This document shows, piece after piece, positions 1 to 64,000 of a stretch of DNA of 64,000 nucleotides. Every line of letters begins with the position of its first letter. Within the stretch, counting starts at the first letter, position 1. The stretch lies in the NCBI GenBank assembly GCA_032207245.1, contig JAGEOH010000260.1:1-64000 (forward strand), written 5' to 3'. This stretch comes from Pardosa pseudoannulata (Eukaryota > Arthropoda > Arachnida > Araneae > Lycosidae). The notes below the pieces were generated by a model. It was not told the DNA's origin. It saw only the letters and a list, made by a program, of their open reading frames with translations, and searched no databases. A program made the position numbers and the translations under genes.

Positions 1-15
1 TAATTATATTTTATT

Positions 16-31
16 GGCCCTGAAAAGGGCC
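16..31 (-). promoter_or_regulatory. Histone mRNA 3' stem-loop of the diverged H4-like gene
   Basis: Read on the minus strand this is GGCCCTTTTCAGGGCC, a 6-bp stem with a TTTC loop. It matches the stem-loop that ends replication-dependent histone mRNAs and is bound by SLBP. It lies about 40 bases after the stop codon of the H4-like frame at 73-345, where such an element belongs. An AATAAA follows directly (positions 15-10), so ordinary polyadenylation is also possible. The same 16 bases recur after each clean array copy. Confidence 0.85.
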
Positions 32-72
32 TTTTTTTCACCCATTACGGGTGACAGTGCATTAGCTCGTCA

Positions 73-345
73 TCAGAACTCGATACCTTTTTCGGCACAC
101 CGCCCTAAAACAAAGATCGACGTGACATTTCTCCGCAAGAATGCGATGTAGACTTTGTATTCTTCGACAGCTGCCCGCATCAACATTCGCCGCAAGGAAG
201 GAAATTCTAAGGTTTTCAGGCCTCGGATAAGTCGAAATATTCCTTCCTTTCGAACGAGATGTTTTATCGCTGGCCTAACATACTGGACTATCATCTTTCT
301 ACGCAGTCGACGATGCTGCTTACGAGTTAGGACTAAGACCGTCAT
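73..345 (-). CDS. Highly diverged histone H4-like protein, fuller-length form (90 aa)
   Basis: Intronless 90-codon frame. After MT it runs directly into a stretch resembling H4 from lysine 16 on: KQHRRLRRKM matches the KRHRKVLRDN region and RPAIKHLVRKEG matches the alpha-1 segment KPAIRRLARRGG. Residues about 45-72 fit alpha-2, and RRNVTSIFVLGRC fits the loop 2/alpha-3 segment KRKTVTAMDVVYA. The glycine/lysine-rich N-terminal tail (about 14 residues) is missing, so the usual H4 acetylation sites are absent. Only about a quarter of residues match canonical H4 by eye, which is remarkable for such a conserved protein, yet no stop or indel breaks the fold. A perfect histone stem-loop follows (16-31). 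An H3 relic lies divergently upstream. It could be a fast-evolving variant histone or a pseudogene that has kept its frame. Compared with the array copies, this one retains the C-terminal third. Confidence 0.7.
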   Translation of the reverse strand: MTVLVLTRKQHRRLRRKMIVQYVRPAIKHLVRKEGIFRLIRGLKTLEFPSLRRMLMRAAVEEYKVYIAFLRRNVTSIFVLGRCAEKGIEF

Positions 346-512
346 GGCGATACTGACACTTCACAAAATCTGAGCTAGCCTCCCCGATAATTACGGGCAG
401 TTATGGGGCTCCTTAGCCAGAAGGCCTTATCCCCGATCGAAAGGTAAGAAGTAAGCGAGGTGAGCTCTGTTAAGAAAAAATATAATTTTAAATTTAGAAA
501 GGAGTAATTTAG
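346..512. promoter_or_regulatory. Divergent intergenic region between H4-like (-) and H3 relic (+)
   Basis: This 167-bp spacer separates the two start codons, as in the shared H3/H4 promoter of insect histone repeats. A TATA-like AAATATAATTTT lies about 30 bases before the H3-relic ATG at 513. The segment next to the H4-like ATG (GAAGTGTCAGTATCG on the minus strand) is shared with the leader of all array copies. No clear TATA box for the H4-like side was found. Confidence 0.4.
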
Positions 513-705
513 ATGCCGGTCATTAAAAGGTGGGTAAGAGAAATCGTAAGGGCTGGTGGTTGTAGTCTTGAAACCTGCAAAATACTAAGCAGAAAGTATT
601 AATACCCTGAAAGAAAAGGAATAATTAGTAGGCACTTTTAGGTTTTACACTGGATGGAGTCTTACGATCTGATAACATCAAACATCAAACACAGTTAGGT
701 ACAAT
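513..705 (+). pseudogene. Histone H3 relic
   Basis: From the ATG at 513 the frame reads MPVIKRWVREIVRAG and stops at 600-602. H3 has P-F-Q-R-L-V-R-E-I-A-Q at the matching place, so R-x-V-R-E-I is retained. After a frameshift near 595 the next frame reads TLKEKE, a stop, then LVGTF. This matches the H3 order ALQEASEAY-LVGLF, with LVG and F in place and spacing two residues short. A third frame (about 670-700) gives KHQTQLGTI, like H3 PKDIQLARRI. The three blocks are in H3 order on one strand, divergent from the H4-like gene. The H3 N-terminal half is missing. It is broken by at least two frameshifts and a stop. Confidence 0.55.
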
Positions 706-719
706 TTCTGCTCCATAAT

Positions 720-902
720 AAAAATACACATAAATATTTTTATTTATTTTTATTATTTTATAATTTTTATTTCCTTTTTATTATTTTATATATATATATT
801 TTTTTCCACATCACAACACATCACATTTACAATACAACATAAAAGGGAAGGGGATGAAGTAATAAGAACCAATAGGAAGAGATTAAGGTAGATTATCTAT
901 TG
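720..902 (-). other. 3' UTR and A-rich tail of Jockey copy 1
   Basis: After the ORF2 stop codon there are about 90 bases of 3' UTR, then a long A/T-rich tail made mostly of AAATAAAA-type repeats on the minus strand. The same UTR and tail recur at about 16840-17029, and both run into the same H3-relic sequence (CAGAAATTGTACC). Confidence 0.6.
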
Positions 903-3582
903 TCAGGAGATCAGTGCGGCGCGAGGCCTGCGTTTCTTAGAAGGGCTGTAGTGATCGTAATCCGGAAGTTCGGCTATTATTTCATTTGGAATACTATTGA
1001 GGCTATTGTAAAAATTTTGGGATGATTTAATACAAGACTGTTTGAACGTTAACATATTGAAATCACGTCTTATTACTTCATTGGATAAATATCGATGTGC
1101 GCCTCTAACTCGCCTCATGAATTTATTTTGTACTCTTTCAATTAAATTCATATTATACTTCGCGGCAAACGACCAGACCGGAGCTGCGTAAAGAGCGGTA
1201 GGAAGGACTATTGTTTTATAAAAAAATTTTATTTTTATTACTTAAGTGTTTACTATTAAAAAGCATTTTTAAATTTTCTAATTTTCCTATCATTTTATTT
1301 TTGACTTCCGTTATGTGAGGACGCCAGGTTAGTTTTTTATCTAATATTACACCTAAATATTTTACAGAGTTTTCCCAGTTAATTGCCTCGTCGAGTAGAT
1401 ATAATCTAGGGGGAGTTTTGTAAGTACGAGTAAAATAAATAGCATTACATTTAGAGGGGTTGACTTTAATTTTCCATTTAGTAAACCAATCTTCCAGAGT
1501 GTCCAGGTGTGACTGAATGTAACTAGCAACAGAGTTAACGTGTGGGGCTGAAGCAATTATAGCCGTGTCATCCGCATACAAGGCTAGAGAAGTATAATCA
1601 TTTCTAGGAATATCATTAATATAAATATTAAACAGGGTGGGACCTAAGATGGAGCCTTGTTGAACACCTGCTGTTATTGATTTTAAAGTGGAGAAAGTGT
1701 TTTGTATGCGGACGGTGAAATGACGATCGCAAAGGTAATTGTGTAAGAAATGTATTAAAGCATCAGGCATTTTGAGCTGGATTAGTTTGTAAATGAGGCC
1801 TACATGCGAGATGCGGTCGAAAGCCTTTGCGATGTCTAAGAAGAGTGCACCAGTTGGCTTACGTGATTGTAATCCCTCGCTAGCGAGTTCCACAACACGA
1901 AGCAACTGATGAGAGGTGTTGTGCTGGTTGCGAAAACCAAATTGCTCCGGAATTAGCACATTATTTCCCTGCAGGAAGAATTGGAGGCGGTTATATATCA
2001 CTCGCTCGGCAACTTTACTGAGGCAACTCAATAGACTAATTGGGCGATAACTAGCAGGAAAAGTTAGATTAGCTTTAGGTTTGGGTATAGGACACACTAT
2101 TGCAGTTTTCCAAGCGTTTGGAAAATAATTAAATTTCATCATATAGTTAATTATTGCCGTTAAATAAATTAATATATTAGGAGGTAGGTTTTTAATGCAT
2201 CTATTTGAGATTTCGTCTATTCCAGGAGATTTATTATTTTTAAGATTTTTAATAATTAAAGCAACTTCTGCGATAGTAGCCGGAGTTAATTCATTACTTG
2301 GAGGGTTACTAAGAAAATTATTTACTGTACTAATAACCTGGCGGTCGTGATCCTCGTCTTCTAAATCCTCATTAGGCGCAAATTGAGTTTCGTAAACTTC
2401 CGCGATCGCTTCTGCTTTACCAGCCGGATCGAAAGCTACACCATTTAATCCGTGAATGGGAGGTATGCTGTTATAACCATTACCCCTCAGACGCTTCTGA
2501 AATTTCCATAAAGAATTGTCCTCGGTAGTAAGGTTACTTATGAAATCTGACCATTGTTTCTGTCTATAAATTTGAATCTTTTCTCTGACAGTCCGCTTGA
2601 GAACAAAGTACTCTTGCCTGGATGAAGGGGTACGAAGGTATTGATAAAGTTTACGTGCTGCATTTCTATTATGAATTAAATTCTTAATATGGGTAGGTAA
2701 TTTATGAACTTTAGGTTTTTTAATTATATGGGAAGAACTTTTCTTAGCTGCATTAATAGTTTCAGTTAAGTTAATTACAGCACTTTCTATACAATTAGTA
2801 GATCTAATACTAGGAAAAAATAATTTAGCAGAGGCAAGAGTTTCCTGGAACTGACGCCAATCAGTATAAGTGGTGGGCTCAGAAACTTGGGTAGTCAACT
2901 GCAGATCGATTGTCAGAAGAACTGGCAAATGATCTGAGTCAAAAATATCCAGAGTTTCAACATTACATTTAAAGGGGACATTTTTGATGAGAGCAAGGTC
3001 AATAGTGGAGGGACGTCCTGAAGAAAAATGAGTGGGGGTGGGGGGGTGAAGAAGGTTAACATCAGTATTATCGGTGACTAAATTTAGAAGCTCTCGGCCA
3101 TAATTATTATTACTATAACAGTTCCAGGCTTTGTTATGGGCATTAAAGTCACCAGCCATAACAGAGTAATTAGAATAATTAAGAATTTTAAGAATATCAT
3201 CTTTAGGGAAACCTCTACCAATTTTAAAATAAGCATTAGTTATTAGAATTTTGTTATTGTTATCAGGCAAAACCATAACAGAGTCGGACTCAAGTACGTC
3301 CGAAACAAGGTCAGATACAGCATAGTGATTGATAGATCTTTTAATATAAATGGCAAGACCACCCTGGGGTTGTCTGCCAACAGTCTCTCGATCCTTACGG
3401 TAAAGTATATAATTAGCAATGTTATACCTAATATCCGGTTTTAATTTAGTTTCCTGAATTAATACAATATCTATATCAGAATCTTCTAAATAATTCCTAA
3501 GTTCGGTAATTTTATTACCGAGGCCGTTTGCATTCCAAAATAAAATATTGAGGGTAGAGACACATTGATATTTAACCATCAT
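903..3582 (-). pseudogene. Jockey ORF2: endonuclease/reverse transcriptase, one frameshift (copy 1)
   Basis: This polyprotein makes the target-site nick and copies the element RNA. The APE-type endonuclease occupies about residues 8-230: FWNANGLG, IQETKL, AGDFNAHNKAWNC, STIDLALI and SDHLPVLL. The reverse transcriptase follows: NNKSPGIDEI, PASYRPISLLSCLSK, PEQFGFR, ALFLDIAKAFDRI, GVQQGSILGPTLFNIYIND, and the catalytic LYADDTAII. The C-terminal region contains KYLGVILD and ends ...RPRAALIS. The start used is the ATG at 3582 (MMVKYQ), which overlaps the end of ORF1 by 11 bases. An upstream TTG in frame was not used. A one-base indel in the T/A run near 1222 breaks the last ~110 codons into another frame. 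Total length is about 893 codons once the indel is discounted. Confidence 0.85.
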
Positions 3583-5366
3583 GGGGTTTGTCAAAATAAT
3601 TAGCTATAACTTCGAAAGCCATCAGGAGTTTTTGAATTGGATCATTATTTTCTTTCATAATTTTGGCTATTTCTTTAAACATATTAAGGATATCTTTAAT
3701 ATTATAGTTTTTAGTGAAGTCTACAATTAATTTAAATAATTCTCCTATACCTTCTGGATTTGAGTTATTACTATTAGAGTTATTTTCATTAGAGTTAGTT
3801 TTCTTATTAGTTTTATTTTTATCATTAGTAGGTTTAGCACTATTTGGTTTTTCATTTTTCCTTTTATCATTAGGTTTTAGGCTGCTAGTTTCTTTAGTTT
3901 TAGTTGGGGATTGAGTTTTTTCTTTAATTGGGGTAGAATTTGAGGTTATTAAACTTGAAGTTGGGATAGCTATTTTAGGATTATTACCTGGTGCGTTATT
4001 TTTTCTCTGAGCCCAAGCATTGACTGCTGGAATAGGGGCAGGGGTGAAGCTTTGAGGATTTTTAGTTTTTATTGTTTTTTAATTTGTTGGCAGGATGAGC
4101 CCTGCAACCTTTGAAGTTAGCTGTATGATTTTCTCCACAGTTTGCACATTTAAAGTTTTGGGGTTCTATATTACATTCTCTAGCTAAGTGATTTTTGGAA
4201 CATTTAAGGCATTTAGGCGTTAAGTTGCACGTTAGGGAAGAGTGACCAAACTCCTGACATCTATAACATTGGGGGATGCCTACATTATTATATTTTTCGA
4301 ATGTTACTGAAAGATAGTTAATAGTTTTAATTTTATTAATATTATCTACAAAAGCGTTTGAGACTACAGTAGCTAAGAATAATGGCATGGGCTTTTTAGT
4401 TTTACGATTTGTAAGATAAGCTATTTTTAAGGGTTCGATTTTAACTTCTTTAAGGGCTTCCTCAATATCACTAATTTCGGTGTTTACAGGGAGGCCTCTA
4501 ATAATGAATTTTTTTGGTTTATCAGATTTTAAGTCAAGGGACCTAACAGGGATTTTATTTTCGTTTAGATATTTTTGAATTTTCCTAAAGGAATCTAGAC
4601 AGTTTGTAGTTATTTGGATTTTGTTTTTATTTAATTTAGTATTTATATTACTAGATAGGGAGTGCAGAATTTTCAATAATTGTTTACAATTTGGTGGGAC
4701 CTCAACAAATAGTTGGTACGGACTTTTACGTTTAATTTCATTACCTGCAGTACTATTATTTAGAGCATTTACGTTAACATTAGCATCATTAGTTTTATTT
4801 ACATTACTACTAGTTATTTCATTAGTAATATTTTCATCATTAATTTGGGGTTCCTCAACAGTTAAACATTCAAATCTATTTTTAGTTACTATAATATTTT
4901 CATTATCAGAATCATTAGAGTTTTTTCTTTTACGTTTAGCATTTTTCTTTTCAATAATCCTGAGACAGTCGTCGTTACCTCTAATCATTTCAACATTAAA
5001 TGCACTTAAATACTTATTAATAAATTTATGCATACCATTAAAAAACATTTTAAAATAGCAATTAGACATAAAAACATGAATATCATGACAACGGTTATCA
5101 ATACAATCAAAAATTGGAATTAAAGCATCTCTTACCTTAGGCATGTCTTCATCTCGCTCGTCCAGCAGGGTCTCCACGAAGGACAGGAAGTCTTGAATTA
5201 AAGGGTAATATTCCCAATTGGAGTCGAACGTTTCTTTAAATTTAGAGTGGTAGGACACAACGTCGTCAATAACAGAACACGAAGAAGAATTCGAGCAAAT
5301 GCTCTCGTCGTCATGCACCGATCCATCGTCCATTGCTTCAGGCTCAGCATAAGCCACATCAGCCAT
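3572..5366 (-). pseudogene. Jockey ORF1: gag-like RNA-binding protein, one frameshift (copy 1)
   Basis: About 597 codons starting at ATG 5366 (MADVAYAEPEAMDD). The frame stays open upstream to 5519, but that part looks like 5' UTR. The N-terminal half is acidic then lysine/asparagine-rich. Three CCHC zinc knuckles lie at about residues 367-422 (CYRCQEFGHSSLTC, CLKCSKNHLAREC, CANCGENHTANFKGC), typical of Jockey gag proteins that coat the element RNA. An extra A in the run near 4066 shifts the frame just after the knuckles. The remaining lysine/serine/asparagine-rich C-terminal part continues in another frame to 3572. Confidence 0.8.
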
Positions 5367-5559
5367 AGTCCAGTCCGCGTCGTAAACCAGGAGCACACAC
5401 AAAAGAAAAAATATCCGTACAGCGACGGCAAGATCACCCGAGCCAAGCGGCCCAACACCACACACAGCACCGGATAAAAATAAGTAGCAACCGGAAACCA
5501 CTAATCCGCAGGAGCGCACAGGATAACGTCCTCACTCTACGAAGGCAGAGGGGGAAGTC

Positions 5560-6201
5560 TCGCCAAGTCAATACACCTTACCATACACTAGAAGCACCTA
5601 TGTGAAGCAGCGTCGGCCGCGGTCAGTACTTGGGGGGGTGAAAATCTGAAAATCCGGTTCGGAATTGGCATTAATCTTTAAAATCCCTATCTTTCCCTTA
5701 CTAAGCAAACAGTTTGCGAAATACCACGTAGTTTCCTACCAACAACGATTAGGAAAATAATAACGACATTAACAAAAATTCTATTACGGAACTTTTTGTG
5801 ACATTTGTGCATAGAGAATTCACCAATCGGTAATGCGTGCGACTCCACCCCTCCCTAGTAAGGCTTTATATAGAGCGTGATATCCAATTTTCCTACAGTA
5901 TTTTTTCTGAAGTGTCAGTATCGGCATGACGGTCATACGCCTAACTCGTAAGCAGTATCGTCGACTGCGTAGACGGAGAATAGTTGAGATGGTGAGGCCT
6001 GTGATCAAGGATCTCGTTCGGACGGTAGGGATACTACCAGTTATCAGAGCCCTTGAGACATTTGAAATTCGTTCTCTGAGGAATATGTTACTTCGAGCAT
6101 CCCTAGAAGAGTTCAGGCTTTACCGCGTTTTTTGTTAGTCGGTCATAGTGTGAGCGATTCCCACTCCTAATGGGTGGAAAAAAAAGGCCCTTTTCAGGGC
6201 C
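5560..6201 (+). repeat. Left-truncated unit of the 1.42-kb histone-derived repeat
   Basis: Begins inside the H2A relic (TCGCCAAGTCAATACACC) where Jockey copy 1 starts, and runs through the H3-like region, H4 promoter, H4-like ORF (5926-6138) and stem-loop (6186-6201). It differs at a few bases from the main array, for example a G in place of T before the G run near 5632. Confidence 0.8.
5926..6138 (+). CDS. Array-type H4-like ORF (70 aa), Asn53 variant
   Basis: Intronless frame with KQYRRLRRRRIV (like the H4 basic patch), RPVIKDLVRTVG (alpha-1) and SLRNMLLRASLEEFRLYRVF (alpha-2), then a stop. It lacks the N-terminal tail and everything after alpha-2, including the alpha-3 segment present in the 73-345 copy. 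By hand count the two forms align over 69 codons without an indel: 28 codons differ in amino acid and 17 are synonymous. The TATA box TTTATATA lies 51-44 bases before the ATG, giving a short leader. The stem-loop is at 6186-6201. This copy has Asn53 where all others have Lys53, and Glu44. Without alpha-3 a full histone fold is unlikely, so function is uncertain. Confidence 0.55.
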   Translation: MTVIRLTRKQYRRLRRRRIVEMVRPVIKDLVRTVGILPVIRALETFEIRSLRNMLLRASLEEFRLYRVFC

Positions 6202-7325
6202 AATAAAATAAAATTAGAGGGAATGCTATTTGTCGTATTGCAAAAAAGGTTTATTAAATCTTTGAATTTTGTTTATTTTCAGGGTTACTGATTCCAACTC
6301 TTAAGCTTACGTTCACTTTCGATTTTAAAAATTGGGGGAGCAAATTATTAAACGAAATTTAGACGCCGTGTCTCTTCGTGCGCAAAGTCCGAAGGACAAT
6401 TTCTAATTCGGGTTCAAATTTCTACCTTCCTGTACTTCCTAAATGTTCCTGTATTTCCGATTTTGAGTGAAAATTTCTTGGTGTTATAAATGAACAGTGC
6501 ACTTATTCAATACAGTCCACTGGTACAAAAAAAAAAAAAAAAAGATCGCTAGTGTTAATACTTCTACTTTTTGAGGGGAAGAAAATAAAAAGATAAACTT
6601 AATACGGTCCTTAGTTTTTCTCCTAGCTGATAGATGGCAGCACTATTTCAAGATAGCGGTTTAACTGTAGATTTCGTAGGAAATAAGCGAAAATCTTACA
6701 AATCTAGAAGGTGTACATTTTTTTATACCTTCCAAAAGCGATACTTTATTTTTAAATCACCTCTTTTCAAGGCGGTTCACTGTTTTAAAATGCGAATAAA
6801 ACACGAGTGAAGGGAAATTATGAACAGTTTCACTCTCCTTCAACAAACATCTGATGTTTCAAACTTTAGCAAAGAGCTTCAGTGCTGAGACTGCGAAACA
6901 GAAATGCGACCAAGATAATCAACAAGAAACTCCAGAGCTGGTGTAAGAGAGGCTCCGAAGAGACTTTCGTGAAAATCAACGATTCTCGCCAAGTCAATAC
7001 ACCTTACCATACACTAGAAGCACCTATGTGAAGCAGCGTCGGCCGCGGTCAGTACTTTGGGGGGTGAAAATCTGAAAATCCGGTTCGGAATTGGCATTAA
7101 TCTTTAAAATCCCTATCTTTCCCTTACTAAGCAAACAGTTTGCGAAATACCACGTAGTTTCCTACCAACAACGATTAGGAAAATAATAACGACATTAACA
7201 AAAATTCTATTACGGAACTTTTTGTGACATTTGTGCATAGAGAATTCACCAATCGGTAATGCGTGCGACTCCACCCCTCCCTAGTAAGGCTTTATATAGA
7301 GCGTGATATCCAATTTTCCTACAGT
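6202..7325 (+). repeat. Right-truncated unit of the 1.42-kb repeat
   Basis: Holds the spacer, H2B-like, H2A-like and H3-like relics and the TATA box, and is cut in the H4 leader (CCTACAGT) where Jockey copy 2 begins. The A run after GGTAC is unusually long here (about 17). There is no H4-like ORF in this unit. Confidence 0.8.
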
Positions 7326-7518
7326 GACTTCCCCCTCTGCCTTCGTAGAGTGAGGACGTTATCCTGTGCGCTCCTGCGGATTAGTGGTTTCCGGTTGCTA
7401 CTTATTTTTATCCGGTGCTGTGTGTGGTGTTGGGCCGCTTGGCTCGGGTGATCTTGCCGTCGCTGTACGGATATTTTTTCTCTTGTGTGTGCTCCTGGAT
7501 TACGACGCGGACTGGACT

Positions 7519-9310
7519 ATGGCTGATGTGGCTTATGCTGAGCCCGAAGCAATGGACGACGGATCTGTTCACGACGACGAGAGCGTTTGCTCGAATTCTT
7601 CCTCCTGTTCGATAATCGACGATGTTGTGTCCTTCCACACCAAATTTAAAGCGACTTACGATAGCAATTGGGAATATTACCCCTTGATTGGAGACTTCCT
7701 GTCCTTCGTGGAGACCCTACTTGATGAACGTGACGACGAGCTACCAAAGGTAAGAGAGTCTTTAATACCTATTTTTGATTGCATTGATAACCGTTGTCAT
7801 GATATTCATGTTTTTATGTCTAATTGTTATTTTAAAATGTTTTTCAATGGTATGCATAAATTTATTAATAAGTATTTAAGTGCATTTAATGTTGAAATGA
7901 TTAGAGGTAACGACGACTGTCTCAGGATTATTGAAAAGAAAAATGCTAAACGTAAAAGAAAAAACTCTAATGATTCTGATAATGAAAATATTATTGTAAC
8001 TAAAAATAGATTTGAATGTTTAACTGTTGAGGAACCCCAAAATAATGATGAAAATAATACTAATGAAATAATTAATAATAGTGTAAATAAAACTAATGAT
8101 GCTAATGTAAACGTAAATGCTCTAAATAATAGTACTGCAGGTAATGAAATTAAACGAAAAAGTCCGTACCAACTATTTGTTGAGGTCCCACCAAATTGTA
8201 AACAATTATTGAAAATTCTGCACTCCCTCTAGTAATATAAATACTAAATTAAATAAAAACAAAATCCAAATAACTACAAACTGTCTAGCTTCCTTTAGGA
8301 AAATTCAAAAATATCTAATTGAAAATAAAATCCCTGTTAGGTCCCTTGACTTAAAATCTGATAAACCAAAAAAATTCATTATTAGAGGCCTCCCTGTAAA
8401 CACCGAAATTAGTGATATTGAGGAAGCCCTTAAAGAAGTTAAAATCGAACCCTTAAAAATAGCTTATCTTACAAATCGTAAAACTAAAAAGCCCATGCCA
8501 TTATTCTTAGCTACTGTAGTCTCAAACGCTTTTGTAGATAATATTAATAAAATTAAAACTATTAACTATCTTTCAGTAACATTCGAAAAATATAATAATG
8601 TAGGCATCCCCCAATGTTATAGATGTCAGGAGTTTGGTCACTCTTCCCTAACTTGCAACTTAACCCCTAAATGCCTTAAATGTTCCAAAAATCACTTAGC
8701 TAGAGAATGTAATATAGAACCCCAAAACTTTAAATGTGCAAACTGTGGAGAAAATCATACAGCTAACTTCAAAGGTTGCAGGGCTCATCCTGCCAACAAA
8801 TTAAAAAACAATAAAACTAAAAATCCTCAAAGCTTCACCCCTGCCCCTATTCCAGCAGTCAATGCTTGGGCTCAGAGAAAAAATAACGCACCAGGTAATA
8901 ATCCTAAAATAGCTATCCCAACTTCAAGTTTAATAACCTCAAATTCTACCCCAATTAAAGAAAAAACTCAATCCCCAACTAAAACTAAAGAAACTAGCAG
9001 CCTAAAACCTAATGATAAAAGGAAAAATGAAAAATCAAATAGTGCTAAACCTACTAATGATAAAAATAAAACTAATAAGAAAACTAACTCTAATGAAAAT
9101 AACTCTAATAGTAATAACTCAAATCCAGAAGGTATAGGAGAATTATTTAAATTAATTGTAGACTTCACTAAAAACTATAATATTAAAGATATCCTTAATA
9201 TGTTTAAAGAAATAGCCAAAATTATGAAAGAAAATAATGATCCAATTCAAAAACTCCTGATGGCTTTCGAAGTTATAGCTAATTATTTTGACAAACCCCA
9301 TGATGGTTAA
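7519..9310 (+). pseudogene. Jockey ORF1: gag-like protein, one frameshift (copy 2)
   Basis: Starts at ATG 7519 (MADVAYAEPEAMDD) and ends ...KPHDG at 9310. A two-base deletion near 8228, relative to copy 1, creates an early TAG. The frame resumes and is open from about 8233 to the end, including the three zinc knuckles (about 8614-8790). Here the junction after the knuckles (NNKTKNPQSF) is in frame, which shows that the frameshift of copy 1 at that place is a private change. Confidence 0.8.
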
Positions 9311-11652
9311 ATATCAATGTGTCTCTACCCTCAATATTTTATTTTGGAATGCAAACGGCCTCGGTAATAAAATTACCGAACTTAGGAATTATTTAGAAGA
9401 TTCTGATATAGATATTGTATTAATTCAGGAAACTAAATTAAAACCGGATATTAGGTATAACATTGCTAATTATATACTTTACCGTAAGGATCGAGAGACT
9501 GTTGGCAGACAACCCCAGGGTGGTCTTGCCATTTATATTAAAAGATCTATTAATCACTATGCTGTATCTGACCTTGTTTCGGACGTACTTGAGTCCGACT
9601 CTGTTATGGTTTTGCCTGATAACAATAACAAAATTCTAATAACTAATGCTTATTTTAAAATTGGTAGAGGTTTCCCTAAAGATGATATTCTTAAAATTCT
9701 TAATTATTCTAATTACTCTGTTATGGCTGGTGACTTTAATGCCCATAACAAAGCCTGGAACTGTTATAGTAATAATAATTATGGCCGAGAGCTTCTAAAT
9801 TTAGTCACCGATAATACTGATGTTAACCCTTCTTCACCCCCCCACCCCCACTCATTTTTCTTCAGGACGTCCCTCCACTATTGACCTTGCTCTCATCAAA
9901 AATGTCCCCTTTAAATGTAATGTTGAAACTCTGGATATTTTTGACTCAGATCATTTGCCAGTTCTTCTGACAATCGATCTGCAGTTGACTACCCAAGTTT
10001 CTGAGCCCACCACTTATACTGATTGGCGTCAGTTCCAGGAAACTCTTGCCTCTGCTAAATTATTTTTTCCTAGTATTAGATCTACTAATTGTATAGAAAG
10101 TGCTGTAATTAACTTAACTGAAACTATTAATGCAGCTAAGAAAAGTTCTTCCCATATAATTAAAAAACCTAAAGTTCATAAATTACCTACCCATATTAAG
10201 AATTTAATTCATAATAGAAATGCAGCACGTAAACTTTATCAATACCTTCGTACCCCTTCATCCAGGCAAGAGTACTTTGTTCTCAAGCGGACTGTCAGAG
10301 AAAAGATTCAAATTTATAGACAGAAACAATGGTCAGATTTCATAAGTAACCTTACTACCGAGGACAATTCTTTATGGAAATTTCAGAAGCGTCTGAGGGG
10401 TAATGGTTATAACAGCATACCTCCCATTCACGGATTAAATGGTGTAGCTTTCGATCCGGCTGGTAAAGCAGAAGCGATCGCGGAAGTTTACGAAACTCAA
10501 TTTGCGCCTAATGAGGATTTAGAAGACGAGGATCACGACCGCCAGGTTATTAGTACAGTAAATAATTTTCTTAGTAACCCTCCAAGTAATGAATTAACTC
10601 CGGCTACTATCGCAGAAGTTGCTTTAATTATTAAAAATCTTAAAAATAATAAATCTCCTGGAATAGACGAAATCTCAAATAGATGCATTAAAAACCTACC
10701 TCCTAATATATTAATTTATTTAACGGCAATAATTAACTATATGATGAAATTTAATTATTTTCCAAACGCTTGGAAAACTGCAATAGTGTGTCCTATACCC
10801 AAACCTAAAGCTAATCTAACTTTTCCTGCTAGTTATCGCCCAATTAGTCTATTGAGTTGCCTCAGTAAAGTTGCCGAGCGAGTGATATATAACCGCCTCC
10901 AATTCTTCCTGCAGGGAAATAATGTGCTAATTCCGGAGCAATTTGGTTTTCGCAACCAGCACAACACCTCTCATCAGTTGCTTCGTGTTGTGGAACTCGC
11001 TAGCGAGGGATTACAATCACGTAAGCCAACTGGTGCACTCTTCTTAGACATCGCAAAGGCTTTCGACCGCATCTCGCATGTAGGCCTCATTTACAAACTA
11101 ATCCAGCTCAAAATGCCTGATGCTTTAATACATTTCTTACACAATTACCTTTGCGATCGTCATTTCACCGTCCGCATACAAAACACTTTCTCCACTTTAA
11201 AATCAATAACAGCAGGTGTTCAACAAGGCTCCATCTTAGGTCCCACCCTGTTTAATATTTATATTAATGATATTCCTAGAAATGACTATACTTCTCTAGC
11301 CTTGTATGCGGATGACACGGCTATAATTGCTTCAGCCCCACACGTTAACTCTGTTGCTAGTTACATTCAGTCACACCTGGACACTCTGGAAGATTGGTTT
11401 ACTAAATGGAAAATTAAAGTCAACCCCTCTAAATGTAATGCTATTTATTTTACTCGTACTTACAAAACTCCCCCTAGATTATATCTACTCGACGAGGCAA
11501 TTAACTGGGAAAACTCTGTAAAATATTTAGGTGTAATATTAGATAAAAAACTAACCTGGCGTCCTCACATAACGGAAGTTAAAAATAAAATGATAGGAAA
11601 ATTAGAAAATTTAAAAATGCTTTTTAATAGTAAACACTTAATAATAAAATAA
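9300..11652 (+). pseudogene. Jockey ORF2: endonuclease/reverse transcriptase, frameshift and degraded 3' end (copy 2)
   Basis: Starts at ATG 9300, overlapping ORF1 by 11 bases. The endonuclease motifs (QETKL, GDFNAHNKAWNC, SDHLPVLL) and reverse transcriptase motifs (LDIAKAFDR, LYADDTAII) are all present. An extra C near 9828 shifts the frame inside the endonuclease, and reading continues in the next frame to 11652. The final ~110 residues seen in copy 1 are replaced by diverged sequence. Confidence 0.85.
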
Positions 11653-11960
11653 ATAAAACAATAGTTCTTCCTACCGCTCTTTACGCAGCTCCGGTCTTTC
11701 TTCCTTCGAATTTTTAATTGAAAGAGTACAAAAGAAGGCAATGAGGCATTTTAAGTGCATATTTTTTGAAAATAATAACGTGATCGATTTTTTCTATAGT
11801 AAAAAGTTCAAATTTAATTAAAATCATCAAATTTTTATTAATAGTTTTTAATATTAAAATATTTATCGAAGATCTACACATTATTCTTTAGAAACGCAGG
11901 CCTCTCCGCACTATCTCCTGACAATAGATTATAATCTCTTCCATTTTTTTTCCATTACTT
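11653..11960 (+). pseudogene. Degenerate or mosaic Jockey ORF2 tail
   Basis: Patches match the copy-1 ORF2 end (TACCGCTCTTTACGCAGCTC, AATTGAAAGAGTACAAAA, TCTCCTGACAATAGATTA), separated by unrelated AT-rich bases. One frame reads IERVQKKAMRHFKC, close to but different from the IERVQNKFMRRVRG of copy 1. It is either an older relative of the element or a blended consensus. Confidence 0.5.
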
Positions 11961-14900
11961 TTTTAGACTAAATTTTATTTATTGTTGTAATTATGATTTA
12001 TATTAATGAAAAATAAAATAAAATAATTTAATTATATGAAATGGAAATTAACTATTTTAAATGTTTACAGTTCGTATTTTTAACTAGTCTACTATTTTTA
12101 TTAATTTATTTTTTCTGTTGTGTTATATGAAAAAAAAACTTTACTACGATTTTTAAATAATATAAAATTTTCTAATAAATAGTATTTATTTATTCTTTAG
12201 ATAATTGCTTTACCATATATTCCTTGATTTCCAAATCGACTTAATACAACGTGTAAAATAATAGGATTTTACTTTTCTAAATATTAAAAAAAAGATTTTT
12301 TATACAATTTTAAATTATCCTTTAGAATGGAAAAACTTTTAATCTATAGAGGATTATTATTTATATAATAGAATTAAAAATACAAATTTTTTTCAGTGTT
12401 ATCCTGTTCACTGCCATTTAGCCTGTTTGTTGTTAATTGTCTTTTTGTTGAAACAGTTGATTTTATATAAGTTTATCAAGGAAAATAATAGAATTAGATT
12501 TATACATACTAAAATAATATTTTAAATTATTCGTTCATTCGGGATATGAAAAAAATTAAATTCTATTCAATCTGATTTACTTAATTTAAATTGTATAATT
12601 TAATGGGAAGTTTATTTTCATAACGTATTTTATATTAATAATGTCAAATTTTAAAAATACCGTTTTTCAAATAGATTTAGAAATTTATTTAGTAATGAAT
12701 AAATTTCTACATGAAAACTTCTTTTCGTCGATTTGATAAAATTTCTTGGTGAAAATGACAATTTTGTAAACGTCAAAAGTTACGTCAACGTTAAGTTACT
12801 TTATTAGTTCTTCAAATACAGTATAATTGTTCGAAATTTTTTTATAGTTTGAAATAGAAGATTTTCAGAAACTATAATAAAGCACAATTATATAATTTTT
12901 TTGAAAAAATAATTTTTAAACTAAAGTTTTATTATTATTTTATAGACTGATATACTTTCTGTTTAAAATATCTTTTTAATTTAAATAATGCTAAATAATG
13001 AAAAAAAGATACTTCATCGTTAAAGAACAGTTCTAACTATTCTAGTTCCCTTTAAAAATGGTGAATCAGTATCAGAATTTTGAATTATTTTTTTTATATT
13101 TAATGTTTCTCCAGTGCCGTCAATAGACCTTTGCAAAAGCATCATGATTACATTTCTTTCTGATCCAATATATTCATTACTTTTAACATCCTCATCTAGG
13201 GTCATTTTAAAATGCGAAATACAACTGGTCGTGCAAAAGACCAGGAAATTCAAAATTAAATTCTAAAGAAAACTTTTTTACTTTGCCATTTTATAAAAAC
13301 CCCTTTCTTTGTGCTTTAAAAAAGAATAAAAAGAATATCTGAACTTAGTAATTCCAAGATTCACATTGGGTCTTTTATGGTGACATTGAGACCGTATAGA
13401 TAGGCTTAGAATATTATAGTATAATAATTCAATGTAATTATATTAGGTTTGTGACTCATTTTTAATAATGAACTAAATATTTTTTCCATTTGAAAATAGT
13501 GAGGCTACTGAAGTAAAATATAATTAGATCAAAATGAGAAAAAAATGATTCCCTTTTCTGTATTGTAAATACAAAAAATTACACGTATTATACTCAAAAA
13601 ATCAAAAATTATATAATTTTTTAATTTTTAATTTTTCTTATGTCAACGTTTAAGAGGTGAAAAAATCACTGACTATAAAGTATATTTAATTCCAGAAAGA
13701 CATATAATTTTCAATATTATTTTTTTTACTGAAATTATTTCTTTAATTATTAAGCTACAAAAAACAGAAAAATAAAAAAAGGAAACAAAATATCAAAGGA
13801 ATTATTCCAAAATTGTAATATAAAAAAAACTCAGAAAAAAATAAGAACATTGAAATAAAAATACGTTCCGCAAAAGAAATTTGTTAATTTTTTTTAAACT
13901 AAAAAGTGAAAATAATTCATAAAAAGTTTTAAATAAAAAAAAAAAAAAATAAAAATATCTAAATATGATAAATTATAAAATCTTAAAAATAGGGCTATTT
14001 TCATTTGAGTGTTATTTGATTACTGTATTTCTTTATAATGAAAAAATAAAAGTTTTAATTATGTAAAAAATTCACTGTTAGGAAAAAAATTATCTAAATT
14101 TAACACTCAAAAAAATCTTACTTTTACAAAATATAATTAATTTACTTGAACAAATTTAGTGTTCAATTAATGAAATTAAATATGCAACACTTCCTTTTAA
14201 ACATTTTATATAAGAGAGAATAACAAAAGAATTCTTCATATTTTTTCATATAACAAATTTTTTAATCTAATTTTATTTTAGAAATTGTCAAAATAAGAAA
14301 TTTAATCAGAATGTATCATATTTTATACATAAGTATTTTTCTAATAGAAAATATTTAAATTTCATAATTACTCCCATCAACATACAACAAATTATTATAA
14401 ACTGGAATATTTTTATGATGCAAAATATAAATTTAATTAACAATTTTTTAATTTAGTCACCAATGATAGTGGACTTTCTCATCACAAATAAAATTAAACT
14501 AAATGTCCTTGTTTTACCAGGCCACTTTTGAAATGTAATTCTGAGAAATAATCATAAAATATTTTAAATGGCTATTAACATCATGCCATATATTCAAACA
14601 AAAATTGCTAGAAGCAGATAATAAAATACTCAGTTTGCCATCATTCATATCAGAGATGAAAATGATCTATGTAGCGATAAGACTATATTGTAGAAATTTT
14701 GTGAAAAAACATGAACTATTCAGTGCAATAAAAAATTATCTTTTGTTTTGAAAAAAAAAGTTAACTTTATAAATGTTAAAATTTTTAGATTATGTATGTC
14801 AGTATGGTAAACTAATTCAATCAGCTTGTATTTTCAAAATATATTTTGGATTAGCTGTCGCAAATGTAATTTTCAATTTAAATTATAATTATAGAAAGAA

Positions 14901-16530
14901 AGAATATTTTATTAATGAGGTACCTTAAGAACTACCGATCAATTGTTATAAATATTTAAATCATATTATTATTATTCATAAAAATCAAAAGGATCAAAAT
15001 TATGCACAAAAGATTCATTATATTATTATTATTATTAGATTATTTTAGAATATGAGCGTTGTATTTTTTTCAATAAAAAATTCTTATATAATAAAAAAGT
15101 AACATTAAAAGCTATAAAGAAGTTTTTTAATTATTTACAAAAAAAATTTTAAAAGTAAACAATTTAATTAAAAACTAAAAAAATTTAATAATCATGGAAA
15201 ATCTACTAAAATTTATTTAAAATACTACTAGCTTATAATTCAAATTTCCTAACGTGTAAACACAGATGGAAATAACAAAATGATAATTAATATTCGAAAA
15301 CATTTTGAAATAATTTTGATGATCATTTGAGAAAAAAAGTCGATATATTTAAACTTTAATGGTTCCTGAGTTATATCGAGCTAAGCAGAGTCTTTGAAAC
15401 CTTGCAATTATTTTCTAATACTACTAATTTTTACGTGATTCAAAATACAACTCTGAAATTACAACTTTTTCTTATTAAAAAAAAAAAAAAAATTCAAGCA
15501 CTTAAAACTTAATTTAGCTAATAGAAAAGCGTAAAATTACTTTAGTCCTTATCACACTCAAAAACACTTTTTAAAGAAAATAAAAGCGGCTGTGGATATT
15601 TCTGTAAAACAAATTAATTAATCAACTACCAATAAATTTTTTTAAATATTCAAAAAGGTTTTTTTTTTTATTTAATGGATACAATTCATTCATGGGCAAT
15701 TTAGCCCTTTTTTAAATAAACAATAAGTATTAAAAAATATGCATACGAGCAAATAGTAAGTAAATAATTTGTTTAATATTTAATAATTTAAATTTATTTA
15801 AATAAATATTTTAAATATTAAAAATTTTAAAAAAAAAATCTCTTAAATAAGAAAAATTTAAGAAAAAAACTTTTAAATGGTTGTAAAAATTCAATTTTTA
15901 ACGGCTAATAATAATAACAGCACTATATCACAAAATAAGAATTTTAAATAATATTTTCTAGTTGATAAAAATTATAAACTATTCCTGATATTAACAATTA
16001 ATTTAGTTTTCCTCCAAAAAAAATGATGATTTTATTACTTTTTTTTTATATAAAAAGTATTAATTAATATGCTTTGTGAAATTATTTGGTATTTCAACAG
16101 GTAAACACTTTGTAGCTCAAAAACTTTCGTTTTAAAAGCTCCATATAAGACCCATTAAAAACTTAAAATAGCTGAGGGCTGATCTAATTTTTAACCATTG
16201 CGATCCAAAAAACGGCTTATTAAAAAATTTTTTTAAAATCAGAGGGAAAACAGATTATTCCCAAAAAATTTTATATTAATGATATTAAAAAATAAATATA
16301 TTTTCTCTATTTGTAAAAATGCTAAAGCAAAATGCTTACTTTTCTAGAAAAATACATAAGATTCTGGTTTAAAATTTTTTATCTAATGTCATATAAAAAC
16401 TAAATTAAAACTCCCGTATTGAATATTAGGAGGTAGTATTAACGTCCTTGAAAAAAGGAAAATCCTGGGTTCCTAGAGAAAAATAAATGATAGAAGGAAA
16501 TTTTTTAAATGTATAAAAGTAATAAAAATA
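11961..16530. other. AT-rich, gene-poor stretch
   Basis: About 4.6 kb of very A/T-rich DNA with many homopolymer runs. I see no histone repeat, retrotransposon or recognisable gene in it. Both ends are flanked by versions of the Jockey ORF2 tail (11653-11960 and 16531-16860), so the block looks inserted into, or joined across, a Jockey 3' end. It may be real intergenic DNA or a poorly resolved assembly segment. Confidence 0.5.
13020..13253 (-). CDS. Unrecognised small ORF in AT-rich DNA
   Basis: 77 codons. The part from the internal Met (MTLDEDVKSNEYIGSER) onward has a more protein-like composition than its surroundings: acidic and polar, with no long lysine/asparagine/phenylalanine runs. 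I do not recognise a family. There is no obvious promoter or splice context. It could be a chance frame or an exon or transposon fragment. Confidence 0.12.
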   Translation of the reverse strand: MNFLVFCTTSCISHFKMTLDEDVKSNEYIGSERNVIMMLLQRSIDGTGETLNIKKIIQNSDTDSPFLKGTRIVRTVL

Positions 16531-17029
16531 AATTCTTTTATATAAAACAATAGTCCTTCCTAGCTCTTTACTCCGGTCTGGTCGTTTGCCCGAAGTATAA
16601 ATGAATTTAATTGAAAGAGTACAAAATAAATTCATGAGGCGAGTTAGAGGCGCACATCGATATTATCCAATGAAGTAATAAACTGATTTCAATATGTTAA
16701 CTTCAAACAGTCTTGTATTAAATCATCCCAAAATTTTACAATAGCTTAATAGTATTCCAAATGAAATAATAGCCGAACTTCCGGATTATATCACTACAGC
16801 CCTTCTAAGAAACGCAGCCTCGCGCCGCACTAATCTCCTGACAATAGATAATCTACCTTAATCTCTTCCTATCGGTTCTTATTACTTCATCTTCCCTTTT
16901 ATGTTGTAAGGATGATGTGTTGTGATGTGAAAAAAAAAAAAAAAATATATAAATAAAAAAGAAAATAAAAATTATAAAATAATAAAATAAATAAAAATAT
17001 TTAGTGTATTTTTTATTACAGAAATTGTA
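16531..17029 (+). mobile_element. Jockey 3' end fragment (ORF2 tail, 3' UTR, A-rich tail)
   Basis: Matches the minus-strand end of copy 1: NLIERVQNKFMRRVRGAH is readable from about 16602, followed by the same 3' UTR and A-rich tail. Several small deletions break the frame. The tail joins H3-relic sequence at CAGAAATTGTACC, the same junction as at 719/720. Confidence 0.7.
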
Positions 17030-17034
17030 CCTAA

Positions 17035-17201
17035 CTGTGTGATGTTGATGTTATCAGATCGTAAGACTCCATCTAGTGTAAAACCTAAAATCCTACTAAT
17101 TATTCTTTTCTTTCAGGGTATTAAAACTTTCTGCAGTATGCAGGTAGACTACAACCACCAGCCCTTACGATTTCTCTTACCCACCTTTTAATGACCGGCA
17201 C
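17035..17201 (-). pseudogene. Histone H3 relic, second copy
   Basis: The reverse complement matches 513-705 with a few small indels. The start codon is changed to GTG (GTGCCGGTC). RWVREIVRAG is still readable, and the LVG segment is disrupted (a short deletion after TTAGTAGG). It lies divergently upstream of the H4-like ORF at 17403, so this segment keeps the old H3/H4 head-to-head layout. Confidence 0.5.
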
Positions 17202-17402
17202 CGAAATTACTCCTTTCTAAATTTCAATTTATATTTTTTCTTAACAGAGCTCACCTTGCTTACTTCTTACCTTTCGATCGATAAGGCCTTCTGGCTAAGG
17301 AGCCCCAATCAATTATGGGACTCCACCCTCCCTAGTAAGGCTTTATATAGAGCGTGATATCCAATTTTCCTACAGTATTTTTTCTGAAGTGTCAGTATCG
17401 GC
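17202..17402 (+). promoter_or_regulatory. Hybrid H4-like promoter: old-type left part, array-type right part
   Basis: 17202-17310 matches the 346-512 spacer (reversed), and from about 17320 (ACTCCACCCTCCCTAGTAAGG) it matches the array promoter, including TATA at about 17342-17349. The switch point marks recombination between the two repeat types. Confidence 0.5.
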
Positions 17403-17615
17403 ATGACGGTCATACGCCTAACTCGTAAGCAGTATCGTCGACTGCGTAGACGGAGAATAGTTGAGATGGTGAGGCCTGTGATCAAGGATCTCGTTCGGAC
17501 GGTAGGGATACTACCAGTTATCAGAGCCCTTGAGACATTTGAAATTCGTTCTCTGAGGAAAATGTTACTTCGAGCATCCCTAGAAGAGTTCAGGCTTTAC
17601 CGCGTTTTTTGTTAG
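17403..17615 (+). CDS. Array H4-like ORF, first array copy
   Basis: 70 codons, Glu44 and Lys53. It is the only array copy preceded by the old-type H3 relic and hybrid promoter. Stem-loop 17663-17678. See 5926-6138 for the domain description. Confidence 0.5.
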   Translation: MTVIRLTRKQYRRLRRRRIVEMVRPVIKDLVRTVGILPVIRALETFEIRSLRKMLLRASLEEFRLYRVFC

Positions 17616-17901
17616 TCGGTCATAATGTGAGCGATTCCCACTCCTAATGGGTGGAAAAAAAAGGCCCTTTTCAGGGCCAATAAAATAAAATTAGAGGGAA
17701 TGCTATTTGTCGTATTGCAAAAAAGGTTTATTAAATCTTTGAATTTTGTTTATTTTCAGGGTTACTGATTCCAACTCTTAAGCTTACGTTCACTTTCGAT
17801 TTTAAAAATTGGGGGAGCAAATTATTAAACGAAATTTAGACGCCGTGTCTCTTCGTGCGCAAAGTCCGAAGGACAATTTCTAATTCGGGTTCAAATTTCT
17901 A

Positions 17902-18048
17902 CCTTCCTGTACTTCCTAAATGTTCCTGTATTTCCGATTTTGAGTGAAAATTTCTTGGTGTTATAAATGAACAGTGCACTTATTCAATACAGTCCACTGG
18001 TACAAAAAAAAAAAGATCGCTAGTGTTAATACTTCTACTTTTTGAGGG
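17902..18048 (-). pseudogene. Possible histone H2B relic
   Basis: Read on the minus strand: PSKSRSINTS..DLF (H2B has SSKAMSIMNSFVNDIF), then, after a frame change in the variable A run, DCIE and SFITPRNFH (H2B RSTITSREIQ), then SEIQEHLGSTGR (H2B GELAKHAVSEGTK). The blocks are in H2B order on one strand and divergent from the H2A relic. There are in-frame stops and several missing segments, so it is not coding. Each block alone is weak, and the order and placement carry the call. Confidence 0.35.
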
Positions 18049-18104
18049 GAAGAAAATAAAAAGATAAACTTAATACGGTCCTTAGTTTTTCTCCTAGCTG
18101 ATAG

Positions 18105-18502
18105 ATGGCAGCACTATTTCAAGATAGCGGTTTAACTGTAGATTTCGTAGGAAATAAGCGAAAATCTTACAAATCTAGAAGGTGTACATTTTTTTATACC
18201 TTCCAAAAGCGATACTTTATTTTTAAATCACCTCTTTTCAAGGCGGTTCACTGTTTTAAAATGCGAATAAAACACGAGTGAAGGGAAATTATGAACAGTT
18301 TCACTCTCCTTCAACAAACATCTGATGTTTCAAACTTTAGCAAAGAGCTTCAGTGCTGAGACTGCGAAACAGAAATGCGACCAAGATAATCAACAAGAAA
18401 CTCCAGAGCTGGTGTAAGAGAGGCTCCGAAGAGACTTTCGTGAAAATCAACGATTCTCGCCAAGTCAATACACCTTACCATACACTAGAAGCACCTATGT
18501 GA
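18105..18502 (+). pseudogene. Histone H2A relic
   Basis: In one frame from about 18278 the sequence reads VKGNYEQ (H2A RKGNYAER), then 19 codons (21 in H2A) holding a TGA and a TAG, then SVLRL (H2A EVLEL), then RNATKIINKKLQ (H2A KKTRIIPRHLQ, five residues shorter just before), then SEE and a proline-containing end to a TGA at 18500-18502. The upstream part, from ATG 18105 (MAALFQD), is less certain and is one frame off. Two stops in every unit make it non-coding. In a few copies an extra A joins frames locally (40782-41003, 33806-34000). Confidence 0.5.
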
Positions 18503-18583
18503 AGCAGCGTCGGCCGCGGTCAGTACTTTGGGGGGTGAAAATCTGAAAATCCGGTTCGGAATTGGCATTAATCTTTAAAATCC

Positions 18584-18709
18584 CTATCTTTCCCTTACTA
18601 AGCAAACAGTTTGCGAAATACCACGTAGTTTCCTACCAACAACGATTAGGAAAATAATAACGACATTAACAAAAATTCTATTACGGAACTTTTTGTGACA
18701 TTTGTGCAT
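18584..18709 (-). pseudogene. Possible histone H3 C-terminal relic in the array unit
   Basis: A 41-codon minus-strand frame ends GRKLRGISQTVCLVRER. H3 ends with [22 protein letters not shown], so the pattern of basic, hydrophobic and final R-E-R residues fits with a few residues missing. It lies where H3 should be, divergent from H4. Downstream on the minus strand (about 18541-18560) is GGATTTTCAGATT, perhaps a decayed histone stem-loop. The match is short, so chance cannot be excluded. Confidence 0.3.
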
Positions 18710-18771
18710 AGAGAATTCACCAATCGGTAATGCGTGCGACTCCACCCCTCCCTAGTAAGGCTTTATATAGA

Positions 18772-18779
18772 GCGTGATA
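18772..18779 (+). promoter_or_regulatory. TATA box of the H4-like gene (representative)
   Basis: TTTATATA lies 51-44 bases before the ATG. A start site about 30 bases on would give a leader of about 20 bases, as in histone genes. It is present at the same offset in the clean units (one base further away before 45763). Confidence 0.5.
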
Positions 18780-18822
18780 TCCAATTTTCCTACAGTATTT
18801 TTTCTGAAGTGTCAGTATCGGC

Positions 18823-19035
18823 ATGACGGTCATACGCCTAACTCGTAAGCAGTATCGTCGACTGCGTAGACGGAGAATAGTTGAGATGGTGAGGCCTGTG
18901 ATCAAGGATCTCGTTCGGACGGTAGGGATACTACCAGTTATCAGAGCCCTTGAGACATTTGAGATTCGTTCTCTGAGGAAAATGTTACTTCGAGCATCCC
19001 TAGAAGAGTTCAGGCTTTACCGCGTTTTTTGTTAG
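18823..19035 (+). CDS. Array H4-like ORF
   Basis: 70 codons, Glu44. Codon 47 is GAG where 17403 has GAA. Stem-loop 19083-19098. Lies in the representative unit. Confidence 0.5.
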   Translation: MTVIRLTRKQYRRLRRRRIVEMVRPVIKDLVRTVGILPVIRALETFEIRSLRKMLLRASLEEFRLYRVFC

Positions 19036-19082
19036 TCGGTCATAATGTGAGCGATTCCCACTCCTAATGGGTGGAAAAAAAA

Positions 19083-19098
19083 GGCCCTTTTCAGGGCC
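19083..19098 (+). promoter_or_regulatory. Histone 3' stem-loop (representative array copy)
   Basis: GGCCCTTTTCAGGGCC, preceded by a purine run (AAAAAAAA) and followed by AATAAA. The same 16 bases are found at 260 (sometimes 258 or 261) bases after each clean H4-like ATG. A damaged form (one C lost) is at 34531-34545, and stem-loops without an intact upstream ORF are at 36081-36096 and 51704-51719. Confidence 0.8.
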
Positions 19099-20241
19099 AA
19101 TAAAATAAAATTAGAGGGAATGCTATTTGTCGTATTGCAAAAAAGGTTTATTAAATCTTTGAATTTTGTTTATTTTCAGGGTTACTGATTCCAACTCTTA
19201 AGCTTACGTTCACTTTCGATTTTAAAAATTGGGGGAGCAAATTATTAAACGAAATTTAGACGCCGTGTCTCTTCGTGCGCAAAGTCCGAAGGACAATTTC
19301 TAATTCGGGTTCAAATTTCTACCTTCCTGTACTTCCTAAATGTTCCTGTATTTCCGATTTTGAGTGAAAATTTCTTGGTGTTATAAATGAACAGTGCACT
19401 TATTCAATACAGTCCACTGGTACAAAAAAAAAAAATCGCTAGTGTTAATACTTCTACTTTTTGAGGGGAAGAAAATAAAAAGATAAACTTAATACGGTCC
19501 TTAGTTTTTCTCCTAGCTGATAGATGGCAGCACTATTTCAAGATAGCGGTTTAACTGTAGATTTCGTAGGAAATAAGCGAAAATCTTACAAATCTAGAAG
19601 GTGTACATTTTTTTATACCTTCCAAAAGCGATACTTTATTTTTAAATCACCTCTTTTCAAGGCGGTTCACTGTTTTAAAATGCGAATAAAACACGAGTGA
19701 AGGGAAATTATGAACAGTTTCACTCTCCTTCAACAAACATCTGATGTTTCAAACTTTAGCAAAGAGCTTCAGTGCTGAGACTGCGAAACAGAAATGCGAC
19801 CAAGATAATCAACAAGAAACTCCAGAGCTGGTGTAAGAGAGGCTCCGAAGAGACTTTCGTGAAAATCAACGATTCTCGCCAAGTCAATACACCTTACCAT
19901 ACACTAGAAGCACCTATGTGAAGCAGCGTCGGCCGCGGTCAGTACTTTGGGGGGTGAAAATCTGAAAATCCGGTTCGGAATTGGCATTAATCTTTAAAAT
20001 CCCTATCTTTCCCTTACTAAGCAAACAGTTTGCGAAATACCACGTAGTTTCCTACCAACAACGATTAGGAAAATAATAACGACATTAACAAAAATTCTAT
20101 TACGGAACTTTTTGTGACATTTGTGCATAGAGAATTCACCAATCGGTAATGCGTGCGACTCCACCCCTCCCTAGTAAGGCTTTATATAGAGCGTGATATC
20201 CAATTTTCCTACAGTATTTTTTCTGAAGTGTCAGTATCGGC

Positions 20242-20454
20242 ATGACGGTCATACGCCTAACTCGTAAGCAGTATCGTCGACTGCGTAGACGGAGAATAGT
20301 TGAGATGGTGAGGCCTGTGATCAAGGATCTCGTTCGGACGGTAGGGATACTACCAGTTATCAGAGCCCTTGAGACATTTGAAATTCGTTCTCTGAGGAAA
20401 ATGTTACTTCGAGCATCCCTAGAAGAGTTCAGGCTTTACCGCGTTTTTTGTTAG
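20242..20454 (+). CDS. Array H4-like ORF
   Basis: 70 codons, Glu44. Stem-loop 20502-20517. TATA box about 20191-20198. Confidence 0.5.
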   Translation: MTVIRLTRKQYRRLRRRRIVEMVRPVIKDLVRTVGILPVIRALETFEIRSLRKMLLRASLEEFRLYRVFC

Positions 20455-21660
20455 TCGGTCATAATGTGAGCGATTCCCACTCCTAATGGGTGGAAAAAAA
20501 AGGCCCTTTTCAGGGCCAATAAAATAAAATTAGAGGGAATGCTATTTGTCGTATTGCAAAAAAGGTTTATTAAATCTTTGAATTTTGTTTATTTTCAGGG
20601 TTACTGATTCCAACTCTTAAGCTTACGTTCACTTTCGATTTTAAAAATTGGGGGAGCAAATTATTAAACGAAATTTAGACGCCGTGTCTCTTCGTGCGCA
20701 AAGTCCGAAGGACAATTTCTAATTCGGGTTCAAATTTCTACCTTCCTGTACTTCCTAAATGTTCCTGTATTTCCGATTTTGAGTGAAAATTTCTTGGTGT
20801 TATAAATGAACAGTGCACTTATTCAATACAGTCCACTGGTACAAAAAAAAAAGATCGCTAGTGTTAATACTTCTACTTTTTGAGGGGAAGAAAATAAAAA
20901 GATAAACTTAATACGGTCCTTAGTTTTTCTCCTAGCTGATAGATGGCAGCACTATTTCAAGATAGCGGTTTAACTGTAGATTTCGTAGGAAATAAGCGAA
21001 AATCTTACAAATCTAGAAGGTGTACATTTTTTTATACCTTCCAAAAGCGATACTTTATTTTTAAATCACCTCTTTTCAAGGCGGTTCACTGTTTTAAAAT
21101 GCGAATAAAACACGAGTGAAGGGAAATTATGAACAGTTTCACTCTCCTTCAACAAACATCTGATGTTTCAAACTTTAGCAAAGAGCTTCAGTGCTGAGAC
21201 TGCGAAACAGAAATGCGACCAAGATAATCAACAAGAAACTCCAGAGCTGGTGTAAGAGAGGCTCCGAAGAGACTTTCGTGAAAATCAACGATTCTCGCCA
21301 AGTCAATACACCTTACCATACACTAGAAGCACCTATGTGAAGCAGCGTCGGCCGCGGTCAGTACTTTGGGGGGTGAAAATCTGAAAATCCGGTTCGGAAT
21401 TGGCATTAATCTTTAAAATCCCTATCTTTCCCTTACTAAGCAAACAGTTTGCGAAATACCACGTAGTTTCCTACCAACAACGATTAGGAAAATAATAACG
21501 ACATTAACAAAAATTCTATTACGGAACTTTTTGTGACATTTGTGCATAGAGAATTCACCAATCGGTAATGCGTGCGACTCCACCCCTCCCTAGTAAGGCT
21601 TTATATAGAGCGTGATATCCAATTTTCCTACAGTATTTTTTCTGAAGTGTCAGTATCGGC

Positions 21661-21873
21661 ATGACGGTCATACGCCTAACTCGTAAGCAGTATCGTCGAC
21701 TGCGTAGACGGAGAATAGTTGAGATGGTGAGGCCTGTGATCAAGGATCTCGTTCGGACGGTAGGGATACTACCAGTTATCAGAGCCCTTGAGACATTTGA
21801 AATTCGTTCTCTGAGGAAAATGTTACTTCGAGCATCCCTAGAAGAGTTCAGGCTTTACCGCGTTTTTTGTTAG
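21661..21873 (+). CDS. Array H4-like ORF
   Basis: 70 codons, Glu44. Stem-loop 21921-21936. Confidence 0.5.
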   Translation: MTVIRLTRKQYRRLRRRRIVEMVRPVIKDLVRTVGILPVIRALETFEIRSLRKMLLRASLEEFRLYRVFC

Positions 21874-23078
21874 TCGGTCATAATGTGAGCGATTCCCACT
21901 CCTAATGGGTGGAAAAAAAAGGCCCTTTTCAGGGCCAATAAAATAAAATTAGAGGGAATGCTATTTGTCGTATTGCAAAAAAAGGTTTATTAAATCTTTG
22001 AATTTTGTTTATTTTCAGGGTTACTGATTCCAACTCTTAAGCTTACGTTCACTTTCGATTTTAAAAATTGGGGGAGCAAATTATTAAACGAAATTTAGAC
22101 GCCGTGTCTCTTCGTGCGCAAAGTCCGAAGGACAATTTCTAATTCGGGTTCAAATTTCTACCTTCCTGTACTTCCTAAATGTTCCTGTATTTCCGATTTT
22201 GAGTGAAAATTTCTTGGTGTTATAAATGAACAGTGCACTTATTCAATACAGTCCACTGGTACAAAAAAAAGATCGCTAGTGTTAATACTTCTACTTTTTG
22301 AGGGGAAGAAAATAAAAAGATAAACTTAATACGGTCCTTAGTTTTTCTCCTAGCTGATAGATGGCAGCACTATTTCAAGATAGCGGTTTAACTGTAGATT
22401 TCGTAGGAAATAAGCGAAAATCTTACAAATCTAGAAGGTGTACATTTTTTTATACCTTCCAAAAGCGATACTTTATTTTTAAATCACCTCTTTTCAAGGC
22501 GGTTCACTGTTTTAAAATGCGAATAAAACACGAGTGAAGGGAAATTATGAACAGTTTCACTCTCCTTCAACAAACATCTGATGTTTCAAACTTTAGCAAA
22601 GAGCTTCAGTGCTGAGACTGCGAAACAGAAATGCGACCAAGATAATCAACAAGAAACTCCAGAGCTGGTGTAAGAGAGGCTCCGAAGAGACTTTCGTGAA
22701 AATCAACGATTCTCGCCAAGTCAATACACCTTACCATACACTAGAAGCACCTATGTGAAGCAGCGTCGGCCGCGGTCAGTACTTTGGGGGGTGAAAATCT
22801 GAAAATCCGGTTCGGAATTGGCATTAATCTTTAAAATCCCTATCTTTCCCTTACTAAGCAAACAGTTTGCGAAATACCACGTAGTTTCCTACCAACAACG
22901 ATTAGGAAAATAATAACGACATTAACAAAAATTCTATTACGGAACTTTTTGTGACATTTGTGCATAGAGAATTCACCAATCGGTAATGCGTGCGACTCCA
23001 CCCCTCCCTAGTAAGGCTTTATATAGAGCGTGATATCCAATTTTCCTACAGTATTTTTTCTGAAGTGTCAGTATCGGC

Positions 23079-23291
23079 ATGACGGTCATACGCCTAACTC
23101 GTAAGCAGTATCGTCGACTGCGTAGACGGAGAATAGTTGAGATGGTGAGGCCTGTGATCAAGGATCTCGTTCGGACGGTAGGGATACTACCAGTTATCAG
23201 AGCCCTTGCGACATTTGAAATTCGTTCTCTGAGGAAAATGTTACTTCGAGCATCCCTAGAAGAGTTCAGGCTTTACCGCGTTTTTTGTTAG
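23079..23291 (+). CDS. Array H4-like ORF, first Ala44 copy
   Basis: 70 codons. Codon 44 is GCG (Ala) instead of GAG (Glu). Stem-loop 23339-23354. The following unit is blended or degenerate. Confidence 0.5.
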   Translation: MTVIRLTRKQYRRLRRRRIVEMVRPVIKDLVRTVGILPVIRALATFEIRSLRKMLLRASLEEFRLYRVFC

Positions 23292-24095
23292 TCGGTCATA
23301 ATGTGAGCGATTCCCACTCCTAATGGGTGGAAAAAAAAGGCCCTTTTCAGGGCCAATAAAATAAAATTAGAGGGAATGCTATTTGTCGTATTGCAAAAAA
23401 GGTTTATTAAATCTTTGAATTTTGTTTATTTTCAGGGTTACTGATTCCAACTCTTAAGCTTACGTTCACTTTCGATTTTAAAAATTGGGGGAGCAAATTA
23501 TTAAACGAAATTTAGACGCCGTGTCTCTTCGTGCGCAAAGTCCGAAGGACAATTTCTAATTCGGGTTCAAATTTCTACCTTCCTGTACTTCCTAAATGTT
23601 CCTGTATTTCCGATTTTGAGTGAAAATTTCTTGGTGTTATAAATGAACAGTGCACTTATTCAATACAGTCCACTGGTACAAAAAAAAAAAAAAAGATCGC
23701 TAGTGTTAATACTTCTACTTTTTGAGGGGAAGAAAATAAAAAGATAAACTTAATACGGTCCTTAGTTTTTCTCCTAGCTGATAGATGGCAGCACTATTTC
23801 AAGATAGCGGTTTAACTGTAGATTTCGTAGGAAATAAGCGAAAATCTTACAAATCTAGAAGGTGTACATTTTTTTATACCTTCCAAAAGCGATACTTTAT
23901 TTTTAAATCACCTCTTTTCAAGGCGGTTCACTGTTTTAAAATGCGAATAAAACACGAGTGAAGGGAAATTATGAACAGTTTCACTCTCCTTCAACAAACA
24001 TCTGATGTTTCAAACTTTAGCAAAGAGCTTCAGTGCTGAGACTGCGAAACAGAAATGCGACCAAGATAATCAACAAGAAACTCCAGAGCTGGTGT

Positions 24096-25262
24096 AAGAG
24101 ATCCGAGAGACATTTCGTGAAAATCAACGATCTCGCCAAGTCAATACACCTTACCATAAACACCTAAGCACCTATTGAAGCAGCGTCGGCCGGTCAGTAC
24201 TTTGGGGGTGAAAATCTGAAAATTGCATTAATCTTAAAATCCCTATCTTTCCCTTACTAAGCAAACAGTTTGCGAAATTACGTTTTCCTTCAACCGAAAA
24301 AAAAAACTTTTTTACATTAACATAAATTCATTTATCTTTTTGTGACAGGCTTAAAATTTATACTCTTTTTTCTGAGTCAGTATAGAATTATATTTAGTAT
24401 TTTTCTACAGTATTAATTTTTTACCTGGTAAGGATCTCGTTCGTCGGTAAGATACTACCATTTAGAATTGACATTTGATATTTTTGGAAATGTTTCGTAT
24501 AGAGTTCAGTAGTTACTTTTTTTTTAAAATTTCGTATTTTCTCTAGGAAAAAGTAAAAGTAAATAAAAAAAATTAGTGCTATATAAAAAAAAGGTTAATT
24601 AATCTTTAAATTATTTCAGGGTTACTGATTAAACTCTTTAGGTACCGATTTAAAAAGGTTATTAAATTCTTTGAATTTTGTTTATTTTCAGGGTTACTGA
24701 TTCCAACTCTTAAGCTTATTCTCCTTTCGATTTTAAAATTGGGGGGAGCAAATTAATTAAACAAAAAATAGGCCGTGTACTCTTAGAGTAATTATCAGAC
24801 TAAATTTCTAATTCCTATTTACTTCGGAAAGTTCTTTCCGATTTTGAGTGAAAATTTCTTGGTGTTATAAATGAAAACTCAATCTTACAGTCCACTTTAC
24901 AAAAAAAAAACAGATTAATTTCTACTTCACTTTGTTAGGGGAAGAAAATAAAAGATAAATTTAACGGTCCTTTAAGCAATTTATTCAAATTTTACCTTCG
25001 TAACTGTATTTCCGATTAGTGAAACAAACAGTGCACTTATTTCGTATCAATGCTAGTGATACTTTTTTTTTAAAAAGTACCTTAATACGGTCCTTATTTA
25101 AATCACCTATTTCAAAACGGTTTAACTGTTTTAAAATGCGATCTTAAAATCAGTGTACATTTAAAAAACATACATTTTTAAATCACTTTTCAAGGCGGTT
25201 CACTGAAATGCTAAAACACGAGTGAAGAAATTATGAAAGACTCTCCTTCAACAAACATCTGA
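24096..25262 (+). repeat. Blended or degenerate unit within the array
   Basis: Recognisable pieces of the unit occur in order, but with dozens of small deletions and inserted AT-rich bases. Some segments appear twice (GGGTTACTGATT near 24620 and 24693). No H4-like ORF or stem-loop survives. Sharp returns to perfect unit sequence on both sides suggest a poor consensus over a collapsed repeat rather than natural decay. Confidence 0.6.
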
Positions 25263-25759
25263 GGTTTCAAACTTTAGCAAAGAGCTTCAGTGCTGAGACT
25301 GCGAAACAGAAATGCGACCAAGATAATCAACAAGAAACTCCAGAGCTGGTGTAAGAGAGGCTCCGAAGAGACTTTCGTGAAAATCAACGATTCTCGCCAA
25401 GTCAATACACCTTACCATACACTAGAAGCACCTATGTGAAGCAGCGTCGGCCGCGGTCAGTACTTTGGGGGGTGAAAATCTGAAAATCCGGTTCGGAATT
25501 GGCATTAATCTTTAAAATCCCTATCTTTCCCTTACTAAGCAAACAGTTTGCGAAATACCACGTAGTTTCCTACCAACAACGATTAGGAAAATAATAACGA
25601 CATTAACAAAAATTCTATTACGGAACTTTTTGTGACATTTGTGCATAGAGAATTCACCAATCGGTAATGCGTGCGACTCCACCCCTCCCTAGTAAGGCTT
25701 TATATAGAGCGTGATATCCAATTTTCCTACAGTATTTTTTCTGAAGTGTCAGTATCGGC

Positions 25760-25972
25760 ATGACGGTCATACGCCTAACTCGTAAGCAGTATCGTCGACT
25801 GCGTAGACGGAGAATAGTTGAGATGGTGAGGCCTGTGATCAAGGATCTCGTTCGGACGGTAGGGATACTACCAGTTATCAGAGCCCTTGTGACATTTGAG
25901 ATTCGTTCTCTGAGGAAAATGTTACTTCGAGCATCCCTAGAAGAGTTCAGGCTTTACCGCGTTTTTTGTTAG
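25760..25972 (+). CDS. Array H4-like ORF, Val44 variant
   Basis: 70 codons. Codon 44 is GTG (Val), unique in the window and intermediate in position between the Glu and Ala forms. Stem-loop 26020-26035. Confidence 0.5.
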   Translation: MTVIRLTRKQYRRLRRRRIVEMVRPVIKDLVRTVGILPVIRALVTFEIRSLRKMLLRASLEEFRLYRVFC

Positions 25973-27179
25973 TCGGTCATAGTGTGAGCGATTCCCACTC
26001 CTAATGGGTGGAAAAAAAAGGCCCTTTTCAGGGCCAATAAAATAAAATTAGAGGGAATGCTATTTGTCGTATTGCAAAAAAGGTTTATTAAATCTTTGAA
26101 TTTTGTTTATTTTCAGGGTTACTGATTCCAACTCTTAAGCTTACGTTCACTTTCGATTTTAAAAATTGGGGGAGCAAATTATTAAACGAAATTTAGACGC
26201 CGTGTCTCTTCGTGCGCAAAGTCCGAAGGACAATTTCTAATTCGGGTTCAAATTTCTACCTTCCTGTACTTCCTAAATGTTCCTGTATTTCCGATTTTGA
26301 GTGAAAATTTCTTGGTGTTATAAATGAACAGTGCACTTATTCAATACAGTCCACTGGTACAAAAAAAAAAAGATCGCTAGTGTTAATACTTCTACTTTTT
26401 GAGGGGAAGAAAATAAAAAGATAAACTTAATACGGTCCTTAGTTTTTCTCCTAGCTGATAGATGGCAGCACTATTTCAAGATAGCGGTTTAACTGTAGAT
26501 TTCGTAGGAAATAAGCGAAAATCTTACAAATCTAGAAGGTGTACATTTTTTTATACCTTCCAAAAGCGATACTTTATTTTTAAATCACCTCTTTTCAAGG
26601 CGGTTCACTGTTTTAAAATGCGAATAAAACACGAGTGAAGGGAAATTATGAACAGTTTCACTCTCCTTCAACAAACATCTGATGTTTCAAACTTTAGCAA
26701 AGAGCTTCAGTGCTGAGACTGCGAAACAGAAATGCGACCAAGATAATCAACAAGAAACTCCAGAGCTGGTGTAAGAGAGGCTCCGAAGAGACTTTCGTGA
26801 AAATCAACGATTCTCGCCAAGTCAATACACCTTACCATACACTAGAAGCACCTATGTGAAGCAGCGTCGGCCGCGGTCAGTACTTTGGGGGGTGAAAATC
26901 TGAAAATCCGGTTCGGAATTGGCATTAATCTTTAAAATCCCTATCTTTCCCTTACTAAGCAAACAGTTTGCGAAATACCACGTAGTTTCCTACCAACAAC
27001 GATTAGGAAAATAATAACGACATTAACAAAAATTCTATTACGGAACTTTTTGTGACATTTGTGCATAGAGAATTCACCAATCGGTAATGCGTGCGACTCC
27101 ACCCCTCCCTAGTAAGGCTTTATATAGAGCGTGATATCCAATTTTCCTACAGTATTTTTTCTGAAGTGTCAGTATCGGC

Positions 27180-27392
27180 ATGACGGTCATACGCCTAACT
27201 CGTAAGCAGTATCGTCGACTGCGTAGACGGAGAATAGTTGAGATGGTGAGGCCTGTGATCAAGGATCTCGTTCGGACGGTAGGGATACTACCAGTTATCA
27301 GAGCCCTTGAGACATTTGAAATTCGTTCTCTGAGGAAAATGTTACTTCGAGCATCCCTAGAAGAGTTCAGGCTTTACCGCGTTTTTTGTTAG
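27180..27392 (+). CDS. Array H4-like ORF
   Basis: 70 codons, Glu44 within a block otherwise of the Ala44 type. Stem-loop 27440-27455. Confidence 0.5.
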   Translation: MTVIRLTRKQYRRLRRRRIVEMVRPVIKDLVRTVGILPVIRALETFEIRSLRKMLLRASLEEFRLYRVFC

Positions 27393-28598
27393 TCGGTCAT
27401 AGTGTGAGCGATTCCCACTCCTAATGGGTGGAAAAAAAAGGCCCTTTTCAGGGCCAATAAAATAAAATTAGAGGGAATGCTATTTGTCGTATTGCAAAAA
27501 AGGTTTATTAAATCTTTGAATTTTGTTTATTTTCAGGGTTACTGATTCCAACTCTTAAGCTTACGTTCACTTTCGATTTTAAAAATTGGGGGAGCAAATT
27601 ATTAAACGAAATTTAGACGCCGTGTCTCTTCGTGCGCAAAGTCCGAAGGACAATTTCTAATTCGGGTTCAAATTTCTACCTTCCTGTACTTCCTAAATGT
27701 TCCTGTATTTCCGATTTTGAGTGAAAATTTCTTGGTGTTATAAATGAACAGTGCACTTATTCAATACAGTCCACTGGTACAAAAAAAAAAGATCGCTAGT
27801 GTTAATACTTCTACTTTTTGAGGGGAAGAAAATAAAAAGATAAACTTAATACGGTCCTTAGTTTTTCTCCTAGCTGATAGATGGCAGCACTATTTCAAGA
27901 TAGCGGTTTAACTGTAGATTTCGTAGGAAATAAGCGAAAATCTTACAAATCTAGAAGGTGTACATTTTTTTATACCTTCCAAAAGCGATACTTTATTTTT
28001 AAATCACCTCTTTTCAAGGCGGTTCACTGTTTTAAAATGCGAATAAAACACGAGTGAAGGGAAATTATGAACAGTTTCACTCTCCTTCAACAAACATCTG
28101 ATGTTTCAAACTTTAGCAAAGAGCTTCAGTGCTGAGACTGCGAAACAGAAATGCGACCAAGATAATCAACAAGAAACTCCAGAGCTGGTGTAAGAGAGGC
28201 TCCGAAGAGACTTTCGTGAAAATCAACGATTCTCGCCAAGTCAATACACCTTACCATACACTAGAAGCACCTATGTGAAGCAGCGTCGGCCGCGGTCAGT
28301 ACTTTGGGGGGTGAAAATCTGAAAATCCGGTTCGGAATTGGCATTAATCTTTAAAATCCCTATCTTTCCCTTACTAAGCAAACAGTTTGCGAAATACCAC
28401 GTAGTTTCCTACCAACAACGATTAGGAAAATAATAACGACATTAACAAAAATTCTATTACGGAACTTTTTGTGACATTTGTGCATAGAGAATTCACCAAT
28501 CGGTAATGCGTGCGACTCCACCCCTCCCTAGTAAGGCTTTATATAGAGCGTGATATCCAATTTTCCTACAGTATTTTTTCTGAAGTGTCAGTATCGGC

Positions 28599-28811
28599 AT
28601 GACGGTCATACGCCTAACTCGTAAGCAGTATCGTCGACTGCGTAGACGGAGAATAGTTGAGATGGTGAGGCCTGTGATCAAGGATCTCGTTCGGACGGTA
28701 GGGATACTACCAGTTATCAGAGCCCTTGCGACATTTGAGATTCGTTCTCTGAGGAAAATGTTACTTCGAGCATCCCTAGAAGAGTTCAGGCTTTACCGCG
28801 TTTTTTGTTAG
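28599..28811 (+). CDS. Array H4-like ORF
   Basis: 70 codons, Ala44. Stem-loop 28859-28874. Confidence 0.5.
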   Translation: MTVIRLTRKQYRRLRRRRIVEMVRPVIKDLVRTVGILPVIRALATFEIRSLRKMLLRASLEEFRLYRVFC

Positions 28812-30017
28812 TCGGTCATAGTGTGAGCGATTCCCACTCCTAATGGGTGGAAAAAAAAGGCCCTTTTCAGGGCCAATAAAATAAAATTAGAGGGAATGCT
28901 ATTTGTCGTATTGCAAAAAAGGTTTATTAAATCTTTGAATTTTGTTTATTTTCAGGGTTACTGATTCCAACTCTTAAGCTTACGTTCACTTTCGATTTTA
29001 AAAATTGGGGGAGCAAATTATTAAACGAAATTTAGACGCCGTGTCTCTTCGTGCGCAAAGTCCGAAGGACAATTTCTAATTCGGGTTCAAATTTCTACCT
29101 TCCTGTACTTCCTAAATGTTCCTGTATTTCCGATTTTGAGTGAAAATTTCTTGGTGTTATAAATGAACAGTGCACTTATTCAATACAGTCCACTGGTACA
29201 AAAAAAAAAGATCGCTAGTGTTAATACTTCTACTTTTTGAGGGGAAGAAAATAAAAAGATAAACTTAATACGGTCCTTAGTTTTTCTCCTAGCTGATAGA
29301 TGGCAGCACTATTTCAAGATAGCGGTTTAACTGTAGATTTCGTAGGAAATAAGCGAAAATCTTACAAATCTAGAAGGTGTACATTTTTTTATACCTTCCA
29401 AAAGCGATACTTTATTTTTAAATCACCTCTTTTCAAGGCGGTTCACTGTTTTAAAATGCGAATAAAACACGAGTGAAGGGAAATTATGAACAGTTTCACT
29501 CTCCTTCAACAAACATCTGATGTTTCAAACTTTAGCAAAGAGCTTCAGTGCTGAGACTGCGAAACAGAAATGCGACCAAGATAATCAACAAGAAACTCCA
29601 GAGCTGGTGTAAGAGAGGCTCCGAAGAGACTTTCGTGAAAATCAACGATTCTCGCCAAGTCAATACACCTTACCATACACTAGAAGCACCTATGTGAAGC
29701 AGCGTCGGCCGCGGTCAGTACTTTGGGGGGTGAAAATCTGAAAATCCGGTTCGGAATTGGCATTAATCTTTAAAATCCCTATCTTTCCCTTACTAAGCAA
29801 ACAGTTTGCGAAATACCACGTAGTTTCCTACCAACAACGATTAGGAAAATAATAACGACATTAACAAAAATTCTATTACGGAACTTTTTGTGACATTTGT
29901 GCATAGAGAATTCACCAATCGGTAATGCGTGCGACTCCACCCCTCCCTAGTAAGGCTTTATATAGAGCGTGATATCCAATTTTCCTACAGTATTTTTTCT
30001 GAAGTGTCAGTATCGGC

Positions 30018-30230
30018 ATGACGGTCATACGCCTAACTCGTAAGCAGTATCGTCGACTGCGTAGACGGAGAATAGTTGAGATGGTGAGGCCTGTGATCAA
30101 GGATCTCGTTCGGACGGTAGGGATACTACCAGTTATCAGAGCCCTTGCGACATTTGAGATTCGTTCTCTGAGGAAAATGTTACTTCGAGCATCCCTAGAA
30201 GAGTTCAGGCTTTACCGCGTTTTTTGTTAG
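30018..30230 (+). CDS. Array H4-like ORF
   Basis: 70 codons, Ala44. Stem-loop 30278-30293. Confidence 0.5.
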   Translation: MTVIRLTRKQYRRLRRRRIVEMVRPVIKDLVRTVGILPVIRALATFEIRSLRKMLLRASLEEFRLYRVFC

Positions 30231-31436
30231 TCGGTCATAATGTGAGCGATTCCCACTCCTAATGGGTGGAAAAAAAAGGCCCTTTTCAGGGCCAATAAAA
30301 TAAAATTAGAGGGAATGCTATTTGTCGTATTGCAAAAAAGGTTTATTAAATCTTTGAATTTTGTTTATTTTCAGGGTTACTGATTCCAACTCTTAAGCTT
30401 ACGTTCACTTTCGATTTTAAAAATTGGGGGAGCAAATTATTAAACGAAATTTAGACGCCGTGTCTCTTCGTGCGCAAAGTCCGAAGGACAATTTCTAATT
30501 CGGGTTCAAATTTCTACCTTCCTGTACTTCCTAAATGTTCCTGTATTTCCGATTTTGAGTGAAAATTTCTTGGTGTTATAAATGAACAGTGCACTTATTC
30601 AATACAGTCCACTGGTACAAAAAAAAAAGATCGCTAGTGTTAATACTTCTACTTTTTGAGGGGAAGAAAATAAAAAGATAAACTTAATACGGTCCTTAGT
30701 TTTTCTCCTAGCTGATAGATGGCAGCACTATTTCAAGATAGCGGTTTAACTGTAGATTTCGTAGGAAATAAGCGAAAATCTTACAAATCTAGAAGGTGTA
30801 CATTTTTTTTATACCTTCCAAAAGCGATACTTTATTTTTAAATCACCTCTTTTCAAGGCGGTTCACTGTTTTAAAATGCGAATAAAACACGAGTGAAGGG
30901 AAATTATGAACAGTTTCACTCTCCTTCAACAAACATCTGATGTTTCAAACTTTAGCAAAGAGCTTCAGTGCTGGACTGCGAAACAGAAATGCGACCAAGA
31001 TAATCAACAAGAAACTCCAGAGCTGGTGTAAGAGAGGCTCCGAAGAGACTTTCGTGAAAATCAACGATTCTCGCCAAGTCAATACACCTTACCATACACT
31101 AGAAGCACCTATGTGAAGCAGCGTCGGCCGCGGTCAGTACTTTGGGGGGTGAAAATCTGAAAATCCGGTTCGGAATTGGCATTAATCTTTAAAATCCCTA
31201 TCTTTCCCTTACTAAGCAAACAGTTTGCGAAATACCACGTAGTTTCCTACCAACAACGATTAGGAAAATAATAACGACATTAACAAAAATTCTATTACGG
31301 AACTTTTTGTGACATTTGTGCATAGAGAATTCACCAATCGGTAATGCGTGCGACTCCACCCCTCCCTAGTAAGGCTTTATATAGAGCGTGATATCCAATT
31401 TTCCTACAGTATTTTTTCTGAAGTGTCAGTATCGGC

Positions 31437-31649
31437 ATGACGGTCATACGCCTAACTCGTAAGCAGTATCGTCGACTGCGTAGACGGAGAATAGTTGAGA
31501 TGGTGAGGCCTGTGATCAAGGATCTCGTTCGGACGGTAGGGATACTACCAGTTATCAGAGCCCTTGCGACATTTGAGATTCGTTCTCTGAGGAAAATGTT
31601 ACTTCGAGCATCCCTAGAAGAGTTCAGGCTTTACCGCGTTTTTTGTTAG
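31437..31649 (+). CDS. Array H4-like ORF
   Basis: 70 codons, Ala44. Stem-loop 31697-31712. The H2A relic upstream carries a two-base deletion (GTGCTGGACTG). Confidence 0.5.
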   Translation: MTVIRLTRKQYRRLRRRRIVEMVRPVIKDLVRTVGILPVIRALATFEIRSLRKMLLRASLEEFRLYRVFC

Positions 31650-32856
31650 TCGGTCATAGTGTGAGCGATTCCCACTCCTAATGGGTGGAAAAAAAAGGCC
31701 CTTTTCAGGGCCAATAAAATAAAATTAGAGGGAATGCTATTTGTCGTATTGCAAAAAAGGTTTATTAAATCTTTGAATTTTGTTTATTTTCAGGGTTACT
31801 GATTCCAACTCTTAAGCTTACGTTCACTTTCGATTTTAAAAATTGGGGGAGCAAATTATTAAACGAAATTTAGACGCCGTGTCTCTTCGTGCGCAAAGTC
31901 CGAAGGACAATTTCTAATTCGGGTTCAAATTTCTACCTTCCTGTACTTCCTAAATGTTCCTGTATTTCCGATTTTGAGTGAAAATTTCTTGGTGTTATAA
32001 ATGAACAGTGCACTTATTCAATACAGTCCACTGGTACAAAAAAAAAAAGATCGCTAGTGTTAATACTTCTACTTTTTGAGGGGAAGAAAATAAAAAGATA
32101 AACTTAATACGGTCCTTAGTTTTTCTCCTAGCTGATAGATGGCAGCACTATTTCAAGATAGCGGTTTAACTGTAGATTTCGTAGGAAATAAGCGAAAATC
32201 TTACAAATCTAGAAGGTGTACATTTTTTTATACCTTCCAAAAGCGATACTTTATTTTTAAATCACCTCTTTTCAAGGCGGTTCACTGTTTTAAAATGCGA
32301 ATAAAACACGAGTGAAGGGAAATTATGAACAGTTTCACTCTCCTTCAACAAACATCTGATGTTTCAAACTTTAGCAAAGAGCTTCAGTGCTGAGACTGCG
32401 AAACAGAAATGCGACCAAGATAATCAACAAGAAACTCCAGAGCTGGTGTAAGAGAGGCTCCGAAGAGACTTTCGTGAAAATCAACGATTCTCGCCAAGTC
32501 AATACACCTTACCATACACTAGAAGCACCTATGTGAAGCAGCGTCGGCCGCGGTCAGTACTTTGGGGGGTGAAAATCTGAAAATCCGGTTCGGAATTGGC
32601 ATTAATCTTTAAAATCCCTATCTTTCCCTTACTAAGCAAACAGTTTGCGAAATACCACGTAGTTTCCTACCAACAACGATTAGGAAAATAATAACGACAT
32701 TAACAAAAATTCTATTACGGAACTTTTTGTGACATTTGTGCATAGAGAATTCACCAATCGGTAATGCGTGCGACTCCACCCCTCCCTAGTAAGGCTTTAT
32801 ATAGAGCGTGATATCCAATTTTCCTACAGTATTTTTTCTGAAGTGTCAGTATCGGC

Positions 32857-33067
32857 ATGACGGTCATACGCCTAACTCGTAAGCAGTATCGTCGACTGCG
32901 TAGACGGAGAATAGTTGAGATGGTGAGGCCTGTGATCAAGGATCTCGTTCGGACGGTAGGGATACTACCAGTTATCAGAGCCCTTGACATTTGAAATTCG
33001 TTCTCTGAGGAAAATGTTACTTCGAGCATCCCTAGAAGAGTTCAGGCTTTACCGCGTTTTTTGTTAG
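32857..33067 (+). pseudogene. Array H4-like ORF broken by a 2-bp deletion
   Basis: CCCTTGACATTTG replaces CCCTTGAGACATTTG at codons 43-45, shifting the frame through the alpha-2 segment. The promoter and stem-loop (33115-33130) are intact. A single-copy change in an otherwise uniform array. Confidence 0.7.
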
Positions 33068-34276
33068 TCGGTCATAATGTGAGCGATTCCCACTCCTAAT
33101 GGGTGGAAAAAAAAGGCCCTTTTCAGGGCCAATAAAATAAAATTAGAGGGAATGCTATTTGTCGTATTGCAAAAAAAGGTTTATTAAATCTTTGAATTTT
33201 GTTTATTTTCAGGGTTACTGATTCCAACTCTTAAGCTTACGTTCACTTTCGATTTTAAAAATTGGGGGAGCAAATTATTAAACGAAATTTAGACGCCGTG
33301 TCTCTTCGTGCGCAAAGTCCGAAGGACAATTTCTAATTCGGGTTCAAATTTCTACCTTCCTGTACTTCCTAAATGTTCCTGTATTTCCGATTTTGAGTGA
33401 AAATTTCTTGGTGTTATAAATGAACAGTGCACTTATTCAATACAGTCCACTGGTACAAAAAAAAAAAGATCGCTAGTGTTAATACTTCTACTTTTTGAGG
33501 GGAAGAAAATAAAAAGATAAACTTAATACGGTCCTTAGTTTTTCTCCTAGCTGATAGATGGCAGCACTATTTCAAGATAGCGGTTTAACTGTAGATTTCG
33601 TAGGAAATAAGCGAAAATCTTACAAATCTAGAAGGTGTACATTTTTTTATACCTTCCAAAAGCGATACTTTATTTTTAAATCACCTCTTTTCAAGGCGGT
33701 TCACTGTTTTAAAATGCGAATAAAACACGAGTGAAGGGAAATTATGAACAGTTTCACTCTCCTTCAACAAACATCTGATGTTTCAAACTTTAGCAAAGAG
33801 CTTCAGTGCTGAGACTGCGAAACAGAAATGCGACCAAGATAATCAACAAGAAACTCCAGAGCTGGTGTAAGAGAGGCTCCGAAGAGACTTTCGTGAAAAA
33901 TCAACGATTCTCGCCAAGTCAATACACCTTACCATACACTAGAAGCACCTATGTGAAGCAGCGTCGGCCGCGGTCAGTACTTTGGGGGGTGAAAATCTGA
34001 AAATCCGGTTCGGAATTGGCATTAATCTTTAAAATCCCTATCTTTCCCTTACTAAGCAAACAGTTTGCGAAATACCACGTAGTTTCCTACCAACAACGAT
34101 TAGGAAAATAATAACGACATTAACAAAAATTCTATTACGGAACTTTTTGTGACATTTGTGCATAGAGAATTCACCAATCGGTAATGCGTGCGACTCCACC
34201 CCTCCCTAGTAAGGCTTTATATAGAGCGTGATATCCAATTTTCCTACAGTATTTTTTCTGAAGTGTCAGTATCGGC

Positions 34277-34489
34277 ATGACGGTCATACGCCTAACTCGT
34301 AAGCAGTATCGTCGACTGCGTAGACGGAGAATAGTTGAGATGGTGAGGCCTGTGATCAAGGATCTCGTTCGGACGGTAGGGATACTACCAGTTATCAGAG
34401 CCCTTGCGACATTTGAGATTCGTTCTCTGAGGAAAATGTTACTTCGAGCATCCCTAGAAGAGTTCAGGCTTTACCGCGTTTTTTGTTAG
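34277..34489 (+). CDS. Array H4-like ORF next to the second blended stretch
   Basis: 70 codons, Ala44. The stem-loop has lost one C (34531-34545), because the blended sequence begins just after the stop codon. Confidence 0.45.
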   Translation: MTVIRLTRKQYRRLRRRRIVEMVRPVIKDLVRTVGILPVIRALATFEIRSLRKMLLRASLEEFRLYRVFC

Positions 34490-34500
34490 TCGGTCATAAT

Positions 34501-35990
34501 GTGAGCGATTATCCTAATGGTGGAAAAAAAGGCCTTTTCAGGGCCATAAAATAAAGCTATCTAACTTGAGGGAATTAGTCTATTGAGTTGCCTCGTATTG
34601 CAAGGTTAAAACCATCCAATTCTTCCGAATAATGTTTAGGAGCAATTTGGTTTTCGCAACCAGCACAACACCTTCATCGTTGCTTCGTGTTGTAATTGGG
34701 GGGATTACAATCACGTAAGAACTGGTGCACTCTTCTTAGACATCGCAAATTTCGAGCATCTCGCATGTAGGCCTCATTACAAACTAATCCAGCTCAAAAT
34801 GCCTGATTTTTACATTCTTACACAATTACCTTTGCGATCGTCATTTCAGTCCGCATACAAACACTTTCTCCACTTTAAAATCAATAACAGCAGGTGTTCA
34901 ACAGTCCACTTAGTACTGTTTAATTTAAAATGATATTCCTAGAAATGTATACTTCTCTAGCTTGTATGCGGATGACATATAATGCTAACACATTAACTCT
35001 GTTGCTAGTTACATTCAGTCACAGGACACTCTGGAAGATTGGTTTACTAAATGGAAAATTAAAGTCAATCTAAATGTAATGCTATTTTTTTTACTCGTAC
35101 TTACAAAACTCCCCTAGATTATATCTACTCGACGAGGCAATAAGAAAACTCTGTAAAATATTTAGGTGTAATATTAGATAAATACCTGGCGTCCTCACAT
35201 AACGGTTAAAAATAAAATGATAGGAAAATTAGAAATTTAAAATGCTTTTTAATAGTAAACACTTAAGTAATAAAAAATAAAATTCTATATAAAACAATAG
35301 TTTCCTACCGCTCTTTACGCAGCTCCGGTCTGGTCGTTTGCCGCGAAAAATATGAATTTAATTGAAAGAGTACAAAATAAATTCCTGAGGCAGTTAGAGG
35401 CGCACATCGATATTTTCCAATGAAGTAATAAGACGTGATTTCAATATGAACAAAAACAGTCTTGTATTAAATCATAAAAATTTTTACAATAGAATAGTAT
35501 TCAAATGAAATAATAGCAACTTCCATATGATCACTACAGCCCTTCTGAAACGCAGGCCTCGCGCCGCACTAATCTCCTGACAATAGAATCTACAATCTCT
35601 TCCTATCGGTTATTACTTCATCCTTCCTTTATGTTGTAATGTAAATGTGAGTTTGTGATGTGAGTATTAAAATAATAAAAAATGAAAATAAAAATTATAA
35701 AATATAAAATAAATTAAAAACTTTTTGTGAATTTGTGCATGGAGCAGAAATTCACCAATCGGTAATGTTTGTGCGATCGTAAGACTCCATCTAGTGTAAA
35801 CTAAAAGTGCCTACTAATTATTCTTCTTACAGTATTTTTTCTGCTTAGTATTTTGCAGGTTTCAAGACGGTCAACCACCAGCCCTTACTCGTAACTGTAG
35901 ACGGAGAGTAGATGACTCCTTTCTAAATAAAGGATCTCTTCAGAGCTATTGCTATCATGTAGAGATTACCCTCAGAGAAAATGTTACTTC
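34501..35990 (+). repeat. Blended stretch mixing the repeat unit, a Jockey 3' end and the old H3/H4 flank
   Basis: Bases alternate between sources. GAGGGAATTAGTCTATTGAG fuses unit sequence (GAGGGAATGCT) with ORF2 sequence (CAATTAGTCTATTGAG). GCATGGAGCAGAAATTCACC fuses the unit with the old flank (GGAGCAGAAATTGTACC). ORF2 from the reverse transcriptase middle to its end is recognisable but riddled with deletions, then the A-rich tail, the H3 relic (about 35770-35940) and the end of an H4-like ORF (about 35980-36040). This looks like a consensus of two repeat variants, one holding a Jockey 3' end and one not. Confidence 0.65.
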
Positions 35991-37240
35991 GAGCCCCCTA
36001 GAAGAGTTCAGGCTTTACCGCGTTTTTTGTTAGTCGGTCATAGTGTGAGCGATTCCCACTCCTAATGGGTGGAAAAAAAAGGCCCTTTTCAGGGCCAATA
36101 AAATAAAATTAGAGGGAATGCTATTTGTCGTATTGCAAAAAAGGTTTATTAAATCTTTGAATTTTGTTTATTTTCAGGGTTACTGATTCCAACTCTTAAG
36201 CTTACGTTCTCTTTCGATTTTAAAAATTGGGGGAGCAAATTATTAAACGAAATTTAGACGCCGTGTCTCTTCGTGCGCAAAGTCCGAAGGACAATTTCTA
36301 ATTCGGGTTCAAATTTCTACCTTCCTGTACTTCGTAAATGTTCCTGTATTTCCGATTTTGAGTGAAAATTTCTTGGTGTTATAAATGAACAGTGCACTTA
36401 TTCAATACAGTCCACTGGTACAAAAAAAAAAGATCACTAGTGTTAATACTTCTACTTTTTGAGGGGAAGAAAATAAAAAGATAAACTTAATACGGTCCTT
36501 AGTTTTTCTCCTAGCTGATAGATGGCAGCACTATTTCAAGATAGCGCTTTAACTGTAGATTTCGTAGGAAATAAGCGAAAATCTTACAAATCTAGAAGGT
36601 GTACATTTTTTTATACCTTCCAAAAGCGATACTTTATTTTTAAATCACCTCTTTTCAAGGCGGTTCACTGTTTTAAAATGCGAATAAAACACGAGTGAAT
36701 GGGAAATTATGAACAGTTTCACTCTCCTTCAACAAACATCTGATGTTTCAAACTTTAGCAAAGAGCTTCAGTGCTGAGACTGCGAAACAGAAATGCGACC
36801 AAGATAATCAACAAGAAACTCCAGAGCTGGTGTAAGAGAGGATCCGAAGAGACTTTCGTGAAAATCAACGATTCTCGCCAAGTCAATACACCTTACCATA
36901 CACTAGAAGCACCTATGTGAAGCAGCGTCGGCCGCGGTCAGTACTTTGGGGGGTGAAAATCTGAAAATCCGGTTCGGAATTGGCATTAATCTTTAAAATC
37001 CCTATCTTTCCCTTACTAAGCAAACAGTTTGCGAAATACCACGTAGTTTCCTACCAACAACGATTAGGAAAATAATAACGACATTAACAAAAATTCTATT
37101 ACGGAACTTTTTGTGACATTTGTGCATAGAGAATTCACCAATCGGTAATGCGTGCGACTCCACCCCTCCCTAGTAAGGCTTTATATAGAGCGTGATATCC
37201 AATTTTCCTACAGTATTTTTTCTGAAGTGTCAGTATCGGC

Positions 37241-37486
37241 ATGACGGTCATACGCCTAACTCGTAAGCAGTATCGTCGACTGCGTAGACGGAGAATAGTT
37301 GAGATGGTGAGGCCTGTGATCAAGGATCTCGTTCGGACGGTAGGGATACTACCAGTTATCAGAGCCCTTGCGACATTTGAGATTCGTTCTCTGAGGAAAA
37401 TGTTACTTCGAGCATCCCTAGAAGAGTTCAGGCTTTACCGCGTTTTTTTGTTAGTCGGTCATAGTGTGAGCGATTCCCACTCCTAA
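37241..37486 (+). CDS. Array H4-like ORF with altered C-terminus (81 aa)
   Basis: An extra T in the T run before the normal stop replaces the final Cys-stop with LLVGHSVSDSHS and a later stop. Ala44. Stem-loop 37502-37517. The added residues come from 3' UTR and show no histone likeness. Confidence 0.4.
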   Translation: MTVIRLTRKQYRRLRRRRIVEMVRPVIKDLVRTVGILPVIRALATFEIRSLRKMLLRASLEEFRLYRVFLLVGHSVSDSHS

Positions 37487-38660
37487 TGGGTGGAAAAAAA
37501 AGGCCCTTTTCAGGGCCAATAAAATAAAATTAGAGGGAATGCTATTTGTCGTATTGCAAAAAAGGTTTATTAAATCTTTGAATTTTGTTTATTTTCAGGG
37601 TTACTGATTCCAACTCTTAAGCTTACGTTCTCTTTCGATTTTAAAAATTGGGGGAGCAAATTATTAAACGAAATTTAGACGCCGTGTCTCTTCGTGCGCA
37701 AAGTCCGAAGGACAATTTCTAATTCGGGTTCAAATTTCTACCTTCCTGTACTTCGTAAATGTTCCTGTATTTCCGATTTTGAGTGAAAATTTCTTGGTGT
37801 TATAAATGAACAGTGCACTTATTCAATACAGTCCACTGGTACAAAAAAAAAAGATCACTAGTGTTAATACTTCTACTTTTTGAGGGGAAGAAAATAAAAA
37901 GATAAACTTAATACGGTCCTTAGTTTTTCTCCTAGCTGATAGATGGCAGCACTATTTCAAGATAGCGCTTTAACTGTAGATTTCGTAGGAAATAAGCGAA
38001 AATCTTACAAATCTAGAAGGTGTACATTTTTTTATACCTTCCAAAAGCGATACTTTATTTTTAAATCACCTCTTTTCAAGGCGGTTCACTGTTTTAAAAT
38101 GCGAATAAAACACGAGTGAATGGAAATTATGAACAGTTTCACTCTCCTTCAACAAACATCTGATGTTTCAAACTTTAGCAAAGAGCTTCAGTGCTGAGAC
38201 TGCGAAACAGAAATGCGACCAAGATAATCAACAAGAAACTCCAGAGCTGGTGTAAGAGAGGATCCGAAGAGACTTTCGTGAAAATCAACGATTCTCGCCA
38301 AGTCAATACACCTTACCATACACTAGAAGCACCTATGTGAAGCAGCGTCGGCCGCGGTCAGTACTTTGGGGGGTGAAAATCTGAAAATCCGGTTCGGAAT
38401 TGGCATTAATCTTTAAAATCCCTATCTTTCCCTTACTAAGCAAACAGTTTGCGAAATACCACGTAGTTTCCTACCAACAACGATTAGGAAAATAATAACG
38501 ACATTAACAAAAATTCTATTACGGAACTTTTTGTGACATTTGTGCATAGAGAATTCACCAATCGGTAATGCGTGCGACTCCACCCCTCCCTAGTAAGGCT
38601 TTATATAGAGCGTGATATCCAATTTTCCTACAGTATTTTTTCTGAAGTGTCAGTATCGGC

Positions 38661-38873
38661 ATGACGGTCATACGCCTAACTCGTAAGCAGTATCGTCGAC
38701 TGCGTAGACGGAGAATAGTTGAGATGGTGAGGCCTGTGATCAAGGATCTCGTTCGGACGGTAGGGATACTACCAGTTATCAGAGCCCTTGCGACATTTGA
38801 GATTCGTTCTCTGAGGAAAATGTTACTTCGAGCATCCCTAGAAGAGTTCAGGCTTTACCGCGTTTTTTGTTAG
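38661..38873 (+). CDS. Array H4-like ORF
   Basis: 70 codons, Ala44. Stem-loop 38921-38936. The unit belongs to the GGATCC-variant block. Confidence 0.5.
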   Translation: MTVIRLTRKQYRRLRRRRIVEMVRPVIKDLVRTVGILPVIRALATFEIRSLRKMLLRASLEEFRLYRVFC

Positions 38874-40079
38874 TCGGTCATAGTGTGAGCGATTCCCACT
38901 CCTAATGGGTGGAAAAAAAAGGCCCTTTTCAGGGCCAATAAAATAAAATTAGAGGGAATGCTATTTGTCGTATTGCAAAAAAGGTTTATTAAATCTTTGA
39001 ATTTTGTTTATTTTCAGGGTTACTGATTCCAACTCTTAAGCTTACGTTCACTTTCGATTTTAAAAATTGGGGGAGCAAATTATTAAACGAAATTTAGACG
39101 CCGTGTCTCTTCGTGCGCAAAGTCCGAAGGACAATTTCTAATTCGGGTTCAAATTTCTACCTTCCTGTACTTCGTAAATGTTCCTGTATTTCCGATTTTG
39201 AGTGAAAATTTCTTGGTGTTATAAATGAACAGTGCACTTATTCAATACAGTCCACTGGTACAAAAAAAAAGATCACTAGTGTTAATACTTCTACTTTTTG
39301 AGGGGAAGAAAATAAAAAGATAAACTTAATACGGTCCTTAGTTTTTCTCCTAGCTGATAGATGGCAGCACTATTTCAAGATAGCGCTTTAACTGTAGATT
39401 TCGTAGGAAATAAGCGAAAATCTTACAAATCTAGAAGGTGTACATTTTTTTATACCTTCCAAAAGCGATACTTTATTTTTAAATCACCTCTTTTCAAGGC
39501 GGTTCACTGTTTTAAAATGCGAATAAAACACGAGTGAATGGGAAATTATGAACAGTTTCACTCTCCTTCAACAAACATCTGATGTTTCAAACTTTAGCAA
39601 AGAGCTTCAGTGCTGAGACTGCGAAACAGAAATGCGACCAAGATAATCAACAAGAAACTCCAGAGCTGGTGTAAGAGAGGATCCGAAGAGACTTTCGTGA
39701 AAATCAACGATTCTCGCCAAGTCAATACACCTTACCATACACTAGAAGCACCTATGTGAAGCAGCGTCGGCCGCGGTCAGTACTTTGGGGGGTGAAAATC
39801 TGAAAATCCGGTTCGGAATTGGCATTAATCTTTAAAATCCCTATCTTTCCCTTACTAAGCAAACAGTTTGCGAAATACCACGTAGTTTCCTACCAACAAC
39901 GATTAGGAAAATAATAACGACATTAACAAAAATTCTATTACGGAACTTTTTGTGACATTTGTGCATAGAGAATTCACCAATCGGTAATGCGTGCGACTCC
40001 ACCCCTCCCTAGTAAGGCTTTATATAGAGCGTGATATCCAATTTTCCTACAGTATTTTTTCTGAAGTGTCAGTATCGGC

Positions 40080-40292
40080 ATGACGGTCATACGCCTAACT
40101 CGTAAGCAGTATCGTCGACTGCGTAGACGGAGAATAGTTGAGATGGTGAGGCCTGTGATCAAGGATCTCGTTCGGACGGTAGGGATACTACCAGTTATCA
40201 GAGCCCTTGCGACATTTGAGATTCGTTCTCTGAGGAAAATGTTACTTCGAGCATCCCTAGAAGAGTTCAGGCTTTACCGCGTTTTTTGTTAG
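40080..40292 (+). CDS. Array H4-like ORF
   Basis: 70 codons, Ala44. Nine As precede the stem-loop (40341-40356). Confidence 0.5.
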   Translation: MTVIRLTRKQYRRLRRRRIVEMVRPVIKDLVRTVGILPVIRALATFEIRSLRKMLLRASLEEFRLYRVFC

Positions 40293-41500
40293 TCGGTCAT
40301 AGTGTGAGCGATTCCCACTCCTAATGGGTGGAAAAAAAAAGGCCCTTTTCAGGGCCAATAAAATAAAATTAGAGGGAATGCTATTTGTCGTATTGCAAAA
40401 AAGGTTTATTAAATCTTTGAATTTTGTTTATTTTCAGGGTTACTGATTCCAACTCTTAAGCTTACGTTCTCTTTCGATTTTAAAAATTGGGGGAGCAAAT
40501 TATTAAACGAAATTTAGACGCCGTGTCTCTTCGTGCGCAAAGTCCGAAGGACAATTTCTAATTCGGGTTCAAATTTCTACCTTCCTGTACTTCGTAAATG
40601 TTCCTGTATTTCCGATTTTGAGTGAAAATTTCTTGGTGTTATAAATGAACAGTGCACTTATTCAATACAGTCCACTGGTACAAAAAAAAAAGATCGCTAG
40701 TGTTAATACTTCTACTTTTTGAGGGGAAGAAAATAAAAAGATAAACTTAATACGGTCCTTAGTTTTTCTCCTAGCTGATAGATGGCAGCACTATTTCAAG
40801 ATAGCGCTTTAACTGTAGATTTCGTAGGAAATAAGCGAAAATCTTACAAATCTAGAAGGTGTACATTTTTTTATACCTTCCAAAAGCGATACTTTATTTT
40901 TAAATCACCTCTTTTCAAGGCGGTTCACTGTTTTAAAAATGCGAATAAAACACGAGTGAATGGAAATTATGAACAGTTTCACTCTCCTTCAACAAACATC
41001 TGATGTTTCAAACTTTAGCAAAGAGCTTCAGTGCTGAGACTGCGAAACAGAAATGCGACCAAGATAATCAACAAGAAACTCCAGAGCTGGTGTAAGAGAG
41101 GATCCGAAGAGACTTTCGTGAAAATCAACGATTCTCGCCAAGTCAATACACCTTACCATACACTAGAAGCACCTATGTGAAGCAGCGTCGGCCGCGGTCA
41201 GTACTTTGGGGGGTGAAAATCTGAAAATCCGGTTCGGAATTGGCATTAATCTTTAAAATCCCTATCTTTCCCTTACTAAGCAAACAGTTTGCGAAATACC
41301 ACGTAGTTTCCTACCAACAACGATTAGGAAAATAATAACGACATTAACAAAAATTCTATTACGGAACTTTTTGTGACATTTGTGCATAGAGAATTCACCA
41401 ATCGGTAATGCGTGCGACTCCACCCCTCCCTAGTAAGGCTTTATATAGAGCGTGATATCCAATTTTCCTACAGTATTTTTTCTGAAGTGTCAGTATCGGC

Positions 41501-41713
41501 ATGACGGTCATACGCCTAACTCGTAAGCAGTATCGTCGACTGCGTAGACGGAGAATAGTTGAGATGGTGAGGCCTGTGATCAAGGATCTCGTTCGGACGG
41601 TAGGGATACTACCAGTTATCAGAGCCCTTGCGACATTTGAGATTCGTTCTCTGAGGAAAATGTTACTTCGAGCATCCCTAGAAGAGTTCAGGCTTTACCG
41701 CGTTTTTTGTTAG
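41501..41713 (+). CDS. Array H4-like ORF
   Basis: 70 codons, Ala44. Stem-loop 41761-41776. The H2A relic of this unit has an extra A (about 40940) that joins MAALFQD to NGNYEQF in one 73-codon frame. Confidence 0.5.
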   Translation: MTVIRLTRKQYRRLRRRRIVEMVRPVIKDLVRTVGILPVIRALATFEIRSLRKMLLRASLEEFRLYRVFC

Positions 41714-42918
41714 TCGGTCATAGTGTGAGCGATTCCCACTCCTAATGGGTGGAAAAAAAAGGCCCTTTTCAGGGCCAATAAAATAAAATTAGAGGGAATG
41801 CTATTTGTCGTATTGCAAAAAAGGTTTATTAAATCTTTGAATTTTGTTTATTTTCAGGGTTACTGATTCCAACTCTTAAGCTTACGTTCACTTTCGATTT
41901 TAAAAATTGGGGGAGCAAATTATTAAACGAAATTTAGACGCCGTGTCTCTTCGTGCGCAAAGTCCGAAGGACAATTTCTAATTCGGGTTCAAATTTCTAC
42001 CTTCCTGTACTTCGTAAATGTTCCTGTATTTCCGATTTTGAGTGAAAATTTCTTGGTGTTATAAATGAACAGTGCACTTATTCAATACAGTCCACTGGTA
42101 CAAAAAAAAAGATCACTAGTGTTAATACTTCTACTTTTTGAGGGGAAGAAAATAAAAAGATAAACTTAATACGGTCCTTAGTTTTTCTCCTAGCTGATAG
42201 ATGGCAGCACTATTTCAAGATAGCGCTTTAACTGTAGATTTCGTAGGAAATAAGCGAAAATCTTACAAATCTAGAAGGTGTACATTTTTTTATACCTTCC
42301 AAAAGCGATACTTTATTTTTAAATCACCTCTTTTCAAGGCGGTTCACTGTTTTAAAATGCGAATAAAACACGAGTGAATGGAAATTATGAACAGTTTCAC
42401 TCTCCTTCAACAAACATCTGATGTTTCAAACTTTAGCAAAGAGCTTCAGTGCTGAGACTGCGAAACAGAAATGCGACCAAGATAATCAACAAGAAACTCC
42501 AGAGCTGGTGTAAGAGAGGATCCGAAGAGACTTTCGTGAAAATCAACGATTCTCGCCAAGTCAATACACCTTACCATACACTAGAAGCACCTATGTGAAG
42601 CAGCGTCGGCCGCGGTCAGTACTTTGGGGGGTGAAAATCTGAAAATCCGGTTCGGAATTGGCATTAATCTTTAAAATCCCTATCTTTCCCTTACTAAGCA
42701 AACAGTTTGCGAAATACCACGTAGTTTCCTACCAACAACGATTAGGAAAATAATAACGACATTAACAAAAATTCTATTACGGAACTTTTTGTGACATTTG
42801 TGCATAGAGAATTCACCAATCGGTAATGCGTGCGACTCCACCCCTCCCTAGTAAGGCTTTATATAGAGCGTGATATCCAATTTTCCTACAGTATTTTTTC
42901 TGAAGTGTCAGTATCGGC

Positions 42919-43131
42919 ATGACGGTCATACGCCTAACTCGTAAGCAGTATCGTCGACTGCGTAGACGGAGAATAGTTGAGATGGTGAGGCCTGTGATCA
43001 AGGATCTCGTTCGGACGGTAGGGATACTACCAGTTATCAGAGCCCTTGCGACATTTGAGATTCGTTCTCTGAGGAAAATGTTACTTCGAGCATCCCTAGA
43101 AGAGTTCAGGCTTTACCGCGTTTTTTGTTAG
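42919..43131 (+). CDS. Array H4-like ORF
   Basis: 70 codons, Ala44. Stem-loop 43179-43194. Confidence 0.5.
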   Translation: MTVIRLTRKQYRRLRRRRIVEMVRPVIKDLVRTVGILPVIRALATFEIRSLRKMLLRASLEEFRLYRVFC

Positions 43132-44341
43132 TCGGTCATAGTGTGAGCGATTCCCACTCCTAATGGGTGGAAAAAAAAGGCCCTTTTCAGGGCCAATAAA
43201 ATAAAATTAGAGGGAATGCTATTTGTCGTATTGCAAAAAAGGTTTATTAAATCTTTGAATTTTGTTTATTTTCAGGGTTACTGATTCCAACTCTTAAGCT
43301 TACGTTCACTTTCGATTTTAAAAATTGGGGGAGCAAATTATTAAACGAAATTTAGACGCCGTGTCTCTTCGTGCGCAAAGTCCGAAGGACAATTTCTAAT
43401 TCGGGTTCAAATTTCTACCTTCCTGTACTTCCTAAATGTTCCTGTATTTCCGATTTTGAGTGAAAATTTCTTGGTGTTATAAATGAACAGTGCACTTATT
43501 CAATACAGTCCACTGGTACAAAAAAAAAAAAAAGATCACTAGTGTTAATACTTCTACTTTTTGAGGGGAAGAAAATAAAAAGATAAACTTAATACGGTCC
43601 TTAGTTTTTCTCCTAGCTGATAGATGGCAGCACTATTTCAAGATAGCGGTTTAACTGTAGATTTCGTAGGAAATAAGCGAAAATCTTACAAATCTAGAAG
43701 GTGTACATTTTTTTATACCTTCCAAAAGCGATACTTTATTTTTAAATCACCTCTTTTCAAGGCGGTTCACTGTTTTAAAATGCGAATAAAACACGAGTGA
43801 AGGGAAATTATGAACAGTTTCACTCTCCTTCAACAAACATCTGATGTTTCAAACTTTAGCAAAGAGCTTCAGTGCTGAGACTGCGAAACAGAAATGCGAC
43901 CAAGATAATCAACAAGAAACTCCAGAGCTGGTGTAAGAGAGGATCCGAAGAGACTTTCGTGAAAATCAACGATTCTCGCCAAGTCAATACACCTTACCAT
44001 ACACTAGAAGCACCTATGTGAAGCAGCGTCGGCCGCGGTCAGTACTTTGGGGGGTGAAAATCTGAAAATCCGGTTCGGAATTGGCATTAATCTTTAAAAT
44101 CCCTATCTTTCCCTTACTAAGCAAACAGTTTGCGAAATACCACGTAGTTTCCTACCAACAACGATTAGGAAAATAATAACGACATTAACAAAAATTCTAT
44201 TACGGAACTTTTTGTGACATTTGTGCATAGAGAATTCACCAATCGGTAATGCGTGCGACTCCACCCCTCCCTAGTAAGGCTTTATATAGAGCGTGATATC
44301 CAATTTTCCTACAGTATTTTTTCTGAAGTGTCAGTATCGGC

Positions 44342-44554
44342 ATGACGGTCATACGCCTAACTCGTAAGCAGTATCGTCGACTGCGTAGACGGAGAATAGT
44401 TGAGATGGTGAGGCCTGTGATCAAGGATCTCGTTCGGACGGTAGGGATACTACCAGTTATCAGAGCCCTTGCGACATTTGAGATTCGTTCTCTGAGGAAA
44501 ATGTTACTTCGAGCATCCCTAGAAGAGTTCAGGCTTTACCGCGTTTTTTGTTAG
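44342..44554 (+). CDS. Array H4-like ORF
   Basis: 70 codons, Ala44. Stem-loop 44603-44618. Confidence 0.5.
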   Translation: MTVIRLTRKQYRRLRRRRIVEMVRPVIKDLVRTVGILPVIRALATFEIRSLRKMLLRASLEEFRLYRVFC

Positions 44555-45762
44555 TCGGTCATAGTGTGAGCGATTCCCACTCCTAATGGGTGGAAAAAAA
44601 AAGGCCCTTTTCAGGGCCAATAAAATAAAAATTAGAGGGAATGCTATTTGTCGTATTGCAAAAAAGGTTTATTAAATCTTTGAATTTTGTTTATTTTCAG
44701 GGTTACTGATTCCAACTCTTAAGCTTACGTTCACTTTCGATTTTAAAAATTGGGGGAGCAAATTATTAAACGAAATTTAGACGCCGTGTCTCTTCGTGCG
44801 CAAAGTCCGAAGGACAATTTCTAATTCGGGTTCAAATTTCTACCTTCCTGTACTTCGTAAATGTTCCTGTATTTCCGATTTTGAGTGAAAATTTCTTGGT
44901 GTTATAAATGAACAGTGCACTTATTCAATACAGTCCACTGGTACAAAAAAAAAGATCACTAGTGTTAATACTTCTACTTTTTGAGGGGAAGAAAATAAAA
45001 AGATAAACTTAATACGGTCCTTAGTTTTTCTCCTAGCTGATAGATGGCAGCACTATTTCAAGATAGCGCTTTAACTGTAGATTTCGTAGGAAATAAGCGA
45101 AAATCTTACAAATCTAGAAGGTGTACATTTTTTTATACCTTCCAAAAGCGATACTTTATTTTTAAATCACCTCTTTTCAAGGCGGTTCACTGTTTTAAAA
45201 TGCGAATAAAACACGAGTGAATGGAAATTATGAACAGTTTCACTCTCCTTCAACAAACATCTGATGTTTCAAACTTTAGCAAAGAGCTTCAGTGCTGAGA
45301 CTGCGAAACAGAAATGCGACCAAGATAATCAACAAGAAACTCCAGAGCTGGTGTAAGAGAGGATCCGAAGAGACTTTCGTGAAAATCAACGATTCTCGCC
45401 AAGTCAATACACCTTACCATACACTAGAAGCACCTATGTGAAGCAGCGTCGGCCGCGGTCAGTACTTTGGGGGGTGAAAATCTGAAAATCCGGTTCGGAA
45501 TTGGCATTAATCTTTAAAATCCCTATCTTTCCCTTACTAAGCAAACAGTTTGCGAAATACCACGTAGTTTCCTACCAACAACGATTAGGAAAATAATAAC
45601 GACATTAACAAAAATTCTATTACGGAACTTTTTGTGACATTTGTGCATAGAGAATTCACCAATCGGTAATGCGTGCGACTCCACCCCTCCCTAGTAAGGC
45701 TTTATATAGAGCGTGATATCCAATTTTTCCTACAGTATTTTTTCTGAAGTGTCAGTATCGGC

Positions 45763-45975
45763 ATGACGGTCATACGCCTAACTCGTAAGCAGTATCGTCG
45801 ACTGCGTAGACGGAGAATAGTTGAGATGGTGAGGCCTGTGATCAAGGATCTCGTTCGGACGGTAGGGATACTACCAGTTATCAGAGCCCTTGCGACATTT
45901 GAGATTCGTTCTCTGAGGAAAATGTTACTTCGAGCATCCCTAGAAGAGTTCAGGCTTTACCGCGTTTTTTGTTAG
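45763..45975 (+). CDS. Array H4-like ORF
   Basis: 70 codons, Ala44. One extra T in the leader (CAATTTTTCC). Stem-loop 46023-46038. Confidence 0.5.
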   Translation: MTVIRLTRKQYRRLRRRRIVEMVRPVIKDLVRTVGILPVIRALATFEIRSLRKMLLRASLEEFRLYRVFC

Positions 45976-47181
45976 TCGGTCATAGTGTGAGCGATTCCCA
46001 CTCCTAATGGGTGGAAAAAAAAGGCCCTTTTCAGGGCCAATAAAATAAAATTAGAGGGAATGCTATTTGTCGTATTGCAAAAAAGGTTTATTAAATCTTT
46101 GAATTTTGTTTATTTTCAGGGTTACTGATTCCAACTCTTAAGCTTACGTTCACTTTCGATTTTAAAAATTGGGGGAGCAAATTATTAAACGAAATTTAGA
46201 CGCCGTGTCTCTTCGTGCGCAAAGTCCGAAGGACAATTTCTAATTCGGGTTCAAATTTCTACCTTCCTGTACTTCCTAAATGTTCCTGTATTTCCGATTT
46301 TGAGTGAAAATTTCTTGGTGTTATAAATGAACAGTGCACTTATTCAATACAGTCCACTGGTACAAAAAAAAAAGATCACTAGTGTTAATACTTCTACTTT
46401 TTGAGGGGAAGAAAATAAAAAGATAAACTTAATACGGTCCTTAGTTTTTCTCCTAGCTGATAGATGGCAGCACTATTTCAAGATAGCGTTTAACTGTAGA
46501 TTTCGTAGGAAATAAGCGAAAATCTTACAAATCTAGAAGGTGTACATTTTTTTATACCTTCCAAAAGCGATACTTTATTTTTAAATCACCTCTTTTCAAG
46601 GCGGTTCACTGTTTTAAAATGCGAATAAAACACGAGTGAAGGGAAATTATGAACAGTTTCACTCTCCTTCAACAAACATCTGATGTTTCAAAACTTTAGC
46701 AAAGAGCTTCAGTGCTGAGACTGCGAAACAGAAATGCGACCAAGATAATCAACAAGAAACTCCAGAGCTGGTGTAAGAGAGGATCCGAAGAGACTTTCGT
46801 GAAAATCAACGATTCTCGCCAAGTCAATACACCTTACCATACACTAGAAGCACCTATGTGAAGCAGCGTCGGCCGCGGTCAGTACTTTGGGGGGTGAAAA
46901 TCTGAAAATCCGGTTCGGAATTGGCATTAATCTTTAAAATCCCTATCTTTCCCTTACTAAGCAAACAGTTTGCGAAATACCACGTAGTTTCCTACCAACA
47001 ACGATTAGGAAAATAATAACGACATTAACAAAAATTCTATTACGGAACTTTTTGTGACATTTGTGCATAGAGAATTCACCAATCGGTAATGCGTGCGACT
47101 CCACCCCTCCCTAGTAAGGCTTTATATAGAGCGTGATATCCAATTTTCCTACAGTATTTTTTCTGAAGTGTCAGTATCGGC

Positions 47182-47394
47182 ATGACGGTCATACGCCTAA
47201 CTCGTAAGCAGTATCGTCGACTGCGTAGACGGAGAATAGTTGAGATGGTGAGGCCTGTGATCAAGGATCTCGTTCGGACGGTAGGGATACTACCAGTTAT
47301 CAGAGCCCTTGCGACATTTGAGATTCGTTCTCTGAGGAAAATGTTACTTCGAGCATCCCTAGAAGAGTTCAGGCTTTACCGCGTTTTTTGTTAG
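47182..47394 (+). CDS. Array H4-like ORF
   Basis: 70 codons, Ala44. Stem-loop 47442-47457. Confidence 0.5.
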   Translation: MTVIRLTRKQYRRLRRRRIVEMVRPVIKDLVRTVGILPVIRALATFEIRSLRKMLLRASLEEFRLYRVFC

Positions 47395-48600
47395 TCGGTC
47401 ATAGTGTGAGCGATTCCCACTCCTAATGGGTGGAAAAAAAAGGCCCTTTTCAGGGCCAATAAAATAAAATTAGAGGGAATGCTATTTGTCGTATTGCAAA
47501 AAAGGTTTATTAAATCTTTGAATTTTGTTTATTTTCAGGGTTACTGATTCCAACTCTTAAGCTTACGTTCACTTTCGATTTTAAAAATTGGGGGAGCAAA
47601 TTATTAAACGAAATTTAGACGCCGTGTCTCTTCGTGCGCAAAGTCCGAAGGACAATTTCTAATTCGGGTTCAAATTTCTACCTTCCTGTACTTCCTAAAT
47701 GTTCCTGTATTTCCGATTTTGAGTGAAAATTTCTTGGTGTTATAAATGAACAGTGCACTTATTCAATACAGTCCACTGGTACAAAAAAAAAAGATCGCTA
47801 GTGTTAATACTTCTACTTTTTGAGGGGAAGAAAATAAAAAGATAAACTTAATACGGTCCTTAGTTTTTCTCCTAGCTGATAGATGGCAGCACTATTTCAA
47901 GATAGCGGTTTAACTGTAGATTTCGTAGGAAATAAGCGAAAATCTTACAAATCTAGAAGGTGTACATTTTTTTATACCTTCCAAAAGCGATACTTTATTT
48001 TTAAATCACCTCTTTTCAAGGCGGTTCACTGTTTTAAAATGCGAATAAAACACGAGTGAAGGAAGATTATGAACAGTTTCACTCTCCTTCAACAAACATC
48101 TGATGTTTCAAACTTTAGCAAAGAGCTTCAGTGCTGAGACTGCGAAACAGAAATGCGACCAAGATAATCAACAAGAAACTCCAGAGCTGGTGTAAGAGAG
48201 GCTCCGAAGAGACTTTCGTGAAAATCAACGATTCTCGCCAAGTCAATACACCTTACCATACACTAGAAGCACCTATGTGAAGCAGCGTCGGCCGCGGTCA
48301 GTACTTTGGGGGGTGAAAATCTGAAAATCCGGTTCGGAATTGGCATTAATCTTTAAAATCCCTATCTTTCCCTTACTAAGCAAACAGTTTGCGAAATACC
48401 ACGTAGTTTCCTACCAACAACGATTAGGAAAATAATAACGACATTAACAAAAATTCTATTACGGAACTTTTTGTGACATTTGTGCATAGAGAATTCACCA
48501 ATCGGTAATGCGTGCGACTCCACCCCTCCCTAGTAAGGCTTTATATAGAGCGTGATATCCAATTTTCCTACAGTATTTTTTCTGAAGTGTCAGTATCGGC

Positions 48601-48813
48601 ATGACGGTCATACGCCTAACTCGTAAGCAGTATCGTCGACTGCGTAGACGGAGAATAGTTGAGATGGTGAGGCCTGTGATCAAGGATCTCGTTCGGACGG
48701 TAGGGATACTACCAGTTATCAGAGCCCTTGCGACATTTGAGATTCGTTCTCTGAGGAAAATGTTACTTCGAGCATCCCTAGAAGAGTTCAGGCTTTACCG
48801 CGTTTTTTGTTAG
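48601..48813 (+). CDS. Array H4-like ORF
   Basis: 70 codons, Ala44. Stem-loop 48861-48876. Last intact copy before the Jockey fragment. Confidence 0.5.
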   Translation: MTVIRLTRKQYRRLRRRRIVEMVRPVIKDLVRTVGILPVIRALATFEIRSLRKMLLRASLEEFRLYRVFC

Positions 48814-49920
48814 TCGGTCATAGTGTGAGCGATTCCCACTCCTAATGGGTGGAAAAAAAAGGCCCTTTTCAGGGCCAATAAAATAAAATTAGAGGGAATG
48901 CTATTTGTCGTATTGCAAAAAAGGTTTATTAAATCTTTGAATTTTGTTTATTTTCAGGGTTACTGATTCCAACTCTTAAGCTTACGTTCACTTTCGATTT
49001 TAAAAATTGGGGGAGCAAATTATTAAACGAAATTTAGACGCCGTGTCTCTTCGTGCGCAAAGTCCGAAGGACAATTTCTAATTCGGGTTCAAATTTCTAC
49101 CTTCCTGTACTTCCTAAATGTTCCTGTATTTCCGATTTTGAGTGAAAATTTCTTGGTGTTATAAATGAACAGTGCACTTATTCAATACAGTCCACTGGTA
49201 CAAAAAAAAAAGATCGCTAGTGTTAATACTTCTACTTTTTGAGGGGAAGAAAATAAAAAGATAAACTTAATACGGTCCTTAGTTTTTCTCCTAGCTGATA
49301 GATGGCAGCACTATTTCAAGATAGCGGTTTAACTGTAGATTTCGTAGGAAATAAGCGAAAATCTTACAAATCTAGAAGGTGTACATTTTTTTATACCTTC
49401 CAAAAGCGATACTTTATTTTTAAATCACCTCTTTTCAAGGCGGTTCACTGTTTTAAAATGCGAATAAAACACGAGTGAAGGGAAATTATGAACAGTTTCA
49501 CTCTCCTTCAACAAACATCTGATGTTTCAAACTTTAGCAAAGAGCTTCAGTGCTGAGACTGCGAAACAGAAATGCGACCAAGATAATCAACAAGAAACTC
49601 CAGAGCTGGTGTAAGAGAGGATCCGAAGAGACTTTCGTGAAAATCAACGATTCTCGCCAAGTCAATACACCTTACCATACACTAGAAGCACCTATGTGAA
49701 GCAGCGTCGGCCGCGGTCAGTACTTTGGGGGGTGAAAATCTGAAAATCCGGTTCGGAATTGGCATTAATCTTTAAAATCCCTATCTTTCCCTTACTAAGC
49801 AAACAGTTTGCGAAATACCACGTAGTTTCCTACCAACAACGATTAGGAAAATAATAACGACATTAACAAAAATTCTATTACGGAACTTTTTGTGACATTT
49901 GTGCATAGAGAATTCACCAA

Positions 49921-51675
49921 AGGCTAGAGAAGTATAGTCATTTCTAGGAATATCATTAATATAAATATTAAACAGGGTGGGACCTAAGATGGAGCCTTGT
50001 TGAACACCTGCTGTTATTGATTTTAAAGTGGAGAAAGTGTTTTGTATGCGGACGGTGAAATGACGATCGCAAAGGTAATTGTGTAAGAAATGTATTAAAG
50101 CATCAGGCATTTTGAGCTGGATTAGTTTGTAAATGAGGCCTACATGCGAGATGCGGTCGAAAGCCTTTGCGATGTCTAAGAAGAGTGCACCAGTTGGCTT
50201 ACGTGATTGTAATCCCTCGCTAGCGAGTTCCACAACACGAAGCAACTGATGAGAGGTGTTGTGCTGGTTGCGAAAACCAAATTGCTCCGGAATTAGCACA
50301 TTATTTCCCTGCAGGAAGAATTGGAGGCGGTTATATATCACTCGCTCGGCAACTTTACTGAGGCAACTCAATAGACTAATTGGGCGATAACTAGCAGGAA
50401 AAGTTAGATTAGCTTTAGGTTTGGGTATAGGACACACTATTGCAGTTTTCCAAGCGTTTGGAAAATAATTAAATTTCATCATATAGTTAATTATTGCCGT
50501 TAAATAAATTAATATATTAGGAGGTAGGTTTTTAATGCATCTATTTGAGATTTCGTCTATTCCAGGAGATTTATTATTTTTAAGATTTTTAATAATTAAA
50601 GCAACTTCTGCTATAGTAGCCGGAGTTAATTCATTACTTGGAGGGTTACTAAGAAAATTATTTACTGTACTAATAACCTGGCGGTCGTGATCCTCGTCTT
50701 CTAAATCCTCATTTGGCGCAAATTGAGTTTCGTAAACTTCCGCGATCGCTTCTGCTTTACCAGCCGGATCGAAAGCTACACCATTTAATCCGTGAATAGG
50801 AGGTATGCTGTTATAACCATTACCCCTCAGACGCTTCTGAAATTTCCATAAAGAATTGTCCTCGGTAGTAAGGTTACTTATGAAATCTGACCATTGTTTC
50901 TGTCTATAAATTTGAATCTTTTCTCTGACAGTCCGCTTGAGAACAAAGTACTCTTGCCTGGATGAAGGGGTACGAAGGTATTGATAAAGTTTACGTGCTG
51001 CATTTCTATTATGAATTAAATTCTTAATATGGGTAGGTAATTTATGAACTTTAGGTTTTTTAATTATATGGGAAGAACTTTTCTTAGCTGCATTAATAGT
51101 TTCAGTTAAGTTAATTACAGCACTTTCTATACAATTAGTAGATCTAATACTAGGAAAAAATAATTTAGCAGAGGCAAGAGTTTCCTGGAACTGACGCCAA
51201 TCAGTATAAGTGGTGGGCTCAGAAACTTGGGTAGTCAACTGCAGATCGATTGTCAGAAGAACTGGCAAATGATCTGAGTCAAAATATCCAGAGTTTCAAC
51301 ATTACATTTAAAGGGGACATTTTTGATGAGAGCAAGGTCAATAGTGGAGGGACGTCCTGAAGAAAAATGAGTGGGGGTGGGGGGGTGAAGAAGGGTAACA
51401 TCAGTATTATCGGTGACTAAATTTAGAAGCTCTCGGCCATAATTATTATTACTATAACAGTTCCAGGCTTTGTTATGGGCATTAAAGTCACCAGCCATAA
51501 CAGAGTAATTAGAATAATTAAGAATTTTAAGAATATCATCTTTAGGGAAACCTCTACCAATTTTAAAATAAGCATTAGTTATTAGAATTTTGTTATTGTT
51601 ATCAGGCAAAACCATAACAGAGTCGGACTCAAGTACGTCCGAAACAAGGTCAGATACAGCATAGTGATTAATAGA
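49921..51675 (-). mobile_element. Jockey ORF2 fragment replacing an H4-like gene
   Basis: Minus-strand ORF2 from within the endonuclease (INHYAVS) to just before the catalytic YADD (ends TSLA). It lacks both element ends and an A tail, so it did not arise by a normal insertion. It is close to copy 1, with a few base differences and a one-base deletion near 51282 that breaks the frame. The left junction is in GAATTCACCAA before the H4 promoter. The right junction is in GATTCCCACTCC just before the stem-loop. The promoter, leader and ORF of one H4-like gene are thus missing, while the stem-loop (51704-51719) remains. Confidence 0.75.
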
Positions 51676-52858
51676 TTCCCACTCCTAATGGGTGGAAAAA
51701 AAAGGCCCTTTTCAGGGCCAATAAAATAAAATTAGAGGGAATGCTATTTGTCGTATTGCAAAAAAGGTTTATTAAATCTTTGAATTTTGTTTATTTTCAG
51801 GGTTACTGATTCCAACTCTTAAGCTTACGTTCACTTTCGATTTTAAAAATTGGGGAGCAAATTATTAAACGAAATTTAGACGCCGTGTCTCTTCGTGCGC
51901 AAAGTCCGAAGGACAATTTCTAATTCGGGTTCAAATTTCTACCTTCCTGTACTTCCTAAATGTTCCTGTATTTCCGATTTTGAGTGAAAATTTCTTGGTG
52001 TTATAAATGAACAGTGCACTTATTCAATACAGTCCACTGGTACAAAAAAAAAGATCGCTAGTGTTAATACTTCTACTTTTTGAGGGGAAGAAAATAAAAA
52101 GATAAACTTAATACGGTCCTTAGTTTTTCTCCTAGCTGATAGATGGCAGCACTATTTCAAGATAGCGGTTTAACTGTAGATTTCGTAGGAAATAAGCGAA
52201 AATCTTACAAATCTAGAAGGTGTACATTTTTTTATACCTTCCAAAAGCGATACTTTATTTTTAAATCACCTCTTTTCAAGGCGGTTCACTGTTTTAAAAT
52301 GCGAATAAAACACGAGTGAAGGGAAATTATGAACAGTTTCACTCTCCTTCAACAAACATCTGATGTTTCAAACTTTAGCAAAGAGCTTCAGTGCTGAGAC
52401 TGCGAAACAGAAATGCGACCAAGATAATCAACAAGAAACTCCAGAGCTGGTGTAAGAGAGGCTCCGAAGAGACTTTCGTGAAAATCAACGATTCTCGCCA
52501 AGTCAATACACCTTACCATACACTAGAAGCACCTATGTGAAGCAGCGTCGGCCGCGGTCAGTACTTTGGGGGGAAAATCTGAAAATCCGGTTCGGAATTG
52601 GCATTAATCTTTAAAATCCCTATCTTTCCCTTACTAAGCAAACAGTTTGCGAAATACCACGTAGTTTCCTACCAACAACGATTAGGAAAATAATAACGAC
52701 ATTAACAAAAATTCTATTACGGAACTTTTTGTGACATTTGTGCATAGAGAATTCACCAATCGGTAATGCGTGCGACTCCACCCCTCCCTAGTAAGGCTTT
52801 ATATAGAGCGTGATATCCAATTTTCCTACAGTATTTTTTCTGAAGTGTCAGTATCGGC

Positions 52859-53071
52859 ATGACGGTCATACGCCTAACTCGTAAGCAGTATCGTCGACTG
52901 CGTAGACGGAGAATAGTTGAGATGGTGAGGCCTGTGATCAAGGATCTCGTTCGGACGGTAGGGATACTACCAGTTATCAGAGCCCTTGAGACATTTGAAA
53001 TTCGTTCTCTGAGGAAAATGTTACTTCGAGCATCCCTAGAAGAGTTCAGGCTTTACCGCGTTTTTTGTTAG
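52859..53071 (+). CDS. Array H4-like ORF
   Basis: 70 codons, Glu44, the type seen at the array's left end. Stem-loop 53120-53135. Confidence 0.5.
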   Translation: MTVIRLTRKQYRRLRRRRIVEMVRPVIKDLVRTVGILPVIRALETFEIRSLRKMLLRASLEEFRLYRVFC

Positions 53072-54280
53072 TCGGTCATAATGTGAGCGATTCCCACTCC
53101 TAATGGGTGGAAAAAAAAAGGCCCTTTTCAGGGCCAATAAAATAAAATTAGAGGGAATGCTATTTGTCGTATTGCAAAAAAGGTTTATTAAATCTTTGAA
53201 TTTTGTTTATTTTCAGGGTTACTGATTCCAACTCTTAAGCTTACGTTCACTTTCGATTTTAAAAATTGGGGGAGCAAATTATTAAACGAAATTTAGACGC
53301 CGTGTCTCTTCGTGCGCAAAGTCCGAAGGACAATTTCTAATTCGGGTTCAAATTTCTACCTTCCTGTACTTCCTAAATGTTCCTGTATTTCCGATTTTGA
53401 GTGAAAATTTCTTGGTGTTATAAATGAACAGTGCACTTATTCAATACAGTCCACTGGTACAAAAAAAAAAAAGATCGCTAGTGTTAATACTTCTACTTTT
53501 TGAGGGGAAGAAAATAAAAAGATAAACTTAATACGGTCCTTAGTTTTTCTCCTAGCTGATAGATGGCAGCACTATTTCAAGATAGCGGTTTAACTGTAGA
53601 TTTCGTAGGAAATAAGCGAAAATCTTACAAATCTAGAAGGTGTACATTTTTTTATACCTTCCAAAAGCGATACTTTATTTTTAAATCACCTCTTTTCAAG
53701 GCGGTTCACTGTTTTAAAATGCGAATAAAACACGAGTGAAGGGAAATTATGAACAGTTTCACTCTCCTTCAACAAACATCTGATGTTTCAAACTTTAGCA
53801 AAGAGCTTCAGTGCTGAGACTGCGAAACAGAAATGCGACCAAGATAATCAACAAGAAACTCCAGAGCTGGTGTAAGAGAGGCTCCGAAGAGACTTTCGTG
53901 AAAATCAACGATTCTCGCCAAGTCAATACACCTTACCATACACTAGAAGCACCTATGTGAAGCAGCGTCGGCCGCGGTCAGTACTTTGGGGGGTGAAAAT
54001 CTGAAAATCCGGTTCGGAATTGGCATTAATCTTTAAAATCCCTATCTTTCCCTTACTAAGCAAACAGTTTGCGAAATACCACGTAGTTTCCTACCAACAA
54101 CGATTAGGAAAATAATAACGACATTAACAAAAATTCTATTACGGAACTTTTTGTGACATTTGTGCATAGAGAATTCACCAATCGGTAATGCGTGCGACTC
54201 CACCCCTCCCTAGTAAGGCTTTATATAGAGCGTGATATCCAATTTTCCTACAGTATTTTTTCTGAAGTGTCAGTATCGGC

Positions 54281-54494
54281 ATGACGGTCATACGCCTAAC
54301 TCGTAAGCAGTATCGTCGACTGCGTAGACGGAGAATAGTTGAGATGGTGAGGCCTGTGATCAAGGATCTCGTTCGGACGGTAGGGATACTACCAGTTATC
54401 AGAGCCCTTGGAGACATTTGAGATTCGTTCTCTGAGGAAAATGTTACTTCGAGCATCCCTAGAAGAGTTCAGGCTTTACCGCGTTTTTTGTTAG
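54281..54494 (+). pseudogene. Array H4-like ORF broken by a 1-bp insertion
   Basis: An extra G (CCCTTGGAGACATT) at codon 43-44 shifts the frame. Stem-loop 54542-54557 intact. Confidence 0.7.
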
Positions 54495-55699
54495 TCGGTC
54501 ATAGTGTGAGCGATTCCCACTCCTAATGGGTGGAAAAAAAAGGCCCTTTTCAGGGCCAATAAAATAAAATTAGAGGGAATGCTATTTGTCGTATTGCAAA
54601 AAAGGTTTATTAAATCTTTGAATTTTGTTTATTTTCAGGGTTACTGATTCCAACTCTTAAGCTTACGTTCACTTTCGATTTTAAAAATTGGGGGAGCAAA
54701 TTATTAAACGAAATTTAGACGCCGTGTCTCTTCGTGCGCAAAGTCCGAAGGACAATTTCTAATTCGGGTTCAAATTTCTACCTTCCTGTACTTCCTAAAT
54801 GTTCCTGTATTTCCGATTTTGAGTGAAAATTTCTTGGTGTTATAAATGAACAGTGCACTTATTCAATACAGTCCACTGGTACAAAAAAAAAGATCGCTAG
54901 TGTTAATACTTCTACTTTTTGAGGGGAAGAAAATAAAAAGATAAACTTAATACGGTCCTTAGTTTTTCTCCTAGCTGATAGATGGCAGCACTATTTCAAG
55001 ATAGCGGTTTAACTGTAGATTTCGTAGGAAATAAGCGAAAATCTTACAAATCTAGAAGGTGTACATTTTTTTATACCTTCCAAAAGCGATACTTTATTTT
55101 TAAATCACCTCTTTTCAAGGCGGTTCACTGTTTTAAAATGCGAATAAAACACGAGTGAAGGGAAATTATGAACAGTTTCACTCTCCTTCAACAAACATCT
55201 GATGTTTCAAACTTTAGCAAAGAGCTTCAGTGCTGAGACTGCGAAACAGAAATGCGACCAAGATAATCAACAAGAAACTCCAGAGCTGGTGTAAGAGAGG
55301 CTCCGAAGAGACTTTCGTGAAAATCAACGATTCTCGCCAAGTCAATACACCTTACCATACACTAGAAGCACCTATGTGAAGCAGCGTCGGCCGCGGTCAG
55401 TACTTTGGGGGGTGAAAATCTGAAAATCCGGTTCGGAATTGGCATTAATCTTTAAAATCCCTATCTTTCCCTTACTAAGCAAACAGTTTGCGAAATACCA
55501 CGTAGTTTCCTACCAACAACGATTAGGAAAATAATAACGACATTAACAAAAATTCTATTACGGAACTTTTTGTGACATTTGTGCATAGAGAATTCACCAA
55601 TCGGTAATGCGTGCGACTCCACCCCTCCCTAGTAAGGCTTTATATAGAGCGTGATATCCAATTTTCCTACAGTATTTTTTCTGAAGTGTCAGTATCGGC

Positions 55700-55912
55700 A
55701 TGACGGTCATACGCCTAACTCGTAAGCAGTATCGTCGACTGCGTAGACGGAGAATAGTTGAGATGGTGAGGCCTGTGATCAAGGATCTCGTTCGGACGGT
55801 AGGGATACTACCAGTTATCAGAGCCCTTGCGACATTTGAGATTCGTTCTCTGAGGAAAATGTTACTTCGAGCATCCCTAGAAGAGTTCAGGCTTTACCGC
55901 GTTTTTTGTTAG
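55700..55912 (+). CDS. Array H4-like ORF
   Basis: 70 codons, Ala44. Stem-loop 55960-55975. Confidence 0.5.
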   Translation: MTVIRLTRKQYRRLRRRRIVEMVRPVIKDLVRTVGILPVIRALATFEIRSLRKMLLRASLEEFRLYRVFC

Positions 55913-57117
55913 TCGGTCATAGTGTGAGCGATTCCCACTCCTAATGGGTGGAAAAAAAAGGCCCTTTTCAGGGCCAATAAAATAAAATTAGAGGGAATGC
56001 TATTTGTCGTATTGCAAAAAAGGTTTATTAAATCTTTGAATTTTGTTTATTTTCAGGGTTACTGATTCCAACTCTTAAGCTTACGTTCACTTTCGATTTT
56101 AAAAATTGGGGGAGCAAATTATTAAACGAAATTTAGACGCCGTGTCTCTTCGTGCGCAAAGTCCGAAGGACAATTTCTAATTCGGGTTCAAATTTCTACC
56201 TTCCTGTACTTCCTAAATGTTCCTGTATTTCCGATTTTGAGTGAAAATTTCTTGGTGTTATAAATGAACAGTGCACTTATTCAATACAGTCCACTGGTAC
56301 AAAAAAAAAGATCGCTAGTGTTAATACTTCTACTTTTTGAGGGGAAGAAAATAAAAAGATAAACTTAATACGGTCCTTAGTTTTTCTCCTAGCTGATAGA
56401 TGGCAGCACTATTTCAAGATAGCGGTTTAACTGTAGATTTCGTAGGAAATAAGCGAAAATCTTACAAATCTAGAAGGTGTACATTTTTTTATACCTTCCA
56501 AAAGCGATACTTTATTTTTAAATCACCTCTTTTCAAGGCGGTTCACTGTTTTAAAATGCGAATAAAACACGAGTGAAGGGAAATTATGAACAGTTTCACT
56601 CTCCTTCAACAAACATCTGATGTTTCAAACTTTAGCAAAGAGCTTCAGTGCTGAGACTGCGAAACAGAAATGCGACCAAGATAATCAACAAGAAACTCCA
56701 GAGCTGGTGTAAGAGAGGCTCCGAAGAGACTTTCGTGAAAATCAACGATTCTCGCCAAGTCAATACACCTTACCATACACTAGAAGCACCTATGTGAAGC
56801 AGCGTCGGCCGCGGTCAGTACTTTGGGGGGTGAAAATCTGAAAATCCGGTTCGGAATTGGCATTAATCTTTAAAATCCCTATCTTTCCCTTACTAAGCAA
56901 ACAGTTTGCGAAATACCACGTAGTTTCCTACCAACAACGATTAGGAAAATAATAACGACATTAACAAAAATTCTATTACGGAACTTTTTGTGACATTTGT
57001 GCATAGAGAATTCACCAATCGGTAATGCGTGCGACTCCACCCCTCCCTAGTAAGGCTTTATATAGAGCGTGATATCCAATTTTCCTACAGTATTTTTTCT
57101 GAAGTGTCAGTATCGGC

Positions 57118-57330
57118 ATGACGGTCATACGCCTAACTCGTAAGCAGTATCGTCGACTGCGTAGACGGAGAATAGTTGAGATGGTGAGGCCTGTGATCAA
57201 GGATCTCGTTCGGACGGTAGGGATACTACCAGTTATCAGAGCCCTTGCGACATTTGAGATTCGTTCTCTGAGGAAAATGTTACTTCGAGCATCCCTAGAA
57301 GAGTTCAGGCTTTACCGCGTTTTTTGTTAG
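57118..57330 (+). CDS. Array H4-like ORF
   Basis: 70 codons, Ala44. Stem-loop 57378-57393. Confidence 0.5.
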   Translation: MTVIRLTRKQYRRLRRRRIVEMVRPVIKDLVRTVGILPVIRALATFEIRSLRKMLLRASLEEFRLYRVFC

Positions 57331-58535
57331 TCGGTCATAGTGTGAGCGATTCCCACTCCTAATGGGTGGAAAAAAAAGGCCCTTTTCAGGGCCAATAAAA
57401 TAAAATTAGAGGGAATGCTATTTGTCGTATTGCAAAAAAGGTTTATTAAATCTTTGAATTTTGTTTATTTTCAGGGTTACTGATTCCAACTCTTAAGCTT
57501 ACGTTCACTTTCGATTTTAAAAATTGGGGGAGCAAATTATTAAACGAAATTTAGACGCCGTGTCTCTTCGTGCGCAAAGTCCGAAGGACAATTTCTAATT
57601 CGGGTTCAAATTTCTACCTTCCTGTACTTCCTAAATGTTCCTGTATTTCCGATTTTGAGTGAAAATTTCTTGGTGTTATAAATGAACAGTGCACTTATTC
57701 AATACAGTCCACTGGTACAAAAAAAAAGATCGCTAGTGTTAATACTTCTACTTTTTGAGGGGAAGAAAATAAAAAGATAAACTTAATACGGTCCTTAGTT
57801 TTTCTCCTAGCTGATAGATGGCAGCACTATTTCAAGATAGCGGTTTAACTGTAGATTTCGTAGGAAATAAGCGAAAATCTTACAAATCTAGAAGGTGTAC
57901 ATTTTTTTATACCTTCCAAAAGCGATACTTTATTTTTAAATCACCTCTTTTCAAGGCGGTTCACTGTTTTAAAATGCGAATAAAACACGAGTGAAGGGAA
58001 ATTATGAACAGTTTCACTCTCCTTCAACAAACATCTGATGTTTCAAACTTTAGCAAAGAGCTTCAGTGCTGAGACTGCGAAACAGAAATGCGACCAAGAT
58101 AATCAACAAGAAACTCCAGAGCTGGTGTAAGAGAGGCTCCGAAGAGACTTTCGTGAAAATCAACGATTCTCGCCAAGTCAATACACCTTACCATACACTA
58201 GAAGCACCTATGTGAAGCAGCGTCGGCCGCGGTCAGTACTTTGGGGGGTGAAAATCTGAAAATCCGGTTCGGAATTGGCATTAATCTTTAAAATCCCTAT
58301 CTTTCCCTTACTAAGCAAACAGTTTGCGAAATACCACGTAGTTTCCTACCAACAACGATTAGGAAAATAATAACGACATTAACAAAAATTCTATTACGGA
58401 ACTTTTTGTGACATTTGTGCATAGAGAATTCACCAATCGGTAATGCGTGCGACTCCACCCCTCCCTAGTAAGGCTTTATATAGAGCGTGATATCCAATTT
58501 TCCTACAGTATTTTTTCTGAAGTGTCAGTATCGGC

Positions 58536-58748
58536 ATGACGGTCATACGCCTAACTCGTAAGCAGTATCGTCGACTGCGTAGACGGAGAATAGTTGAGAT
58601 GGTGAGGCCTGTGATCAAGGATCTCGTTCGGACGGTAGGGATACTACCAGTTATCAGAGCCCTTGCGACATTTGAGATTCGTTCTCTGAGGAAAATGTTA
58701 CTTCGAGCATCCCTAGAAGAGTTCAGGCTTTACCGCGTTTTTTGTTAG
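58536..58748 (+). CDS. Array H4-like ORF
   Basis: 70 codons, Ala44. Stem-loop 58796-58811. Confidence 0.5.
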   Translation: MTVIRLTRKQYRRLRRRRIVEMVRPVIKDLVRTVGILPVIRALATFEIRSLRKMLLRASLEEFRLYRVFC

Positions 58749-59956
58749 TCGGTCATAGTGTGAGCGATTCCCACTCCTAATGGGTGGAAAAAAAAGGCCC
58801 TTTTCAGGGCCAATAAAATAAAATTAGAGGGAATGCTATTTGTCGTATTGCAAAAAAGGTTTATTAAATCTTTGAATTTTGTTTATTTTCAGGGTTACTG
58901 ATTCCAACTCTTAAGCTTACGTTCACTTTCGATTTTAAAAATTGGGGGAGCAAATTATTAAACGAAATTTAGACGCCGTGTCTCTTCGTGCGCAAAGTCC
59001 GAAGGACAATTTCTAATTCGGGTTCAAATTTCTACCTTCCTGTACTTCCTAAATGTTCCTGTATTTCCGATTTTGAGTGAAAATTTCTTGGTGTTATAAA
59101 TGAACAGTGCACTTATTCAATACAGTCCACTGGTACAAAAAAAAAAAAGATCGCTAGTGTTAATACTTCTACTTTTTGAGGGGAAGAAAATAAAAAGATA
59201 AACTTAATACGGTCCTTAGTTTTTCTCCTAGCTGATAGATGGCAGCACTATTTCAAGATAGCGGTTTAACTGTAGATTTCGTAGGAAATAAGCGAAAATC
59301 TTACAAATCTAGAAGGTGTACATTTTTTTATACCTTCCAAAAGCGATACTTTATTTTTAAATCACCTCTTTTCAAGGCGGTTCACTGTTTTAAAATGCGA
59401 ATAAAACACGAGTGAAGGGAAATTATGAACAGTTTCACTCTCCTTCAACAAACATCTGATGTTTCAAACTTTAGCAAAGAGCTTCAGTGCTGAGACTGCG
59501 AAACAGAAATGCGACCAAGATAATCAACAAGAAACTCCAGAGCTGGTGTAAGAGAGGCTCCGAAGAGACTTTCGTGAAAATCAACGATTCTCGCCAAGTC
59601 AATACACCTTACCATACACTAGAAGCACCTATGTGAAGCAGCGTCGGCCGCGGTCAGTACTTTGGGGGGTGAAAATCTGAAAATCCGGTTCGGAATTGGC
59701 ATTAATCTTTAAAATCCCTATCTTTCCCTTACTAAGCAAACAGTTTGCGAAATACCACGTAGTTTCCTACCAACAACGATTAGGAAAATAATAACGACAT
59801 TAACAAAAATTCTATTACGGAACTTTTTGTGACATTTGTGCATAGAGAATTCACCAATCGGTAATGCGTGCGACTCCACCCCTCCCTAGTAAGGCTTTAT
59901 ATAGAGCGTGATATCCAATTTTCCTACAGTATTTTTTCTGAAGTGTCAGTATCGGC

Positions 59957-60169
59957 ATGACGGTCATACGCCTAACTCGTAAGCAGTATCGTCGACTGCG
60001 TAGACGGAGAATAGTTGAGATGGTGAGGCCTGTGATCAAGGATCTCGTTCGGACGGTAGGGATACTACCAGTTATCAGAGCCCTTGCGACATTTGAGATT
60101 CGTTCTCTGAGGAAAATGTTACTTCGAGCATCCCTAGAAGAGTTCAGGCTTTACCGCGTTTTTTGTTAG
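59957..60169 (+). CDS. Array H4-like ORF, last copy
   Basis: 70 codons, Ala44. Stem-loop 60217-60232. The array ends about 190 bases further on. Confidence 0.5.
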   Translation: MTVIRLTRKQYRRLRRRRIVEMVRPVIKDLVRTVGILPVIRALATFEIRSLRKMLLRASLEEFRLYRVFC

Positions 60170-60394
60170 TCGGTCATAGTGTGAGCGATTCCCACTCCTA
60201 ATGGGTGGAAAAAAAAGGCCCTTTTCAGGGCCAATAAAATAAAATTAGAGGGAATGCTATTTGTCGTATTGCAAAAAAGGTTTATTAAATCTTTGAATTT
60301 TGTTTATTTTCAGGGTTACTGATTCCAACTCTTAAGCTTACGTTCTCTTTCGATTTTAAAAATTGGGGGAGCAAATTATTAAACGAAATTTAGA

Positions 60395-60451
60395 CGCCGT
60401 GTCTCTTCGTGCGCAAAGTCCGAAGGACTTCGCGCACGAAGAGACACGGCG
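60395..60451. repeat. Fold-back inverted repeat at the array edge
   Basis: Arm 60395-60421, loop GAA (60422-60424), arm 60425-60451: 27-base arms with one mismatch. The left arm is normal unit sequence. Every unit contains the small palindrome GTCCGAAGGAC at this place. The right arm copies the unit backwards, then unique DNA starts. This fits self-priming on the small palindrome and template switching. Confidence 0.85.
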
Positions 60452-60619
60452 ATAATAAAATCAGGTTTACCCAGGGTAAATGTGTTGTTATGAAATTTTT
60501 TTTATTATTATAATTTAAGACTTTTAGCTTGGAAAAATAACAGCTACATAGAAAAATATTTTTTATTCGTTTTTCAATAACAGTATATACAAGAATAATA
60601 TAAAAATGTAATAAAAATA
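60452..60619 (-). other. Likely 3' UTR of the PEX7-like gene
   Basis: Unique AT-rich DNA between the array edge and the PEX7-like stop codon. On the minus strand AATAAA occurs at 60562-60567 and 60501-60506, either of which could serve as a polyadenylation signal. Confidence 0.4.
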
Positions 60620-60673
60620 TCAAAGTATTCCTGAATATACATGGATAAGTGAATCCCAGGCACAGTCACAAAC
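60620..60673 (-). CDS. Pex7: PEX7-like peroxisomal targeting receptor, last exon
   Basis: After the acceptor TTATTACAG the exon reads VCDCAWDSLIHVYSGIL and a stop. PEX7 proteins end with a WD40 strand of the form V-x-DCGWDSLVHV-[YF]. The exon starts in phase 0, matching the phase-0 end of the exon at 62717-62813. The usual Gly of DCGWD is Ala here. PEX7 is a WD40 receptor that carries PTS2 proteins into peroxisomes. The stop codon is about 170 bases from the histone-satellite edge. Confidence 0.75.
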   Translation of the reverse strand, partial: VCDCAWDSLIHVYSGIL

Positions 60674-61249
60674 CTGTAATAAAATTTAACATTAATTAGT
60701 ATATGGATTGTACAATAAAAATACCGTTAACTGGAAAAAAAACTTTAAAAACGTCAATTCAAAGATCCTTCTTATTACCTTAAACTTTTTATGAAATCAA
60801 TGGTAAAAAGGGTGGGATATTTGAAAGTTTAACTTCCAGCGCTCTTTCGAAGTGAACCTGCTGTTTGTACAGTAAATATTCTTGATCTCTTTGGTTTGTC
60901 TATGACCAATTAGTGTACTGTGAATATGCTTGCAAGAATAAAGAACTGATTCTTGATTAATCCAGAGGCAATACGAAGTATATGTGTAAAGGACAACAAG
61001 TACAGACAATAGTGGATTCCTTTCTAACCAATTCATGAGCTAGGTACTCATAAAACAGGTTACCCAGTAACAAACCAACATAAGTGCAGCTGCTCTCAGT
61101 TCACTAAACATGCTTGATAATTTTTCTAATGTTAAGTATCTGAATTTTATGAAACAATACAACACTGCACTATTTTTTTAATAAACTGTAATTTCTAGTA
61201 TTGAATGTAATATGCAATGAAATATGAATATTTTGTTTACATATAGTGT

Positions 61250-61529
61250 TTAACCCTTTCGGGACGGATGGTTGATATTTCAACCAACACACGAAATCTT
61301 CAAATAGACGACTATGGTTCAATATAAACCAGGTACTTTCCTCTCCCCACTGCCCTTTATTCAGATGCCACACTGTTTATTTAGTTGTCATTAGAAGCAT
61401 CGTTATCAATTACAGATTTTATGTTCTTAGTTCCGGAAGTCTACGTTTCTTTTCCCCAAAAGCAGGAAATCATTAAAGCTAACTACTGTCCTTATCTACA
61501 TGACAAAGTTCCCGCCGCTAAAAGGTTAA
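61250..61529. mobile_element. piggyBac-like miniature element (candidate)
   Basis: TTAA at 61250-61253 is followed by CCCTTTCGGGACGG. The other end, read inward, is TTAA (61529-61526) then CCTTTTAGCGGCGGG. TTAA target duplications and CCYTTT-type ends are typical of piggyBac-like elements. The inner 270 bp has no transposase. The terminal repeats are imperfect. Confidence 0.4.
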
Positions 61530-61582
61530 GTCTCTCCTTCCATGATATTTCTGAAAAAAATAATAGGTACAAAACTTGTAGA

Positions 61583-61798
61583 CTAGACAATAGTGCTTTG
61601 GATGTTAAAGCAAGTTACCCAGCCACCCGTGAGATGATGGACATCCTAGGTAAAGAAACTTCAGGGTTGACCATGGAACCAATTGACAAAGACAACTTGG
61701 ACCTCAGTAATGTCTTCTAATAACTGTCCCTTCAGAACTTTTTTGAGTGGACCGTAGACATGACAGTCACATTTTGGATGCAGACATAAAGTTCTCCA
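61583..61798 (-). pseudogene. Mariner transposase relic, C-terminal part
   Basis: One frame reads WRTLCLHPKCDCHVYGPLKK, VLKGQLLEDITEVQ, VNWFHGQP, stop, SFFT, stop, DVHHL, WVTCFNIQ. Mariner transposases end with a catalytic-D block of the form P-x-DFH-x-FGPLKK-x-LKG, then ...WF-x-x-QP-x-x-FF-x-x-GI-x-x-L-x-x-RW-x-x-C-x-N. The match covers the whole C-terminal end. Cys stands where the first part has D-F (CDCH for CDFH), and three stop codons show it is dead. Confidence 0.6.
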
Positions 61799-62716
61799 GA
61801 ACTTACATTTTCCACCATTAAAAATGGCATGACTGCATGTCAACAACATTTGGAAACATCCATGATATGAACGATAATATTGAACTTGCTCCTAAATTAC
61901 TACACAAATATCTGTCATAATTTTATGATATAGAATGCATCCCCAGCCCAAGTCTTCTTTTGGGGTGTAGTCTTCTGTATTTTAACATGATAGCATAATC
62001 AAAACAGTGCGACTTACATTTGAGCAATCCTTAAGGTATCCGTCTACGTTAAAAATGTCATTTTTTGCCAAAAATCATGATTTTTTTTCTCTCTATTGAA
62101 AAATTTCAACTTTTAGGCTTCTAAATCTGTTTTTGTTTTGTCTCTACGGCATTTTAAAGAAGAGTGACAGCTGTCAAAACAAAACGGAAGTAGCGACTTT
62201 GGAACCAGAAGTTGTGAATTTAAAGCCTTTTAAAGAACATTTTTTGAACAAAACTTTTTAAATTTTCATCAAGATTAGTTTAAACATTTTTCTAGTATTT
62301 TTAATAATTTGCAACTTGGCAATTATAAAGTGTTGAAGCAAGAAAGTGTGGGGAATTTTAAACATTTTAATTTTTTAATAGTTAAAGTTCCTTTCATAAA
62401 CTTCAAATGCATTTTTCTCAGAACGGTATTTTTAATAAAATGTTGAAACTTAAAATGTGATTTCTCAAAAAGTTCTTAAAATATTTTGTTGAAAATTATT
62501 ATGAATGCTTTTGATAGTATTTACTAGTAAATAACCTAAAAGCTTTAAATTTGGATAATTTTTAAGGATGTTGCACTCATAGTTCCATATAAAGGTAATG
62601 AAAATTCGTTAAAAATTCAATGTGTATGATTTGAAGGACCAAATTTTTTACCAAAAATTATAATAAAATTATCAAAATAAAATTATAGTAACAACAAATT
62701 AACAAACATAATTCAC

Positions 62717-62813
62717 CTCATATGCTCTTCCTGGATTAAAATCTAACCCATATACAAATTCTGTGTGCTTATAATGGGTATCTACAGCATATGGCTCAGC
62801 CCAATTCCAAAAC
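62717..62813 (-). CDS. Pex7: PEX7-like peroxisomal targeting receptor, internal exon
   Basis: 97-bp exon between acceptor TTTAATTTTAG and donor GAG|GTGAAT. It reads FWNWAEPYAVDTHYKHTEFV followed by YGLDFNPGRAYE. PEX7 has the blade [RL]-[FI]-W-[DN]-[WF] ... V-E-x-x-x-H-[HS]-E-F-V-x-G-[LI]-D at this place. The first base completes a codon split with the previous exon (probably Arg). The next exon is at 60620-60673. The upstream exons are not recognised within the window. Confidence 0.8.
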
Positions 62814-62814
62814 C

Positions 62815-63384
62815 TAAAATTAAATAAAAATATTAATATTTCTGCACAAAGGTTAAACAATATTATTACTTCATCCAAAGTTTCTAAATTCCATGCCAAA
62901 AGTACAAGCTTGTCTTTATATTCTTTTGCTTCACACTTCTCTTATTTTAATGCTAATATAAATCTAATATTGTATTAAAAAGGAGAGAATTGTTAACCAA
63001 AAGCTAGACAATAGAAAAAGAAAAATGCCATCCATTGATAAAAAAAAGTTTTATTTATTTATTTATATTTATATATATCACACACACACACACAAAGGGT
63101 ATCAATAAGTAAAGGACATACACAAGTTAATAAAATTAAATAAAAATATTAATATTTCTGCACAAAGGTTAAACAATATTATTACTTCATCCAAAGTTTC
63201 TAAATTCCATGCCATAAGTACAAGCTTGTCTTTATATTCTTTTGCTTCACACTTCTCTTATTTTAATGCTAATATAAATCTAATATTGTATTAAAAAGGA
63301 GAGAATTGTTAACCAAAAGCTAGACGATAGAAAAAGAAAAATGCCATCAATTGATAAAAAAAGTAAAATTTATTTATTTATATT

Positions 63385-63419
<35 letters not shown>

Positions 63420-63461
63420 AGGGTATCAGTAAGTAAAGGACATACTCTAACAAAAAGTTAA
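62815..63461. repeat. Tandem duplication (about 316 + 331 bp) with CA microsatellite
   Basis: 62815-63130 is repeated with few changes at 63131-63461, starting two bases from the PEX7-like exon acceptor and including its pyrimidine tract. Each copy ends with a TATTTATA/CA-repeat run (CA runs near 63079-63094 and 63399-63418) and GGGTATCARTAAGTAAAGGA. The two copies differ in CA-run length and an AACAAAA insertion. Confidence 0.85.
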
Positions 63462-64000
63462 TAAAATTTAATAGAAATCGATAAATTTCTATAGAAGTGA
63501 TCAACTAAATTTTTCTGAGGATTTAAATACTGAATGTTGTAGTAAACTTTCTTTAATATAATTTAATAAAGTATGGATTAATATTTTAAAGCAGTATATT
63601 TTATACAAATTATATAAAAAATTAATTTTTAAAGATTTTTTTTGTAAATATAAAAAAAAAATCAAATTATATTAATAAAAAATTTTAGAAAACAAAAGCT
63701 TTTTAAAACATAGCCCCCCCCAAAAAAAAAGCATTAAAAGCAGACACACACACATATATATACATATACAGACTGATAAGCACAATAAAGAGAATTTCAG
63801 GTTTTAACATACAGGCTTTCTGTAAAGTTTTCTAGCGAAATTCTAAAGAAAGTTTTCTAAGAATTCTATATTTACATATAGGATAATTTTGAATATAATA
63901 TAATTTAAAGAATGCATAGTAAGAATAGGAAATGGAAAGTGTTAGATCACTTTGAAAATCCAGCCTCATAGAGCTTTGTTGCCTGTAAGTAAAGTCACTA
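63462..64000. other. AT-rich flank, no recognised feature
   Basis: Probably intron of the PEX7-like gene. It holds a C9/A9 homopolymer pair near 63714-63729 and a short CA/TA run near 63745-63765. I found no exon or transposon here. Confidence 0.4.

Follow-up and report, generated by a model that had tools for sequence, protein, structure and literature searches.

A 1.42-kb satellite carrying a histone H4-like gene cassette in Pardosa pseudoannulata

The array and its cassette

The window analysed here, a stretch of 64,000 nucleotides of Pardosa pseudoannulata contig JAGEOH010000260.1, contains a head-to-tail array of about 28 units of 1.42 kb, which occupies about 43 kb of the forward strand (Table 1). 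The array carries 28 perfect 16-base histone stem-loops within 17.6-60.2 kb, spaced 1416-1424 bp apart in 24 of the 27 successive intervals, with three intervals irregular. The 24 units of regular length share a mean pairwise identity of 99.5%, so that the repeat, a long head-to-tail array of homogenised units, qualifies as a satellite. A detached stretch of the same repeat, which runs from unit position 792 to 1420 and then from 1 to 1133, is flanked by two divergent retroelements, and two more perfect stem-loops are found outside the array, at 6186 (+) and 16 (-).

In each unit, a TATA box is followed by a start-site-like motif, a short 5' UTR, an H4-like frame and, last, the canonical histone 3' stem-loop. 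The promoter assignment is based on TATATA and TACAGT, which we take to be a TATA box and a start-site-like motif at normal spacing; they lie 27 nt apart from start to start and are followed after about 30 nt by the ATG (unit consensus positions 1101, 1128 and 1160, respectively). In the first array copy, 47 nt separate the stop codon from the stem-loop, and a canonical stem-loop shortly downstream of the frame is a trait of replication-dependent histone genes. When searched with the Rfam model RF00032, 28 of the 29 plus-strand stem-loops reached the gathering score of 34; the copy at 44603 is absent from the matches listed. There is one stem-loop per unit, and the search with this model found no second one even among sub-threshold matches up to E 10. 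In replication-dependent histone genes, a purine-rich element 3' of the stem-loop pairs with U7 RNA, and AGAGGGAA, located 14 nt 3' of the stem-loop, is a candidate for such an element.

The frame is 70 aa long in 24 of the 29 plus-strand copies, 45-46 aa in two and 81 aa in one, while two copies are missing the exact start. Compared with a 90-aa copy outside the array (see below), a frameshift and a deletion have left the array frames with 70 aa. Their basic N-terminal portion and the stretches corresponding to H4 alpha-1 and alpha-2 are retained, and the counterparts of H4 loop 2, alpha-3 and C-terminal tail are lost.

Table 1. Location of the features in the window
Feature	Position	Strand	Evidence
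Outlier gene, histone 3' stem-loop	16..31	-	RF00032, 28.6 bits, E 5.4e-6
Outlier full-length H4-like frame, 90 aa	73..345	-	tblastn, phmmer, comparison with array frame
Detached stretch of the 1.42-kb repeat	5558..7325	+	
Tandem array of the H4-like cassette	about 17316..60428	+	28 stem-loops, interval lengths, unit identity
Core promoter and 5' UTR, first unit	17344..17402	+	TATATA, TACAGT start-site-like motif
First array H4-like frame, 70 aa and stop	17403..17615	+	Open frame
Histone 3' stem-loop, first array copy, GGCCCTTTTCAGGGCC	17663..17678	+	RF00032, 34.2 bits

A full-length copy and its resemblance to H4

The 90-aa outlier frame lies immediately upstream of its own histone stem-loop, with 41 nt between stop codon and stem-loop; the 28.6 bits of this stem-loop fall below the gathering score, the model match being clipped by the window end. 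Public data include two 90-aa relatives, at 99% and 83% identity, the former of which may represent the same locus. Over 68 codons the outlier and the array frame are about 71% identical in DNA, and differences amount to 59 of 204 positions in the frame and 1 of 38 in the stem-loop region (P 1.6e-4).

Several searches place this protein closer to H4 than to the other histones tried. The outlier frame is the best tblastn match of canonical H4 in the whole window (E 1.7e-4), and in phmmer searches against the PDB the best 60 of its 84 matches are all H4 (top E 8.9e-4); for P0002, a further 90-aa relative, H4 accounts for 53 among the best 60 of 71 matches (best E 0.019). In Smith-Waterman comparisons with H4, shuffled sequences scored as high in 0 of 2000 cases for the outlier, 1 of 2000 for P0002 and 2 of 2000 for the array frame, whereas with H2A, H2B, H1 and CENP-A at least 172 of 2000 shuffles did so, whichever of these sequences was used. 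With H3, the outlier alone gave a marginal result (34 of 2000). The resemblance spans about 70 residues and is nearly free of gaps; identity to canonical H4 is about 28%. The alignment starts at H4 K16 (K9 here) and offers no counterparts of K5, K8 and K12, the first 15 residues of the H4 tail being absent.

Might a short basic protein from another source instead have acquired a histone 3' end by capture? Searches of the 90-aa proteins gave no match to Pfam Histone (PF00125) at up to E 1 and none to the NCBIfam histone models, and a predicted helical structure (mean pLDDT 78, from a shallow alignment of six sequences) returned no histone among the best 50 matches listed, all of which would fit a capture. 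An hhalign probability of 17% for H4, obtained with a three-sequence alignment, likewise counts against H4, though the other histones tried stayed under 1%. However, the similarity singles out H4 both among histones and across the PDB matches listed, over a long and almost gapless stretch, and the frame occupies the position of a histone frame relative to the stem-loop. We therefore regard a captured 3' end as very improbable.

Origin of the unit and constraint on the protein

The array unit by itself yields a more modest signal. In frameshift-tolerant alignment, H4 scored 48, against a mean of 31.3 for 60 shuffles (sd 3.6, max 43), but reversed H4 scored 49 on the opposite strand, and H4 in the unit alone is thus only moderately above noise. 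Likewise, the best H4 match of the array frame in the PDB has E 1.2 and is outranked by an unrelated protein at 0.22. The case for H4 relies on the outlier copy together with the stem-loop.

A sequence-only reading had described the unit as a miniaturised, decayed quartet of H2B, H2A, H3 and H4 in the strand order of a four-gene repeat. Its satellite with a perfect histone stem-loop is confirmed by the array with its 28 stem-loops, and its retained H4-like frame by the prevalent 70-aa frame and the H4 similarity of the outlier. The H2A, H2B and H3 parts fell away: their best frameshift-tolerant scores were 32, 32 and 31, with shuffle means of 32.4, 33.1 and 33.0 (60 shuffles each). A lack of support for these three above shuffled controls had been named beforehand as the first half of a refutation of the quartet, and on this half the quartet is refuted as far as the one unit scored is concerned. 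Short look-alikes can be read in the spacer, for example around unit positions 702-802, but they do not score above shuffles. A six-frame search of the unit gave no Pfam Histone match, and tblastn over the whole window reached only E 1.8 for H2A, 0.53 for H2B and 2.6 for H3. A quartet repeat would hold H2A, H2B and H3 in each unit and a stem-loop for each gene; neither was found, and the labels 'quartet' and 'miniaturised' as well as the four-gene order are wrong or unsupported. We consider the quartet almost untenable, and the unit probably represents a single H4-derived gene cassette that was amplified into a satellite.

Whether the family still encodes a protein bears on another alternative, in which an ordinary decayed H4 pseudogene, non-coding since its split from normal H4, was amplified and kept its stem-loop through recency and homogenisation. 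The truncated array frames, some shorter still, extended or lacking the start, and the large divergence from canonical H4 would be expected of such a sequence. Since the array copies are homogenised, the perfect stem-loop that they share amounts to one observation, and pairwise dN/dS is not low, lying only moderately below 1 (one method gave 0.27/0.75, two others 0.31/0.49 and 0.32/0.48). On the other hand, the outlier and P0002 align over 90 codons with no gap and 15 replacements, which are less drastic than missense changes caused at random by single-base substitutions (P 0.0025). Between outlier and array, 28 replacements occur in 68 codons, as compared with 35.9 (sd 2.7) under neutrality, and a count as low arose in only 19 of 5000 simulations, which start from one living copy and ignore the tree. 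Both sequences keep the 68 codons open, whereas the simulation introduced a stop in 4430 of 5000 runs. Because replacements are fewer or milder than expected under neutrality, the statistics support the view that the H4-like family diverged under some protein-level constraint; judged from sequence, it does not have the appearance of a simple pseudogene, and we think this alternative unlikely.

For the H4-derived cassette, a plausible course would begin with the duplication of a replication-dependent H4 gene, giving rise to a fast-evolving H4-like gene. One copy may then have lost its C-terminus and been amplified by unequal exchange and conversion. RNA from the array, if transcribed, would end at the stem-loop via the histone processing machinery and would either encode a shortened basic peptide or give no product, and the full-length copies would be the remaining coding members. 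A more far-reaching version, which we hold to be quite improbable, is that this arthropod lineage possesses a functional, fast-evolving, tail-stripped H4 paralogue and a truncated satellite version whose histone promoter and 3' end are operative and which disturbs histone supply. If so, the array could, in S phase or the germ line, produce half of an H4 with dominant-negative action, or stem-loop RNA in such large amounts that it would compete for stem-loop-binding protein and the U7 machinery, and a satellite would thereby interfere with the supply of histones.

Relation to known H4 genes and satellites

Replication-dependent H4 genes of arthropods combine a TATA-type promoter, a short 5' UTR, a single frame, a stem-loop soon after and tandem repetition, and the cassette resembles them in each of these respects. 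It differs in that canonical H4 is nearly invariant, in a tail that lacks its initial 15 residues, K5, K8 and K12 among them, in the missing alpha-3 region of most array copies, and in the absence of partner histone genes from the unit. Satellites derived from multigene families exist, for example from 5S rDNA; the present one shares with these a gene-derived unit and concerted evolution but has an H4-like gene as its source. An H4-derived satellite with an intact histone RNA end could reveal whether satellites can exploit the histone-processing machinery, and an animal H4 relative this distant with signs of constraint offers a natural test of the limits of H4 drift. An open-licence literature search, covering papers in excerpt, turned up neither a satellite derived from H4 nor an animal H4 of comparable divergence.

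As far as the excerpted texts go, other diverged H4 paralogues include testis H4t of Oikopleura, which differs at three residues (PMC3156773), human H4G, which lacks the C-terminal tail and is 85% identical in the remainder, and ascomycete H4E (both PMC10878826). The present family would join them as an H4 paralogue, and the array frames share the missing C-terminal tail with H4G, but the family is far more diverged than H4t or H4G and was also amplified as a satellite. Viral relatives described in excerpts of PMC9145170, namely a bracovirus H4 with about 87% identity in the fold domain and an extended tail and the non-canonical, hard-to-detect H4-like protein of medusavirus, likewise stand outside the normal histone set, and the medusavirus protein is similarly difficult to recognise. 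Compared with the bracovirus H4 as portrayed there, the family found here is short-tailed and diverged, and it carries a metazoan 3' signal.

Array structure and the histone 3' signal

The window holds 29 plus-strand copies of the 16-base sequence GGCCCTTTTCAGGGCC, one at 6186 and 28 from 17663 to 60217, and a lone minus-strand copy at 16. Within the array, 24 of 27 stem-loop intervals measure 1416-1424 bp and the three long ones 2681, 2966 and 2843 bp. When the 24 regular units were aligned, with the three irregular intervals excluded, mean pairwise identity was 99.5% (minimum 98.95%); substitutions occupy 10 gap-free columns, of which 8 fall in the 1,025-bp spacer, and a further 23 columns contain gaps. 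The Rfam histone 3' stem-loop model (RF00032) scored 34.2 bits, enough to reach its gathering threshold, at 28 plus-strand sites out of 29, and the stem-loop at 16(-), which is clipped by the window end, scored 28.6 bits (E 5.4e-6). Repeat spacing, unit identity and these matches together show both a genuine satellite and a genuine histone 3' signal, as the sequence-only reading had proposed. With the array copies homogenised, the perfection of the stem-loop in each one carries no independent weight.

Two stretches (23339-25174 and 34300-36000) differ from the unit mainly through gaps, for example 56 gaps versus 6 mismatches or 92 versus 38, and in the second, unit and retroelement sequence are intermixed. 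They probably represent a low-quality consensus of noisy long reads, and the copy number is therefore that of the assembly. Outside the array, a 316-bp unit is present in two tandem copies at 62815-63445.

Positions of mapped features (unit consensus numbering where indicated)
Feature	Position	Strand or location	Remark
Retroelement copy, left	1175-5559	-	~98% identical to right copy
Retroelement copy, right	7326-11697	+	~98% identical to left copy
27-bp fold-back of the array's own sequence	60425-60451	array right edge	AT-rich DNA beyond
TATATA	unit consensus 1101	+	motif position
TACAGT, start-site-like motif	unit consensus 1128	+	motif position
ATG of H4-like frame	unit consensus 1160	+	frame start

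The retroelement codes for a reverse transcriptase and for a PRE_C2HC protein. Its two divergently oriented copies bracket a 1.77-kb piece of satellite repeat, an inverted layout that is either young or produced by the assembly. The right-hand copy starts directly 3' of a unit's TACAGT, and a 61-62 bp stretch of the unit promoter stands at both ends of its interval (7264-7325 and 17316-17376, 96.8% identical). The pattern resembles an insertion into the transcription start that generated a long target duplication, although the interval also contains ~4.8 kb (11700-16500) with no match elsewhere in the window. That segment contains no ATG-started frame of at least 90 aa, and GC content at 12-16 kb is ~20%. 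The retroelement's second frame is broken near a T-run at ~1216-1240, where coding seems, by eye, to resume 3' in another frame, perhaps reflecting a base-calling error.

One histone or four

The sequence-only reading had each unit carrying decayed H2B, H2A, H3 and H4 together. When the rotated unit was aligned on both strands with frameshifts allowed, the highest scores were 32 (H2A), 32 (H2B), 31 (H3) and 48 (H4). The corresponding means over 60 dinucleotide-shuffled controls were 32.4, 33.1, 33.0 and 31.3, and no shuffle exceeded 43 for H4; the test is noisy, since reversed H4 reached 49 on the opposite strand by chance. Pfam histone models matched none of the unit's six frames, the best tblastn E values across the whole window were 1.8 (H2A), 0.53 (H2B) and 2.6 (H3), and a single unit with its flanks, searched permissively against Rfam, returned the stem-loop at both ends and no further histone match to E 10. 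On these controls the H2A, H2B and H3 relics fall away, and within this window the four-gene reading does not stand.

Of the 29 plus-strand copies, 24 carry a 70-aa frame 5' of the stem-loop; among the other five, two lack the exact start, two end at 45-46 aa and one extends to 81 aa. At the level of sequence, the frame's H4 identity is decided by the diverged copy at 73-345(-), a 90-aa frame whose stop codon lies 41 nt from its stem-loop. This outlier was the top canonical H4 tblastn match in the whole window (E 1.7e-4; array copies at least 0.36), and in a phmmer search of PDB sequences the best 60 of its 84 matches to E 10 were all H4 (best E 8.9e-4). Aligned residues begin at K16 of H4 and extend past the loop-2 motif (VTS versus VTS or VTA), with a single inserted residue on either side. 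A 90-aa relative in public sequence data, P0002, matched H4 at a best E of 0.019, and 53 of 60 among the matches listed were H4. Query shuffles equalled the H4 score in 0, 1 and 2 of 2000 cases for the outlier, P0002 and array frame, respectively; for these three queries H2A, H2B, H1 and CENP-A scored no higher than shuffles, and H3 gave a marginal result with the outlier alone (34/2000). The H4-like frame thus held, chiefly through the outlier, but Pfam and NCBIfam histone models gave zero matches to the H4-like proteins, and the truncated array frame alone reached only E 1.2, below an unrelated protein. With a three-sequence profile, hhalign assigned H4 a probability of 17%. A structure predicted from six close sequences is helical, and the 50 matches listed for it include no histone.

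Constraint and cassette anatomy

Outlier and array frames differ by 28 replacements in 68 residues, whereas neutral change simulated with an equal number of base differences (59) predicts 35.9 (sd 2.7); as few as 28 arose in 19 of 5000 runs, and a stop was present in 4430. Constraint between them is, on these sequence comparisons, relaxed rather than strong, given pairwise dN and dS of 0.27 and 0.75 (NG86), 0.31 and 0.49 (LWL85) and 0.32 and 0.48 (YN00). P0002 differs from the outlier by 15 gap-free replacements, with a mean BLOSUM62 of 0.93 versus -0.34 for missense changes drawn at random (P 0.0025); the plain mean for the 28 outlier-array replacements is 0.21. By arithmetic on the three pairwise counts over 68 residues (28, 22 and 12), the array branch is longest, at ~19 changes, consistent with a loss of constraint after truncation.

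The spacing of TATATA and TACAGT is normal for a core promoter, and the putative start site would leave a 5' UTR of ~30 nt. In the first array unit 47 nt separate the 70-aa frame's stop from the stem-loop; AATAAA follows 3' of the stem-loop, and 14 nt on lies the purine-rich AGAGGGAA, which could be a candidate U7-pairing element. Outlier and array differ at 1 of 38 bases around the stem-loop and at 59 of 204 in the frame (Fisher P 1.6e-4).

Relation to known systems

In our judgement the satellite derives from one diverged H4-like gene cassette rather than from a quartet. Among the papers listed by literature searches on such a satellite and on divergent H4, there was no combination of this kind, and no animal H4 relative this diverged with signs of protein-level constraint. 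Each element by itself has precedents, in gene-derived satellites, in histone genes repeated in tandem and in variants of H4.
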